A stretch of DNA of 57,296 bases, taken from the NCBI GenBank assembly GCA_024636505.1, contig JAGXGY010000035.1, positions 1 through 57,296 of the forward strand, in the 5' to 3' direction. This DNA is from Methylobacter sp. GTDB lineage: Bacteria > Pseudomonadota > Gammaproteobacteria > Methylococcales > Methylomonadaceae. Positions 1-57,296 of this stretch are shown piece after piece. Position 1 is the stretch's first letter. Every line of letters starts with the position of its first letter. Under the pieces are notes generated by a model, which was not told where the DNA came from, ran no database searches, and was given only the letters and a program-made list of their open reading frames with translations. A program made the position numbers and the translations under genes.

Positions 1-119
1 AGTACAGCCCTCCATGCCCGAAGGGGACGACTCTGAAAATCGTCTTACTTCACGCCATCTCAGTTACCCTGATGGCAGGAGATACGCAGCAACAGCGCAT
101 CCAACAGAAAAAATTATAA

Positions 120-194
120 ATGATGAACAAACAACGTCAAGCGCATCCTTACATCCCTCACCTAAAGGAACAGGCTTTACGGACTCTTTGGTAA
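120..194 (+). other. Short ORF / edge repeat, left copy
   Basis: A 24-codon frame starts with two ATG codons and encodes the core HPYIPHLKE followed by LRT-x-W and a stop. About 45 bp of it (near 139-185) matches, in inverted orientation, the repeat at 57168-57215, with many differences at third codon positions. The same stretch can form a weak CCT/AGG hairpin. It may be a decayed coding fragment or an end of a mobile element such as an IS200/IS605-type right end. No ribosome binding site is visible. The rest of 1-221 holds no gene that I can support. Confidence 0.35.
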
Positions 195-221
195 AAGCAA
201 TGACCCGCCTTTACCCCCGCC

Positions 222-2798
222 TTAGCCTTTCAAAAACTGCAAGGTCTCATGGTCAACATCCACTTTTATAGTATCCCCGGCGACAAAGTCGCCTGCCAGT
301 ATCTTTTGAGCCAGCGGATTTTCCAGCTGTTGCTGAATGGTTCGTTTCATCGGCCTGGCGCCGTAAACCGGATCGAAACCGGCCTCGCCTAACAAATCCA
401 GCGCTGCTTCTGAAATTTCAAAGCCGATTTCGCGATCCTGCAAACGTTTGCGCAAGTAGTCGATTTGAATGCCGGAAATGGCGCGAATTTGTCCACGTCC
501 CAAAGAATGAAATACCACGGCTTCATCGATTCGGTTAATGAATTCGGGGCGGAATTTGCTGCTAACGATGTCCATCACCGCCGCTTTCATCACCGAATAC
601 AGCGCCTCGCCAGACAGCGATTGAATAATGTCCGAACCCAGGTTGGAGGTCATCACAATGATGGTATTTCTAAAATCAACGGTTCTGCCCTGCCCGTCGG
701 TCAAGCGGCCATCGTCCAGCACCTGCAACAGGATATTGAACACATCGGGATGGGCTTTTTCAATTTCATCCATCAAGATGACCGAATACGGTTTGCGTCT
801 AACCAGCTCGGTCAGATAACCGCCTTCTTCATAACCGACGTAGCCCGGAGGCGCACCGATCAGCCGCGCCACCGAATGTTTTTCCATAAACTCGGACATA
901 TCGATGCGCACCATCGCATCGGGCGTGTCGAACATAAACTCGGCCAGCGCCTTGCACAGCTCGGTCTTACCGACGCCGGTCGGCCCCAGGAATAAAAATG
1001 AACCATTGGGACGGTTGGGGTCGGATAATCCGGCTCTGGAACGGCGAATCGCATTACTGACCGCTTTCAGGGCTTCTTTCTGCCCGACCACCCGCTTACT
1101 GAGGTATTCTTCCATGCGCAGCAGCTTGTCGCGCTCGCCCTCCATCATTTTCGACACCGGAATGCCGGTCCATTTCGACACCACTTCGGCGATTTCTTCT
1201 TCGGTGACCTTGTTGCGCAACAAGGTCATTTTCTTTGTTTCAGCCGGTACCGCTGATTGCAATTGTTTTTCCAGTGCCGGAATAATGCCGTACTGCAACT
1301 CGGACATCTTCCCCAGATCACCGGCTCGGCTGGCCGCTTCCAGTTCGGTTCTGGCCTGTTCCAGTTTTTCTTTGATTGATGCCGAACCCTGTAATGAAGC
1401 TTTTTCCGCTTTCCAGATTTCTTCCAGGTCGGAATATTCTTTTTCCAGTTCGGCGATTTCTTCCTCCAGAATTTCCAGGCGTTTTCTGGAAGCGGCGTCT
1501 TTTTCTTTTCTCAGCGCCACCTGTTCGATTTTCAACTGAATCAAGCGCCGGTACAGCTTGTCCATTTCCTCCGGTTTGGAATCGATTTCCATGCGGATGC
1601 GGCTGGCCGCTTCGTCGATCAGATCGATGGCCTTATCCGGCAACTGCCGGTCGGCGATGTAGCGATAAGACAAATTGGCCGCCGCAATAATGGCGGGATC
1701 AGTAATATCGACGCCGTGATGCACCTCGTATTTTTCTTTCAGTCCGCGCAAAATCGCCACGGTATCTTCAACGGACGGCTCATCGACCAGCACCTTTTGA
1801 AAACGGCGTTCCAAGGCCGCATCCTTTTCGACATATTTACGATATTCGTCCAAGGTTGTCGCGCCCACGCAATGCAGTTCGCCGCGCGCCAGCGCCGGTT
1901 TCAGCATATTACCCGCATCCATGGCGCCTTCCGCTTTGCCCGCGCCAACCATGGTGTGCAACTCGTCAATAAATAAAATCACCTGGCCTTCCTGCTTGGC
2001 AAGGTCGTTTAACACCGCTTTCAGACGCTCCTCAAATTCACCGCGAAACTTGGCACCGGCAATCAATGCCGCCATATCCAAGGCCAATACCCGCTTGCCT
2101 TTGATGCCTTCCGGCACTTCGCCGTTGACAATGCGTTGCGCCAAACCTTCGACAATCGCAGTCTTGCCCACGCCGGGTTCGCCGATTAACACCGGATTGT
2201 TTTTGGTGCGCCGTTGCAATACCTGAATAGTGCGGCGGATTTCATCATCGCGCCCGATTACCGGATCGAGCTTGCCTTGTTCTGCACGTTCGGTCAGATC
2301 AATAGTGTATTTTTTCAAGGCTTGGCGCTGCTCTTCGGCATTCGGATCATCAATCGGCTGGCCGCCGCGCATTGCGTCGATGGCTTTTTCCACCGCTTGT
2401 TGCGTAACCCCGGCTTTTTTCAGCAGGTCTTGCAGCAGGCCTTTTTCTTCAAAAACCGCCAATAAAAACAGTTCGCTGGAGATGAATTTGTCACCCCGCT
2501 TTTGCGCCAGTTTGTCGGTCACGTTCAGCAAGCGCGATAATTCATTGGACAGCTGCACGTCGCCGCCGGAACCGCTGACCGTAGCCAAACGTTCCATATC
2601 CCTAACCAGCTCGGTACGCAACAACTGGGTATTAATGCCCATTTGTGCCAGCAACGGCCTGATGCTGCCGCCCTGTTGATCCAGCAAGGCCAGCATTAAA
2701 TGGATGGGTTCGATGAATTGATGGTCTTTGCCCAAAGCCATGCTTTGTGCATCGGCCAACGCCGATTGAAATAGGCTGGTTAATTTGTCCATCCGCAT
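222..2798 (-). CDS. clpB: ATP-dependent disaggregase ClpB
   Basis: Hexameric AAA+ disaggregase that works with DnaK/DnaJ/GrpE in the cytoplasm to pull aggregated proteins apart. The 858 residues match the usual full length (E. coli about 857). Seen in order: N-terminal ClpN repeats (about 1-145), NBD1 with Walker A GEPGVGKT at 206-213 and Walker B LFIDELH, a charged coiled-coil middle domain (about 410-525), NBD2 with [10 protein letters not shown] near 605 and [13 protein letters not shown], and a D2-small C-terminal domain. The start MRMDKL aligns with the E. coli start and has a GAGG about 9 nt upstream. A sigma-32-like promoter lies just upstream, as expected for a heat-shock gene. In E. 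coli clpB follows rluD-pgeF, but here those genes are at the other end of the window. Confidence 0.98.
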
Positions 2799-2839
2799 AA
2801 TAGTTGCCTCATCTGTGAGTTTTTTAAGATATGTCTAGC

Positions 2840-2866
2840 ATGGGGGATAGTGCGATTGTTTTCAAG
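2840..2866 (-). promoter_or_regulatory. Sigma-32-type heat-shock promoter of clpB
   Basis: On the minus strand CTTGAAA (2860-2866) is followed after 14 nt by CCCCAT (2840-2845), close to the sigma-32 consensus CTTGAAA-N13-15-CCCCATNT. It sits 42 nt before the clpB start codon. Confidence 0.7.
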
Positions 2867-2963
2867 CCGGACGGCTTGGACAGAGCAAATAACGAATCAT
2901 TATGCAAGGTTAAGATCAGTCGTATGTAGGACACATAACCACCCTTGCGGAGGCGCTCTGCGA

Positions 2964-4271
2964 CTAATGACAAACGCGCTTAACCGGAAAACGACAACTG
3001 AAAAGACTGCCCTTGCCCAATTCACTACTGATGTTTAACGTGGCATCATGACGCATCAATACATGCTTGACGATAGCCAGGCCTAAGCCGGTGCCGCCCA
3101 CTTTCTTGACGCGTTTGGCTTCAGACCGGTAAAACCGTTCGGTAACGCGAGGAATATCAGCAGTCGCAATGCCTTCGCCATGATCTTCGATATCCAGCAT
3201 GATAGTATCGCTGGATCGATACCAGCGCATTTTCACCACGGAATCATCCGGTGAATATTTAAGCGCATTGTCCAGCAGGTTGGTAAAGGCGCTACGCAAC
3301 TCCTGCTCATCGCCCATTATGTTCACGTCGCTTTCCAGGCTTAATTCGATCCGGCCGGGAAGATTGCCTACAGCAGATAAGTCAGACGTTTTGCTCTGTA
3401 TCGTCTCTACCTCCTTGCAAATCTGACTCAATAAAGCCGGGACATTAATGCACTCGGTTTTCTTCTGATGGGTTTCCAGCCGGGTCAGCAACAGCAAATC
3501 ATCCACCAAATGCTGCATGCGTTCAGTCTGCCCCTGCATCTGCTGAAATGAGGTGGTTAATAACGGCGACTGACCATCGTCCATGTCCTGTAAGGTCTCC
3601 AGATAGCCTTTCAATACGGTCAGCGGCGTCCTGAGCTCATGCGATACATTGGCGACAAAATCCTTGCGCATCCTTTCCATTTTTTTCAGCTGGGTAACGT
3701 CCTGGGCCAATAACAGGCGCAAGCCTGCACCATAAGTGATAATTCTAACCGCCAGCGTTATGCGATGGTTTACCGGAGAAGGCAAGATAACCGCCTCATT
3801 AAAATTTCCGGATTTAAGATAGCGGATAAATTCCGGAAAACGGATAAGATTGAGAATACGCTGGCCTTTATCCGACTGCTGCAGGCCAAAAACTTCTCTG
3901 GCGGCTTTATTGGCCCACTCAATCTCGTCATTGGTACCCAAAACCACCGCCGCATCCGGTAATGCTTCTGTGGATTGGCGAAACTGGTCAATCATTTTCC
4001 CCAGTTTCTTTTTGCGTTTTTTTTCGTTCTTTTTAATGCGGTAGACATGATAATAAATTTCTTCCCAAACGCCGGTCGTTTTGGGATATTTAGTTCGGCC
4101 CCCCGTTCGTATCCATTTTTCAAAACGATTAATCTGGTATAGCTGGCGCATCAACGTGCCTAGCGTCAACGCCAGCACCAAGGGTATAAACAACCCGGTC
4201 ATGCCACCCACTATCGATACCGCTAAAAACAGCAGCAGCCCGGTAACGAGTTCTTTTTGCCAAAGTCTCAT
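2964..4271 (-). CDS. phoR: Phosphate regulon sensor histidine kinase PhoR
   Basis: Inner-membrane sensor kinase/phosphatase of the phosphate starvation response; it phosphorylates PhoB. The 435 residues are typical (E. coli 431). Two N-terminal membrane segments (about 7-24 and 26-40) are followed by a basic linker, a PAS-like domain (about 95-190), HisKA with the phospho-accepting His211 in VSHELRTPL, and a HATPase with N box NLLDNALKYSP and G box DHGEGI. No periplasmic sensor domain is present, as usual for PhoR. It lies downstream of phoB on the same strand, with a 39-codon ORF in between, in the same frame but closed by a TAA nine bases before this ATG. The signal probably arrives through the Pst/PhoU system, which is not in this window. 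Confidence 0.95.
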   Translation of the reverse strand: MRLWQKELVTGLLLFLAVSIVGGMTGLFIPLVLALTLGTLMRQLYQINRFEKWIRTGGRTKYPKTTGVWEEIYYHVYRIKKNEKKRKKKLGKMIDQFRQSTEALPDAAVVLGTNDEIEWANKAAREVFGLQQSDKGQRILNLIRFPEFIRYLKSGNFNEAVILPSPVNHRITLAVRIITYGAGLRLLLAQDVTQLKKMERMRKDFVANVSHELRTPLTVLKGYLETLQDMDDGQSPLLTTSFQQMQGQTERMQHLVDDLLLLTRLETHQKKTECINVPALLSQICKEVETIQSKTSDLSAVGNLPGRIELSLESDVNIMGDEQELRSAFTNLLDNALKYSPDDSVVKMRWYRSSDTIMLDIEDHGEGIATADIPRVTERFYRSEAKRVKKVGGTGLGLAIVKHVLMRHDATLNISSELGKGSLFSCRFPVKRVCH

Positions 4272-4277
4272 TACCGA

Positions 4278-4397
4278 TTACAACGCATCGGCAGATACGC
4301 CACCTAAAGCGCCTATTTTTAATGCTGCCGCAATATCGGCATTACCTGCAGAACCCAGGTAAGGAGCAAAAGCTTTCATTCCCGCCATATAGATCAT
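4278..4397 (-). CDS. Possible 39-residue coupled ORF between phoB and phoR
   Basis: The start ATG overlaps the phoB stop as ATGA, the usual sign of translational coupling. The frame runs 39 codons (MIYMAGMKAF to the end GGVSADAL) and closes with TAA six bases before the phoR ATG, in the same frame as phoR. The composition (Ala/Gly/Leu rich with acidic residues) looks coding rather than random. I do not recognise the product. It could be a genuine small protein, a device to carry ribosomes from phoB to phoR, or a former N-terminal extension of PhoR cut off by the stop. Confidence 0.45.
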   Translation of the reverse strand: MIYMAGMKAFAPYLGSAGNADIAAALKIGALGGVSADAL

Positions 4398-5116
4398 GCC
4401 GGAGCCGTTGATGAATCCGCTACGGAAAACCGGTAGCCGAAACCTCGTACAGTTTGTAATAACTCTTCCCGATCATGTTCTGCCAGAATTTTTCGTAAGC
4501 GCCGTATATGGACGTCAACGGTACGTTCTTCGATGTAGACGCTACGCCCCCAGACCTGATCCAGTAACTGGGTACGATTGAATACTTTATTGGGATGGGT
4601 CATAAAAAACTGTATTAAACGAAATTCGGTCGGACTGACATCCAATTGTTTATCACCGATACTGAGTCGATGCTGTTCAGTATCAAGAATCAGATCGCCC
4701 ACCGTGATTTGCGCCAGATCATTTATTTTTCCGCTACGCCGCAAAACTGCGCGGATACGAGCCATTAATTCTTTGGGCGAAAAAGGTTTAGTCATATAAT
4801 CGTCTGCGCCGATTTCCAGGCCTTTAACCTTGTCTTCTTCCTCTCCTCGCGCGGTTAGTAAAATAATAGGCAGTTCCCGATATATGGGGTCTTTTTTTAA
4901 GCGTCTGGCCCATTCGACACCACTGACTCCCGGCAACATCCAGTCCAACAAAATCAAGTCGGGCAAGGCATCATCCAGAATTTTTTGCGCGTCTTCCGCA
5001 TCCGCTGCCGCTATCGACCTAAAGCCGGCCTGCTCAAGAACCATTATCAACATCTCCCTAATGGCATCTTCATCGTCAACAACGAGAATATTTAAATTAG
5101 ACATACTTGAGTTCAT
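4394..5116 (-). CDS. phoB: Phosphate regulon response regulator PhoB
   Basis: Transcription factor that binds Pho boxes when phosphorylated by PhoR. Receiver domain at 5-125 with acidic pocket (VVDDED), phospho-acceptor Asp58 in LILLDWMLPG and conserved Lys in DDYMTKPF. C-terminal winged-helix OmpR/PhoB domain with RTVDVHIRRLRKIL near 205-220. At 240 residues it is a few longer than E. coli PhoB (229). The second Met (residue 5, start at 5104) aligns better with the family start and neither ATG has a clear ribosome binding site, so the true start may be 5104. A Pho box upstream suggests autoregulation. Confidence 0.95.
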   Translation of the reverse strand: MNSSMSNLNILVVDDEDAIREMLIMVLEQAGFRSIAAADAEDAQKILDDALPDLILLDWMLPGVSGVEWARRLKKDPIYRELPIILLTARGEEEDKVKGLEIGADDYMTKPFSPKELMARIRAVLRRSGKINDLAQITVGDLILDTEQHRLSIGDKQLDVSPTEFRLIQFFMTHPNKVFNRTQLLDQVWGRSVYIEERTVDVHIRRLRKILAEHDREELLQTVRGFGYRFSVADSSTAPA

Positions 5117-5130
5117 AATAATAAATAATA

Positions 5131-5166
5131 TATTTTAACAAATGGCATGTTACCTTTTTATGACAA
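5131..5166 (-). promoter_or_regulatory. Pho box and -10 upstream of phoB
   Basis: On the minus strand TTGTCATAAAAAGGTAACAT (5147-5166) matches the Pho box consensus CTGTCAT-A/T4-CTGTMAY at 6/7 and 5/7 positions of its two half-sites. TTAAAATA (5131-5138) follows 8 nt later as a likely -10. The layout fits a PhoB-activated promoter that drives phoB-phoR. Confidence 0.65.
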
Positions 5167-5659
5167 AAAGAGTTTTCTTATTGCCATACCCCTTAAGACC
5201 TTCCCTGCAAATATTCACCATTCACTATTGGCCATTATGATGATCGGCTTATAACGCACGACTTCTCCACTAGGGATTTTGATTCAAAATAATGTCAATT
5301 ATGCGTAAACAACAGAAACCTATTAGTCAATCTTATCCCAAAACTGTTGCCATCTTCCTTGAGACTAAACCAATGCGCAGAGGGATAAAAGCAATTGACG
5401 GTGACTTGGAGAGTTAATTCATTGCCGCTGTGCGCTACGATTGCCGCCATGGGCGTTCACCGTTATATTTGAAAGGCTAATAATTTATCTGTTAAATTAG
5501 GGCATGATAAAAAACCGGCACCACACACTAAGTATTTTAACCTATTGAAATACCAGGAAATTCACTTAGAATAACAGCTGTTATTTTCGGTTCGTAAATA
5601 CTGATGAATTACCCTTTACCCCTTTACCCCTTTAACCCAGTCAACCCAAGGTGATCCCG
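5167..5659 (+). other. Gene-free spacer between phoB and the exported protein gene
   Basis: About 490 bp with no ORF that I can support. It contains a perfect 16-bp palindrome AATAACAGCTGTTATT (about 5571-5586) and a run of period-8 units of the type TTACCCCT (about 5608-5637), both close upstream of the next gene. They could be regulatory sites for it, but no known operator is recognised. Confidence 0.5.
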
Positions 5660-6001
5660 ATGAAACATATCTATAAATCAACCGCTGCTCTATTACTGTT
5701 ACTGCCTATCAGCATGATAAGTTCCGCTGCAGAACAGCAAAAATCCGATAAACCAATGAAAAAAATGGACATGCAGCATCAGGGAATGACCATGACCGAA
5801 GAACAAAAAACCGAAAAGATGCATTCCATGCAGGAACATATGCTGCAAATGCATGACCTCTCAAATCAGATTTTAATTGAAAAAGATCCCGCCAAAAAAG
5901 AATCGTTAAAAAACCAGCAATTACAACTCATGGAAGCCCACCATGCTCAAATGATGGGCCACCGTCAGCAAAAGATGGAACAGCGCCAACAAAAAAAATA
6001 A
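5660..6001 (+). CDS. Small Met/His-rich exported protein
   Basis: A 113-residue protein of unknown function. Residues 1-23 form a signal peptide (MKHIYKSTAALLLLLPIS, cleavage probably after SSAA). The mature part is hydrophilic, probably all helical, and very rich in Met, His, Gln and Lys (for example MKKMDMQHQGMTM and HHAQMMGH). This composition suggests a periplasmic metal-binding protein, perhaps for copper or silver, but there is no diagnostic motif. The ATG at 5660 is preceded by AAGGTGA at a good distance; a GTG three codons upstream lies inside that ribosome binding site and is rejected. It is a single gene with no operon partner. Confidence 0.75.
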   Translation: MKHIYKSTAALLLLLPISMISSAAEQQKSDKPMKKMDMQHQGMTMTEEQKTEKMHSMQEHMLQMHDLSNQILIEKDPAKKESLKNQQLQLMEAHHAQMMGHRQQKMEQRQQKK

Positions 6002-6063
6002 AACCCTGGACAGGCCCGAATGGCACTTAACTTAAGCGATAAACAAGTGAATTAAAAAGAAAA

Positions 6064-6122
6064 AGCTGGCATGACGGAAAACTTTAGTCGCCAAACTATC
6101 GTCCCCATCTAAATGCCAGCTT
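6064..6122. repeat. Inverted repeat downstream of the exported protein gene
   Basis: Arms AAGCTGGCAT (6064-6073) and ATGCCAGCTT (6113-6122) are perfect inverted repeats about 40 nt apart. They could form a long hairpin after the gene that ends at 6001. The loop is long and there is no T tract, so a simple terminator is unlikely. Confidence 0.4.
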
Positions 6123-6204
6123 CTATGCATATTAACCGTTCAGCCAAGCCGTTACGAGAAACGCTCATGAACTGGCACATCGATTTAACCGAAAATTCGC
6201 GCTG

Positions 6205-6400
6205 ATGTTGTTTCATCCAGGGGTACTTCTCGGCAACCCGCTCCTGCGTCGCCTAAAGCGCCTACTGTTGGCGCTCTATCTCCTGGATTCACCCCATATA
6301 TGGGGTGAATCCAGGGAAATGACAGAATCATTTCTTGTCCATGCAGTCGACCATTGCTCCTTGGCAAAGCCTGTCCTGAACTTGTCGAAGGGTACGTCGC
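6205..6400. repeat. Hairpin-rich intergenic repeat island
   Basis: Three elements are packed together. The first is a 6-bp stem hairpin AGCGCC-TACTGTT-GGCGCT (about 6257-6275). The second is a perfect 34-bp palindrome (6282-6315) with arms CCTGGATTCACCCCAT and ATGGGGTGAATCCAGG. The third is GCCTGTCCTGAACTTGTCGA (from 6369), which I recognise as a dispersed repeat found in many proteobacteria. The island accounts for much of the 578-bp gap 6002-6579. A minus-strand ORF at 6328-6549 crosses the third element and is not supported as a gene. Confidence 0.55.
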
Positions 6401-6579
6401 TGCTTTTTTAACAGGCCGCGTTCCCTGTTAATCGGGCGTTTTTCCTTTTTCAGCTGCTTCAGTGTTAGTGTAGCCAGTTCATCGCTCCCACAAGATTCAT
6501 ACCGGACATACTCTAAAATAACCTGAAATAGAGGTCGGTCGAACATCAATCAAGAAAAACAAAAAACGCACTACCCGCT

Positions 6580-7353
6580 CTACGCTTCCATCTTAACGTT
6601 CCCGGCGAGCCAGTCTGTCCAGGCGGAAAAATTATCGCCCTTGGTTGATGACAACTGGATGATTTGTATGTCTGGATTGACCTGCTTGGCGAAGTTAATA
6701 CAACGCTGTACATCAAAATCGACATAAGGCAGCAAGTCGGTTTTATTGATGATCATTAAATCTGCCGCATCAAACATGTCCGGGTATTTGAGCGGTTTAT
6801 CGTCGCCTTCAGTCACTGACAACACCACGACTTTATGCGCTTCGCCCAAATCGAATGAAGACGGGCAAACCAGATTGCCGACATTTTCTATGGCCAAAAA
6901 ACTGTGGTCTTTTATGCCCAGCGCCTGGAGCGCATGACCAATGCCGTGGGCATCGAGATGGCAGGCTCGACCGGTGTTGATTTGCAACGCAGGCACGCCG
7001 GTAGCTCTGATTCGATCCGCGTCATGCTCGGTCTGCTGATCGCCTTCGATGACGGCGATAGGAAGCCGGTCTTTTAAGACTTTAATCGTCTCGACCAGCA
7101 AAGTGGTTTTGCCCGCGCCGGGACTGGAAACCAGATTCAGCGTGAAAATATGATGCTGCTGAAAATAAATCCTGTTTTGCTGCGCATAGGCATTGTTTTT
7201 ACTGAGCAAGTCCTGCTCGACTTTAACCAGACGCTCTGTTTCGTGATCATGATGGTGATGACCGCGGTCATGGTCATGCTGATGAACCTGCCCGTTTACA
7301 GGCTGGAGTTTGTTAATTTTACCAGGTTGGCTGCAACCGCATATTCCGCACAT
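6580..7353 (-). CDS. hypB: Hydrogenase nickel incorporation GTPase HypB
   Basis: GTPase that works with HypA to insert nickel into the [NiFe] hydrogenase large subunit. It carries the N-terminal metal motif CGICGC (residues 2-7), a His-rich nickel-storage stretch (about 24-37), the P-loop SSPGAGKTT (76-84), EGDQQTEHDADR, the inter-subunit metal site in GRACHLDAHGI, and the guanine-specificity motif NKTD. At 257 residues it is normal for a His-rich HypB. The ATG has AAGG about 9 nt upstream. It is the last gene of the hox-hyp operon, 48 nt after hypA. hypC, hypD, hypE and hypF are not in this window. Confidence 0.96.
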   Translation of the reverse strand: MCGICGCSQPGKINKLQPVNGQVHQHDHDRGHHHHDHETERLVKVEQDLLSKNNAYAQQNRIYFQQHHIFTLNLVSSPGAGKTTLLVETIKVLKDRLPIAVIEGDQQTEHDADRIRATGVPALQINTGRACHLDAHGIGHALQALGIKDHSFLAIENVGNLVCPSSFDLGEAHKVVVLSVTEGDDKPLKYPDMFDAADLMIINKTDLLPYVDFDVQRCINFAKQVNPDIQIIQLSSTKGDNFSAWTDWLAGNVKMEA

Positions 7354-7401
7354 AAATAGTGGCCTTTAGGAGTGAAAGTATTTTATGTTTTACTTGTTTG
7401 C

Positions 7402-7743
7402 TTAAATAACAATCAAGTCTTTAATTTTCATGTCCGCGCCCTGAATAACTTTAACCTTAGGACTTCCACAATGGGGGCATGGATCATGCGAAGTTTCCAG
7501 TTCAACTTCAAGTCCGCATTGCCGACAAATTCCCAGTCCGGCTATATCGGAAATGATCAATTCGGCATTTTCCGCCAGCGAGTCTTTCATGACCACATCG
7601 AAACCGAAGCGCAACGCATCCGGCTCAATACTGGAAAGTTTGCCGATTTCCAGGGTCACTTTGGTGACCTTGCTGAACTTTTGGCTCACGGCATGATTTT
7701 CCAGAATTTCCCTGACGTTTTCCAGGAGGGAGAGTTCATGCAT
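7402..7743 (-). CDS. hypA: Hydrogenase maturation factor HypA
   Basis: Nickel metallochaperone that hands Ni(II) to the hydrogenase large subunit with HypB. The start MHEL gives the N-terminal Met-His nickel ligand. The zinc site is CRQCG (Cys73, Cys76) and CPHCG (Cys89, Cys92). It has 113 residues, typical for HypA. The frame is open upstream through the 63-bp repeats to 7953, but the family always starts at MHEL, so I place the start at 7743. This ATG overlaps the stop of the repeat-encoded ORF as ATGCATGA, so translation may be coupled to it. Confidence 0.95.
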   Translation of the reverse strand: MHELSLLENVREILENHAVSQKFSKVTKVTLEIGKLSSIEPDALRFGFDVVMKDSLAENAELIISDIAGLGICRQCGLEVELETSHDPCPHCGSPKVKVIQGADMKIKDLIVI

Positions 7744-7933
7744 GGCTGTCCCTGCCATGCACCCTTCGGGCCAGTGCAAATCTGCTCCCGGCAGATTTGT
7801 CATGCATGATAACCCAGCCAGGTACCCTTCGGGCCAGTGCAAATCTGCTCCCGGCAGATTTGTCATGCATGATAACCCAGCCAGGCACCCTTCGGGCCAG
7901 TGCAAATCTGCTCCCGGCAGCTTTGTTATGCAT
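7736..7933 (-). CDS. Possible 65-residue repeat-encoded ORF between hoxW and hypA
   Basis: The ORF consists of three 21-residue units beginning MHNKAAGSRFALARR or MHDKSAGSRFALARR and ends in HGRDSHA. Its ATG overlaps the hoxW stop (ATGCATAA) and its stop overlaps the hypA start (ATGCATGA), so both junctions are 8-nt overlaps. It is built from the 63-bp tandem repeat, and its last residues SHA repeat the end of HoxW. I know of no function. It may be translated simply to keep ribosomes coupled across the inserted repeats. Confidence 0.4.
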   Translation of the reverse strand: MHNKAAGSRFALARRVPGWVIMHDKSAGSRFALARRVPGWVIMHDKSAGSRFALARRVHGRDSHA

Positions 7934-7934
7934 G
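7737..7934 (-). repeat. Three tandem 63-bp hairpin repeats
   Basis: Copies begin at 7761, 7824 and 7887 (the core ACCCTTCGGG on the plus strand recurs every 63 bp), and CATGCATRA marks each boundary. On the coding strand each unit carries an 8-bp stem hairpin AAATCTGC-CGGGA-GCAGATTT, degenerate in the hoxW-proximal copy. The array fills the hoxW-hypA junction exactly. There are no spacers, so it is not a CRISPR array. Confidence 0.9.
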
Positions 7935-8408
7935 GCTTGCCTGTTTCAGCCAAAAATCAACATCGGGATTGCCCAATAATTGCCCTGCAAATGAACACGC
8001 TTTTGCCAAATTATGTTCAGCGTTAGCACTTAAGCCTTCGCCTAATTCAAATTTCTCGGCTTTGATGCTTAGCAGAAAACACGGCGGCGGCGTTTGCTTT
8101 TTTATCGATTGATACACGTCTAAAACCGCCGCAGGACTCATCGCATGCGTCGTGTAGCTTTTATCCCGGGCCGGCTCCAGCACGGTAAAATCAAACGCAT
8201 CGACGCTGGCGACGGAGGCATCGACAAATAACACCAAGCGCCGGTTTTCCAGATCCAGCGCATGTTCGATTTGTAATTGGAAGTCGGTCAATATTTCTAT
8301 CTGCTCTAAGTCGCAATGCCTTTCGGCGTATTCCAGCAGCAACGGTCCCAGGGCATCATCGCCACGACTGAGGTTACCGTAGCCGAACAGCAACACCGGT
8401 TTAGACAT
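7926..8408 (-). CDS. hoxW: Hydrogenase maturation protease HoxW
   Basis: Endopeptidase of the HycI/HyaD/HoxW family that trims the C-terminus of HoxH after nickel insertion. The N-terminal motif VLLFGYGNLSRGDDALGP holds the conserved first acidic residue (usually E, here within RGDD). VLFVDASV carries the second metal-binding Asp, and YTTHAMSP the His region. It has 160 residues, the usual size. The start at MSKPVL overlaps the hoxH stop by 8 nt, which indicates coupling. Its last codons (SHA, TAA) form the first boundary of the 63-bp repeat array. Confidence 0.93.
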   Translation of the reverse strand: MSKPVLLFGYGNLSRGDDALGPLLLEYAERHCDLEQIEILTDFQLQIEHALDLENRRLVLFVDASVASVDAFDFTVLEPARDKSYTTHAMSPAAVLDVYQSIKKQTPPPCFLLSIKAEKFELGEGLSANAEHNLAKACSFAGQLLGNPDVDFWLKQASHA

Positions 8409-9900
8409 GTTTGCGCTCAATCTGACCATCGTCGTGCTTAATCAGCTTATCGATCAGCTTGCCGTCAACATCGACCAATTCAAGTTGCAGCGGCATTTTG
8501 CCGACCGCATGGGTCGCGCAGGACAAACAGGGATCGTAAGCGCGTATCGCCACTTCCAGGTTATTCAACAACGGTTCGGTCAGTTCGCGGCCGGACAAAT
8601 ATTCCGCCGCCACCTGCCGCACCGATTCGTTCATCGCCATGTTGTTGCTGGTGGTCGACACGATCAGGTTGGCTTTGGTGACGATGTCGTTTTCATCAAC
8701 CTGATAGTGATGGAACAGGGTGCCGCGCGGCGCTTCGATCACGCCGATGCCTTCATAGCGTTTTTCGCCTTGCGCAACCAGATCGGAGCTCATGATGTCC
8801 GGATCGTTGAGCAAGGTTTTGATGCTTTCGGCGCAATGCAATACTTCAATCAAACGCGTCCAGTGAAATGCCAGAGTGCTGTGCACCATGGCTTCGCCGC
8901 TGTGCGCCTTAAACTCGACGCGGGCAGCTTCCGCCAATGGGGTGTCAATGTAATCGCAGTTATTGACCCGCGCCAACGGCCCGACCCGATACCAGCCGTT
9001 TTCCTGCCCGAGCGACAACAAATAAGGAAATTTCATGTAGGTCCAGGAACGGACTTCTTCATGGATATAATCGTTATATTGGCAATAATCGACCTGATCC
9101 ATGATGGTTTCGCCGTGCTGGTTCTTGGCGCGGATGCCGCCGTGATAAAGCTCCAGGGCGCCGTCCGACTTGGTCAGTCCCAGATAATTGCTGCGTATAG
9201 TCGCAAATTCATCGTAATAAGGCAGGTTGGAGCAATGCACTTTTTTAATCAGCGCAACCGATCCTGTCGCCCAGGTTATCATCTGGTCGATGTCTTCGAG
9301 CAGATAGTCGCGCTCGGCTTTGGTCAACGATTTATTCATACCGCCGGCAATTGCACCGGTGCCGTGAATGCGTTTGCCCGACACCATGCGAATGACTTCC
9401 TGGCCGTATTTGCGCAATTTGACGCCCTGTACGCCGATTTCGGGATACTCGGCCAATACCGCGACAATCGAACGCTTACTGATGTCGCTTTCAAAACCGA
9501 ACAGCAAATCCGGGCTGGATAAATGAAAAAAATGCAGGGCATGGGATTGCAGCACTTGGCCGAAATGCAGCAAGCGCCTTAATTTGTCGGCCGCTACCGG
9601 CAGGCTCTCAGGGTCGACACCAACCAGTTGATCTATGGCTTTGGCGGCAGCTAAATGATGACTGACCGGACAGATGCCGCATAAGCGCTGCACCAGAACC
9701 GGCAATTCCCAATAGGGCCGGCCTTGAATGAAACGCTCAAAGCCGCGAAATTCAACGATATGCAAGCGGGCCTGCTGGACTTTATTATTTTCGTCCAGTA
9801 GTAAAGTGACTTTGCCGTGGCCTTCAACGCGCGAGACAGGATCGACGACAACACGTTTTAAACTGTCCCGGTTTTTGGCTGTTTCTAAATGTTCGTACAT
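8401..9900 (-). CDS. hoxH: NAD-reducing hydrogenase large subunit HoxH
   Basis: Catalytic subunit of a group 3d bidirectional [NiFe] hydrogenase carrying the Ni-Fe(CN)2CO site. Nickel ligands are in RLCGICPVSHH (Cys74, Cys77) and DPCLSCATH (Cys458, Cys461). HoxW is expected to cleave after His464, removing the last 35 residues. Its 499 residues match the family. It is cytoplasmic, without a signal peptide. GGGA lies upstream of the ATG. It is separated from its partner hoxY by a toxin-antitoxin pair, an unusual break in a normally continuous hox operon. Confidence 0.96.
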   Translation of the reverse strand: MYEHLETAKNRDSLKRVVVDPVSRVEGHGKVTLLLDENNKVQQARLHIVEFRGFERFIQGRPYWELPVLVQRLCGICPVSHHLAAAKAIDQLVGVDPESLPVAADKLRRLLHFGQVLQSHALHFFHLSSPDLLFGFESDISKRSIVAVLAEYPEIGVQGVKLRKYGQEVIRMVSGKRIHGTGAIAGGMNKSLTKAERDYLLEDIDQMITWATGSVALIKKVHCSNLPYYDEFATIRSNYLGLTKSDGALELYHGGIRAKNQHGETIMDQVDYCQYNDYIHEEVRSWTYMKFPYLLSLGQENGWYRVGPLARVNNCDYIDTPLAEAARVEFKAHSGEAMVHSTLAFHWTRLIEVLHCAESIKTLLNDPDIMSSDLVAQGEKRYEGIGVIEAPRGTLFHHYQVDENDIVTKANLIVSTTSNNMAMNESVRQVAAEYLSGRELTEPLLNNLEVAIRAYDPCLSCATHAVGKMPLQLELVDVDGKLIDKLIKHDDGQIERKHV

Positions 9901-9917
9901 GATAATTCCCGTATTTG

Positions 9918-10178
9918 TTATTTCTTATAATGATACTTACAGCTAATAACAATCAGCCTATCGGCTTCAACTTTGTACACTAAGCGATGCTCATCATTGA
10001 TGCGGCGCGACCAATAACCTTGTAACTCATGCTTTAAGGCTTCGGGTTTACCCAAGCCTATGTATCGATTACGCGACGTTTCTTTGATCAAACTAACAAG
10101 ACGTTTATAGAGTTTTTTGTCCTCGCTTGCCCAGCGGGTAAAATCCTCAAAAGCACCTTGTTCAAAAGCAATATCCAT
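9918..10178 (-). CDS. YoeB-type toxin (Txe/YoeB mRNA interferase family)
   Basis: An 86-residue toxin-like protein expected to cleave ribosome-bound mRNA. The core GKPEALKHELQGYWSRRINDEHRLVY and the C-terminal CKYHYKK match YoeB, including the catalytic Glu, Arg and His positions. The start overlaps the upstream antitoxin stop as TAATG. It ends 17 nt before hoxH. The protein looks intact. It probably shares the hox transcript unless a promoter lies in hoxY. Confidence 0.9.
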   Translation of the reverse strand: MDIAFEQGAFEDFTRWASEDKKLYKRLVSLIKETSRNRYIGLGKPEALKHELQGYWSRRINDEHRLVYKVEADRLIVISCKYHYKK

Positions 10179-10411
10179 TACAGATCGTTTAAATGGGCAG
10201 TTACCAATCTACCCTTTTTAACATTGTCTATCGCTTCTAATAGACGCGCCTTGTTAGCAGGGTCACGCAATAAATAATCGGTCTCATCCTGTTCGGCTTG
10301 CGCCGTTTCACAAATGGCAATCTCAATCTCTTTATGTTGAAACTGCGCTTTGATGGATGCTATAAAATTTTCGTTTAGCTCATCAGCATTGATTTTATAA
10401 ACTGTGTACAT
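10178..10411 (-). CDS. Antitoxin of the YoeB-type toxin (YefM-like)
   Basis: A 77-residue partner that should bind and neutralise the toxin and repress its own operon. The C-terminal half DETDYLLRDPANKARLLEAI resembles the YefM toxin-binding region. The N-terminal half (MYTVYKINADELNENF) differs from classic Phd/YefM DNA-binding domains. The ATG at 10411 has GAGAGG 6-8 nt upstream. An upstream in-frame start at 10486 would run into hoxY and is rejected. It lies 25 nt after the hoxY stop. Confidence 0.85.
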   Translation of the reverse strand: MYTVYKINADELNENFIASIKAQFQHKEIEIAICETAQAEQDETDYLLRDPANKARLLEAIDNVKKGRLVTAHLNDL

Positions 10412-10436
10412 AGTTTTCCTCTCACTTGTAGGTCGC

Positions 10437-10976
10437 TTAATCGTAATGAACCAACTCGTAAGGCAATGAAGGTTCACGTCCTTCAATCAAATCGGTCAGG
10501 AATTTCCAGAACACGTCTGCTGACGGCGGGCAGCCGGGCAGAAAATAATCTATTTTGACCACTTCATGTATCGGGTACACCTGATCCAACAGCAAGGGTA
10601 ACTCTATGTCGTTGGGAATTTGTGGATTTTCCACGCCAACTCCATCCAGATAAGCCTCGCTCAGGCATTCTTCGAGCGGGATATGATTACGCATCGCGGG
10701 CAGTCCGCCGTTAATGGCGCAAGCGCCGACCGCAACCAGGATTTTGCAGTTGTTACGAAACTCCCGCAATACGTGGACGTTTTCGGAATTGCACACGCCA
10801 CCTTCAATCAGACCTATATCGCAGTTAGTACAGTGTTCTATGTCGGTGAGCGGCGAGCGGTCAAACTCGACGACTTCAACCAATTGCAGCATACGTTCGT
10901 CGATATCCAGAAAAGACATGTGACAGCCAAAGCAGCCTGCCAGCGATGTTGTTGCTACTCTAATTTTATTTGCCAT
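10437..10976 (-). CDS. hoxY: NAD-reducing hydrogenase small subunit HoxY
   Basis: Small subunit that carries the [4Fe-4S] cluster nearest the Ni-Fe site. The four expected ligands are Cys15 and Cys18 (GCFGCH), Cys86 (GACAING) and Cys149 (PGCPPS). It has 179 residues and no signal peptide or extra C-terminal cluster domain, as in HoxY of soluble hydrogenases. Its start overlaps the hoxU stop by 11 nt. In most hox operons hoxH follows directly, but here 536 nt of toxin-antitoxin DNA intervene. Confidence 0.95.
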   Translation of the reverse strand: MANKIRVATTSLAGCFGCHMSFLDIDERMLQLVEVVEFDRSPLTDIEHCTNCDIGLIEGGVCNSENVHVLREFRNNCKILVAVGACAINGGLPAMRNHIPLEECLSEAYLDGVGVENPQIPNDIELPLLLDQVYPIHEVVKIDYFLPGCPPSADVFWKFLTDLIEGREPSLPYELVHYD

Positions 10977-11685
10977 GTTTAGGACGCTCCGAAGCTAAAG
11001 CAACTTGGTCGATTTGTTGATGATCGTAAATACGCTCACCAATCGGCACCTGATAACCGGTGCGTTTAACCAGAATCGCGCCGGTAGGACAAACGTGGAC
11101 GGCCTGATCGTTCACATCCACGTCAGTGTCTTTCAACAACCCGCTTTCTGCATTGACGATCAAATGCTTGTGGATGCCGCGCCCGCTGAGCGCAAATACA
11201 TTTTTACCGTCTGTTTGTTGGCTGGCGCGAACGCACAAGGTGCAAAAAATGCAGCGATTATGGTCTATCATCACCTCGGCATGAGAGGCGTCTACTTTTC
11301 GATCCGGATAAAATAATGGAAAATGGTTATCGAGCATATTCAAGTGATAAGCCACGGCTTGCAACTGACAGTTACCGGTTTTTTCGCAGGACATGCAAAA
11401 ATGGTTGCCTTCCACAAACAGCATCTGGGTGATTTTCTTCCGGTCGTCAATCAGCTCTTGAGTTTCACTGAGCACCTCTTGCCCGTCCATGGCCGGAAAG
11501 GTGCAGGCAGTACAGTTGCGCCCGTTGACATTGACCGTACACAGTTTACAGCTGCCATGCGGAGTAAATTCCGGCTGATGGCATAAGTGAGGAATATAGA
11601 TGTCGGCTGTCATCGCCGCGTCCATAATGGTCTGTCCATCTTCAAAAGGAATGGTTTTGCCGTCGATGGTAATGGTTTTACTCAT
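10966..11685 (-). CDS. hoxU: Hydrogenase diaphorase subunit HoxU
   Basis: Iron-sulfur subunit linking the hydrogenase and diaphorase halves, homologous to the N-terminus of NuoG. Seen: a plant-type [2Fe-2S] site (Cys35, Cys46, Cys49, Cys61), the His/Cys [4Fe-4S] site (His95, Cys97, Cys100, Cys106) and another [4Fe-4S] set (Cys145, Cys148, Cys151, Cys199). The 239 residues are typical. The start overlaps the hoxF stop by 8 nt, so the operon is tightly coupled. Confidence 0.95.
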   Translation of the reverse strand: MSKTITIDGKTIPFEDGQTIMDAAMTADIYIPHLCHQPEFTPHGSCKLCTVNVNGRNCTACTFPAMDGQEVLSETQELIDDRKKITQMLFVEGNHFCMSCEKTGNCQLQAVAYHLNMLDNHFPLFYPDRKVDASHAEVMIDHNRCIFCTLCVRASQQTDGKNVFALSGRGIHKHLIVNAESGLLKDTDVDVNDQAVHVCPTGAILVKRTGYQVPIGERIYDHQQIDQVALASERPKHGK

Positions 11686-13465
11686 GTTCGTTCACCTCTA
11701 TTTGAGCTAAATGCGCACCGGCATCGTCCCTATTGGCCATACGCCGCGCTGTTTCCAGTGCGCCATCTAAATCGAATCCCGGCTCATAGCTGATTTCTTT
11801 TAATCGGCTTTGGTATAAACCGGGATAACGCTCCAGCGTGGTTAATATCGGATTCGCTGCGGTTTGTCCAAGACCGCAATGGCTATAATTCTTGACCAGC
11901 TGACACAATTCTTCCAACACAACAACATCACCCGCCGAACCATGGCCGTCGACAATTTTATCCATCTGTTTTTGCAATAAAGAGGTGCCGACCCGACATG
12001 GCGTACAAAATCCACAACTTTCATGGGCAAAAAAGTGCGTAAAGTTATGCACCATGTCGAGAATATTGCGACTGGTGTTGAAAATAATAAATGAGCCGCC
12101 GGTGGCTAAATCTTCAAAAGCCAGCTTACGCTCGAACTCCTGATCGGAAATAAACATTCCTGACGGTCCGCCAACCTGAACACCCAAGACATCGTCGGCG
12201 CCGCAGTCATGCAGAATAGTCTGAACCGTCACGCCAAAGGGGTATTCATAGATGCCGGGACGCGCGCAATCGCCGCTGATACTGAGTATCTTGGTGCCTT
12301 TCGATTTTTCGGTGCCGATACCGGCAAACCAGTTGCCGCCATTGACCGCAATGCCGGCCGCCGCCAGAAACGTTTCTACGTTATTGACCACGGTCGGTTT
12401 ACCCAAATAGCCCTGGGTGACCGGATAAGGCGGACGATTGCGCGGAATGCCGGCTTTGCCTTCCAGCGACTCGATCAGTGCGGATTCTTCGCCGCAAATA
12501 TAAGCGCCGGCGCCCAGACAAATTTCAATATCGAAACTCCATCCTGCGTCCAGAATATTAATGCCCAGCAAACCGTTTCGGCGACGCTGCTGTAGAATGT
12601 TTTGCAGCTTATCGTGTAGATGCAAGTACTCGCCGCGCAAATACAAAAAACCCTGTTTGGCTCCGATAATCGTGGCGCACACCGTCATGCCTTCAAAAAC
12701 CTGATCTGCGTAACTATTCAGCAGCACCCGATCCTTGAATGTGCCGGGTTCACCTTCATCGGCATTGCAGACTACATAACGCTCAGTCTGCTGCTCTTCG
12801 GAACAAAACTGCCACTTCATCGCTGTTTTAAATCCTGCGCCGCCCCGCCCCCGCAACCCTGATGTATCGATTTCAGCCAGCGTTTCCTTGATACCCCGCT
12901 TTAACACTGCTGTGAGCGCCGCGCCTTGCTCAATCTGCTGATTCAGCAATAAACCGGATTTATGAATATTGTCATCCACCTGAAATAATTCGCTAGGCCA
13001 TTCGCTCAGGGGTTTTTGTTGATTAATCAGCGCTGCAATTTTATCAATTGAAGAATGATCCAAATGGGTCAACGCATAGCCGTTAACCAAACCGGCCGGA
13101 CCTTGGTCGCACATGCCGGTACAGGAAGTATTATTCAGACTGACCAGGCCATCTGATCTGACCTTGCCGACGGCAACAGCCAATTTATTTTCCAGATAAC
13201 CGAGCAGGTCTTTCTTGCCCAGCATATGATCGGTTATCGAATCGCTGATCAACAACTCATATTGCCCTCTGGGGGTCAAATGAAAAAAACTGTAGAATTC
13301 AATCACGCTGACAATTTGCGTTCGGGGCATGTTCAGTAAGCCGGACAGCTGCTCTATGGCCTCCTCCGGGATATAATGAAATCGCGATTGGATCTGCCTT
13401 AGCATTTGCAACAAAGGGGTTGCCTGATGGTTATTTTCTACGATACCCTGAATGAATTGTTTCAC
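11678..13465 (-). CDS. hoxF: Hydrogenase diaphorase subunit HoxF with HoxE-like N-terminus
   Basis: NADH/FMN-binding subunit homologous to NuoF, with an N-terminal NuoE/HoxE-like domain (about 1-150) as in Cupriavidus HoxF; 595 residues. Residues 205-212 (RGRGGAGF) start the NADH/FMN site, GEPGTFKDR follows, and CGFCTPCRVG provides the [4Fe-4S] ligands. In the N-terminal domain only Cys115 and Cys119 remain of the usual four cysteines, so that cluster is probably lost or altered. The start is GTG with GGGGAG 6 nt upstream. It is the first gene of the hox operon and no separate hoxE is present. Confidence 0.94.
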   Translation of the reverse strand: MKQFIQGIVENNHQATPLLQMLRQIQSRFHYIPEEAIEQLSGLLNMPRTQIVSVIEFYSFFHLTPRGQYELLISDSITDHMLGKKDLLGYLENKLAVAVGKVRSDGLVSLNNTSCTGMCDQGPAGLVNGYALTHLDHSSIDKIAALINQQKPLSEWPSELFQVDDNIHKSGLLLNQQIEQGAALTAVLKRGIKETLAEIDTSGLRGRGGAGFKTAMKWQFCSEEQQTERYVVCNADEGEPGTFKDRVLLNSYADQVFEGMTVCATIIGAKQGFLYLRGEYLHLHDKLQNILQQRRRNGLLGINILDAGWSFDIEICLGAGAYICGEESALIESLEGKAGIPRNRPPYPVTQGYLGKPTVVNNVETFLAAAGIAVNGGNWFAGIGTEKSKGTKILSISGDCARPGIYEYPFGVTVQTILHDCGADDVLGVQVGGPSGMFISDQEFERKLAFEDLATGGSFIIFNTSRNILDMVHNFTHFFAHESCGFCTPCRVGTSLLQKQMDKIVDGHGSAGDVVVLEELCQLVKNYSHCGLGQTAANPILTTLERYPGLYQSRLKEISYEPGFDLDGALETARRMANRDDAGAHLAQIEVNEHE

Positions 13466-13689
13466 TTTATCTCCCCGGCTTTATCTTTCTGGATGTTTGT
13501 GGATATGATATTAATGAATGATTACATTAGCCTATATGGCAGTGATCACTTCGAGCAATCATTTTGAATGCCCTTAACCCTAAAGATCGGGTGTAGATAA
13601 GGGGCAGTAACGTTAAAACAAAAACCAACTATATCTTACTCTCTTAGATAAACCAATTATTAGCTGACAGGACTTCTCATTAAGCACTC

Positions 13690-14160
13690 ATGGCAAAAAA
13701 AACCACTTCGTTTAAAGCGGCGTTATCGTTTCCAAATCGCACTATGACTCATTTTTATAGCCAGATTGAGCAACAAAAACAGGTTCTACGACGCATTCAT
13801 GATATTTTACCGGCGGCGTGTGCCAAACATGCACTGCACTGCGTTATTAACGGCAAAAAACTGCTGGTTTATACCGATACCGCAGCCTGGGCCTCACAAC
13901 TGCGCTTTTATAATAGTACAATTCTTGCCGCCATCGCCCCGCTGACCCGGGAATCGGTCTCGATTATGCAGATTAAAGTCCGGGTAGAAACATTGTCTGC
14001 AACATCGCTACCGGGACGGACGCCGATCATTCCATCGGCAGAAAAAATAGAGCTGATCCATAACCACAGCCTCACGGTTTCGGATGAACAATTGAAGCTT
14101 GCCTTGCTGAGGTTAAGTGCAACACTGGAAAAACGTTCCAATCAGCAAGCGCCCGCCTAG
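13690..14160 (+). CDS. dciA: DciA-like (DUF721) protein
   Basis: A 156-residue DUF721 protein. Family members such as DciA are thought to help load the replicative helicase in bacteria that lack DnaC. The central part (KHALHCVINGKKLLVYTDTAAWASQLRFY) matches the DUF721 pattern of a conserved strand followed by W-A-x-x-L-R. The charged C-terminus lacks strong motifs. Its position beside lpxC is typical for gammaproteobacteria. The start is uncertain: Met19 (MTHFYSQIEQQ) is an alternative and neither has a strong ribosome binding site. It is divergent from hoxF and convergent with lpxC. Confidence 0.75.
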   Translation: MAKKTTSFKAALSFPNRTMTHFYSQIEQQKQVLRRIHDILPAACAKHALHCVINGKKLLVYTDTAAWASQLRFYNSTILAAIAPLTRESVSIMQIKVRVETLSATSLPGRTPIIPSAEKIELIHNHSLTVSDEQLKLALLRLSATLEKRSNQQAPA

Positions 14161-14176
14161 TCTCCAGGCAGGCGCT
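14148..14176. terminator. Hairpin between convergent dciA and lpxC
   Basis: Arms AGCGCCCGCCT (14148-14158) and AGGCAGGCGCT (14166-14176) pair with one mismatch across a 7-nt loop, overlapping the dciA stop. Only a weak T tract follows, so termination is plausible but not certain. Confidence 0.5.
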
Positions 14177-14186
14177 ATCGGCTTTC

Positions 14187-15110
14187 TTATGCCTCCGGCC
14201 TAGGAGTCTCGGCTGAACGCATAAAAGAAATCGGTGCGGTTTCTTCATCGCCAAAGGTGACCATTTCCCAGGCATCCTTATCATTTAATAAAGCACGAAG
14301 TAATTTATTGTTCAATCCGTGCCCCGATTTATAACCGGTAAATTCGCCTATCAGACTATACCCTAACAAATATAAGTCACCTATCGCATCAAGAATTTTG
14401 TGCTTAACGAATTCATCCGCATAGCGCAGACCGTCTTCGTTGATAACTTTGTCATCATCGACAACTATGGCATTATCGAGGCTGCCGCCCAAAGCCAGGT
14501 TGTTTTGTCGCATCATATCAATATCTTTCATAAAACCAAACGTTCTGGCTCGACTCACTTCCTTGACAAAGGTAGTCGATGAAAAATCCATAGTGGCGGT
14601 TTTTACGTGTTCTTCAAAAGCCGGATGTTCAAAATCAATCGTAAAAGTCACCTTAAAGCCTTCAAACGGCTCAAAAGCCGCCCATTTATCGCCATCTTCA
14701 ACTCTTATGCTACGCTTTATACGGATATACTGCTTCGGACTATCTTGCTCTTCAACCCCCGCAGACTGAAGTAAAAACACAAAAGGCCCGGCGCTGCCAT
14801 CCATAATAGGAACCTCTGCGGCACTGACATCGATAATGGCGTTGTCTATGCCTAAGCCGGCAAATGCCGAAAGTAAATGTTCTATGGTTGAAATTTTGAC
14901 ATCACCTGCAACCAGAGTTGTCGAGAGCATGGTTTCGCCGACATTCTCCGGTGTTGCTTGAATGGTCACCGGATTATCCAAATCGACTCTACGAAATCGG
15001 ATACCGGTATTTGCTTCAGCCGGACGCAAAGTCAAATAAATTTTATCGCCGGTATGCAGCCCTACACCTGTTGCCCTGATGGTGTTCTTTAAAGTTCGCT
15101 GTTTAATCAT
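14187..15110 (-). CDS. lpxC: UDP-3-O-acyl-N-acetylglucosamine deacetylase LpxC
   Basis: Zinc enzyme for the committed step of lipid A synthesis. Seen: [17 protein letters not shown] with the first zinc His, [14 protein letters not shown] with the second zinc His and the Asp ligand, and [11 protein letters not shown] with the catalytic His. It has 307 residues from MIKQRTLKN, which aligns with the E. coli start. A longer frame with a TTG start exists but is not needed. There is no obvious ribosome binding site. It ends the dcw cluster after ftsZ, as in E. coli. Confidence 0.97.
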
Positions 15111-15201
15111 AAAATCAATAACGCTAAGTAAGAAGGGCAAAAGGCGCAAATTTTATCACAATCAGCCCCGAAAACTGAATCCATTGTTACTCGCGCATTC
15201 A

Positions 15202-16377
15202 TTAATCTGCTTGACGCCTTAGAAAGGCCGGAATATCCAGATAATCCAAATCCATATCTTTTTTGGGTTGAGCACCAAAACGCGTTTCTCTGCTTTCCGC
15301 TTTGTTTTGACGCATAACTGTCGGGGTATCCAGACCTTCATAACTGACTTCGCCTGCCGCATTTTGATTAACGTAGCCTGCTGGCGCTTTTGGAGCCAAC
15401 TTAACCGTCCGGGATGGCAAACCCATTCCTGTCGCGACTACCGTCACTTTAATCTCATCGCCTAAGTCAGGATTAATAGACATACCGATTTTTATAACGG
15501 CATCTTCGGAAGCAAATTCATGAACAATATTACCCACTTCATCGAATTCGGCAATACCCATATCAGCCGCAGAAATATTCACCAAAATGCCCCGTGCACC
15601 TTGCAAATTAATGTCTTCCAGTAATGGGCAGGCAATCGCTTTCTCAGCGGCTTCCCGAGCCCGATATTCCCCATCTGCTGTAGCGGTACCCATAATCGCA
15701 GCACCCATACCGGACATCACGGTTCTGACGTCGGCAAAATCAACATTAATCATACCGGGATGAACGATAAGTTCGGTAATGCCCCGTACCGCATCCAGCA
15801 ATACATCGTTAGCCGCTTTAAACGCATTGACCAAAGAGACATCGTTACCCAGTACCGGCAATAATTTTTGATTGGGGATAATAATCAATGAATCGACGAA
15901 TTTTTCAAGCTCCGCTATCCCTTGTTCGGCAGTTGCCAGTTTCTTTTTACCTTCAAATGAAAACGGCTTGGTGACCACGGCAACCGTCAAAATCCCCATG
16001 CTTTTGGCAATTTCCGCAATAACCGGAAGTGCCCCGGTACCGGTACCGCCGCCCATGCCGGCTGTCAGGAACACCATGTCAGCCCCCTCTAAAACCTCTT
16101 TAATGCGATCTTTGTTTTCATCTGCCGCCATTCTGCCAACCTCAGGATTGGTACCTGCCCCCAAACCTTTGGTTAATTCGACACCTAATTGAATAATCGT
16201 ATCAATGTTCAACTTTCTTAAGGCCTGCGCGTCGGTATTTGCACAGATAAACTCAACTCCCTCGACAAGACTGCCAACCATGTGACTGACGGCATTGCCG
16301 CCACCGCCGCCGACACCAATAACTTTGATGACTGCATGTTCGTTGCTCATATCCATTAATTCATATTTCATTGCCAT
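15202..16377 (-). CDS. ftsZ: Cell division protein FtsZ
   Basis: Tubulin-like GTPase that forms the division ring. The nucleotide motif GGGTGTG is at residues 109-115 and the T7 loop is in the FADVRTVM region. The C-terminal peptide LDIPAFLRRQAD binds FtsA and ZipA. The 391 residues are normal. AAGGGG lies 9 nt before the chosen ATG. A second ATG two codons later is possible. Confidence 0.98.
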   Translation of the reverse strand: MAMKYELMDMSNEHAVIKVIGVGGGGGNAVSHMVGSLVEGVEFICANTDAQALRKLNIDTIIQLGVELTKGLGAGTNPEVGRMAADENKDRIKEVLEGADMVFLTAGMGGGTGTGALPVIAEIAKSMGILTVAVVTKPFSFEGKKKLATAEQGIAELEKFVDSLIIIPNQKLLPVLGNDVSLVNAFKAANDVLLDAVRGITELIVHPGMINVDFADVRTVMSGMGAAIMGTATADGEYRAREAAEKAIACPLLEDINLQGARGILVNISAADMGIAEFDEVGNIVHEFASEDAVIKIGMSINPDLGDEIKVTVVATGMGLPSRTVKLAPKAPAGYVNQNAAGEVSYEGLDTPTVMRQNKAESRETRFGAQPKKDMDLDYLDIPAFLRRQAD

Positions 16378-16409
16378 TACCGCTGCCCCTTATTCTATTT
16401 AATAAACTA

Positions 16410-17636
16410 TTAAAAGTTACCTTGAAACCAACTCTTCATTCTTGAGAACACGCTGGGGCCATTAGAATCAATTCTGACGCCGACACCCTGGTGTTCTTTA
16501 CCATACATTAACAATCCGACCCCGGTAGAGTGAATCGGATTTTTTACCACTTCTGTTAAACCGGTCACATTTTGCGGCCCACCCATACGAACCGGCATAT
16601 GAAAAATTTCTTCTGCTAAATCAATTAATCCCATGACTTTTGAACTGCCGCCTGTTAACACTATCCCGGCAGCAATTAATTCTTCATAGCCGCTGCGCCT
16701 TAATTCCGATTGAACCAACAGCATTAACTCTTCATAGCGAGGTTCAATAATCTCTGCCAGATTTTGCGTTGAAATCTTGCGCGGCGCTCTATCGCCGATA
16801 CTGGGCACTTCAATCACTTCATCTACATTGGCCAACTGCGTTAAGGCGCAGGCATATTTGCGTTTAATATCCTCAGCATTGAGCGTCGGCGTACGTAACG
16901 CAACAGCAATATCATTGGTCACCTGATCGCCTGCTATGGGGATCACCGCCGTATGCTTGATAGCGCCTTCGACAAAGATCGCAATATCGGTAGTACCGCC
17001 GCCAATATCAATCAGGCAAACGCCCAATTCTTTTTCATCTTCGGTAAGCACCGAATTGCAGGATGCCAATTGCTCCAGCACAATATCATCGACTTCCAGG
17101 CCGCAGCGCCGGATACACTTGACGATATTTTGCGAGGCGCTGACACTACCGGTGACCATGTGAACTTTAGCCTCCAGACGAATACCCGACATTCCGATAG
17201 GCTCTTTGATGCCTTCCTGAAGATCGATCACAAACTCCTGAGGTAAAATATGTAAAATCTTCTGATCCGCAGGAATTGCCACAGCGCGAGCGGAATCGAT
17301 TACTCTATCTATATCATACTGCGTCACTTCCTTATCCTTAATGGCCACGATGCCGTGAGAATTAAGACTACGGATATGACTGCCGGCAATACCGGCATAA
17401 ACCGACTTGATCTGGCATCCCGCCATTAATTCAGCCTCTTCGATAGCGCGCTGGATGGATTGCACAGTCGACTCCAGATTGACCACGACACCTTTTTTCA
17501 GACCGCGCGATGGTGTTGATCCAATGCCGATGATTTCTATATTGCCGTCACTGCTAAGTTCACCAACAATAGCCGCGACCTTCGACGTACCTATGTCCAG
17601 TCCGACTATCAAATTACGCTCTGTTCTTTTCGCCAT
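16410..17636 (-). CDS. ftsA: Cell division protein FtsA
   Basis: Actin-like ATPase that tethers FtsZ to the membrane and recruits late division proteins. It has N-terminal phosphate-binding VGLDIGTSKVAAIV, the second phosphate loop CLIDIGGGTTDIAIF, the adenosine motif VLTGGSSKVMG, and a C-terminal amphipathic helix (FSRMKSWFQGNF) for membrane binding. At 408 residues it is close to E. coli FtsA (420). It sits between ftsQ and ftsZ in the usual order. Confidence 0.97.
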   Translation of the reverse strand: MAKRTERNLIVGLDIGTSKVAAIVGELSSDGNIEIIGIGSTPSRGLKKGVVVNLESTVQSIQRAIEEAELMAGCQIKSVYAGIAGSHIRSLNSHGIVAIKDKEVTQYDIDRVIDSARAVAIPADQKILHILPQEFVIDLQEGIKEPIGMSGIRLEAKVHMVTGSVSASQNIVKCIRRCGLEVDDIVLEQLASCNSVLTEDEKELGVCLIDIGGGTTDIAIFVEGAIKHTAVIPIAGDQVTNDIAVALRTPTLNAEDIKRKYACALTQLANVDEVIEVPSIGDRAPRKISTQNLAEIIEPRYEELMLLVQSELRRSGYEELIAAGIVLTGGSSKVMGLIDLAEEIFHMPVRMGGPQNVTGLTEVVKNPIHSTGVGLLMYGKEHQGVGVRIDSNGPSVFSRMKSWFQGNF

Positions 17637-17665
17637 TTTGTTTACTCTGTGTCACTTTTATAAGA

Positions 17666-18397
17666 TTAGCCATCTATTTCATGTTGCGGATTGGCAATTT
17701 TCTTCCAGTCAATTTCCTTGGTTCCCGGTTTCCATGAAACCGCATATCCATTGGGATATCTCAAATCAACTATGGCTATTCGCTCAACATGTTCTTGTCC
17801 CAATACTTCCAGCGTTTTCAAAAACCGCTGCAATTTTTTTAATTGTTCATTTCGTCCCAACAGTATTTCCAGCCCTGTTGTTAATTTTATCTTCCATGCC
17901 CATCGATCGTTAATCGTAAACTCCGCCATTTTCAGGGACTGATCCGCTAATGCTATATTGACGCCCTTCATGATTTCTAGGGTCTTCGCCTGTTGCTGCT
18001 CAGGCCCTTGCAGAATAGGCATATTTTTAAACTGATCTATATGCTTCGGTGTAATGATCTCGCCTCGGACGGTAATCAGGCTTTGTTGTCCCCATCGTAC
18101 ATAGGGTTTCTTTTCATAGATCTTGATGTCTATCGCATCTGGCCAGACTCGTTTAACCGTTACGCTATCCACCCAAATCAACTCCGAAACAGCCTGATGG
18201 ATGGCTTGCATATCGGCATCAAAAAAGCCGGTCATTACCAAGGGCTGTAAAACCGCCTGTATCTCATCCTTGCTGAGGTATTGAAAAACCCCTTCGCTTC
18301 TTACATATTTAATCGGTATGCTCTTAATGCCTAAACCTGCCATCCAGACTAGGCCGGCCATCAGTGCAACGACGATCATGATTTTTGTAACAGTCAT
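17666..18397 (-). CDS. ftsQ: Cell division protein FtsQ
   Basis: Bitopic membrane protein that links early and late divisome parts through FtsB and FtsL. One membrane segment (about 6-24) is followed by a POTRA domain (about 30-100, with IKYVRSEGVFQYLSKDEI) and a beta domain ending near KEIDWKKIANPQ. At 243 residues it is shorter than E. coli FtsQ (276), mostly because the cytoplasmic tail is almost absent. The start lies 6 nt after the ddl stop, so an upstream extension is unlikely. Confidence 0.9.
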   Translation of the reverse strand: MTVTKIMIVVALMAGLVWMAGLGIKSIPIKYVRSEGVFQYLSKDEIQAVLQPLVMTGFFDADMQAIHQAVSELIWVDSVTVKRVWPDAIDIKIYEKKPYVRWGQQSLITVRGEIITPKHIDQFKNMPILQGPEQQQAKTLEIMKGVNIALADQSLKMAEFTINDRWAWKIKLTTGLEILLGRNEQLKKLQRFLKTLEVLGQEHVERIAIVDLRYPNGYAVSWKPGTKEIDWKKIANPQHEIDG

Positions 18398-18403
18398 CCA
18401 GTA

Positions 18404-19336
18404 TTACCTGTAACTGGTTTCCAGAATACGCCAAACCAACTCATTAAAATCAATACCTGCCTGTCTAGCTGCCATCGGTACCAAGCTGTGATCAGTCATA
18501 CCCGGAACAGTATTAACCTCTATCAATTGATACTGACCCAAATTATCGATAAATACATCCACTCTTCCCCAACCTTCAACACCGGCCACTTGACAGGCGG
18601 TTACCGCCAAGTCCCTGATAACGGATTCCTGATCGGAGCTCAGACCGCAAGGACAGTGATATTGCGTAGTCGTTGCCTGATATTTTGCTTCAAAATCATA
18701 AAATGCATTAGGGGTTTTCAAGCGAATAACCGGCAGCGCTTCATCATCCAGCACCGCAACGGTATACTCTTTGCCAATAACCCAAGCTTCTGCATAAACA
18801 TCGCAATGATATTTTGCTGCCACAATTAAGGCTTTTTGCAATTCATCCCGATTACCCGCCTTGCTCATACCGATGCTGGAACCTTCCTGCGCCGGTTTAA
18901 CGATGACAGGAAAACCCAACTGGGCTATACAAGCATCAAGATCGCTTTCATTTTTCAACAAAAACCATTTTGGCGTGACCAGACCGTAACCCTGCCAGCA
19001 CAACTTGGTTCTCAGTTTATCCATAGTCAATGCCGATGCCATCACGCCACTGCCGGTATAGGGAATTCCCAGCACTTGCAGCACGCCTTGCAGCACGCCG
19101 TCTTCACCGCCGCGTCCGTGGATAATATTAAATACCCGGTCAATCTTTAGCCCTGCCAGCGCGTCAATCGGACTACCGGTAACATCGATAGCTACCGCAT
19201 CTACGCCGTTATTTTTCAAGGCTTCATAAACGGCTGCCCCGCTTCTCAACGAAACCTCCCTTTCCGCCGCCGAACCGCCCATCATTACCGCGACTCGACC
19301 GAATTGTTTCGCCTCATTTACTGTCAATGCTTTCAT
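18404..19336 (-). CDS. ddl: D-alanine--D-alanine ligase Ddl
   Basis: ATP-grasp enzyme that makes D-Ala-D-Ala for the peptidoglycan precursor. Seen: VAVMMGGSAAEREVSLRSG at the N-terminus, IHGRGGEDG, the ATP-grasp lysines (VKPAQEGSSIG), and the metal and dipeptide site YQLIEVNTVPGMTDHSLVP. It has 310 residues. The start MKALTVNEA overlaps the murB stop as ATGA; a start seven codons upstream is less likely. Confidence 0.97.
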   Translation of the reverse strand: MKALTVNEAKQFGRVAVMMGGSAAEREVSLRSGAAVYEALKNNGVDAVAIDVTGSPIDALAGLKIDRVFNIIHGRGGEDGVLQGVLQVLGIPYTGSGVMASALTMDKLRTKLCWQGYGLVTPKWFLLKNESDLDACIAQLGFPVIVKPAQEGSSIGMSKAGNRDELQKALIVAAKYHCDVYAEAWVIGKEYTVAVLDDEALPVIRLKTPNAFYDFEAKYQATTTQYHCPCGLSSDQESVIRDLAVTACQVAGVEGWGRVDVFIDNLGQYQLIEVNTVPGMTDHSLVPMAARQAGIDFNELVWRILETSYR

Positions 19337-20220
19337 ATTGCTACGCCTACCATACAAACCTCAGTCTGCAAGACGACTCCCTGCTGTTGTTTAACTTTAT
19401 CCTGTACATAATAAATCAGGGCTTCGATGTCTGCTGCCGTTGCATTACCGGTATTGACAATAAAATTCGCATGCTTTTCCGAGACGCAAGCACCGCCGAT
19501 TGCATAGCCCTTTAAGCCGACTTGCTCTATCATCCTTGCCGCATAATCGTCTTTCGGATTTTTAAATACCGAGCCGCAACTGGGCTGACTGGTCGGTTGC
19601 GTTGCACCTCGCTTTTCCAATAAACCCTTGATTTTTTGCTGACTTAAGGCGGTATCGCCTTGCTGTAACGTTAATTGGCAGGATAAAAACCACTCGTTAT
19701 TTAAGCCTTTGACCGATCGGTAACTCACCGAAAAATCCTGTGGCTTTTTATGCGTTACCTTACCCGACGCATCCAGCATGTCCACACCGTTAACAATGGC
19801 CCAGGTTTCCCCGCCAAAAGCTCCGGCGTTCATCTTCAAGGCTCCGCCCATGGTTCCGGGTATGCCGGCCAAAAACTCTGCACCGGTTAAGCCGCATTCC
19901 CCACAAAATCGCGCCACATGAGCGCAGGGAACTCCCGCTTCGACATACACCAAACCATCGTCGGTCAAGCGTATTTCTTTTAATCGTCCCCTGGTATTGA
20001 CCACCGTACCACGTATGCCGCCGTCCCTGACCAATAAATTACTGCCCAGCCCCATCCAGAACACCGACTCAGATTCGGGTAAAGCCTTGATAAAGTCAAT
20101 CAGATCCTGCAGGTTATGCGGGATGTACAGCTGATCTGCGGGGCCGCCAACGCGCCAACTGGTGTACTTCGCCAGTTTCTCATGCTTAAGTAAGCGGCCT
20201 TTCAGTAATTGCTCCTGCAT
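19333..20220 (-). CDS. murB: UDP-N-acetylenolpyruvoylglucosamine reductase MurB
   Basis: FAD- and NADPH-dependent reductase that makes UDP-MurNAc. The FAD domain has YTSWRVGGPADQLYIP and the phosphate loop FLAGIPGTMGGALKMNAG. The active-site Ser is in PSCGSVFKNP. At 295 residues it is the shorter type II form, not the 342-residue E. coli type I. The start at MQEQLL is chosen because GGAGG lies about 7 nt upstream. A small ORF overlaps this ATG as TAATG. It is separated from murC by an unusually long gap. Confidence 0.95.
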   Translation of the reverse strand: MQEQLLKGRLLKHEKLAKYTSWRVGGPADQLYIPHNLQDLIDFIKALPESESVFWMGLGSNLLVRDGGIRGTVVNTRGRLKEIRLTDDGLVYVEAGVPCAHVARFCGECGLTGAEFLAGIPGTMGGALKMNAGAFGGETWAIVNGVDMLDASGKVTHKKPQDFSVSYRSVKGLNNEWFLSCQLTLQQGDTALSQQKIKGLLEKRGATQPTSQPSCGSVFKNPKDDYAARMIEQVGLKGYAIGGACVSEKHANFIVNTGNATAADIEALIYYVQDKVKQQQGVVLQTEVCMVGVAI

Positions 20221-20306
20221 TACTTTACCTCCTGCAACCATGCAATCGTCAGCAACAGCTTTATGCTATCGTCCTGCGCCCTTGCAATCGTTAATTCAAT
20301 TGTCAT
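20220..20306 (-). CDS. Possible 28-residue leader ORF overlapping murB
   Basis: An ATG-initiated frame of 28 codons (MTIELTIARAQDDSIKLLL to LQEVK) ends in TAATG with the A of the murB start shared, and it spans the murB ribosome binding site. It is the only coupled ORF in the murC-murB gap. Ribosome binding for it is poor (GAGG about 15 nt away). It may be a leader peptide or a chance ORF. Confidence 0.3.
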   Translation of the reverse strand: MTIELTIARAQDDSIKLLLTIAWLQEVK

Positions 20307-20624
20307 TTCTCGTAGAGACCTCACACTGAAAAGTGTGTACTAAGTTCTGTCACCACAGAACAATAATTCGTCAGTATTTTCATAATTTGCTAAAAATCGA
20401 TTTAATTAATTTTGGCCAGTAAAACCTACTTTAATCTTGTCTATTTCAGGGATTCACCAAAAATATACAACATGACTCCCTATCTTATTCGTTAAGCAAC
20501 GATAATGTACGGCATTAATTAATAGAATGACATAAGCAGAACTACATAGACTTGGCTGACAGCCTAGAGAGTCACATCAAAACCAATGGCTTATCAATAT
20601 GCGAAAATTACTTACCGGGTTTTA
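20242..20624 (-). other. murC-murB spacer with two hairpins
   Basis: Apart from the small ORF, this AT-rich spacer has no gene. Two perfect hairpins are present: CACACT-GAAA-AGTGTG (about 20322-20337) and GTTCTGT-CACC-ACAGAAC (about 20345-20362). Neither has a T tract. They could affect mRNA stability or signal a mobile insertion that separated murC from murB. Confidence 0.5.
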
Positions 20625-22061
20625 TTACAGAGAGAGAATTGTTGCTAACAACTGTGGCAACTGTGACGCAACCTGCCCGACATTACCCGCTCCCATGGTT
20701 AATATCACGTCATCAGGGTTTACGATGCCTACCAATATTTCAGGCAATTCTTCCCAGTTTTCGATAAATACCGGATCGACTTGTCCGCGCACCCGAATTG
20801 CCCGGCTTAACGCCCTGCCGTCCGCGCCAGGAATAACCGCCTCACCGGCCGCATAAACATCCATCAAAATCAGCACATCAACGGTTGACAGCACTTGCAC
20901 AAAATCTTCGAACAAATCCCGGGTGCGGGTATATCGATGAGGTTGAAAGACAACTACCGAACGCCGATCCGGCCATGCCTGACGCAAGGCTTCAAGTGTT
21001 GCCGCAATCTCACGCGGATGATGTCCATAATCATCGACCAGCGTCAATTTTCCGCTACCCAGCGGCAAGTCACCGTTAATTTGAAAACGCCTGCCTATAC
21101 CTTTGAACGCTCCCAGACTTTTGATAATGGCATCATCATCTACCGCCAGCTTCGTTGCGACGCTAATCGCCGCCAGTGCATTCAGCATGTTATGCCAGCC
21201 GGGCATATTCAACGTAATATGCAACGGCGGATAGTCGCCTCTTCGCATCACTTCAAAAGACGTATGCATGCCCTGCTGTTTGATATTTATCGCACGTACA
21301 TCGGCATCTTCATGGACGCCGTAAGTCGTTACCGGCTTGGATATTTCCGGCAAAATCGCCCTGACGCCTTCATCATCCAGACACATTACCGCTAATCCGT
21401 AAAAGGGAAGATGATGTAAAAACTCGATAAAAGTATCTTTTAATCGCTGATAACTGCCTTCATAGGTCGCCATATGATCCTGGTCAATATTGGTGACTAT
21501 GGCCATCATCGGCTGCAAATACAGAAACGAAGCATCGCTTTCATCCGCCTCTGCAACCAAATAATGACCCAAACCTAATTTAGCATTACTGCCCGCGCTG
21601 TTTAAACGCCCACCGATGACAAAGGTAGGATCAAGCCCCCCTTCGGCCAGAATACTTGCAGTCAAACTTGTGGTTGTGGTTTTGCCATGGGTTCCGGCAA
21701 CGGCAATGCCGAATCTGAAACGCATCAACTCGGCCAGCATTTCCGCACGCGGTATGACCGGTATTCTATTGAGATAAGCCTCATCAATTTCTTCGTTACT
21801 ACGATCAATTGCACTGGATGCTACCACCACATCGACCTGCGCAATATTGTCCCGCTTATGTCCAATATTAATGGTCACGCCTAAGTCAGCCAGTCTTTTT
21901 GTTACCGGGCTTTCTTTAATATCGGAACCTGAAACATGATAACCCAGATTCGACAACACCTCGGCAATGCCGCTCATACCGGTGCCGCCTATGCCGACAA
22001 AATGTATCCGGTCAATATTACCTAATGCCTGGGTCGGCATCTGGCTGCTTGGGCGATTCAT
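20625..22061 (-). CDS. murC: UDP-N-acetylmuramate--L-alanine ligase MurC
   Basis: Mur ligase that adds L-Ala to UDP-MurNAc. The N-terminal Rossmann part has [18 protein letters not shown], the central ATP site is [11 protein letters not shown], and the C-terminal domain has [10 protein letters not shown] with [12 protein letters not shown]. It has 478 residues with the start at MNRPSSQ, which overlaps the murG stop as ATGA. A start seven codons upstream is possible but unnecessary. Confidence 0.97.
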
Positions 22062-23149
22062 AGACCGGCCTCCGCAATACAAATACCGGCAACAATCTCT
22101 GTTGCATCCAAGCGTGCGTACTCTCTTGCCGTTTTACTCATCACATCCAATTGCTTCATTACCTGTGTTATCTGTTCTACCAACGTTGTTGCGTTCAAAT
22201 CTTTTTGCATCAATAACTGCGCTGCACCGGCATCGGTTAAATAGCGGGCATTGGCGGTTTGATGATCATCAATCGCGGTCGGCAACGGTATAAATATCGC
22301 AGGAACGCCTGCTGCCGCCACTTCACTGACAGTCATAGCGCCGGACCGACAAATCACCAGATCCGCCCACTGATAGGCCGACACCATATCGTCTATAAAG
22401 GCTCTGACTTCGGCATTCACGCCTAAGGTTTTATACCGGTTTTCGACCTGCTGCTGCATGGCCGCGCCGGTTTGGTGTTTTACTTTGGCGTTGTTTAACA
22501 CCGCCAGAGCTTCAGGTACGATTTCATTCAATACTTGAGCTCCCTGGCTGCCGCCGACCACTAATATGTTAATCCCCACCAACTCCCGTGTTGAAAAAGG
22601 CCCGGCAGGGGGAATGACGAACTGTTTTCTTAACGGATTTCCGGTAAATGTGGCCTTCAGCTTTTTATCAAAACTACCCGGAAATGCTTCCAATACCTGA
22701 TTAGCCATGGGTGCCAGCAAACGGTTGGTGGTACCGGGAACCCGATTTTGCTCATGAATGATCAGCGGTATGCCTAATAGCTTTGCCATCAAGCCGCCGG
22801 GACCTGCCACAAACCCGCCCATACCCAATACCACATCCGGTTTACGCTTTTGCAATGTTTTCAATGCCTGACCACAAGCCTTTATCAGCAACAATACGGC
22901 TGTTATTTTCGACAGCCATCCCTTTCCCCTGACGCCGGAAACCGACAGCCAGTCTATATCTATACCCTGTTCAGGAATTACCCGGCTTTCTAAACCCTTG
23001 TGCGTACCCAGCCAACTGACCTGCCAACCGTTTTCGAGTAACTCTTGAGCTACCGCCAATGCAGGAAACACATGTCCGCCGGTTCCTCCGGCCATAATAA
23101 CGATGCGCCGTCGATAGGGCATAGGCGAGCAGCGGAAGCTTTTAACCAT
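22058..23149 (-). CDS. murG: N-acetylglucosaminyltransferase MurG
   Basis: Peripheral membrane GT-B enzyme that converts lipid I to lipid II. Seen: the N-terminal [31 protein letters not shown] and a C-terminal UDP-GlcNAc site ([26 protein letters not shown]). 363 residues from MVKSFRC; a shorter start at [13 protein letters not shown] (23122) is also possible. The chosen start overlaps the ftsW stop by 8 nt. Confidence 0.96.
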
Positions 23150-24311
23150 ATCGTTTTCTCGTTCCGATACGCCGCGCAGAAGCTGTACCGGCATTTATCT
23201 CCATAACTTCACTTTGCACCCGAGATAACAAGCCAATCGCACTGCACATGATTATCATGCTGCCGCCGCCATAACTCATTAATGGCAATGTCAGCCCTTT
23301 AGTCGGTAGAATTCCCATATTAACCCCCATATTGACGAATGACTGAAAGCCAAACCAAATGCCCAGTCCATAAGCAATAAATGCGGAAAACCGTTGACCT
23401 GCCTGTTCGGCTGCTACACCTATGGCAAAGATGCGCCAGACCAATAACGAAAATAAACCGATAACAATAACCACGCCCACTAATCCTAATTCTTCGGCAA
23501 TGACTGAGAATAAAAAATCGGTGTGGGCTTCAGGCAAATAAAATAATTTTTGTATGCCGCTACCCAAACCTACCCCCAACCATTCGCCGCGCCCAAAGGA
23601 AATAAGCGCTTGGACTAATTGAAAACCGCTTTTCAACGGGTCAGCCCAAGGATCCATAAAACTGGTCACCCGAATCAAACGGTAGGGTGAAAAATAAATC
23701 AATAATATTGCCAGCACCCCAAGAGCTAACAGCAGCACGATAAATTGCGTCAGTCTGGCTCCGGCTAAAAACATAAGGCCCATGGCTATCATGATAATAA
23801 CGACAGCTGAGCCAAAATCCGGCTCCAATAACAACAACAGACTGGCCACTGAAAACAACCCTAACGGCTTTAGCAAACCAAAAGTCTCCGTCTGTACCGA
23901 CTCCTGGTATCGAGTGACATAACTGGCCATATAGATGACGGAAAAATACTTCACGACTTCAGACACCTGTATCCTTACCCCGCCTATCGACAACCAGCGC
24001 ATGCTGCCGTTAACCTTTACGCCAAGACCAGGTATCAACACAATAATCAGCAACAGCAATCCCGCGATAAATAACCGGGGGGCATTCTGTTCCCAGATCT
24101 TCATTGGCACTGCTGCCACTAATCCGCCAAAAAACACGCCCAATCCTATGTGCATTATCTGCCTGACGGGATAATACAATCCATCGCCAGTCATTTTTAT
24201 ACCCAGATGCAATGATGCGGAGGCAACCATCACATAGCCGATCAACAACAAACTGATGCTCACCGAAAGCAACACCGGATCAAAATGAAATCGGCCGATC
24301 CGATTTTTCAT
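23142..24311 (-). CDS. ftsW: Septal peptidoglycan polymerase FtsW
   Basis: SEDS-family membrane glycosyltransferase that polymerises lipid II at the septum with FtsI. Many hydrophobic segments, consistent with 10 membrane helices. Conserved parts include GLGSGIQKLFYLPEAHTDFLFSVIAEE and KGLTLPLMSYGGGSM. It has 389 residues from MKNRIG, with GGGAG 6 nt upstream. A longer frame overlapping murD does not look like FtsW. Confidence 0.96.
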   Translation of the reverse strand: MKNRIGRFHFDPVLLSVSISLLLIGYVMVASASLHLGIKMTGDGLYYPVRQIMHIGLGVFFGGLVAAVPMKIWEQNAPRLFIAGLLLLIIVLIPGLGVKVNGSMRWLSIGGVRIQVSEVVKYFSVIYMASYVTRYQESVQTETFGLLKPLGLFSVASLLLLLEPDFGSAVVIIMIAMGLMFLAGARLTQFIVLLLALGVLAILLIYFSPYRLIRVTSFMDPWADPLKSGFQLVQALISFGRGEWLGVGLGSGIQKLFYLPEAHTDFLFSVIAEELGLVGVVIVIGLFSLLVWRIFAIGVAAEQAGQRFSAFIAYGLGIWFGFQSFVNMGVNMGILPTKGLTLPLMSYGGGSMIIMCSAIGLLSRVQSEVMEINAGTASARRIGTRKRYG

Positions 24312-24336
24312 TGATGCTCCCGACGTTGTTGATAAC

Positions 24337-25761
24337 TCATATCGCCGCCACAGATGGCAAAACCAAAGCAGCTGCCTTAGGCGATGCTGCACCGTCAACC
24401 AACGTCAACACAGCTTTGGTAAATTTATCGCCCCTGTCTTGATAATTCTTATATTGATCCAGACTGGCGCATGCAGGAGATAGCAAAACGCTATCCCCTG
24501 CATCGGCAATATCCGCTGCAACCCGTACTGCTTGCGCCATATTATCTGCCGAATAAACCGGCACACAATCATTCAAGGCCTGTTTTATCAGCGCGGCATC
24601 CTTACCTATCAATACCACGCTTTTGGCTTTTTCTTTGATGACGGGGACCAATTCATTCATATCGGCACCTTTTCCGTCACCGCCGGCAATCAAAATCACC
24701 TTACGCGAATAACCCTGCAAAGCTGCAATGCAGGCACCGATATTGGTCGCCTTGGAATCATTAACCCAGGTAATACCCCGTATTTCTGCGACACGCTGCA
24801 TCCTGTGGTCTAATCCTCTGAATTTTCGCAAAGCATTGCACATCACCGGTTCATCCAGTCCCACGACCCGGCCCAAGGCTAATGCAGCCAAGGCATTTGC
24901 CGCGTTATGCCTGCCTTCAAGCGGTAATTCAGCCAACGGCATCAAACAGGATTCATCATGCATTAGATACTCTGTGCTCTCCTTAAATGCCAGGTGGAAA
25001 TCGGCTTTCTTGTTAATAGAGAAGGTAAATATCTTCCTGTCTTTATCCTGCATCGCATAAACAACAGGGTCGTCGGCATTAATGATCATCACGCCATCAC
25101 CTCTAAATATCCGTTGTTTTTCTCGTGCGTATTCGGCTAAATCGACATGCCGATCCAAATGGTCAGCACTGATATTCAGTACCGTTGCGGCAACCGCATT
25201 CAAGGCTGAAGTGCGTTCCAGTTGAAAACTCGACAGTTCCAGTACGTACAGTTGCGCATTTAACTTCAGTAAATCCAAGGCCGGCGTACCCAGGTTTCCA
25301 CCTATACCGACTTTTATTCCTGCGGCTTTTACCATTTCACCCAGCATCGTGGTCACAGTGCTTTTGCCATTGGAGCCGCTGATAGCGACAATGGGTGCAT
25401 TCACCGAACAGGCAAACAGATCTATATCGCTGACTATTTTCGAGCCGTTGGCTATGGCTTTAATAATGGCTCGCTCATTCAGCGATACACCGGGACTGAC
25501 CACCAGATGGGTCGCCACCTGAAAGGCATCCTCATCGAAACCTCCGGTAAACACCGGTGTGTCGGGCATTTGCTGAAAAAAATCAGCCATCATCGGTGGT
25601 TTGTCACGGCTATCGACAATGGCAAATTTAAAGCCCAAGCTGTGCAAATAATGCGCAACCGAAACGCCGGTGTTACCAAGACCCACAACCAGAATTTTGG
25701 CTGTTTGCGGATCCAAAGCAAAATGCTGTTTTAACAATACTGTAATGGCTGCACTATCCAT
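24337..25761 (-). CDS. murD: UDP-N-acetylmuramoylalanine--D-glutamate ligase MurD
   Basis: Mur ligase that adds D-Glu. N-terminal Rossmann domain (ILVVGLGNTGVSVAHYL), ATP site ISGSNGKSTVTTM, DHRMQRVAEIRGITWVNDSKATN, and a C-terminal domain with VLLSPACASLDQYKNYQDRGDKF. At 474 residues it is longer than E. coli MurD (438), mostly through an extended N-terminus and C-terminal tail. It lies 3 nt after mraY. Confidence 0.96.
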   Translation of the reverse strand: MDSAAITVLLKQHFALDPQTAKILVVGLGNTGVSVAHYLHSLGFKFAIVDSRDKPPMMADFFQQMPDTPVFTGGFDEDAFQVATHLVVSPGVSLNERAIIKAIANGSKIVSDIDLFACSVNAPIVAISGSNGKSTVTTMLGEMVKAAGIKVGIGGNLGTPALDLLKLNAQLYVLELSSFQLERTSALNAVAATVLNISADHLDRHVDLAEYAREKQRIFRGDGVMIINADDPVVYAMQDKDRKIFTFSINKKADFHLAFKESTEYLMHDESCLMPLAELPLEGRHNAANALAALALGRVVGLDEPVMCNALRKFRGLDHRMQRVAEIRGITWVNDSKATNIGACIAALQGYSRKVILIAGGDGKGADMNELVPVIKEKAKSVVLIGKDAALIKQALNDCVPVYSADNMAQAVRVAADIADAGDSVLLSPACASLDQYKNYQDRGDKFTKAVLTLVDGAASPKAAALVLPSVAAI

Positions 25762-25764
25762 TTT

Positions 25765-26847
25765 TTATCTCAATTTTAAAGTAGCCAAACCGATTAGCAC
25801 CAAAATGACGGTAATAATCCAAAAGCGCACGATAACGCGAGGTTCCGGCCAGCCTTTTAATTCAAAATGATGATGGATCGGTGCCATACGAAAAACACGT
25901 TTTCCGGTCAATTTGAACGAAGCCACCTGGATGATCACCGATACGGTTTCCATGACAAAGACCCCCCCCATAATCATCAATACGATTTCTTGCCTGACCA
26001 GTACCGCCAATACGCCTAAAGCCGCACCCAGCGCCAGCGCACCGACATCACCCATAAAAACCATCGCGGGGTAAGCGTTAAACCACAGAAAACCCAAGCC
26101 GGCACCGACTAATGCCGCACAAAATACGATCAGTTCCCCGGCATTAGGCAAATAAGGTATCGCCAAATATTGCGAAAAAGTCACATGACCCGATAAATAG
26201 GCAAAAATCCCCAAACCGCTTGCAACCATCACCGTCGGCATAATCGCCAGTCCGTCCAAGCCATCGGTTAGATTGACAGCGTTACTGGTTCCAACTATCA
26301 CAAAATAAGTCAGCACTATATACATCCATCCCAACTCCAGCATAACGTCTTTAAAGAAAGGGACGATCAACTGTGTTTCTGCCGGCAATATTGCGCTTTT
26401 GTACAAAAAAACCGCCGCCAGCAAACCGATGACCGATTGCCAAGTATATTTAGCCTTGGCTGACAATCCGTCACTGTTGCCTTTGATGACTTTTCTATAA
26501 TCATCGACAAAACCGATAATGCCGTAACCCAGGGTTACCAATAAAATAACCCATATGTAGCGGTTGCCCAGATCTGCCCATAACAGCGTACTGAATGCAA
26601 TTGAAACCAGTATCAAAGTTCCGCCCATGGTCGGCGTACCGGCTTTCTCGTAATGCGATTGAGGCCCTAGCTCACGGATACTTTGTCCGATCTTATTACG
26701 GCTTAACCTCCTGATCATGACCGGTCCGATAACAAAAGAAATAACCAGCGAGGTTAAGGCGCCAAGAATGGCGCGAAATGTCAGGTACTGAAATACCCTA
26801 AAACTGCTATCAAAGGCCATTAAATAATCGGCAAAATAAAGTAACAT
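25765..26847 (-). CDS. mraY: Phospho-MurNAc-pentapeptide transferase MraY
   Basis: Integral membrane enzyme that makes lipid I from UDP-MurNAc-pentapeptide and undecaprenyl phosphate. It has 360 residues (same as E. coli) with about ten membrane segments. Catalytic motifs are [25 protein letters not shown], and [11 protein letters not shown], plus the histidine loop [12 protein letters not shown]. Confidence 0.98.
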
Positions 26848-26867
26848 GCTATATCCTGAAATTCTGT

Positions 26868-28346
26868 CTACATGGTTGCTGGCAAGGGGCGGAATCTTTC
26901 AACCAGTGCAGCTGCTACATTCTCCATATGTTGAGCCCTTGATCCTTTGATCAAAATCGTTTCATCGCCTTTGAGCTCCCGGTTTAATACTTCAATCAAA
27001 TCATTTTGGCTATCAAAGAAATCAGCTCCTTTGCCAAATGCCTTTACCGTATGCCGGGCATCAGAACCAATAGCAAGGAGGCGCACGACACCATTTAATT
27101 TAATTAGCCTCCCCATTTCTTCATGTATTTTCGGACTGTCAGGTCCCAGTTCGCCAAAAGCCCCTAAAACCAGCCAATGCTCACCTGCGCAGCTCGCCAA
27201 TACATCCAACCCGGCTTTTAACGAGGCTGAATTGGCGTTATAAGTATCATCTATTACGATATTCCCTAGACGGCTTACTAACGGCTGCAATCGCCCCGTG
27301 ACCGGCTTTACACTTTCCAGTCCCTGTTTAATCTGTTGCAGATCGATGTCCAGCGCCAGGCATGCGGCAGTCGCTGCCAAGGCGTTGACGACGTTATGCC
27401 GACCTGCCAACTTCAGCTTTACCCTCAACTCGCCTGCCACGGTCACTAAGTCAAAGGCAGTAGCAAACTCATGATCAATAATTTCTGTTTTAACAAAACG
27501 TGCCGTTACCGGCGCCGACCGATCCAACCCAAACGATATGACTTTTCTTGTCCCCGCTACCGATTTCCAGTAGTCAAAGTAGATATCATCGTGATTAAGA
27601 ACTGCCACGCCGTCCTGTTTAAGCGTCTGGATTATTTCTCCTTTGGCTTTGGCAACACCGTCGATACTGCCGAAACCTTCAATATGCGCCGGTCCCACAT
27701 TGCTAATAATCGCAACATCAGCCTGCACATATTTACTGGTATATTCAATTTCGCCCGGATGGTTTGCACCCATCTCGATGACTGCATAGCGGTGTTGTTC
27801 GTTCAAACGCAATAACGTTAACGGTACTCCGATGTCATTATTCAAGTTACCTTGAGTAAACAAGGTATTGCCATTGACGCTTAATATTGCCGCCACCATC
27901 TCCTTGACCGTGGTCTTACCGTTACTGCCGGTAATACCGACGACCGCCAGGGATGGTGACCGCGACTGCTCCCGGCAGTCGTCGGCATTTCCTCTATCCA
28001 TGGAGGTCAGAAGTGTCGCCATTGGTAGGGAACCCATGCGACCGACCGACACGGTCGCTTTCTTTCGCCAAGCGCCTGCCAACTCGGCCAAGGCCAAGTG
28101 CGTATCGTCAACCACGATATGCGGTATTGTTACTGTAGCGCCCTTATGAACAATGGCTGCCGAAGCGCCGCCGTGTTCCGCCTTATCTACAAATTCATTG
28201 CCGTCAAAATTACGGCCTTTAATCGCAACATACAATTGTCCCGGCTTTATCCCTCTGGTATCTATACTGACCGATGAAACCACAACATCTTCACCGATCA
28301 ATTTTCCCTGCACACACGCTGCAATTTCACTTAGGGTCATATTCAT
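26868..28346 (-). CDS. murF: UDP-MurNAc-tripeptide--D-Ala-D-Ala ligase MurF, with an in-frame repeat insertion
   Basis: Mur ligase that adds D-Ala-D-Ala. Seen: an N-terminal substrate domain (about 1-96), the ATP site [14 protein letters not shown] (138-150), [15 protein letters not shown], and [19 protein letters not shown]. At 492 residues it is about 40 longer than E. coli MurF (452). Residues about 98-132 match no Mur ligase sequence that I know and are encoded by the palindromic element at 27942-28053, in the linker just before the central domain. All catalytic motifs remain, so the enzyme is probably active. The start overlaps the murE stop as ATGA. Confidence 0.96.
27942..28053 (-). 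repeat. Palindromic element inside murF
   Basis: On the coding strand the element starts with GGTCGCATGGGTTCCCTACC (hairpin-like) followed by CGACACTTC, then CTCCATGG. A perfect hairpin CGACTGC-CGGGA-GCAGTCG comes next, and CACCATCCCTGGCGGTCG ends it. The first 34 nt differ from the ftsI copy at about 4 positions. It is read in a different frame from the ftsI copy, yet has no stop. Confidence 0.8.
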
Positions 28347-29869
28347 TGTTGAGCCTTACGCCTGCCTAAAGCCTCCATTGCTGCCCGTCTATCGCTAAAT
28401 AGTTGCTGTACACCGTTGATTTCCTGATATTGTTCATGGCCTTTGCCCGCAATTACAATGCAATCATTTTTAGCCGCATTTGTTACTGCTTTTTGTATCG
28501 CCTGCTCTCTGTTTTGTATAACATCAACCTTTCCGGATCTGCATCCTGCCAGAATATCGTTAACTATATCTAATCCGTTTTCGTAACGCGGGTTGTCATC
28601 GGTAATAACCACATGATCCGCCCAATGCTCGGCAATTTTTCCCATTTGGGGTCGTTTACCCTTATCTCTATTGCCGCCACAGCCGAAAACCACCCATAAA
28701 TCCTGCTTGCAATGTTTACGCAAACTGCGTAAAACCTTATCCAAGGCATCCGGCGTATGCGCATAATCCACAAAAACCAATGGATCATTCTCGGTCCCAA
28801 TTCGCTCCATACGGCCATCAATCGGCTTTATATCGGCCAGTTTCTTAGCGGCCTCATCGAATGAAATACCCACTGCCAGCATTACGGTCAAAGCAGCCAG
28901 GGCATTCTCTACATTAAAATCACCGAACAGCGGGACTTTAATTTGCTGAATCCCAGTCAGCCAGTACACATCAAATTCAATTCCGTCGGCGTTATGCACG
29001 ATATTTTCAGCCCTTACACACTCACCTGAATGGGCTATTTTCCCTTTGATACTAAACTGCCACAGCTGTACTGATTGAGGACAGGCTGCAATAATTTTCT
29101 TAGCGTATTCATCATCCAGATTGACTACAACAAAAGCTAATCCCGGCATTTTCAATAACGCCAGCTTCGCCTGCACGTAAGCCTCCATGGTTCCGTGATA
29201 ATCCAGATGATCGCGGCTGATATTGGTAAATACCGCGCCTTTAAACGTCACGCCATTGACACGGCCTTGCTCCAGACCATGCGAGGAAACCTCCATCGCC
29301 ACCGTGCGTTTTTTGCCCGTTAATAATTCAGCCAGTATTTTCTGAATTGCCAGGGCATCGGGCGTGGTATTCAAGGTTTTATTGAGCTTGCCCCATTCGC
29401 CCCAGCCAAGCGTTCCTATAATTCCGCAGTCATCCAGCATCTGCCCCAAAAACTGACTACAAGAGGTTTTGCCATTGGTGCCGGTAATGCCGATAACATT
29501 CATAAACCGGGACGGATCGCCATAAAAACGCGCGGCCAATTCGCCTAACTTCAAACCCAGATTTTCCACTGCGATCATCTGCACCAAGTTAGGGACACTG
29601 CGCCGCAATGTATCTGCCAGCTGCCAACCATCCCCGGCCGGGTCAAAAATAACCGCATTTGCTCCATTATCAATAGCTTGCTCAACATGCATCAAGCCAT
29701 GCTGTTTAGCACCCGCTAAAGCAATAAAGACATCGCCGCCAACCACAGCCCGACTATCCAAAACCAATCCAGTGATAGACATATCGCTTTGATCCTGAAA
29801 CACGGTAAATCCATACAATAAATCCTTCAGCAGAGATACTGTGCGCCCTGACTCTGTTGTCGTCGGCAT
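28343..29869 (-). CDS. murE: UDP-MurNAc-L-Ala-D-Glu--meso-DAP ligase MurE
   Basis: Mur ligase that adds meso-diaminopimelate. The specificity motif DDNPRYE is the DNPR signature for meso-DAP. ATP site GITGTNGKTSCSQFLG; SSHGLEQGRVNGV; carbamylated-lysine region TNISRDHLDYHGTMEAY. It has 508 residues. It starts 1 nt after the ftsI stop and overlaps murF. Confidence 0.97.
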   Translation of the reverse strand: MPTTTESGRTVSLLKDLLYGFTVFQDQSDMSITGLVLDSRAVVGGDVFIALAGAKQHGLMHVEQAIDNGANAVIFDPAGDGWQLADTLRRSVPNLVQMIAVENLGLKLGELAARFYGDPSRFMNVIGITGTNGKTSCSQFLGQMLDDCGIIGTLGWGEWGKLNKTLNTTPDALAIQKILAELLTGKKRTVAMEVSSHGLEQGRVNGVTFKGAVFTNISRDHLDYHGTMEAYVQAKLALLKMPGLAFVVVNLDDEYAKKIIAACPQSVQLWQFSIKGKIAHSGECVRAENIVHNADGIEFDVYWLTGIQQIKVPLFGDFNVENALAALTVMLAVGISFDEAAKKLADIKPIDGRMERIGTENDPLVFVDYAHTPDALDKVLRSLRKHCKQDLWVVFGCGGNRDKGKRPQMGKIAEHWADHVVITDDNPRYENGLDIVNDILAGCRSGKVDVIQNREQAIQKAVTNAAKNDCIVIAGKGHEQYQEINGVQQLFSDRRAAMEALGRRKAQQ

Positions 29870-29870
29870 A

Positions 29871-31649
29871 TTAAGATCCTTGCCGCGTCAGCAAGATAGG
29901 CATATTGTCCTGTTGGTCTGGAGCAACCTCCAACACCCTCAAGGCTCCCGCCATCACCTTGGAAAATACTGGAGCGGAAACTATCCCACCGTAATATTTT
30001 CCCGCAGAAGGCTCATCAACCATGACGACGATAATCAATCGCGGATTGTTTGCCGGCGCCATGCCGGCAAACACAGAAAAATAACTTTTCTCGGTATAGC
30101 CCCGCGCACCGGCTTTTTTTACCGTGCCGGTTTTACCTGCGGCGCTGTAGCCATCCACTCTGGCCTCGTAAGCAGTGCCATCTTTCATCAGCACCGTTTC
30201 CATCATGGCTCTGACTCTCTTGGCAGTGTTGGCCGAAAACACCCGTTGCGCGTCAATATCTTCATCTCGCTTTAACAAGCTAATCGAATGCAAAATACCG
30301 TCATCCGCTAACGCGGTATAGGCTCTTGCTAATTGTAATGCGGATGTACTCACGCCGTAACCGAATGACAAAGTTGCCGTCTCAAAATCGCTCCGGCGTT
30401 GATAATCAAGCAAGCTTCCACTGGCTTCCCCGGGAAAACCGGAACCGGCCGCAACACCAAAACCCAACCTATGGTAAGCGCTCCAAAAATATTCCGGCGG
30501 CATAGTTAATGCAATCTGGCTTACCGCAACATTGCTGGATTTTTTCAGCACGCCGGTCAAATCCAGCGTCCCGTAATTATGCACATCCCTAACGACATGC
30601 CTGCCGATCGGGTAGACGCCGTGGGTTTCAAATAGGTCATTTGGCTTGATATAATCGCCATCCAAAGCAGCGGCAACAACAAATGGCTTGATCGTCGATC
30701 CCGGCTCAAATACATCGGTTATCGACCTATTTCTGTACAGACTCTCCTTTAAATTTTTTCTGGTATTGGGATTAAATGATGGCTGATTTACCGCCGCCAG
30801 AACTTCCCCGCTCTTTGCATCCAATACCACTAATACCGCCGATTTTGCCTTGTGAAGATTAAATGCCAACTGCAACTCCCGATACGCCAGGTATTGGATG
30901 CGCTGATCGATACTTAACTCCAGATTCCGGCCTGCAATCGGCTCTTTAATGTTTTCTACGTCCTCAATAATTCGACGCTGTCCATCCCGGATAACCCGTT
31001 TGCTGCCAGGAATGCCTTTTAATAATTTTTCATAGCCCGATTCAAGTCCCGCCTGACCAATATCATCAATATTGGTGAATCCGATTAAATGCGCGGAAAC
31101 CTCTCCTGCCGGATAAAAGCGTTTGAATTCCCGCTCAAAATAAATACCCACAAGCTTCAATGCTTTTACCCGATCGGCAACCATCGGATTCACTTGGCGA
31201 GCAATATAAACAAACTGCCTATGCCCATCAGCGTTAATAAGCTCAGTAGCCTTCCCCTTCGGCAAATTCAACAGCTTTTCCATTTGCCTGATTTCGTTTT
31301 CTTTTCCCGGCTGAATCTGTCGCGGATTCATCCAAATAGACTCGACCGGCGTACTGATTGCCAGCGGCGCACCATTCCGATCTTTTATCATGCCTCGATA
31401 GGCTTCCACCTTCACATCACTAACATGACGCATGTCACCCTGATCTTTAAGAAACTGCTTATTCAGCACCTGTAAATCGACAGCCCGACCCACTAATACC
31501 GCCATACAAACCATTATAAAAACGACGACTATCTTCCTTCGACCGCCATGGATGGTGGAAGTGTCGTAATCGGTAGGGAACCGATGCGACCGGCCTGAAA
31601 AAGTGTATTCCGACTCTGTTGTCTTATTTTTGCCTTGAAAATGTATCAT
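29871..31649 (-). CDS. ftsI: Septal transpeptidase FtsI (PBP3) with an element-encoded cytoplasmic tail
   Basis: Septal peptidoglycan transpeptidase. A cytoplasmic tail (1-39), one membrane helix (about 40-57), the dimerisation domain, and the transpeptidase with the active Ser in EPGSTIKPF, KSSNVAVSQ and AGKTGTVKKAG. It has 592 residues (E. coli 588). Residues about 19-37 of the tail are encoded by the palindromic element at 31541-31595 and do not resemble other FtsI tails. It begins directly after the ftsL stop. Confidence 0.97.
   Translation of the reverse strand: MIHFQGKNKTTESEYTFSGRSHRFPTDYDTSTIHGGRRKIVVVFIMVCMAVLVGRAVDLQVLNKQFLKDQGDMRHVSDVKVEAYRGMIKDRNGAPLAISTPVESIWMNPRQIQPGKENEIRQMEKLLNLPKGKATELINADGHRQFVYIARQVNPMVADRVKALKLVGIYFEREFKRFYPAGEVSAHLIGFTNIDDIGQAGLESGYEKLLKGIPGSKRVIRDGQRRIIEDVENIKEPIAGRNLELSIDQRIQYLAYRELQLAFNLHKAKSAVLVVLDAKSGEVLAAVNQPSFNPNTRKNLKESLYRNRSITDVFEPGSTIKPFVVAAALDGDYIKPNDLFETHGVYPIGRHVVRDVHNYGTLDLTGVLKKSSNVAVSQIALTMPPEYFWSAYHRLGFGVAAGSGFPGEASGSLLDYQRRSDFETATLSFGYGVSTSALQLARAYTALADDGILHSISLLKRDEDIDAQRVFSANTAKRVRAMMETVLMKDGTAYEARVDGYSAAGKTGTVKKAGARGYTEKSYFSVFAGMAPANNPRLIIVVMVDEPSAGKYYGGIVSAPVFSKVMAGALRVLEVAPDQQDNMPILLTRQGS
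31541..31595 (-). repeat. Palindromic element inside ftsI
   Basis: On the coding strand GGTCGCATCGGTTCCCTACC continues as GATTACGACACTTC and then CACCATCCATGGCGGTC. It holds a perfect 6-bp stem hairpin ATCGGT-TCCCT-ACCGAT. It is the short form of the murF element, without the internal CTGC-CGGGA-GCAG hairpin. Confidence 0.8.
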
Positions 31650-31922
31650 TTACAGCTTGATATAAATAATTTTTTCCCGTAACGGCATAACCAGCTTTAA
31701 TTGCTCACGCGCCACCTGTTCTACCCGATTCTGTTCCGCCAAGGTTGTCAACTCCAATTGCAGCTGCCCCCACTCCACTTCATACTGATCCAGCGCTCTT
31801 TCCTGCTTTTGAATATCGATAAAAATTAATCGCGACTGATATTTACTGTAAATGACTGCCAGAGCAGATACCAACAACAGCAAGGCCAGTCCGCCTAATC
31901 CTAAATAGCGACTTATTGCCAC
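31650..31922 (-). CDS. ftsL: Cell division protein FtsL
   Basis: Small bitopic divisome protein that forms a complex with FtsB and FtsQ. 90 residues: a membrane helix (about 8-25, GLGGLALLLLVSALAVIY) followed by a coiled coil (KQERALDQYEVEWGQLQLELTTLAEQ). The start is GTG, placed directly after the rsmH stop. Position between rsmH and ftsI confirms the identity despite low conservation. Confidence 0.92.
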   Translation of the reverse strand: MAISRYLGLGGLALLLLVSALAVIYSKYQSRLIFIDIQKQERALDQYEVEWGQLQLELTTLAEQNRVEQVAREQLKLVMPLREKIIYIKL

Positions 31923-32849
31923 TTACACCCTCTCAGCCACTCGCATGATTGCGCTTCGTGCCCTGGTATTTTGAGTCACTTCCTGCCGCCCTGCTTTCAA
32001 GGCTTTAGCTGTTTTCTTCAAAATACCCTTGGCTATATCGATTTCTTTAATCGGCAACTTGCCCGGATTGTATTTCGCGCCAGACTCCGCCCTGATAAAG
32101 CGTTTGACGATGCGATCTTCCAGTGAATGAAAAGAGATGACCACCAAGCGCCCACCGGGCTTCAAAATCCGGGCGGACTGTTGCAAAACAGCCTTTAACT
32201 CATCCAGCTCGTTATTGATTTCAATACGAATCGCTTGAAAACTGCGGGTTGCCGGGTGCTTATGCTTCTCTCTTATCGGTATGACATCTTCAATTAGCTT
32301 GGCCAGCTCCCTGGTGGTTGTAATTGGCGCCTCAACTCTTTTTTCAATAATCGCGTGAGCTATGCGCCGTGCAAACCGCTCCTCACCATATTCAAATAAA
32401 ACTTTTATCAGTTCTTTTTCGTCAACGCTGGCCAGCCATTGTTCAGCTGTAACACCTGCATTGCCATCCATGCGCATATCCAATGGCCCATCGCGCAAAA
32501 AGCTAAAGCCTCTTTCCGGATTGTCCAATTGAGGCGATGACACACCCAGGTCCATCAAAATACCGTCGATTTTTCCAGCTAAACCTTCACGGCTAATGAT
32601 GTTTTCCAGCTCAGAAAAATGCGTATGCTTCAGCTCAAAGCGTTTATCTTTCAGCATGGCCTGCGAATAATCGGCGTTAATCGCATCCCAGTCTCGATCA
32701 AACGCCAGCAAACGGCCCGATAAACCCAGTAAATTTAAAATTCCTTGACTATGTCCGCCCCGACCGAACGTACAATCCAAATAAATACCATCTTCTTTAA
32801 TAGCCAACTGTTGCAAAGCTTCTGCAAACATAACGGGCAAATGTTCCAC
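31923..32849 (-). CDS. rsmH: 16S rRNA m4C1402 methyltransferase RsmH (MraW)
   Basis: SAM-dependent methyltransferase acting on 16S rRNA position C1402. Seen: HLPVMFAEAL, DCTFGRGGHSQGIL (SAM loop), GILMDLGVSSPQLDNPERGFSF, and VVISFHSLEDRIVKRFI. It has 308 residues with a GTG start at 32849, 8 nt after GGGAG. A TTG two codons upstream lies too close to that site. It pairs functionally with rsmI, which modifies the same nucleotide. Confidence 0.96.
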   Translation of the reverse strand: MEHLPVMFAEALQQLAIKEDGIYLDCTFGRGGHSQGILNLLGLSGRLLAFDRDWDAINADYSQAMLKDKRFELKHTHFSELENIISREGLAGKIDGILMDLGVSSPQLDNPERGFSFLRDGPLDMRMDGNAGVTAEQWLASVDEKELIKVLFEYGEERFARRIAHAIIEKRVEAPITTTRELAKLIEDVIPIREKHKHPATRSFQAIRIEINNELDELKAVLQQSARILKPGGRLVVISFHSLEDRIVKRFIRAESGAKYNPGKLPIKEIDIAKGILKKTAKALKAGRQEVTQNTRARSAIMRVAERV

Positions 32850-32865
32850 TAACAAATCTCCCGTA

Positions 32866-33333
32866 TTAAAAGGATAATGAACCTAAGTCTTCCAGGCCTT
32901 CATTATCATCACTATTCAGCCATTCAGCTTCCTTTAATCCCCAGGCTTGTTCATTCCAGAGTTCAAATTTATTGAGTTGACCGACCAAGATAATTTTCTT
33001 GTCTACATGCGCAAATGTTCTCAACTTTTCCGGCAGCAACAAGCGCCCCTGCCCATCCATCTCGCATTCAGATGCATTACCGATAACAAACCGCCTTAAC
33101 TTCCCGGCCATTTTATTTAACGTAGGTAATTTACTGATCGTTTGCTCAAGCTTTTCCCACTCAGGCACCGGATAAAGCCATAGACAACCATTTTCTCCAA
33201 CACACCGTTCATTGACCGCGACTGTCACCACCATCTGACACTCGCAACAATCCTGTAATTCCTCCCGATAACGGGTAGGAATGGCAACACGCCCCTTACT
33301 GTCTAGATTGATTGAACTAATGCCCCGAAACAA
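32866..33333 (-). CDS. mraZ: Transcriptional regulator MraZ
   Basis: DNA-binding protein that represses the mra promoter and forms ring-shaped oligomers. Two AbrB-like halves are seen: FRGISSINLDSKGRVAIPTRYRE (start) and ECEMDGQGRLLLPEKLRTFA (middle). It has 155 residues. The start is TTG with GGGG about 7 nt upstream. It heads the dcw cluster and has MraZ boxes upstream. Confidence 0.96.
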   Translation of the reverse strand: MFRGISSINLDSKGRVAIPTRYREELQDCCECQMVVTVAVNERCVGENGCLWLYPVPEWEKLEQTISKLPTLNKMAGKLRRFVIGNASECEMDGQGRLLLPEKLRTFAHVDKKIILVGQLNKFELWNEQAWGLKEAEWLNSDDNEGLEDLGSLSF

Positions 33334-33360
33334 GATTTACCCCAAACGCCCTAAAAATCC

Positions 33361-33419
33361 TATTTTTCCCACTTTTTCCCACTTATACCCACTATAGTTT
33401 TCTAATAACTCCTAGTCAA
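33361..33419 (-). promoter_or_regulatory. Pmra promoter and three MraZ boxes
   Basis: On the minus strand TTGACT (33414-33419), a 17-bp spacer and TATAGT (33391-33396) form a near-perfect sigma-70 promoter. Downstream are three TGGG boxes at a 10-bp period (33361-33391), matching the known MraZ operator of TGGGN repeats. This should drive and autoregulate the whole dcw cluster. Confidence 0.85.
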
Positions 33420-33737
33420 GAATGATTTCATTTAGACTTCTTTCTTTTTCGACAACGACTTACACGACAGCTAGGACAAACTATAACCATATAAAATATT
33501 GAAAAATAATTCGCATTTTTATCAATAAATTATGCAACCTTAATGAGAAAATACTTTAACTATAAAGCCGCCGGAAATCTCCAGATTTTTTGATAAGAAA
33601 TGAGAGCTGGAACCAAAATACCGCTACGTGTAGTAACTTGGTGATTTTTACGCGTTCAGAGAGACAGCAATGACTGCATAGATGTACAGACGGTTAGCGG
33701 TTAGCGGATACCGAGCAGAAATACTCGAAAAAGGAAA
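33420..33737 (-). other. AT-rich spacer between the mra promoter and rnpB
   Basis: About 318 bp with no gene that I can support. The part nearest rnpB is T-rich on the minus strand (from about 33722 to 33740) and probably holds the rnpB terminator. A short direct repeat GGTTAGC is seen near 33693-33707. Confidence 0.5.
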
Positions 33738-34090
33738 GAAAGAGTCGGCCTGTAAGCCGGGTTCTGTCGAGAACAGTCATTCATCTAGGCTGCAAGTCAC
33801 CCTGCAACTCAAGCAATCTACCCAGGAACCGCGCGGGCCACGCGTCTGTCCCTCTATTTGATCTTGCTCCGGGTGGGGTTTACCATGCCACTTCTGTTAC
33901 CAGTTGCGCGGTGCGCTCTTACCGCACCTTTTCACCCTTACCGATCACCTAAGTGACAGGCGGTATATTTTCTGCGGCACTTTCCGTAGGCTCACGCCTC
34001 CCAGGCGTTACCTGGCACCCTGCCCAATGGAGCCCGGACTTTCCTCCATCTTATCTCGCGATAAAACAGCGACTGCTCAGCCGACTCTTT
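33738..34090 (-). ncRNA. rnpB: RNase P RNA, class A
   Basis: Catalytic RNA of RNase P that matures tRNA 5' ends. On the minus strand the RNA has the conserved core GAGGAAAGTCCGGGCTCC, GGCAGGGTGCCAGGTAACG with CCTGGGAGGCGTGAG, GGTAAGGGTGAAA, and AGAACCCGGCTTACAGGCCG at the 3' end. The ends pair (AAAGAGTCGGC with GCCGACTCTTT). It lies between rsmI and mraZ, a common gammaproteobacterial location. TATACT at 34100-34105 is a likely -10. Confidence 0.96.
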
Positions 34091-34450
34091 CAACGGAGAA
34101 GTATATCATATATATTCATATTAACATGATACGCACATCGCTTTTTTATCAGAACCAGCCCGATTTCAATATTCAAATTACTATCAAATTGCTATATTAA
34201 TCGACATTCCGCATATTCATGCCAATTCATTGAAATTAAATGATATTATTCTTTACTCAATGGATATTAAATGCTTATCTTGCAGATATACGCAACACCG
34301 AATTGAGCTTTTAAATGCCGTTCTTAAGCGCTTTTACACTTACATAACATTGATTATAAACGATTTTATTTTTATACATGAGACGATCCCGGCTGTTTTA
34401 TTTGCAAAAACCGGATCAGGAATAAACCCTGATTAACCTTAACGGAAACA
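34091..34450 (-). other. Spacer with rnpB promoter and possible rsmI terminator
   Basis: No gene in this 360-bp AT-rich spacer. It holds the rnpB -10 (34100-34105). A hairpin ATCAGG-GTTTATT-CCTGAT on the minus strand (34415-34433) is followed by CCGG and a T5 run (34406-34410); it is a plausible terminator for rsmI. The ORF on the plus strand across rnpB and this region is not credible. Confidence 0.5.
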
Positions 34451-35311
34451 CTAAGCCTCTTCGGCTTTTTCCATATCCAACGCCGCTTGATACAGCAGTT
34501 TTTTTCTGACTCCGGTAATGTCAACAGCCAGTGCAACAGCGGTTTTAATAGAGCACTCACCCAGCAACACGCGCAGTATTTTTTCCTGCTCAAACGTAAT
34601 AACCTGATCTTTTTTGTCGATGGTAGCACCATCGATAATCACCACAAACTCGCCTCGCCTCATGTTAGCATCTTGTTCAACCAGTTTAAGCGCCTCAGCC
34701 AAACTGGTTTTGATAATGGTTTCGTGCAACTTAGTTAGCTCTCTGGCTATCACGATCTGCCGATCTAGCGGCAATATTTCGGCCATATCCTGCAAGGATG
34801 CCAAAATCCGATGACTGGACTCATAAAATACCCAGGTGGTCGGACGCAATAAGCGCTCGCTAAAAAAAGCTTTTCTGGCCGATGAGGTTCTCGGCGAAAA
34901 ACCTTCAAACGCGAACTGGGTGACCGGTAATCCTGCCGCAGACAAGGCTGCAATTAATGCACAAGCGCCCGGCACCGGCACCACATCAACACCCGCTTCT
35001 TTGACCATTTTTACCAGCGGCATGCCGGGGTCGCTTAACAGCGGCGTTCCTGCATCGGAAACCAGTGCAATCGATAAGCCCTCACGCAGCTTTTCCAGCA
35101 GCCCGACCGCAGCTTTGTCTTCATTATGCTGATGCAACGAAATCAGTTTATTGCTGATGCCGTAATGCTGCAGCAACATTTTCACATGCCGGGTATCTTC
35201 GGCAGCAATCAAATCAACCTGCTTTAATACTTCAACTGCCCTGAACGTAATATCCGCTAAATTACCTATCGGCGTGGCAACAACGTATAATTTGCCGTAT
35301 TCACTTGACAT
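34451..35311 (-). CDS. rsmI: 16S rRNA 2'-O-ribose C1402 methyltransferase RsmI
   Basis: SAM-dependent tetrapyrrole-methylase family enzyme that methylates the ribose of C1402 in 16S rRNA. Seen: YVVATPIGNLADITFRAVEVL, EDTRHVKMLL, VSDAGTPLLSDPG, VPVPGACALIAALS and YESSHRI. It has 286 residues from MSSEYGK. It is divergent from lpoA with only 31 bp between the two starts, so their promoters must overlap. Confidence 0.97.
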   Translation of the reverse strand: MSSEYGKLYVVATPIGNLADITFRAVEVLKQVDLIAAEDTRHVKMLLQHYGISNKLISLHQHNEDKAAVGLLEKLREGLSIALVSDAGTPLLSDPGMPLVKMVKEAGVDVVPVPGACALIAALSAAGLPVTQFAFEGFSPRTSSARKAFFSERLLRPTTWVFYESSHRILASLQDMAEILPLDRQIVIARELTKLHETIIKTSLAEALKLVEQDANMRRGEFVVIIDGATIDKKDQVITFEQEKILRVLLGECSIKTAVALAVDITGVRKKLLYQAALDMEKAEEA

Positions 35312-35342
35312 TCGATACACTCACTTGAAATCCTCAAAAAAA

Positions 35343-37220
35343 ATGCAACCTAAATATAAGCCGCCATTATTATACGTTCTGCTTCCTTTATTTTTTTCCG
35401 GTTGCTCAACCCTGCCTGCAAGCAGCACCATACACGAACAACCGGCACTGACAACACAGCCTTTAATAAGAAACGATCGGCCGGAGCAGATGGTTGAATT
35501 ATACCAGCAACCCGCAAATCCATCGTTTTCGGAACGAAACCAGCAGCGCCTGCAGTCCATCGAGTCATTAATTCAATCAGGTGATGGCAATACCGCCAAA
35601 CAGATGGCCGATACAATTAATCCTAATGAGCTGTCGTCCGAGCAACGCACTCATCTAAGTCTGCTTTACGCCCAGATCCTGCTCAGTTTCGGCGAGGCTG
35701 AACAAGCCATTGAAAGTCTGTCACAGATTCAGCCGCAATGGCTCAACCAGGACAATCAGATCAGCTATTTTCAATCGCAGGCCTTTGCCTACTCGTTGAC
35801 CGGCGACCTGCTCGGTAGCGCCAAATCCAGGAGTAAACTGCATACATTATTAACATCTCCCGACGAGCGCGAAAAAAATCAGTCGGCTATTCTTGAAGCA
35901 TTACGCCTGCTGCCTGATACTGACCTGCAAACCAACCAAACAAACGCTTTAGCGGGCTGGATGTCGCTAGCCAACATTTTAAAGTACCTAAACCGGCCTG
36001 ACCTCGATGATCAACTAAATCAATGGCGAGCAAACTTTCCAATGCACCCTGCCGACTTAAGCTTTTTAGATAGCTCCCAGGACGTATCGGAAAATACCCA
36101 CCGACAACCCAAAGTCATTGCACTGTTATTACCTGAATCAGGGGCTTTTGTCCAGGCAGGAAAAGCCATCCTCGCCGGTTTTATGGGGGCTTACAACCAT
36201 GCAGACACCACCAAACCCATTATTCACTTTTACGACAGCGAACAATTGACGCCGCAAGCCTTATACAACCAAGCCGTATCGGAAGGCGCCGAGTTAATCA
36301 TCGGTCCGCTGGCTAAAGAACAGCTCCAGAGTCTGGTCGACACCGTTAGCTTTGATATACCGGTACTGGCATTAAATCATATTCCAGGCCTGCAAAAAAA
36401 CCGACTCTATCAGTTTAGCCTCAGCCCGCTGGATGATACCGACCAAATCACCCACAAAGCATGGCAAGACGGCCATCAAAAAGTGCTGCTGCTCGTTCCT
36501 GAAAACGCGCCGGGAAAACGTATCGCCAATTATTTAACCGAAAACTGGCAAAACCGGGGCGGCACGATTCTGAAAACACAGACCTATAAGCCCAAAGAGA
36601 CAGATTTTTCATCACCCGTTCAAAAATTGCTTAACCTGGATGAAGGCGAGCAACGTTACCATAAAATCCATACATTGATACCTGAAATAAAATACACGCC
36701 GCCAAGACCACAGAATGCTGATGCTATCTTATTAAGCGCCTATAGTGCCGAGGCTCGCTCTATCAATCATCAACTCCAGTCTTATGGAGCTGGCAACCTT
36801 CCCGTTTATGCGATGCCTACTGTTTACACCGGACAAATTAACGTGTCGCTGGATGCCGATCTTAATAACATTACATTTTGCGACATTCCCTGGTTATTCA
36901 ACAAAGCTTATCAGGGAGAGCTTGGAATGGATGCGCTACAAGAAACCTTAAGACAATTCCCTCGTTCTTATTTACGCTTGATTGCTATGGGCATTGATGC
37001 CTACAGCTTATCTACCCGCCTGGACACTCTCGAAACCGACCCCTATCCCGGCGCTACCGGGATACTATCGTTGACCGCCGACCGGCGTATCCAACGCGAA
37101 CTGAGCTGCGCCAAGTTCATCGATGGACAGCCGGAAATAACCGGCTTTACTCATGATGACCAATACACCGCTCCAACAGTTGATATGGATCAAAAACAAC
37201 TTAATCATGTTGTTTACTAA
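35343..37220 (+). CDS. lpoA: Outer-membrane lipoprotein LpoA, activator of PBP1A
   Basis: Lipoprotein that reaches through the periplasm to activate PBP1A. It has a lipoprotein signal (MQPKYKPPLLYVLLPLFFSGC, lipobox LFFSGC), a TPR-like N-terminal domain (about 60-240), and a C-terminal periplasmic-binding-protein fold (from about VIALLLPESGAFVQAGKAI). It has 625 residues. The longer frame from 35274 is rejected because the signal peptide must begin at 35343. It belongs to the lpoA-yraN-diaA block known from E. coli. Confidence 0.95.
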   Translation: MQPKYKPPLLYVLLPLFFSGCSTLPASSTIHEQPALTTQPLIRNDRPEQMVELYQQPANPSFSERNQQRLQSIESLIQSGDGNTAKQMADTINPNELSSEQRTHLSLLYAQILLSFGEAEQAIESLSQIQPQWLNQDNQISYFQSQAFAYSLTGDLLGSAKSRSKLHTLLTSPDEREKNQSAILEALRLLPDTDLQTNQTNALAGWMSLANILKYLNRPDLDDQLNQWRANFPMHPADLSFLDSSQDVSENTHRQPKVIALLLPESGAFVQAGKAILAGFMGAYNHADTTKPIIHFYDSEQLTPQALYNQAVSEGAELIIGPLAKEQLQSLVDTVSFDIPVLALNHIPGLQKNRLYQFSLSPLDDTDQITHKAWQDGHQKVLLLVPENAPGKRIANYLTENWQNRGGTILKTQTYKPKETDFSSPVQKLLNLDEGEQRYHKIHTLIPEIKYTPPRPQNADAILLSAYSAEARSINHQLQSYGAGNLPVYAMPTVYTGQINVSLDADLNNITFCDIPWLFNKAYQGELGMDALQETLRQFPRSYLRLIAMGIDAYSLSTRLDTLETDPYPGATGILSLTADRRIQRELSCAKFIDGQPEITGFTHDDQYTAPTVDMDQKQLNHVVY

Positions 37221-37572
37221 ACTCAAGACAAAAGCGGCGCATTTAATTCGCGGTGAAAGCGCTGAAGAACAAGCCCATAACTTTCTGATCAATAAAGGAC
37301 TTAAACCGGTCAGTCGAAATTTTCGCTGCAAACAGGGCGAACTCGATCTCATCATGACCGACAAGCAGTCGCTGGTTATTGTTGAAGTCCGATTTCGTAA
37401 AACCGATAAATACGGCAGCGCGGCTGAAAGCATCACCCGCGCCAAACAATCGCGCATTATCGCAGCAACGCATATATACCTTGCCTCCCGAAAAACCGAC
37501 CGCCCGATTCGATTCGACGTGATCGCCATTTCCGGCAATGGCAACATCGACTGGATACAAAATGCATTTTAA
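37207..37572 (+). CDS. yraN: UPF0102 protein YraN
   Basis: Small nuclease-like protein of the UPF0102 family, function not established. Conserved parts: GESAEEQAHNFLINKGLKPVSRNFRCKQGELDLIM and VIVEVRFRKTDKYGSAAESI, a PD-(D/E)xK-like arrangement (E-L-D and V-E-V-R). It has 121 residues from the ATG at 37207, which overlaps the lpoA stop by 14 nt. A longer start at 37153 would overlap lpoA by 68 nt. Confidence 0.92.
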   Translation: MLFTKLKTKAAHLIRGESAEEQAHNFLINKGLKPVSRNFRCKQGELDLIMTDKQSLVIVEVRFRKTDKYGSAAESITRAKQSRIIAATHIYLASRKTDRPIRFDVIAISGNGNIDWIQNAF

Positions 37573-37646
37573 CCACCGCAAATCCTCGAGCTTTTGAACT
37601 TAAAAAGTGTCGCAGGCGAGTACGATAGCCTTTATAATTCTTCGTC

Positions 37647-38234
37647 ATGAGCTTACAAAATCGCATCATCAACCATTTCTCAAACAGCATCCAAATTCAA
37701 CAGGATACCTTGGGCAACCTCTCTGAGCTTATCGAGTTTGCCTCGCAACGGCTAGTCGCCACCTTGCTAAATGACAAGAAAATAGTTACTTGCGGCAATG
37801 GGCGTTCGGCGGCTGTCGCCCAGCTGCTGTCATCGGCCATGCTGAACCAGTACCAACGTGATCGGCCATCATTACCTGCCATCGCCTTAACCACCGACAC
37901 CACCACTATCACCGCAATAGCCAACGACTATCATTTTGATGACATTTTTGCCAAACAACTCAGAGCCTTAGCGCAAAGCGGCGACATATTGGTCGCTTAC
38001 ACCGACGGCAATAATTCGGCCAATATTGCCAAAGCCATCGGCACCGCACACGATAAAGACATCTCGGTCATCGCACTGACCGGTAATAACGGCGGCATGA
38101 TTGCTCCATTACTCCATGAAACCGACCTGGAAATTCGCGTACCGTCAAATTCCAGCATCCATATACAGGAAGTACACGCCATGATTACCCATTGTTTATG
38201 CGACTTAATCGATCATCAATTATTTGGCGGCTGA
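37647..38234 (+). CDS. diaA: DnaA initiator-associating protein DiaA
   Basis: SIS-domain tetramer that binds DnaA and helps initiation at oriC. The sequence aligns with DiaA over its length (ITAIANDYHFDDIFAKQLRAL; SIHIQEVHAMITHCLCDLIDHQLF). It has 195 residues (E. coli 196). The related GmhA (sedoheptulose-7-phosphate isomerase) is the alternative, but the placement after yraN supports DiaA. Confidence 0.92.
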   Translation: MSLQNRIINHFSNSIQIQQDTLGNLSELIEFASQRLVATLLNDKKIVTCGNGRSAAVAQLLSSAMLNQYQRDRPSLPAIALTTDTTTITAIANDYHFDDIFAKQLRALAQSGDILVAYTDGNNSANIAKAIGTAHDKDISVIALTGNNGGMIAPLLHETDLEIRVPSNSSIHIQEVHAMITHCLCDLIDHQLFGG

Positions 38235-38294
38235 CGACGACTTGAACGGATATTTTCTGATCAGATCCTACGTAAAACAAACCACTAGAGTTTT

Positions 38295-39701
38295 TTGAAC
38301 ACATTGACCAATATCGCCCCCTTACCTGCCGATTTCTTAAACTTGCTGGCTGAAATCTTTGCCGCCAGCGACCTGTTAACTGCACCTGAAGACTGCTGGA
38401 CTTACGGCTATGACAACAGCCGCCGCCATGTACTGCCCCAAGCCGTGGTTTTTCCGACCACGCATGAACAAGTCGTCAGCATCGTTAACGCCTGCAACCG
38501 GTTCAAGGTTGCGCTAACCGCCCGAGGACGCGGCACCGGAACCACCGGCGCCACCGTCCCGCTAAAAGGCGGATTGATTGTGTCGCTGGAACGCATGAAT
38601 AAGCTGATCGAGTTTTCTCCCGATAACCGCTACATCATCGTCGAACCGGGCATGACCAACCAGCAAGTACAGGATATCGCCAAAGAGAGGGGCTTTTTCT
38701 GGCCGCCCGACCCGACCAGCGCGGCATTCTGTAGCGTTGGCGGCAATCTGGCCTATAACTCCGCAGGGCCCAGGGCGGTAAAATACGGCACGCCCAGGGA
38801 AAATACGCTGGGCTTGCGTGCAGTCACTGGCGCAGGCAAGGAAATCCGCGTCGGCGTCCATACCAGCAAAGGCGTAGTCGGTTATGACCTGACCCGGCTG
38901 ATACTCGGCTCGGAAGGCACGCTGGCGATTATTACCCAGGCTACGTTAAAACTGACACCGCTACCGGAAGCGACCAAAACGCTCAGGGCCATCTACAACT
39001 CTGTTTTCGATGCGGCCAAAGCCGTTTCCGCGATCATGTCGCAGCCGGTCATTCCCTGTGCGCTGGAATTTATCGACGGCAATGCGATCAACATGATCCG
39101 GCAGTATTCGCAATCCGACCTGCCCGAACATGCCGGCGCGATGCTAATGATCGAGGTCGATGGACAACGGCAAGGTTTGGATACCGCCGCTGAAAAAGTG
39201 GCGGCCGCCGCCAAAAACGACGGTCTTTTGGACATCCGACTGGCTCAGACCGATGCCGAAGTTAAAGCGCTCTGGCAAACCCGAAAAGCCTTGTCTCCGG
39301 CGCTGCGCAAAGTAGCGCCGAAGAAAATCAATGAAGACGTAGTGGTGCCGGTTACCGAAATGCCCGCATTAATAGCCGGACTGGGCGAGCTGTCAAAAAA
39401 ATACGACCTGCCCATTATCAACTTTGGTCATGCGGGCAACGGCAATATTCATGTCAATTTATTGCTTGACCCCGACCAGCCTGAACAAGGCAAAAAAGCC
39501 CACGCGTGTCTCGATGAAATATTTTCTTTGGTGTTGACACTTAACGGCACATTGTCCGGCGAACATGGGGTCGGTTTGGAAAAACGGGATTTTGTCGATC
39601 GGGAACTGGATGCCAATTCTTTGGAGCTGATGAGAAATATTAAGCGCCAATTCGATCCGAACGGCATACTCAATCCCGATAAAATGTTTCCGCTGGTTTA
39701 G
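38295..39701 (+). CDS. FAD-linked 2-hydroxy acid dehydrogenase (GlcD/D-lactate dehydrogenase type)
   Basis: Flavoenzyme of the FAD-binding type 4 family, probably oxidising D-lactate or glycolate. Seen: an N-terminal FAD domain with GRGTGTTGATVPLKGG, SVGGNLAYNSAGPRAVKYGTPRENTLG and LGSEGTLAIIT, and a C-terminal cap with NFGHAGNGNIHVNLL and GTLSGEHGVGLEKR. It has 468 residues. The start is TTG. No glcE or glcF partner lies nearby, so it probably acts as a single-subunit dehydrogenase; the substrate is not determined. Confidence 0.85.
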   Translation: MNTLTNIAPLPADFLNLLAEIFAASDLLTAPEDCWTYGYDNSRRHVLPQAVVFPTTHEQVVSIVNACNRFKVALTARGRGTGTTGATVPLKGGLIVSLERMNKLIEFSPDNRYIIVEPGMTNQQVQDIAKERGFFWPPDPTSAAFCSVGGNLAYNSAGPRAVKYGTPRENTLGLRAVTGAGKEIRVGVHTSKGVVGYDLTRLILGSEGTLAIITQATLKLTPLPEATKTLRAIYNSVFDAAKAVSAIMSQPVIPCALEFIDGNAINMIRQYSQSDLPEHAGAMLMIEVDGQRQGLDTAAEKVAAAAKNDGLLDIRLAQTDAEVKALWQTRKALSPALRKVAPKKINEDVVVPVTEMPALIAGLGELSKKYDLPIINFGHAGNGNIHVNLLLDPDQPEQGKKAHACLDEIFSLVLTLNGTLSGEHGVGLEKRDFVDRELDANSLELMRNIKRQFDPNGILNPDKMFPLV

Positions 39702-39702
39702 C

Positions 39703-40182
39703 TTATCGATACAACCCGGCGCTGCCGTCCATGTCGCCGGTCTGGTTATACAACAAGGGCCGCCCCTGATTGAGTGCTACGGCAGCAACCACCTTACACA
39801 CGGCGATTTTATGATCTCCGGCATCGGCATAATGGCTCACCTGACAGTCAAAGAAGACCAGGCTTTCGGATAAAACCGGCGCGCCGCTTTCGGCTGTCTG
39901 CCATTGAAATCCTGTCATCTTGTCTTTCGCCGATCGGCCAAAATGCTCCGCTAGCGCATACTGATCCTGTGCCAAGACATTAACTGTGCAAATGCCGCTT
40001 TCCTGCAACAATTGGTAGGAATAATGCTTGGGATTAATGCTGATCGCCAGCATTAAAGGGTCGAAAGACACCTGCATCACCCAGGCCGCAGTAAAGGCAT
40101 TTTGATGCTCCCCAACACCGACGCCGATCACATAGACGCCGTGACTGATCTGTTGAAGCAATGTTTCGGCATGTTCAATCAT
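39703..40182 (-). CDS. Flavin reductase-like domain protein
   Basis: A 159-residue protein of the flavin reductase/FMN-binding split-barrel family. Seen: GVYVIGVGVGEHQNAFTAAWVMQVSFDPLMLAISINPKHYS (typical FMN-binding region) and ICTVNVLAQDQ, which match flavin reductases of two-component systems. It may reduce FMN or act as a flavin-binding oxidoreductase; the partner is not known. The start at MIEHAET is 1 nt after the nadC stop, so they are probably co-transcribed. Confidence 0.8.
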   Translation of the reverse strand: MIEHAETLLQQISHGVYVIGVGVGEHQNAFTAAWVMQVSFDPLMLAISINPKHYSYQLLQESGICTVNVLAQDQYALAEHFGRSAKDKMTGFQWQTAESGAPVLSESLVFFDCQVSHYADAGDHKIAVCKVVAAVALNQGRPLLYNQTGDMDGSAGLYR

Positions 40183-40183
40183 G

Positions 40184-41014
40184 TTAATGCACCAGCTTAA
40201 TGCGCATCGATAAATCGACCGCCTTGACATGCTTGGTTAAGGCGCCAATCGAAATAAAATCAACCCCGGTTTCGGCAATCGTCCTGATAGTGTCCAGGCC
40301 GATATTACCGGAAGCCTCAAGTTCTATGGCTCCTGCATTCAATTTTACCGCCTCAGCCATATCTTCAAGACTGAAATTATCCAACATGATCCGGTCAGGC
40401 CGGGCGGCAACAGCTTCCAGAAATTCGGGCATCGATTCAACCTCCACTTCCACAGGAACCGACGTCAAATCACGCGCAGAGCGGATTGCCTGAGCAATAG
40501 ATCCTGCCGCTATGATATGATTTTCTTTAATCAAGACCCCGTCATATAAGCCGATCCGATGGTTATAACAACCGCCGCAGGCTACTGCATATTTTTGTGC
40601 ATTTCTAAGGCCCGGAATGGTTTTTCGGGTATCCAGCACCTTGCAGTCCGTGCCGGAAACCGCATCGGCATATTGCCTGGCAACCGTAGCTGTCGCAGAC
40701 AAGGTTTGCAGCAAATTCAGCGCGGTACGCTCACCGGTCAGTAAACCTCTAGCCGAACCACTGAGCTTGCATAAAAGCGTATCTTTACCGACAGACTCGC
40801 CTTCAGCCGCCAGCCAGTCGATATTAATGCTTGCATCCAGAGATTTAAATACTGCATCAAACCAGGCCTGACCGCAGAGCACCATGTCTTCACGGGTAAT
40901 TACATCGGCTTCAGCCATCATCGATTCAGGAATAATCGCGGCAGTTATATCCCCGGAACCAATATCTTCTTCGAGGAAAGATTTTATTTCCACCCTGTTC
41001 AATTGTTCTGTCAT
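40184..41014 (-). CDS. nadC: Quinolinate phosphoribosyltransferase NadC
   Basis: De novo NAD synthesis enzyme that converts quinolinate and PRPP to nicotinic acid mononucleotide. Seen: EEDIGSGDITAAIIP, ERTALNLLQTLSATAT, LDTRKTIPGLRNAQKYAVACGG, NHRIGLYDGVLIKENHI and IMLDNFSLEDM. It has 276 residues. Start overlaps the upstream DUF1631 gene as ATGA. Confidence 0.97.
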   Translation of the reverse strand: MTEQLNRVEIKSFLEEDIGSGDITAAIIPESMMAEADVITREDMVLCGQAWFDAVFKSLDASINIDWLAAEGESVGKDTLLCKLSGSARGLLTGERTALNLLQTLSATATVARQYADAVSGTDCKVLDTRKTIPGLRNAQKYAVACGGCYNHRIGLYDGVLIKENHIIAAGSIAQAIRSARDLTSVPVEVEVESMPEFLEAVAARPDRIMLDNFSLEDMAEAVKLNAGAIELEASGNIGLDTIRTIAETGVDFISIGALTKHVKAVDLSMRIKLVH

Positions 41015-43107
41015 AAACTCATTAATTCTAAAAGTACGCGTTCGGTAATTGTTTTTTGATCAAGTGTAACAATAGCGGCTTGCCCGTGGCGCAGCCTTTC
41101 TGCCAACTCATCTAGTTGAACCTCGAACATTTTTACTCCGTTTTTATCAACAATAAGCATAGCGGCTGTCTCGACATCTTTCCAAAGTAATTTACCCCAT
41201 TGCGTTGCTGATGCAGAAAAAAATGCCACCCAGCTATTTACAGCAAGATTTTTAGCCCGCTCCGAGCTCTCATCAGCTAATGTTACCGCTTTTATTTTTT
41301 CGCCCTTAATCCCTTGCTCGCCGGTGTCGCCCCTTATTTTTTTAATTTCTTTTTTATCCATTAAGATAATGTGCCATACGGCAAGATCTTTAAAAAAACG
41401 CGCCTGTGCCGCTTTATCGTATGAAATTTGCTTTAAACCTTTTCTTAATGCTGCAATTAATCCGGGCAACAATTTTAATATCTGTTTTCTTTGATAATTA
41501 TCTGTCGGCGGCATAACGCTTATAATCAGCTGATTCATAGCCTGCACCGTTTTTTCCCACTGCTCCGGCAACTCATTTCTACCTGTATAGGCGTCTAGCA
41601 ATACATCCGACCAAACATCATGCAAAAACTCGACTATTGCTGCGGGCACCACTTTACCCGTCAAACTGTTTTCAATCGCTACAGCAATAATCTTTCTGTT
41701 CGCCCTCAATGCCCGTTCATTTATCATCAACTGCTTGGTATTTTCTTCGATATTCCGGCTACGCTGCCGTTGTTTGCGTAAATACAGCGAAAACTCGCTG
41801 GCTTCCGCGGTCCAAGCGGAAAGTTCAAAACCGCTACTCTGGGTTATTTTTTTAACGGCGCTGGCAATACGCTGTTGAATCAGCCTACCCTCGTCCTGCT
41901 CAGCATTTAAAAACTTTCCGGCGGCAAACACATCATCGAGTAACTGCCTAGCCGGATTTTCCGGATTGAAAAAAATCCCGTATCGCCCTAAAGAGCTCGC
42001 AGCCAAAGGAATTTCCAGCTGCAAAACAGCCATTTTTACACTATCTTGAAGCGATTCGTCTTTGTTTATTTCGCTAAAAATCAACGCCACCAGATCCAGT
42101 ACATCCTCATCCTGTTTGGCCAGCATTTTGACATCAACACTAAAGCTGAGTTCCTTCAGTTTTTCAAATACTTGCCATTTTAACGGCGGCGGCTTTTCAT
42201 CTGTGTCTGTATCATCATTAAACTGCTGAAGCACTTGCAATGCATTTTTTATTTCAAAATGCTCATAAAACCCATGCCCGGTAGCCGGAATTAAATCATA
42301 AACAGAGGGGAAATGAGCCCGCCGCCATAATTCAAGCTTCTGCTGTAGCCGGATAAACTCGGCACTAACCTGCTCTGCACCCTCAGAAGCAGGTTCGGCA
42401 TTCTCTTTAATCTCATCGACCAGGTACAACGGTACAGCAATCGAGGTTCCGCTATACTGATCTATCGACACTATTTCCGGGGTCGCCTCAACCTCGCACT
42501 GCTTAAGCAGCTCCCGATAAATAAACCCCAATTGATTAAAGACAATCAGGTCAAATGTTTTATATAATGCAATTCGTCCATCTGTATTCAATTTCAGCGG
42601 CTTAACAACCTCAACCAAGGCGCGAACCAGTTTTTCCGGCTGAATGGCAATCAGTTTATTAAGGCTGATTAATTCTTCATAAAATAAATGCTCGCACTGC
42701 CGAATAATGACAGCAATGGCATGATTTTCCTGTACCGCATCGGCACTGATCAGCGAGATATTAGAAAAATCCAACTGTACTTTTGATTTCCGGGGGCTGT
42801 CGTCGAAAAACTCATTCACTTTTAGCAAATAATCTTGTTTAAGATCCCTGCGAACTGAACGAATATATTCCAGTAATTTCATATACTGTTCTTTATCCAT
42901 TTTTTCGCGATTCTTGCCTAACTGCAAACCGAATTCAAGATCAATACGCATACAGCAATCATCGACCGCCTGTTCAAGATACTGAAAAAAAATCGGCTTA
43001 ACTTTGCTTAAAATCATAATCTTTTTCACCTTACCCACACCTGATTTTACTTGCTGCCGGTTACCCATAACAACATATCTGCTGTCAATTAAAGATAAAT
43101 TAGTCAT
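41011..43107 (-). CDS. DUF1631-like protein
   Basis: A large 698-residue cytoplasmic protein of uncertain function. The stretch LKLNTDGRIALYKTFDLIVFNQLGFIYRELLKQCE and overall layout resemble DUF1631 proteins of gammaproteobacteria; this is my best match rather than a firm one. It is mostly helical and charged with no membrane segment or signal peptide. A coiled region follows near RKQRQRSRNIEENTKQLMINERALRANRKI. It couples to nadC by ATGA, but a metabolic link is not evident. Confidence 0.6.
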   Translation of the reverse strand: MTNLSLIDSRYVVMGNRQQVKSGVGKVKKIMILSKVKPIFFQYLEQAVDDCCMRIDLEFGLQLGKNREKMDKEQYMKLLEYIRSVRRDLKQDYLLKVNEFFDDSPRKSKVQLDFSNISLISADAVQENHAIAVIIRQCEHLFYEELISLNKLIAIQPEKLVRALVEVVKPLKLNTDGRIALYKTFDLIVFNQLGFIYRELLKQCEVEATPEIVSIDQYSGTSIAVPLYLVDEIKENAEPASEGAEQVSAEFIRLQQKLELWRRAHFPSVYDLIPATGHGFYEHFEIKNALQVLQQFNDDTDTDEKPPPLKWQVFEKLKELSFSVDVKMLAKQDEDVLDLVALIFSEINKDESLQDSVKMAVLQLEIPLAASSLGRYGIFFNPENPARQLLDDVFAAGKFLNAEQDEGRLIQQRIASAVKKITQSSGFELSAWTAEASEFSLYLRKQRQRSRNIEENTKQLMINERALRANRKIIAVAIENSLTGKVVPAAIVEFLHDVWSDVLLDAYTGRNELPEQWEKTVQAMNQLIISVMPPTDNYQRKQILKLLPGLIAALRKGLKQISYDKAAQARFFKDLAVWHIILMDKKEIKKIRGDTGEQGIKGEKIKAVTLADESSERAKNLAVNSWVAFFSASATQWGKLLWKDVETAAMLIVDKNGVKMFEVQLDELAERLRHGQAAIVTLDQKTITERVLLELMSL

Positions 43108-43226
43108 AGCCTGGTACTCCGATAGTATTTTGACTAATAATAGGCATATTCAGCTTAGATACTGTGCTTTATTTCCGTTTTTTACTTCTTTAATTTACCT
43201 ATGTTTCAAACCAGCAAGGAAATTTG

Positions 43227-43769
43227 ATGAAAATAGACAGGCACTGGTTAACTGACATTAGCCGAAGCCCTACACCCAACTTTGACGACCGCTCCGACCC
43301 GGAGGACATTTCATTGCTGGTTATCCACTGCATCAGCCTCCCGCCCGGCGAATTCGGCAATCCATATATAGACCAGCTATTTTGTAATCAACTCGATCCT
43401 GATAAGCACCCTTACTTTAAACATGTCTATCAACTTACTGTCTCAGCGCATCTGCTGATTAAGCGCGATGGAAACTGCGTTCAATACGTACCCTTTAATA
43501 AGCGCGCTTGGCATGCAGGCAAGTCGATATTTGAAGGTCGGCAACGATGCAATGATTTTTCTATTGGTATAGAACTTGAAGGCACCGAATTCGTCGATTA
43601 TACCGAGCAGCAATATCGACAACTCGCCGCAATAACTCAGGCCTTGCTTGAAGCGTATCCAAAGTTATCGCCACAACGCATTATCGGGCACAGTGATATT
43701 GCACCTGGACGAAAAACTGATCCAGGCGCATCGTTTGACTGGCAAAAGCTTTTAGGGTTATTAAAGTAA
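43227..43769 (+). CDS. ampD: 1,6-anhydro-N-acetylmuramyl-L-alanine amidase AmpD
   Basis: Cytosolic zinc amidase of peptidoglycan recycling that splits anhydro-muropeptides. Zinc ligands lie in LLVIHCISLP and IIGHSDIAPGRKTDPG; AWHAGKS is also typical. It has 180 residues. The ATG at 43227 has AGGA about 7 nt upstream; a TTG one codon earlier is not used. Loss of AmpD in other bacteria derepresses AmpC, but no ampR/ampC is seen here. Confidence 0.96.
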   Translation: MKIDRHWLTDISRSPTPNFDDRSDPEDISLLVIHCISLPPGEFGNPYIDQLFCNQLDPDKHPYFKHVYQLTVSAHLLIKRDGNCVQYVPFNKRAWHAGKSIFEGRQRCNDFSIGIELEGTEFVDYTEQQYRQLAAITQALLEAYPKLSPQRIIGHSDIAPGRKTDPGASFDWQKLLGLLK

Positions 43770-43796
43770 CCGGAAAAATAAAACCCCGATTAGACT

Positions 43797-43865
43797 GATT
43801 AACGCTGATAATCCAATAAAAATCTTACGCATCATAAATTATCTGCGTTATCAGCGTTCCATTTT
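43797..43865 (+). repeat. Dispersed imperfect-palindrome repeat, copy 1
   Basis: GATTAACGCTGATAATCCAA and following sequence match, in inverted orientation, the repeat at 54755-54832 with about 12 differences in 69 positions. It lies between ampD and lspA. The sequence holds inverted AACGCTGATAA / TTATCAGCGTT arms. No transposase gene is present, so it is MITE-like or REP-like. Confidence 0.75.
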
Positions 43866-43887
43866 CCTAACCGCTGAGTAGTCGTCT

Positions 43888-44382
43888 CTACAATACATCC
43901 GACTCTTTCGAATGCACCAAGCCGAACGATTCCGCCAGCATTAACATCACCCCCAAGGTAATGGCAGAATCGGCAACATTGAAAGCGGGCCAATGCCAAG
44001 TACCGTAATAAACATCGAGAAAGTCGATCACGTAGCCGTAAGCCAAGCGGTCAATCAAATTGCCGATAGCGCCGCCCAGAATCAGCGACAAAGCGACCGC
44101 CAGCAGGGTCTCGTGTTGTTTCAGCCGCGCCAGCCAAACCGCGATGACGGCGCTGATCACCAGTGCCAAACCGGCAAAAAACCAACGTTGCCAGCCGCCG
44201 GCTTCGCTTAAAAAACTGAACGCCGCGCCGGTATTGTGTACGTAAGTCAGCCTAAAAAACGGCATAATCTCAATGGATTCATACAGCTGCATCGAACCGG
44301 CGATGGCAAGTTTACTGCCTTGATCCAGAATAACCGCCAGCAGCGACAGCCATAACCATTTCAACATCACGGCATTACGCAT
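43888..44382 (-). CDS. lspA: Lipoprotein signal peptidase LspA
   Basis: Membrane aspartyl protease that removes lipoprotein signal peptides after lipidation. Four membrane segments; catalytic Asp residues in [14 protein letters not shown] and [22 protein letters not shown] near the second helix. It has 164 residues. The start overlaps the ileS stop by 8 nt (ATGCGTAA). Needed for LpoA, BamD and the Lpp-like protein in this window. Confidence 0.96.
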
Positions 44383-47206
44383 AAAGCCTGCGCTCGCCTT
44401 CGCCCGCTACGTTTTCCACGCAACGACCGCAGAGTTCAGGGTGTTCTGCTGTGGCACCTACATCAGCTTGCTGATGCCAGCAACGCACACATTTTTTATG
44501 CTTGGAAACGGCAATTTTTAATTGAATACCTTCAATTTCTGTCTGAATGGCTTCTGTCGGGGCATGGTGTTCTGCCGTGATCGAAGCATTGGACGCAATA
44601 AAGATAAAGTGCAACTCACTCGCCAACTGATTTAAAACATGAAAATATTCGGCACTACAATACAGTTCAATATCCGCGTTCAGCGACGCGCCAATATCGC
44701 CTTTGGCGCGACTCTTTTCCAGTTCCTTGCCGACAGCGCCGCGAACGCTCATGATTTTTTTCCAGAATTCGCGGTTCAAAACAGCATCGGCATCCAGTGT
44801 AGCCAAGCCCTGATACCAAGTTTCCAAAAATACCGACTCGCTACGTTGGCCCGGCAGATAGTGCCAGATTTCATCGGCGGTATAGCTGATAATCGGCGCC
44901 AGCCAGCGGGTCAAGGCTTCAAGTACATGATACATCGCAGTTTGCGCCGAACGCCGCGCCAATCCGTCGGCTTTGGCGGTATATTGACGATCTTTAATGA
45001 TGTCCAGATAAAAACCGCCCAAATCGATCACGCAAAAATGATGCACTTTCTGATAAATAAGCTGGAATTGGTAAGTCTCGTAAGCGGCTTTGACTTCTTC
45101 CTGCAACAGGAATGCCCGGTCAACCACCCAGCGATCCAGCGCCAACAAGTCCTTGGTTTCGACCATATCCTGTGCCGGATCGAAATCGTTTAGATTGGAC
45201 AGCAAAAAACGCGCGGTATTTCTTAAGCGCCGGTAACCGTCGGAGGTGCGCTCCAAAATCTCATCGGACACGCGCATTTCGCCACGGTAATCGGTTGCGG
45301 CTATCCATAAGCGCAACACATCGGCACCGAGATTTTTCATCACCGATTGCGGCGGCACCACGTTGCCTTTCGATTTGGACATTTTTTCGCCGTTTTTATC
45401 GACGGTGAAACCATGCGTCAACACCGCTTTGTAAGGCGCTACGCCATTCATTGCCACCGAAGCCAACAATGACGACTGGAACCAGCCGCGATGCTGGTCG
45501 GAACCTTCCAAATATAAATCAGCCGGAAAATGCAGCTGTTCGCGCCGTTCCAAAACTGCCGCATGGGTGACGCCGGAATCGAACCAAACATCCAATGTGT
45601 CGGTCATTTTGTCGTAGTGCGCGACTTCATCGCCCAGCAATTCAGCAGCATCCAGTTCAAACCAGGCTTCGATGCCCTGTTGTTCGATACGCTGCGCCAC
45701 CTGTTCAACCAATTCAGCGGTGCGCGGATGCAATTCGCCACTTTCTTTATGGACGAAAAAGGTAATCGGCACGCCCCAGGTACGCTGGCGGGAAATACAC
45801 CAGTCAGGACGGCCTTCCATCATGCTTTCGATACGCGCCTGCCCCCATTCGGGAATCCAGGCCACGCGCTTGACTTCAGCCAGCGCCTGTTCGCGCAGCC
45901 CGTTTTTGTTCATCGAAATGAACCATTGCGGCGTGGCGCGGAAAATAATCGGGGTTTTGTGCCGCCAGCAATGCGGATAGCTGTGCAAGATGGCGATGTG
46001 ATGCACCAGTTTGCCGCGCTGTTCTAGCACTTCGATGACATGAGCATTGGCGTTGAACACATGCTCACCGGCAAAAAGTTCAGTATTGGGCAGAAACACG
46101 CCGTCGTTGCCGACTGGATTATCAACCGGCAAGCCGTATTTCAAGCCGACCACATAATCGTCCTGGCCGTGTCCCGGCGCGGTATGCACCGCGCCGGTAC
46201 CCGCATCCGTAGTAACATGATCGCCCAAAATAATCGGCACTTGCCGGTCGTAGAAAGGATGTTGCAATAATTGATACTCCAACTCAGAGCCTTTGCAGTA
46301 AGCAATCACATGGTAGTTTTCGATGTCGTAACGCAGCATCGCATCTTTCAGCAGCGCTTCGGCAACGACCAGACGTTCTTGTTTGCCGTCTTTTTCGCAT
46401 TGCACCACCGCATATTCCAGTTCGGGGTTTAACGCCACGCCCTGATTAGCAGGCAAGGTCCACGGCGTGGTTGTCCAGATCACCACCGATAGCGGCCCGC
46501 TGCCGTCATGTTCAGGCACATGGTGGCACTGCGCCAAAAATCCGGCTTCATCGACCACCTGAAAACGCACATCAACCGCCGGCGAATGCTTGTCTTCGTA
46601 CTCGACTTCCGCTTCGGCCAGCGCCGAACCGCAATCGGTACACCAATGCACCGGTTTTGCGCCTTTAGTGATATGACCGTTTTGGCTGATTTTGCCCAGT
46701 GCGCGCACGATGTCGGCTTCAAAAGCGAAATCCATGGTTAAATACGGCTGTTCCCAATCGCCTAAAATGCCCAGCCGGATAAAAGCCTCTTTTTGTATGT
46801 TGACTTGTTTTCCGGCATATTCGCGGCAGGCTTTACGGAATACGGCGGGAGAAACCTTAACCCCGGCCTTGCCGATTTTTTTCTCGACCTGCAATTCAAT
46901 CGGCAAGCCGTGACAATCCCAGCCCGGCACATAAGGCGCATCAAAACCGCTTAACGATTTGGATTTAATAATGATGTCTTTCAACACTTTATTGACCGCA
47001 TGGCCGATATGGATCTCGCCGTTGGCATAAGGCGGGCCGTCATGCAGGACAAACTTGGGGCGTCCGGCAAATTCCTGCCTGATTTTGCGATACAAATCGG
47101 CATCGTTCCATTTTTTCAGCCGCTCCGGCTCCCGTTGAGCCAGATTGCCTTTCATCGGAAACGCCGTGTTGGGTAAATTCAGTGTTTTTTTATAATCCAT
47201 TGTCAT
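44375..47206 (-). CDS. ileS: Isoleucyl-tRNA synthetase
   Basis: Class I aminoacyl-tRNA synthetase that charges tRNA-Ile and edits valine. HIGH signature [21 protein letters not shown] in [12 protein letters not shown], and a C-terminal zinc finger ([11 protein letters not shown] to LCGRCVENV). 943 residues from the ATG at 47206; the second ATG at 47200 (MDYKK) aligns a little better with E. coli and either may be used. It lies 5 nt after the ribF stop. Confidence 0.97.
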
Positions 47207-47211
47207 AACAA

Positions 47212-48246
47212 TTAATCTCGGCAAAAATCTTTATCACCAGGGATGGTGTGTATGTTGCCAGCCGGTAAGGAACCGGCGCAGCGATCACCAGGGATGGTGT
47301 GTCTGTTGCAGGCACGCAGAGAAGAAAGCGCAGCTTCAGCCTTCGCCACGTCTTTTACAATCTGTGTTTTAAGGTCGTCTAGCGACTGAAAACGCATTTC
47401 ATCCCTGATTTTTTGTTTGAAATGCACTTCCACATAGCGCCCGTAAATCTCTCTATCAAAATCAAATAAATACACTTCCAATATGGCTTTTTCCCCACCA
47501 TCAACGGTGGGCCGGGTGCCTACATTGGCAACGCCTTCAAATTCGCGGTCATCAATACCGGTCATGGTCACTGCAAATACGCCGTTCACCGGAGTATTTT
47601 TTCTAAACATTTGTATATTGGCGGTGGGATAGCCGATGGTTCTGCCGCGTTTGTCGCCATGCGCAACACGTCCGCACACAGAATAACAACAGCCGAGCAG
47701 CTTTTCAGCCAACGCCAAATCGCCATCGCCCAGCGCATCCCTGATCAAGGTACTACTGACGCGAAGACCGTCTATTTGATAAGAACCGGTGTCTTCAACA
47801 TCAAAACCGAACAGCTTGCCCTTGTCCTTGAGCATGGCGAAATTTCCGCGCCGGGCCTTGCCAAAATGAAAGTCATCGCCGACCACCAGATGCCTTACAT
47901 TCAATTTTTTCACTAAAATATCTTCAATAAACCGCTCGGCATCGCAGTCGGCAAAATTTTGATTAAATCGTAATATCAATACCTCATCAACGGGTAATTT
48001 GGAAAATCCGAGTACTTTTTCCCGCAAACGCATCAACCGTGACGGCGCATTTTCTCCCAGAAAATACTCCAGCGGCTGCGGCTCAAAAATCAGAACGACA
48101 ACAGGCAAGCCTAATGCCTCGCCTCGTTCAGCCAGTTTGCTTATCACCGCTCTATGCCCTAAATGCAGACCGTCAAAATTACCAATCGTCAGTACACAGC
48201 CCGATTTTAAAGGTTTTAAATGAGGTAATCCTCTAATGAGACGCAT
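47212..48246 (-). CDS. ribF: Bifunctional riboflavin kinase/FMN adenylyltransferase RibF
   Basis: Makes FMN and FAD from riboflavin. The N-terminal adenylyltransferase has [17 protein letters not shown], and the C-terminal riboflavin kinase has [16 protein letters not shown] and [14 protein letters not shown]. At 344 residues it is about 30 longer than E. coli RibF (313). The extra C-terminal residues ([18 protein letters not shown] and on) come from the repeat at 47233-47309. The ribF-ileS-lspA order is typical of gammaproteobacteria. Confidence 0.95.
47233..47309 (-). repeat. Repeat element at the ribF 3' end
   Basis: Two copies of a 26-bp unit (containing CACACCATCCCTGGTGAT) at 47233-47258 and 47284-47309 flank a hairpin GCCGGT-TCCTT-ACCGGC. 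The CACCA-TCCC-TGGTG stem and the CGGTTCC-N-TACCG core match the murF and ftsI elements. The unit is 51 bp, so the frame stays open. Confidence 0.75.
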
Positions 48247-48331
48247 GAAATAAGCTAAATTTAAAAAAGCTTTATTCTATCATGGCTAAGCCCGGCTTGA
48301 ATTCAAAACATCATAGCTGAATCATATGCTC

Positions 48332-48372
48332 AAAAAAAAAGCCCGGTGGAAAATTCCACCGGGCTTTTTTTC
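48332..48372. terminator. Strong bidirectional terminator after the Lpp-like gene
   Basis: A perfect stem GCCCGGTGGA-AAAT-TCCACCGGGC, with at least 9 A on one side and 8 T on the other, can stop transcription from both directions. It lies just after the Lpp-like gene, which ends at 48389 on the minus strand. Confidence 0.95.
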
Positions 48373-48388
48373 TTAAATCAGCGATGAT

Positions 48389-48667
48389 TTATTTCATCAT
48401 TGATTTTTTGAACATACTGTCCAGCTTGCTGTTTGTGTCTTGAGCATACTGAGCGGCACGATTAGCAGCCGCTTCAGCAGCAGCAGCTTGCGAAGAAGCA
48501 GAGTCAGCAGCGCTTTTTGCGCTGGCTGCATCAGCAGATGCTTGTGCAACAGAAGTTTTTAAGCCATCAACTTGTGATTGCAAGTTTTCAATATCGGAAG
48601 TACTCGCACAGCCAACAGCTAAACTAGCAACCATAGCAATTATTGATAATTTCATTACTTTTTTCAT
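48389..48667 (-). CDS. Lpp/OprI-type major outer-membrane lipoprotein
   Basis: Small murein lipoprotein. Signal peptide with lipobox SLAVGC, mature protein starting CASTSDIENLQSQVD, then an Ala-rich coiled-coil body (SADAASAKSAADSASSQ) and a C-terminal Lys (KKSMMK). In Lpp the C-terminal lysine is joined to peptidoglycan. It has 92 residues, about 73 mature. AAGGGA lies about 8 nt before the ATG. The longer frame from 48769 is rejected because the lipoprotein signal starts at 48667. A promoter TTGAAT-N17-TGTAAT is seen upstream. An L,D-transpeptidase gene lies upstream. Confidence 0.88.
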   Translation of the reverse strand: MKKVMKLSIIAMVASLAVGCASTSDIENLQSQVDGLKTSVAQASADAASAKSAADSASSQAAAAEAAANRAAQYAQDTNSKLDSMFKKSMMK

Positions 48668-48987
48668 TTTTATTTCCCTTCTAAAAGTTATTACACAAAA
48701 AAAACTGACCAAATTCAAATTCTGAACTGTTTTCAAACTATTTTCCAGTTTTATTTCAGGAAAGCTCAAATAATAATGCCGCCTGCATCACAAAAAATAT
48801 CGCGCATACCTATGTTTCAATGCATGTCAGCCACATTGACATCAATGAATAATGCGGCATGATGCCGTAAATCAAGAGAAACCGGAATTTAATTTTTCGT
48901 GGCTTTTATGCTTTTCGTGGACAGTGCGTAACATCGGTTATTAAAACAAATATTTTTCTATCAACCGCTCAATAACGGCAATTTTCG
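48668..48987 (-). other. Upstream region of the Lpp-like gene
   Basis: No gene in these 320 bp. Close to the gene is TTGAAT (48713-48718), a 17-bp spacer and TGTAAT (48690-48695), a plausible sigma-70 promoter, followed by a short leader. A perfect palindrome CGGCAT-G-ATGCCG (48855-48867) lies further upstream. Confidence 0.45.
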
Positions 48988-49530
48988 TTATTTTATTTTT
49001 ACTACCGTTCCCTTATCCAGCCATTGGCTTAAATGATCAATCTGTCCATTAGTTAAAGCAATACAACCATGAGTCCAATTCATCGATTTATGAATTTTCT
49101 CATCCGCTCGACCCAAGCCATGAATGCCGATTCTTCCACCTAAAGCGGTATTTTGCGGCGGCACTTGATGGTATCGATGCGCAGTCATGATGCTATTGTA
49201 AGCTACCTGGTCAATAACGCCCTGTGCCAGGGCTTTTTGAGCATCCTCGGTGGACGGATAAGTCAAACCAAAAAATTTCCTGAAGGAACTTTGTTTGCCA
49301 ACCCAGCCTATTTGGTAACTGCCAAAAGGCGTAATATTATCGCCCTGATGGTTTTTAAACCCGGCACCTCCTTGACCAATGGCAATATCATTTATGACCT
49401 CAAGCGTTTTCAAGCCTTTTTTTACCTCAATAGTGAGGGCTTTGGTATCAACTAAAAGCCAGACATCGTCGCTTGCGATGACAATAAAAGGAAAAAGACT
49501 ACAACACAGTAATAAATAAATTCTTAACAT
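48988..49530 (-). CDS. L,D-transpeptidase (YkuD domain)
   Basis: Periplasmic enzyme with a YkuD domain. Signal peptide MLRIYLLLCCSLFPFIVIAS; the catalytic motif is near the C-terminus: GRIGIHGLGRAD then MNWTHGCIALTNGQID with the active Cys in THGC. It has 180 residues. Enzymes of this family either make 3-3 cross-links or attach Lpp to peptidoglycan. The Lpp-like gene lies 320 nt downstream on the same strand, so Lpp anchoring is the more likely role. The longer frame from 49680 lacks a signal and is rejected. Confidence 0.9.
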   Translation of the reverse strand: MLRIYLLLCCSLFPFIVIASDDVWLLVDTKALTIEVKKGLKTLEVINDIAIGQGGAGFKNHQGDNITPFGSYQIGWVGKQSSFRKFFGLTYPSTEDAQKALAQGVIDQVAYNSIMTAHRYHQVPPQNTALGGRIGIHGLGRADEKIHKSMNWTHGCIALTNGQIDHLSQWLDKGTVVKIK

Positions 49531-49546
49531 AAATGATCGACACTGA

Positions 49547-51238
<1,692 letters not shown>

Positions 51239-51255
51239 AGGCAGACCAAAGATTC

Positions 51256-51290
51256 AAGGCGAAAGGCCTAGCCTTGGTCTTTCGCCTTTC
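51256..51290. terminator. Terminator between pgm and the ZIP gene
   Basis: A perfect 10-bp stem AAGGCGAAAG ... CTTTCGCCTT (51256-51265, 51279-51288) with a 13-nt loop lies between the convergent genes. No clean T tract is present, but the location supports termination. Confidence 0.6.
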
Positions 51291-51293
51291 GTC

Positions 51294-52106
51294 TTAAACT
51301 TCCATATTATGTGCAATGCCGTGCAACAAGCAGATTAGCAACACCCCCATAGCAATTAAGCCAATCTGTTGCAACGAGGTCTTCATATCGGTCTTTTTAT
51401 GCAATGACGGTATTAAATCGGCTACTGCGATGTAAATAAAGCTTGATGATGCCAGCGCCAAAAAATACGGCAAACTGTCGTGCAAGCCTTCCAAGCTGAA
51501 ATACGCCAACACGCCACCCACAACCGTGGTTAAGCTGGCAAGCATATTGTAAAAAAGCGCCTTGCTTTTGGAATAGCCGCTGTGCAGTAAAATGGCAAAA
51601 TCGCCGACTTCCTGCGGAATTTCATGGGCTGCAACCGCCAGACTGGTCACTATGCCCAAATGCACATCAGTCAAAAACGCTGCCGCGATTAAAACCCCAT
51701 CGACAAAATTGTGGATACCGTCGCCGAGAATAATCAACGCCCCGGCCGATTTAGCCGTGCCATGACTGTGGCTGTGCTGATGCTCATCTTCATCGCCGTG
51801 CGCCTCGCAATCGCCGGAATGGCAATGCCGCCAGATCAGCAGTTTTTCCAGTACAAAAAAGCCGAGTATACCCGCCAAAATTGTCCCGGATAAGGCTTGA
51901 AACTGCTCAGGTTTAACCTGCTCAAATGCCTCGGGAATCAAGCCCCAAAAAGCCACGGCCAATAAGGCGCCAATCGCAAAGCTGATTCCGTGCGGCAACA
52001 CCGCATTCCTGAGATGATCGGGCAACAATAAAAAAACGGCGGCCGCCATAACGCTTAATACGCCGCCGACCGCCGTAAAGATGATAATTAATATCAGTAA
52101 GCTCAC
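51294..52106 (-). CDS. ZIP-family metal transporter
   Basis: Integral membrane transporter, probably for zinc or iron uptake. About eight membrane segments; the metal site motifs are GDGIHNFVDG (helix 4) and HEIPQEVGDFAIL (helix 5). A His-rich loop (HCHSGDCEAHGDEDEHQHSHSHG, about 93-115) lies between helices 3 and 4 and may bind metal. It has 270 residues. It lies 3 nt after pgeF, on the same strand. Confidence 0.92.
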   Translation of the reverse strand: MSLLILIIIFTAVGGVLSVMAAAVFLLLPDHLRNAVLPHGISFAIGALLAVAFWGLIPEAFEQVKPEQFQALSGTILAGILGFFVLEKLLIWRHCHSGDCEAHGDEDEHQHSHSHGTAKSAGALIILGDGIHNFVDGVLIAAAFLTDVHLGIVTSLAVAAHEIPQEVGDFAILLHSGYSKSKALFYNMLASLTTVVGGVLAYFSLEGLHDSLPYFLALASSSFIYIAVADLIPSLHKKTDMKTSLQQIGLIAMGVLLICLLHGIAHNMEV

Positions 52107-52109
52107 TCT

Positions 52110-52844
52110 TTATGCTCTCCAAATTAGCGTAGCCATACGCCCTGTTTGTTTATCCCTGCGATAGGAATAAAAACGTTCCTGTTCGGTGACCGTACAAAAA
52201 CCGCCGCCGTAAACCTTCTCTATACCCAACAGGCCCAGCTCGATTCGGGCCAGTTGATAAATATCTGCCAGCCACTTGCCGTTGCTTTGCGGTTTAAAAG
52301 CCGGAATGAATACGGCCGATTTTGCCAAAAAAGCATCCCTGAGGTCAGCGCCGACTTCAAAACAGTCCGGGCCGATTGCAGGCCCCAGCCAAACCAGAAA
52401 ATCGCTCTGTTGCATGGCGCTGAGGGTATTGCCGATCACGCCTGCCAGCAAGCCCCGCCACCCTGCATGAATGGCGGCCACCCGGCTGCCGTCAGCCGAA
52501 CAAACCAGCAACGGCAGACAGTCCGCCGTCATCACCGCACAGACAATGCCGGACTCACCGGTATAACTGGCATCGGCTTGTTGCAAGGGTTCGGATGTTA
52601 CCGCCTGCACTACCCGATGGCTGTGGATTTGATCCAGCCAGACCGGATCGCCAGGCAATCCCAACAAGTCTTTAATAATCTGCCGGTTTCGATTGACCTT
52701 ATCAACGTCATCGCCGACATGCATGGCCGGATTAAGACTGGCATAAGCGCCGCAGCTGACCCCGCCGGTACGCAAGGTAGTCGCCGCGTGAATATTGGCC
52801 GGCGCAGGCCAGTCCGGGGTCAGCCAGTGATTAATCCCGCTCAT
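52110..52844 (-). CDS. pgeF: Peptidoglycan editing factor PgeF (YfiH, laccase domain)
   Basis: Copper/zinc-binding polyphenol-oxidase-like protein reported to correct misincorporated amino acids in peptidoglycan precursors. Seen: HSHRVV, MTADCLPLLVCSADG (Cys/His ligands), AAIHAGWRGLLAGV and GPAIGPDCFEV. It has 244 residues with the start at MSGINHW, overlapping the rluD stop by 14 nt. The longer frame to 53042 only reads through rluD. rluD-pgeF is the conserved order. Confidence 0.93.
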   Translation of the reverse strand: MSGINHWLTPDWPAPANIHAATTLRTGGVSCGAYASLNPAMHVGDDVDKVNRNRQIIKDLLGLPGDPVWLDQIHSHRVVQAVTSEPLQQADASYTGESGIVCAVMTADCLPLLVCSADGSRVAAIHAGWRGLLAGVIGNTLSAMQQSDFLVWLGPAIGPDCFEVGADLRDAFLAKSAVFIPAFKPQSNGKWLADIYQLARIELGLLGIEKVYGGGFCTVTEQERFYSYRRDKQTGRMATLIWRA

Positions 52845-53775
52845 TTTTCGCCAAGGCATCCAGCAGCCGGGACATATCCTCGGGCAACGGTTGCTCCCAC
52901 TCGATATATTCATCGGTAACGGGATGCTGTAAACCCAGTTTTGCCGCATGCAAGGCCTGCCGCTTGAAGCTGCGCAATTCTTTTTCCAGCTGTTCACTGC
53001 AATCCGGCGGCATTTGAAAGCGCCCGCCGTAAACCTGATCACCCAGCAACGGAAAACGGATATGCGCCATATGCACCCGGATCTGATGGGTACGACCGGT
53101 TTCCAGCTTAACCTGAATCAGCGTATGTCGGGTAAAGCGCTGACCGACCCGGTAATGGGTCACCGCATGTTTGCCGTTTTCCCTGACCGTATAGCGTTTG
53201 CGATCGCCAGGATCCCTGCCGATCGGCTCATCCACCGTACCTCCGGCGGTCATCCGGCCGCGGGTAATCGCCTGATATTCACGGGTAATCGTCCGATCCT
53301 GTAACTGCTGCGTCAAACTGTTATGAGCTTGCAAGGTTTTGGCTATCATCAGCAGTCCGGTAGTGTCCTTATCAATCCGGTGCACAATACCGCCTCTGGG
53401 CAAAGTTTCCAGATGGGCATCATGGTTCAGCAAAGCGTTCAGCAGCGTACCGTTCCAGTTTCCTACCGCCGGATGTACCACCAACCCTGCCGGTTTATTG
53501 ACAATCAGCAGGCTGTCATCTTCAAACACAATTTCCAATGGGATGGGCTCCGGTGCGGCGGTTATCACAATCTCCGCCTCGGCATCCAGTTCTATGGTTT
53601 CTCCTCCAACCAGCTTGTCTTTTGCCTTGAGTGCAAGTCCATTGACCTGCACCCGACCGGCTTTAACCCAAGTTTGCAGTTTGCTGCGCGAATAATCAGC
53701 AAATAGCTCCGCCAGCACCTGATCTAAGCGCATACCAGCCATTTCAAATGGCACTTCTTCTGTCAATCTTGTCAT
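52831..53775 (-). CDS. rluD: 23S rRNA pseudouridine synthase RluD
   Basis: Makes pseudouridines in helix 69 of 23S rRNA. S4 RNA-binding domain (RLDQVLAELFADYSRSKLQTWV), catalytic Asp in GGIVHRIDKDTTGLLM, GRTHQIRVHMAHIRFPLLGD. It has 314 residues. The ATG at 53775 is preferred over a TTG one codon earlier. It is divergent from bamD, as in E. coli. Confidence 0.96.
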   Translation of the reverse strand: MTRLTEEVPFEMAGMRLDQVLAELFADYSRSKLQTWVKAGRVQVNGLALKAKDKLVGGETIELDAEAEIVITAAPEPIPLEIVFEDDSLLIVNKPAGLVVHPAVGNWNGTLLNALLNHDAHLETLPRGGIVHRIDKDTTGLLMIAKTLQAHNSLTQQLQDRTITREYQAITRGRMTAGGTVDEPIGRDPGDRKRYTVRENGKHAVTHYRVGQRFTRHTLIQVKLETGRTHQIRVHMAHIRFPLLGDQVYGGRFQMPPDCSEQLEKELRSFKRQALHAAKLGLQHPVTDEYIEWEQPLPEDMSRLLDALAKNERD

Positions 53776-53893
53776 CAAGTTCTTCTGATTAACCCATTGT
53801 TAAGTTATACTCGCGGGACACTTCCGGCTATTTCAAGTATCGCAGTTATTTCCAGCGAGAAAACTCACAATATTACAACGTGTCGTTCACACT

Positions 53894-54733
53894 ATGCGAT
53901 TAATTTTAATTAAATTTTTATTTATCTGTTGTTTAGGCTTGTCTCTTCAAGGTTGCGAGACGCTTAAAAGCCTCGGTAGCAGCGATTCCGACAGCGAAGA
54001 AGAATATGCTGACTGGAATGCCGAAAAGTTTCGCGACCAAGCCAAGGCGGCGCTGGATAGCGGCAATTATGCCAAGGCTATCAAGCTTTACGAAGCGCTT
54101 GAATCGCGTTATCCGTTCGGCGAAGCAGCCGCTCAAACCCAACTGGATATTGCTTACGCTTATTACAAGAATGACGATCCTGAGGCCGCAATCGCCGCCG
54201 CAAACCGTTTTATTAAAATCAACCCGCGCAGTTCCAGCGTTGATTACGCTTACTATTTAAAAGGCCTGATTAATTACAATCGCGGCATAGGCTTTATCGA
54301 CCGCTTCCTGCCAACCGATATGTCGCAACGCGACCCTGGAACGGCGCGCGATGCTTACGACAATTTCTCCGAGCTGATTCGCAGATTCCCCAGCAGCAAA
54401 TACGTAGCCGATGCCCGGCAACGCATGATTGCCCTTAAAAACAATCTGGCCATGTATGAAGTCCACGTTGCCCGTTTTTACATGAAGCGCAAAGCCTATG
54501 TTGCCGCCATCAACAGGGCGTCTACCGTCGTTGATAAATACCAGCGCACCCCGGCAGTTCCGTTCGCCTTGCAAATCATGCAGGAGGCATACACTAAACT
54601 TGAACTGCCGGATCTGGCCAAAGATACTGCCCGGGTCTATCAGCTAAACTATCCGAATGGCCCGCCGGTACCCGAACATAAAGACGCAACCTTTTCGCAT
54701 AAGGTTTGGGATTTTATCGGCTTGGAAAAGTAG
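53894..54733 (+). CDS. bamD: Outer-membrane protein assembly factor BamD
   Basis: Essential lipoprotein of the BAM complex that inserts beta-barrel proteins. Signal peptide and lipobox LSLQGC; then TPR repeats (FRDQAKAALDSGNYAKAIKLYEALESRYPFGEAA and later). It has 279 residues. Divergent from rluD in the conserved order. No strong ribosome binding site is visible. Confidence 0.96.
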   Translation: MRLILIKFLFICCLGLSLQGCETLKSLGSSDSDSEEEYADWNAEKFRDQAKAALDSGNYAKAIKLYEALESRYPFGEAAAQTQLDIAYAYYKNDDPEAAIAAANRFIKINPRSSSVDYAYYLKGLINYNRGIGFIDRFLPTDMSQRDPGTARDAYDNFSELIRRFPSSKYVADARQRMIALKNNLAMYEVHVARFYMKRKAYVAAINRASTVVDKYQRTPAVPFALQIMQEAYTKLELPDLAKDTARVYQLNYPNGPPVPEHKDATFSHKVWDFIGLEK

Positions 54734-54754
54734 GCTTGGTTTTTCGTTACGAGA

Positions 54755-54852
54755 AAAATGGACCGCTGATGACGCTGATAATTAAGATCAAATAAGATTT
54801 TTATTGAATTATCAGCGTTAATCATATTCATCTGCGTCATCTGCGTTCCATT
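54755..54852 (-). repeat. Dispersed imperfect-palindrome repeat, copy 2
   Basis: The arms AATGGACCGCTGATGACGC and, inverted, AATGGAACGCAGATGACGC make an imperfect palindrome of about 98 bp. Read on the minus strand, positions 54832 to about 54755 match the copy at 43797-43865 closely. It lies between bamD and priA and explains most of that 171-bp gap. Confidence 0.75.
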
Positions 54853-54904
54853 GAATTTGATCGCTGAGTAATTACGGTTTTTCTTCGTGAAAATTTCTTA
54901 ACCT

Positions 54905-57133
54905 TCAATACAAATCCACCGGATCGACGTCCAGCGACCAGCGTACCTTGTTTGCCTGTTTGAGCTTTTCGATTTTCGGCATCAGCACATCAAGCAAGGC
55001 ATGCAACTCCGGTCGCCTACTGCTCTGAAACAGCAATTGATAGCGATACAGACCGGCCCGTCTGGCCATCGGCGCCGCAACCGGCCCCAAAATATGAGTA
55101 TGTTCCTTGCTGTGCTGCTGCCCCAACTTGACAACCGCATCCAGAAACCGCTTCGGCATCTCGGCATCTGCGGCCTGCACTCTTAATAAAGCCTGATAAC
55201 TGAACGGCGGCAACGACGCATCTTTCCGCTCCGCCAACGCGGTTCTGGCAAAGCTGCTATATCCCCGGGAGATCAGCGTTGTTAATAAAGGATGCTCCGG
55301 CTGCCGGGTTTGCATGATGACTCTGCCGGGTTTTTCCGCGCGACCGGCGCGACCTGAGACCTGCACGATCATTTGCGCCAGTTTTTCCGGGGCATGAAAA
55401 TCAATGCTGAACAGGCCGCTGTCCACATCCAATATCGCCACCAAGGTCACATTGGGAAAATGATGGCCTTTCGCCAGCATTTGCGTACCCAGAATAATAT
55501 CGACTTCGCCCTGATTGATTCGCTGCAAATAATTTTCCAATGCGCCTTTGCGCTGCGTAGAATCGCGATCCAGGCGAACAATCGTTTTATCGGCAAATAA
55601 TTCCGCCAGCACTTTTTCCACCCGTTCGGTACCCAATCCTAACGGCGTCAGCTCTCCTGTTTTACAGGCAGGACATTGCCCGATCAAACGCTGTTCCTGT
55701 GCACAGTGATGACAGCGCAATATTCCCTCATCCCGATGAATCACCAGATTGGCATCGCAACGCCGACAACGCGCCACCCAGCCGCAACCGTGACAAATCA
55801 GCGTCGGCGCAAACCCTCGCCGATTTAAAAATAATAAGACCTGTTCGTTTTTGGCCAGGGTTTTATGCATCTCGGCAACCAGCGCCTCGGACAGACCCTC
55901 CTGCATCCTCTTGTTTCTGATGTCCAATAGCTGCAACAGCGGCGCGGTGGCATTCCCTGCCCTTTCCGGCAAATGCAGCAAGCGGTAACGTTTATTATCG
56001 ACATTATGCAGACTTTCCAGCGCCGGCGTTGCCGAACCCAGCAATACCGGAATATTTAACAACTTGGCGCGCACCACCGCCACATCGCGGGCCGAAAAAC
56101 GAAAGCCTTCCTGTTGCTTGAACGAGGCATCATGCTCTTCATCGAGAATAATCAGGCCGGGATTTTTTAACGGCGTAAACAGCGCAGACCGGGTACCCAA
56201 CAAAATGGCACATTGACCCCGCTGCATGTTAAGCCAGGCACTGCTTCGCTGCCGGTCGGTCAGTTTGGAATGGGAAAGGGCAATGCTGACGGTAAAGCGT
56301 TGCCGGAAGCGCTCTTCAAGTTGGGGCGTCAGGGTGATTTCCGGCAACAACACCAACACCTGCTGCCCCCGTTCCAGCACGGTACGGATAATCTGCATAT
56401 ACACTTCGGTTTTGCCGCTGCCGGTCACCCCCTCCAGCAAGAACACGCCAAACTGCCCCAGACGACCAGATACCGCATCTATCGCCGCTTGCTGCTGCGG
56501 ATTACAGTGCAGCGCATCGTTTCTGACGATCGGTTCCCGGCTATTGATTCCGGGCTCTGCAGCGGCAAACTGCAGTAAGCCCTTATCCAGCAGCTGCTTT
56601 GCAGCGTTGCGCCAGTTTTGATTCCACGCGGAAAGCTCCGCTTCGGACAGACTGTTGGCGTGAATTTGAAATTTTTCCAGTACGCTTTTTTGTTTGGGCG
56701 AGCGCTTCAATTGCTCGCTAGCAAGCCCCTTACCCGTCTCGGTCAAGGCATAACGCTTTTCTGTTTGCATAAGCGTCGATTTGCCCTGGCGCAGCGCCGC
56801 AGGAAACGCAGCGCTGAAAACTTCGCCCAACGGATGATGGTAATAACGACTGGCCCAATGCAACAGCGCCACGTCTTTTACTGACAACAAGGGTTTTTGG
56901 TCCAGTATCCGTTCGACGCGTTTTAATTTACCGATGGCTATATCGCTCTGCTCAACGCATTCGACCAGAAAAGCGATTTTTTTAGCGTTGCCAAAAGGCA
57001 CTTCCAGACGAACACCCGGTTTGATAGCCGTCATCTCGATATTATCCGGCGCCAGATAATCGAATAACCGATAAACAGGCAGTGCAATAGCCACCCTGAA
57101 AATCAGCTCATTGTCATGTTGCAACTTAGCCAT
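54905..57133 (-). CDS. priA: Primosomal protein PriA (replication restart helicase)
   Basis: DEAH-type 3'-5' helicase that reloads DnaB at stalled forks. Seen: Walker A GVTGSGKTEVY, DEEHDASFKQQ (Walker B), zinc-binding region with CHGCGWVARCRRC, CHHCAQEQ and CPACKTG, and RAGRAEKPGRVIMQTRQPEHPLL. It has 742 residues. The N-terminal half (about 1-200) binds the fork. Confidence 0.97.
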   Translation of the reverse strand: MAKLQHDNELIFRVAIALPVYRLFDYLAPDNIEMTAIKPGVRLEVPFGNAKKIAFLVECVEQSDIAIGKLKRVERILDQKPLLSVKDVALLHWASRYYHHPLGEVFSAAFPAALRQGKSTLMQTEKRYALTETGKGLASEQLKRSPKQKSVLEKFQIHANSLSEAELSAWNQNWRNAAKQLLDKGLLQFAAAEPGINSREPIVRNDALHCNPQQQAAIDAVSGRLGQFGVFLLEGVTGSGKTEVYMQIIRTVLERGQQVLVLLPEITLTPQLEERFRQRFTVSIALSHSKLTDRQRSSAWLNMQRGQCAILLGTRSALFTPLKNPGLIILDEEHDASFKQQEGFRFSARDVAVVRAKLLNIPVLLGSATPALESLHNVDNKRYRLLHLPERAGNATAPLLQLLDIRNKRMQEGLSEALVAEMHKTLAKNEQVLLFLNRRGFAPTLICHGCGWVARCRRCDANLVIHRDEGILRCHHCAQEQRLIGQCPACKTGELTPLGLGTERVEKVLAELFADKTIVRLDRDSTQRKGALENYLQRINQGEVDIILGTQMLAKGHHFPNVTLVAILDVDSGLFSIDFHAPEKLAQMIVQVSGRAGRAEKPGRVIMQTRQPEHPLLTTLISRGYSSFARTALAERKDASLPPFSYQALLRVQAADAEMPKRFLDAVVKLGQQHSKEHTHILGPVAAPMARRAGLYRYQLLFQSSRRPELHALLDVLMPKIEKLKQANKVRWSLDVDPVDLY

Positions 57134-57143
57134 AATGCTTGAA

Positions 57144-57296
57144 TTATTTTTGATGTTTTAACCATTTTGTCCGTAAATCCCCTTCCTTCAGGTGGGGGAT
57201 ATAAGGATGCTCTTGATTTTTCATGTGCATCCGCGTACGATTTTTCCCGTGCTGATAATTCAGCCTGCCGGAGGGAATATCCGGTACTGCCAGTCG
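57144..57296 (-). other. Partial ORF / edge repeat, right copy
   Basis: An open frame from the window edge to TAA at 57144 (50 codons) contains HPYIPHLKE followed by LRTKW, inverted relative to the left-edge copy (120-194). The repeat core (57168-57215) forms a clear hairpin with CCCC/GGGG and CCT/AGG stems. Further hairpins GCTGA-TAAT-TCAGC and CCGGA-GGGAATA-TCCGG lie beyond it. Either a protein C-terminus continues outside the window or this is a decayed mobile-element end. Confidence 0.35.

Follow-up and report, generated by a model that had tools for sequence, protein, structure and literature searches.

What is the hairpin-bearing repeat that lies inside murF, ftsI and ribF of this Methylobacter genome, and is it a mobile element that these genes tolerate when it is translated? 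An earlier note on this DNA had claimed that a palindromic element resembling those of Rickettsia had entered all three genes in frame, and the claim was followed up in the window (the whole stretch of DNA that was analysed, 57,296 nt) and in related genomes. The observation is confirmed and is larger than first described, and "coding-tolerant mobile repeat" is a fair description of how the element behaves. The kind is already known, as intragenic palindromes outside Rickettsia have been published (PMC3733652 and PMC2229807, in the portions available). The elements are present where they had been reported, with ends that differ slightly (Table 1).

Table 1. Genes and repeat units in the part of the window under study.
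Feature	Position	Strand	Remarks
murF	26868..28346	-	492 aa
composite element in murF	27942..28043	+	102 nt; 51-nt unit split by a second, inverted 51-nt unit; murF itself on -
nested inverted 51-nt unit	27958..28008	-	CTGC-TCCCG-GCAG hairpin; R1 match, E 3.8e-8
ftsI	29871..31649	-	592 aa
51-nt unit in ftsI	31541..31591	+	N-terminal tail of FtsI (gene on -); top R1 match of the genome, E 5.7e-16
ribF	47212..48246	-	344 aa
divergent 51-nt unit (ribF type)	47233..47283	+	3' end of ribF (gene on -); R1 match 47232-47283, E 0.0034
half unit (first hairpin + spacer)	47284..47309	+	adjoins the full unit; 96% identity to 47233-47258

The repeat unit is 51 nt long and contains two hairpins. An nhmmer search gave 194 hits in all, and 113 of the 118 near-full distinct units are exactly 51 nt, with a profile that starts GACY and ends GCGACC. 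As DNA the ftsI unit has a folding z of -4.05 on the + strand, where 0 of 200 shuffles equal it, and of -2.80 on the - strand (3 of 200 shuffles equal). The base pairing of the unit is conserved: amongst 103 distinct units, two-sided pairing-preserving changes occupy 53 cells, against a mean of 9.9 and a maximum of 20 in 300 shuffles. In a set of 22 sequences two of five pairing measures are not above the shuffles, these being the pairs with a two-sided change (5 against 3.9, 134 of 500 shuffles as high) and the pair types (13 against 12.3, 224 of 500 as high). An Rfam scan of 27800-31700 gave no match at E <= 1, and in the whole window the gathering score is reached by RNase P only. Larger composites, of 147 and 198 nt in total, are found in other species where other hairpin modules lie inside the units.

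In MurF the element appears in the alignment as 34 extra residues in the linker that joins Mur ligase domain 1 to domain 2, and against E. coli MurF 1gg4 the alignment ends at residue 95 and restarts at 134. The insert is missing from 28 of the 29 rows of relatives, three of these rows being the same species again; in MurF of E6 a related insert occupies the identical position, and further relatives have MurF inserts at different positions. The hairpin CTGCTCCCGGCAG of the murF element, which had been said to occur elsewhere too, is indeed present three more times at 7782-7920, and as a blastn query the element finds 13 places in its own genome at E <= 3e-4, including itself and the ftsI copy. 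Gap-0 empty counterparts of the ftsI site exist in relatives, and across 8 of the 11 filled species pN/pS is 0.81 in the insert against 0.12 immediately after it; as a peptide the ftsI insert is in almost neutral drift, with its frame retained.

In-frame entry holds for murF and ftsI, and for ribF the claim has to be recast, with the repeat forming the C-terminal tail of RibF and shifted or stopped versions of it occurring in relatives. A broken frame of this sort was not seen in the ftsI, murE and murF inserts compared. The earlier note had ftsI read in one frame and murF and ribF in another, which is so at the CGGTTCC..TACCG hairpin; at the CACCATCC segment, compared by eye, ribF goes with ftsI, a mixed match that arises because the ribF-type unit has a different spacing. 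As had been stated, none of the three elements introduces a stop into the translations of MurF, FtsI and RibF, and the catalytic motifs, which we take to be GSNGKTT in MurF, STIK, SSN and KTG in FtsI and HLGH and PTAN in RibF, are all intact.

The genome-wide search that the earlier note proposed did find further copies, and its other proposed check, the alignment with relatives, likewise favours the claim. In this genome, a MAG of a Methylobacter methanotroph, a covariance model gives 55 matches at E <= 1 (32 of them at E <= 0.01) at 37 sites, 27 of which are wholly within stop-to-stop ORFs of at least 200 codons, and a Pfam family is present in 27 of the 30 carrier proteins scanned. Of 22 further genomes of the genus, 21 have matches; G004 has none, and G015, G017 and G018 have three each. 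The isolate M. tundripaludum SV96 has inserts in FtsI, MurE and MurF, and the isolate OWC-G53F in FtsI and MurF; with two isolate genomes carrying them, the inserts are therefore not an assembly artefact. Genes with no relation to one another carry the unit, which can lie in either orientation and in different frames; other copies lie outside ORFs. The unit is rarer in genes than chance predicts: 68-81% of random stretches, but 50 of 94 units, fall deep within ORFs of 200 codons or more, and the 50 are spread unevenly over the frames (18, 15, 6, 6, 3 and 2, one site possibly being counted from more than one species). Coding adaptation of the unit was considered and rejected: five of its six frames are open, but 37% of dinucleotide shuffles equal this.

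When filled sites are set against empty ones in relatives, the ftsI, murE, murF-73 and L064:1264 sites differ by a net 51 or 54 nt, with abutting flanks (gap 0); tandem blocks of 153 and 204 nt gave no clean empty site (gaps 9, 10, 19 and -6). No repeated flank is present at the gap-0 sites compared, and the duplication of several bases that marks a classical DDE MITE is absent from them, although a 1-bp duplication of C would go unnoticed because the unit itself also ends in C. After 18 units with another unit as their left flank had been dropped, 95 Methylobacter units remain, all with C at -1, and C also occupies this position at all 59 distinct Methylobacter sites. TTAC is the commonest target, at 9 of 59 sites against a background of 1.4%, and YTNC stands at 26 of 59 against 13.5%; the right flank has no consensus. 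In the empty sites (gap-0 rows, each site once) this position is C in 21 of 27, and the C is therefore older than the insertion. Outside Methylobacter the rule fails, as the 20 relatives fetched divide into ten with C at -1 and ten with T, a single genome supplying eight of the latter.

Given the fixed length, the exact empty sites, the conserved pairing, the C that precedes the unit in Methylobacter and the spread over genes, frames and species, we consider that the repeat is probably a non-autonomous mobile palindrome of 51 nt with two hairpins, which inserts after C and is tolerated when translated. It would enter directly 3' of a C, with YTNC as the preferred and TTAC as the commonest target, without visible target duplication or other net change, and at a fixed 51 nt it would therefore add 17 codons in whichever frame it happened to enter. 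A copy in a permissive linker or tail, read in a stop-free frame, would survive and be translated as a nearly neutral extra peptide; such peptides are presumably made, and harmless. Elements may also enter elements, as with the second unit that lies inverted inside the first in murF and the other modules in other species.

Movement may proceed by single-strand, IS200/IS605-like (HUH Y1) chemistry acting in trans. According to the part of PMC5934647 available, IS608 inserts precisely 3' of TTAC, retains TTAC in its left flank and reseals the donor on excision, and the hairpins of IS200/IS605 elements are recognised as single strands. The Methylobacter unit is like these elements in that it inserts without duplication 3' of a short fixed target such as TTAC, but it is gene-less, has TTAC at only the nine targets given above, and no tnpA with matching ends was found in the Y1 loci searched. 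A fuller scheme is offered only tentatively, in which single-strand peel-and-paste at YTNC would give scarless entry and exit, the unit would act as a reversible 17-codon insert in essential genes of a free-living genus, nesting would build larger peptides, and the Methylobacter form would be one branch of a wider gammaproteobacterial superfamily.

The patchiness of the inserts at identical nucleotides could add to this explanation if it reflects precise, scarless excision and not repeated insertion, to which we give a little under an even chance. On the 25-tip tree the ftsI site requires 6 or more changes; at murE, E6 has an empty site where its sister C15 and SV96 have a filled one (support 100), and oryzKRF1 has a 33-nt remnant. 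However, the species may instead have exchanged genes, or units may have entered a preferred site independently; the unit sequences give no sign that same-site copies share ancestry, and support falls below 50 at several deep nodes of the tree. Nearest-neighbour distances do not tell inherited copies at one site from repeatedly inserted ones, and those of the LacPav murE unit, which is two bases out of register, are meaningless. The patchiness at ftsI is somewhat below that of shuffled labels (6 changes against a mean of 8.5, 58 of 1000 as low), and that at murE, murF-73 and murF-101 equals that of labels shuffled on the tree.

It would seem unlikely that the repeat is an ordinary REP/RAYT element of the GTAG or CGTC superfamily that has come to lie in genes by chance. 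Intragenic GTAG/CGTC REPs are described, in the portion of PMC3733652 available, as single or grouped in genes of several species, where they encode 20-30 aa (up to 82 in clusters), and the Methylobacter unit is likewise a small palindrome found single or grouped within genes. Furthermore, Y1 genes (Pfam PF01797) are common, being found in 55 of 61 genomes with 104 matches in the genus, and within it genomes with more Y1 matches tend weakly to have more copies of the unit (Spearman 0.42, p 0.047, n 23), a correlation that we do not rely on; G011 has the most copies, at least 85 among the matches listed, yet one Y1 match. Against this, the unit is a fixed 51-nt structure with two hairpins and untagged ends. 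The GTAG/GTRG end tag is absent from the 113 units of 51 nt, and their profile lacks the CGTC, TGTC or CCTC tag with a CCA-like tail by which that same portion of PMC3733652 describes CGTC REPs. Palindromes of another kind, the GTAG/GTGG type, accompany four of the five RAYT-like loci examined.

Nor are the Y1 genes examined flanked by units. The search, which was centred on Y1 genes, looked for units and half-units in 52 loci, 39 of the genus and 13 of other genera (two genes being covered twice), and thereby covered about 37 distinct Y1 genes out of the 104 matches in the genus. None of the 52 loci has a transposase gene with units on both sides. The first 40 contain no unit at E <= 0.1, the weak hits being one of ribF type at E 0.12 and half-units at E 0.77 or worse; the identical search of control loci found units in 29-30 of 30. 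The 12 loci added later include L377, whose unit-like copy was rejected as evidence of a partner, being embedded in a different repeat and standing on just one side of a Y1 gene that is itself truncated.

If the inserts were removed before or during translation, as bypassed hairpins or spliced RNA, the proteins would be unchanged, and both the strong hairpins and the nearly neutral evolution of the peptide would fit. This is improbable, however, as the inserts in ftsI, murE and murF are stop-free multiples of three across species (51 and 54 nt, a 33-nt remnant, 102, 147 and 198 nt), and a frame so kept counts against removal because a bypassed element need not retain it. That the inserts are normal lineage-specific parts of each protein, alike by convergence, agrees with the ftsI insert standing at one shared position in 11 of 25 tree species, but is refuted in the main by the occurrence of one DNA unit in unrelated genes, orientations and frames and outside ORFs and by the clean empty sites, and we regard it as extremely improbable.

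The mobile palindrome is best compared with the palindromes that lie in frame in housekeeping genes of Rickettsia and Wolbachia, typically at unstructured places of the protein (PMC2229807, PMC2996958 and PMC10969869, each in part). Both are dispersed palindromes found in frame inside protein genes. By description they differ in that the RPE is some 105-150 nt long and belongs to intracellular Rickettsia, whereas the methanotroph unit is a 51-nt double hairpin, its empty sites are exact, and C precedes each Methylobacter copy examined. The small dispersed repeats of cyanobacteria of Elhai et al. 2008 are said to be very small, mobile and subject to nested insertion, and reportedly have other lengths and sequences. 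In-frame palindromes have so far been treated largely as a curiosity of Rickettsia and other intracellular bacteria, and here the same outcome is found across a methanotroph genus that includes cultured isolates. Cultured hosts, exact empty sites, a fixed length and a sharp target rule bring two old questions within reach of experiment in culturable strains: by what means palindromes of this kind move, and whether new protein sequence really does originate from them.

Among the matches listed in a literature search, with most subscription journals and all preprints outside its scope, there is no published report of the repeat in Methylobacter, and searches with stretches of the repeat sequence gave, among the matches listed, titles that look unrelated. 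A word search of the Methylobacter genome-collection paper (PMC12810054) finds no mention of repeats, palindromes, mobile elements, transposition, insertions or intragenic elements. Finally, the 51-nt consensus has no blastn match in plasmids and phages at E <= 1e-3, and two exact patterns found one IMG/VR contig.

The repeat that lies inside murF, ftsI and ribF appears to work like the Rickettsia palindromic elements to which the earlier note had likened it, the likeness being one of way of working, sequence kinship aside. That interpretation was mostly right, with the amendment that the kind is already described outside Rickettsia, as intragenic REPs, in passages of PMC3733652; what is new here is therefore a variant, a fixed-length, two-hairpin mobile repeat that is C-targeted in Methylobacter and adds 17 codons per unit. 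The underlying observation was right as a whole, and all three segments are present in the window, which belongs to a genome of 2.83 Mb that is 86.7% complete and encodes an FtsI whose closest named records are those of Methylobacter (L061, L098 and L119, 90-91%), for which reason the host is regarded as a Methylobacter. The ftsI segment is one 51-nt unit, consensus GACYGCCANGGATGGNGGAAGTGTCGCAATCGGTAGGGAACCGATGCGACC, which folds as DNA into two hairpins; the murF segment is 102 nt, a 51-nt unit split by another 51-nt unit that runs in the opposite orientation and bears a CTGC-TCCCG-GCAG hairpin; and the ribF segment is one and a half divergent units. From 194 hits 118 near-full distinct units were drawn, and 113 are exactly 51 nt, with three of 54 nt and two of 52 nt.

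Coordinates of further features in the window and on a viral contig
Feature	Record	Positions	Strand
Tandem array of three 63-nt repeats that share the CTGCTCCCGGCAG hairpin with the nested murF unit	window	7750-7938	
ORF containing these repeats	window	7402-7953	-
RNase P RNA gene close to the ftsI cluster	window	33737-34088	-
Exact unit among small ORFs of one IMG/VR viral contig	L354	4460-4510	

Comparison of sequence stretches from named Methylobacter records shows the units of ftsI, murE, murF-73 (insertion site 73 of MurF) and L064:1264 to be precisely missing in other species, the flanks of the empty sites abutting with a gap of 0 and the filled sites holding 51 or 54 nt; for the tandem arrays farther along, 153 and 204 nt long, these records showed no clean empty site. 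Aligned with relatives, the 102-nt murF element is a 34-residue difference at what corresponds to the passage from domain 1 to domain 2 of E. coli MurF (1gg4), and among the matches listed the window's genome has no MurF besides this one. Inserts are found in FtsI, MurE and MurF of the M. tundripaludum isolate SV96 and in FtsI and MurF of the isolate OWC-G53F, and are therefore not faults of MAG assembly. The ftsI of MAG E6 has two units, each in another frame. In L062 and L066 the unit at murF site 73 holds, within the loop of its second hairpin, a nested 96-nt module made up of other small hairpins, the whole inserts measuring 198 and 147 nt, and similar modules adjoin units at L003 and L017 of the window's own genome.

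A C precedes the unit in 95/95 units that have no other unit on their left, and at 59/59 distinct sites, the commonest target being TTAC (9/59 against 1.4% expected, p 1.5e-7) and YTNC targets accounting for 26/59 (13.5% expected, p 1e-8). That C already stands in the empty site in 21 of 27 of the gap-0 rows listed, each site taken once; no right-flank rule was seen. Passages of PMC5934647 describe IS608 as inserting precisely 3' of TTAC, which stays in the left flank, and as sealing the donor on excision; the unit is like IS608 in its target rule, but not in sequence. No enzyme with ends matching the unit was found at the Y1 transposase loci examined. Around four RAYT-like genes of the same Methylobacter genomes (L244, L245, L247 and L248) there are GTAG/GTGG-type palindromes unlike the unit, and the inverted repeat at a fifth such locus, L250, is different again.

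On a tree of 25 tips built from eight genes of the window in the murF and ftsI neighbourhood (those besides murF and ftsI being named by their order), in which several deep nodes are weak, the minimum number of changes is six for the ftsI site, four for murF-73 and three for murE. Units either exit scarlessly or re-enter the same nucleotide, and their sequences do not separate the two. Two-sided changes that keep the pairing occupy 53 cells among 103 distinct units as against 9.9 in shuffles, and 22 against 7.1 in a smaller comparison, in which two other pairing measures were not above shuffles. The ftsI insert has a pN/pS of 0.81, from 8 of 11 filled species, with 0.71 in the preceding and 0.12 in the following codons. 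The inserts of ftsI, murE and murF that were compared keep the frame, as does even a decayed murE remnant of 33 nt, which speaks for translation. The tail of ribF differs in that its versions in relatives are shifted or stopped.

Further copies elsewhere in the genome, as anticipated for a mobile repeat, were found with R1, a covariance model built from 22 copies: there are at least 55 matches at E <= 1, at least 32 of them at E <= 0.01, these counts being minima as 150 of 1393 first-look candidates were scored. The 55 cluster into 37 sites, 27 of which are wholly within stop-to-stop ORFs of at least 200 codons, and another is in an ORF of 197 codons that encodes a redoxin domain. Eight of the 27 start no more than 35 codons after the upstream stop and may precede the true start codon, except that of ftsI, whose start is proved by relatives. 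A Pfam family was found in 27 of the 30 carrier proteins scanned, which, by names that we take in part from their domains, include RapA, valyl-tRNA synthetase, an FtsY-like SRP54-type GTPase (two sites), a TilS-like PP-loop protein, ComEC, squalene-hopene cyclase, a carbon-nitrogen hydrolase, 4-HFC-P synthase, a PBP1A-like protein, FliK, a CcmH-like protein and a redoxin. In the hydrolase, the DUF4131 domain of ComEC and the redoxin the site is within a single Pfam envelope, and the encoded peptides vary with reading frame. Units show no preference for genes: 50 of 94, from R1-gathered loci of several genomes, are deep inside ORFs of at least 200 codons, compared with 68-81% of 51-nt stretches taken at random from the same loci and the window, and units in genes are tolerated and mildly avoided.

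R1 at E <= 0.01 had matches in 21 of the 22 other congeneric genomes, in 7 of the 14 from other genera of the family and in none of 24 from other families of the order; these counts are minima, as no more than 97 candidates were scored in any genome. The sole congeneric genome without a match, G004, is likewise without a Y1 transposase match. A class-wide draw, with 16 candidates scored per genome, gave matches at E <= 1e-5 in 15 of 368 other gammaproteobacterial genomes, and 20 loci (L355-L374) from nine of these were compared. All share the GACCnCCAnGGAnGG skeleton in units of 50-52 nt, some in tandem, and three are inside ORFs (324, 378 and 459 codons); given these related units, the Methylobacter form would seem to be a branch of something wider. 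The preceding base is C at 10 and T at 10 of the 20 loci, and so the C rule is established for Methylobacter only; eight of the T-preceded units are from one genome, in which the unit is within a larger repeat. In G422 the unit is within a larger repeat in 8 of its 9 matches (the 8 examined), and in G183 and G297 related units form tandem arrays.
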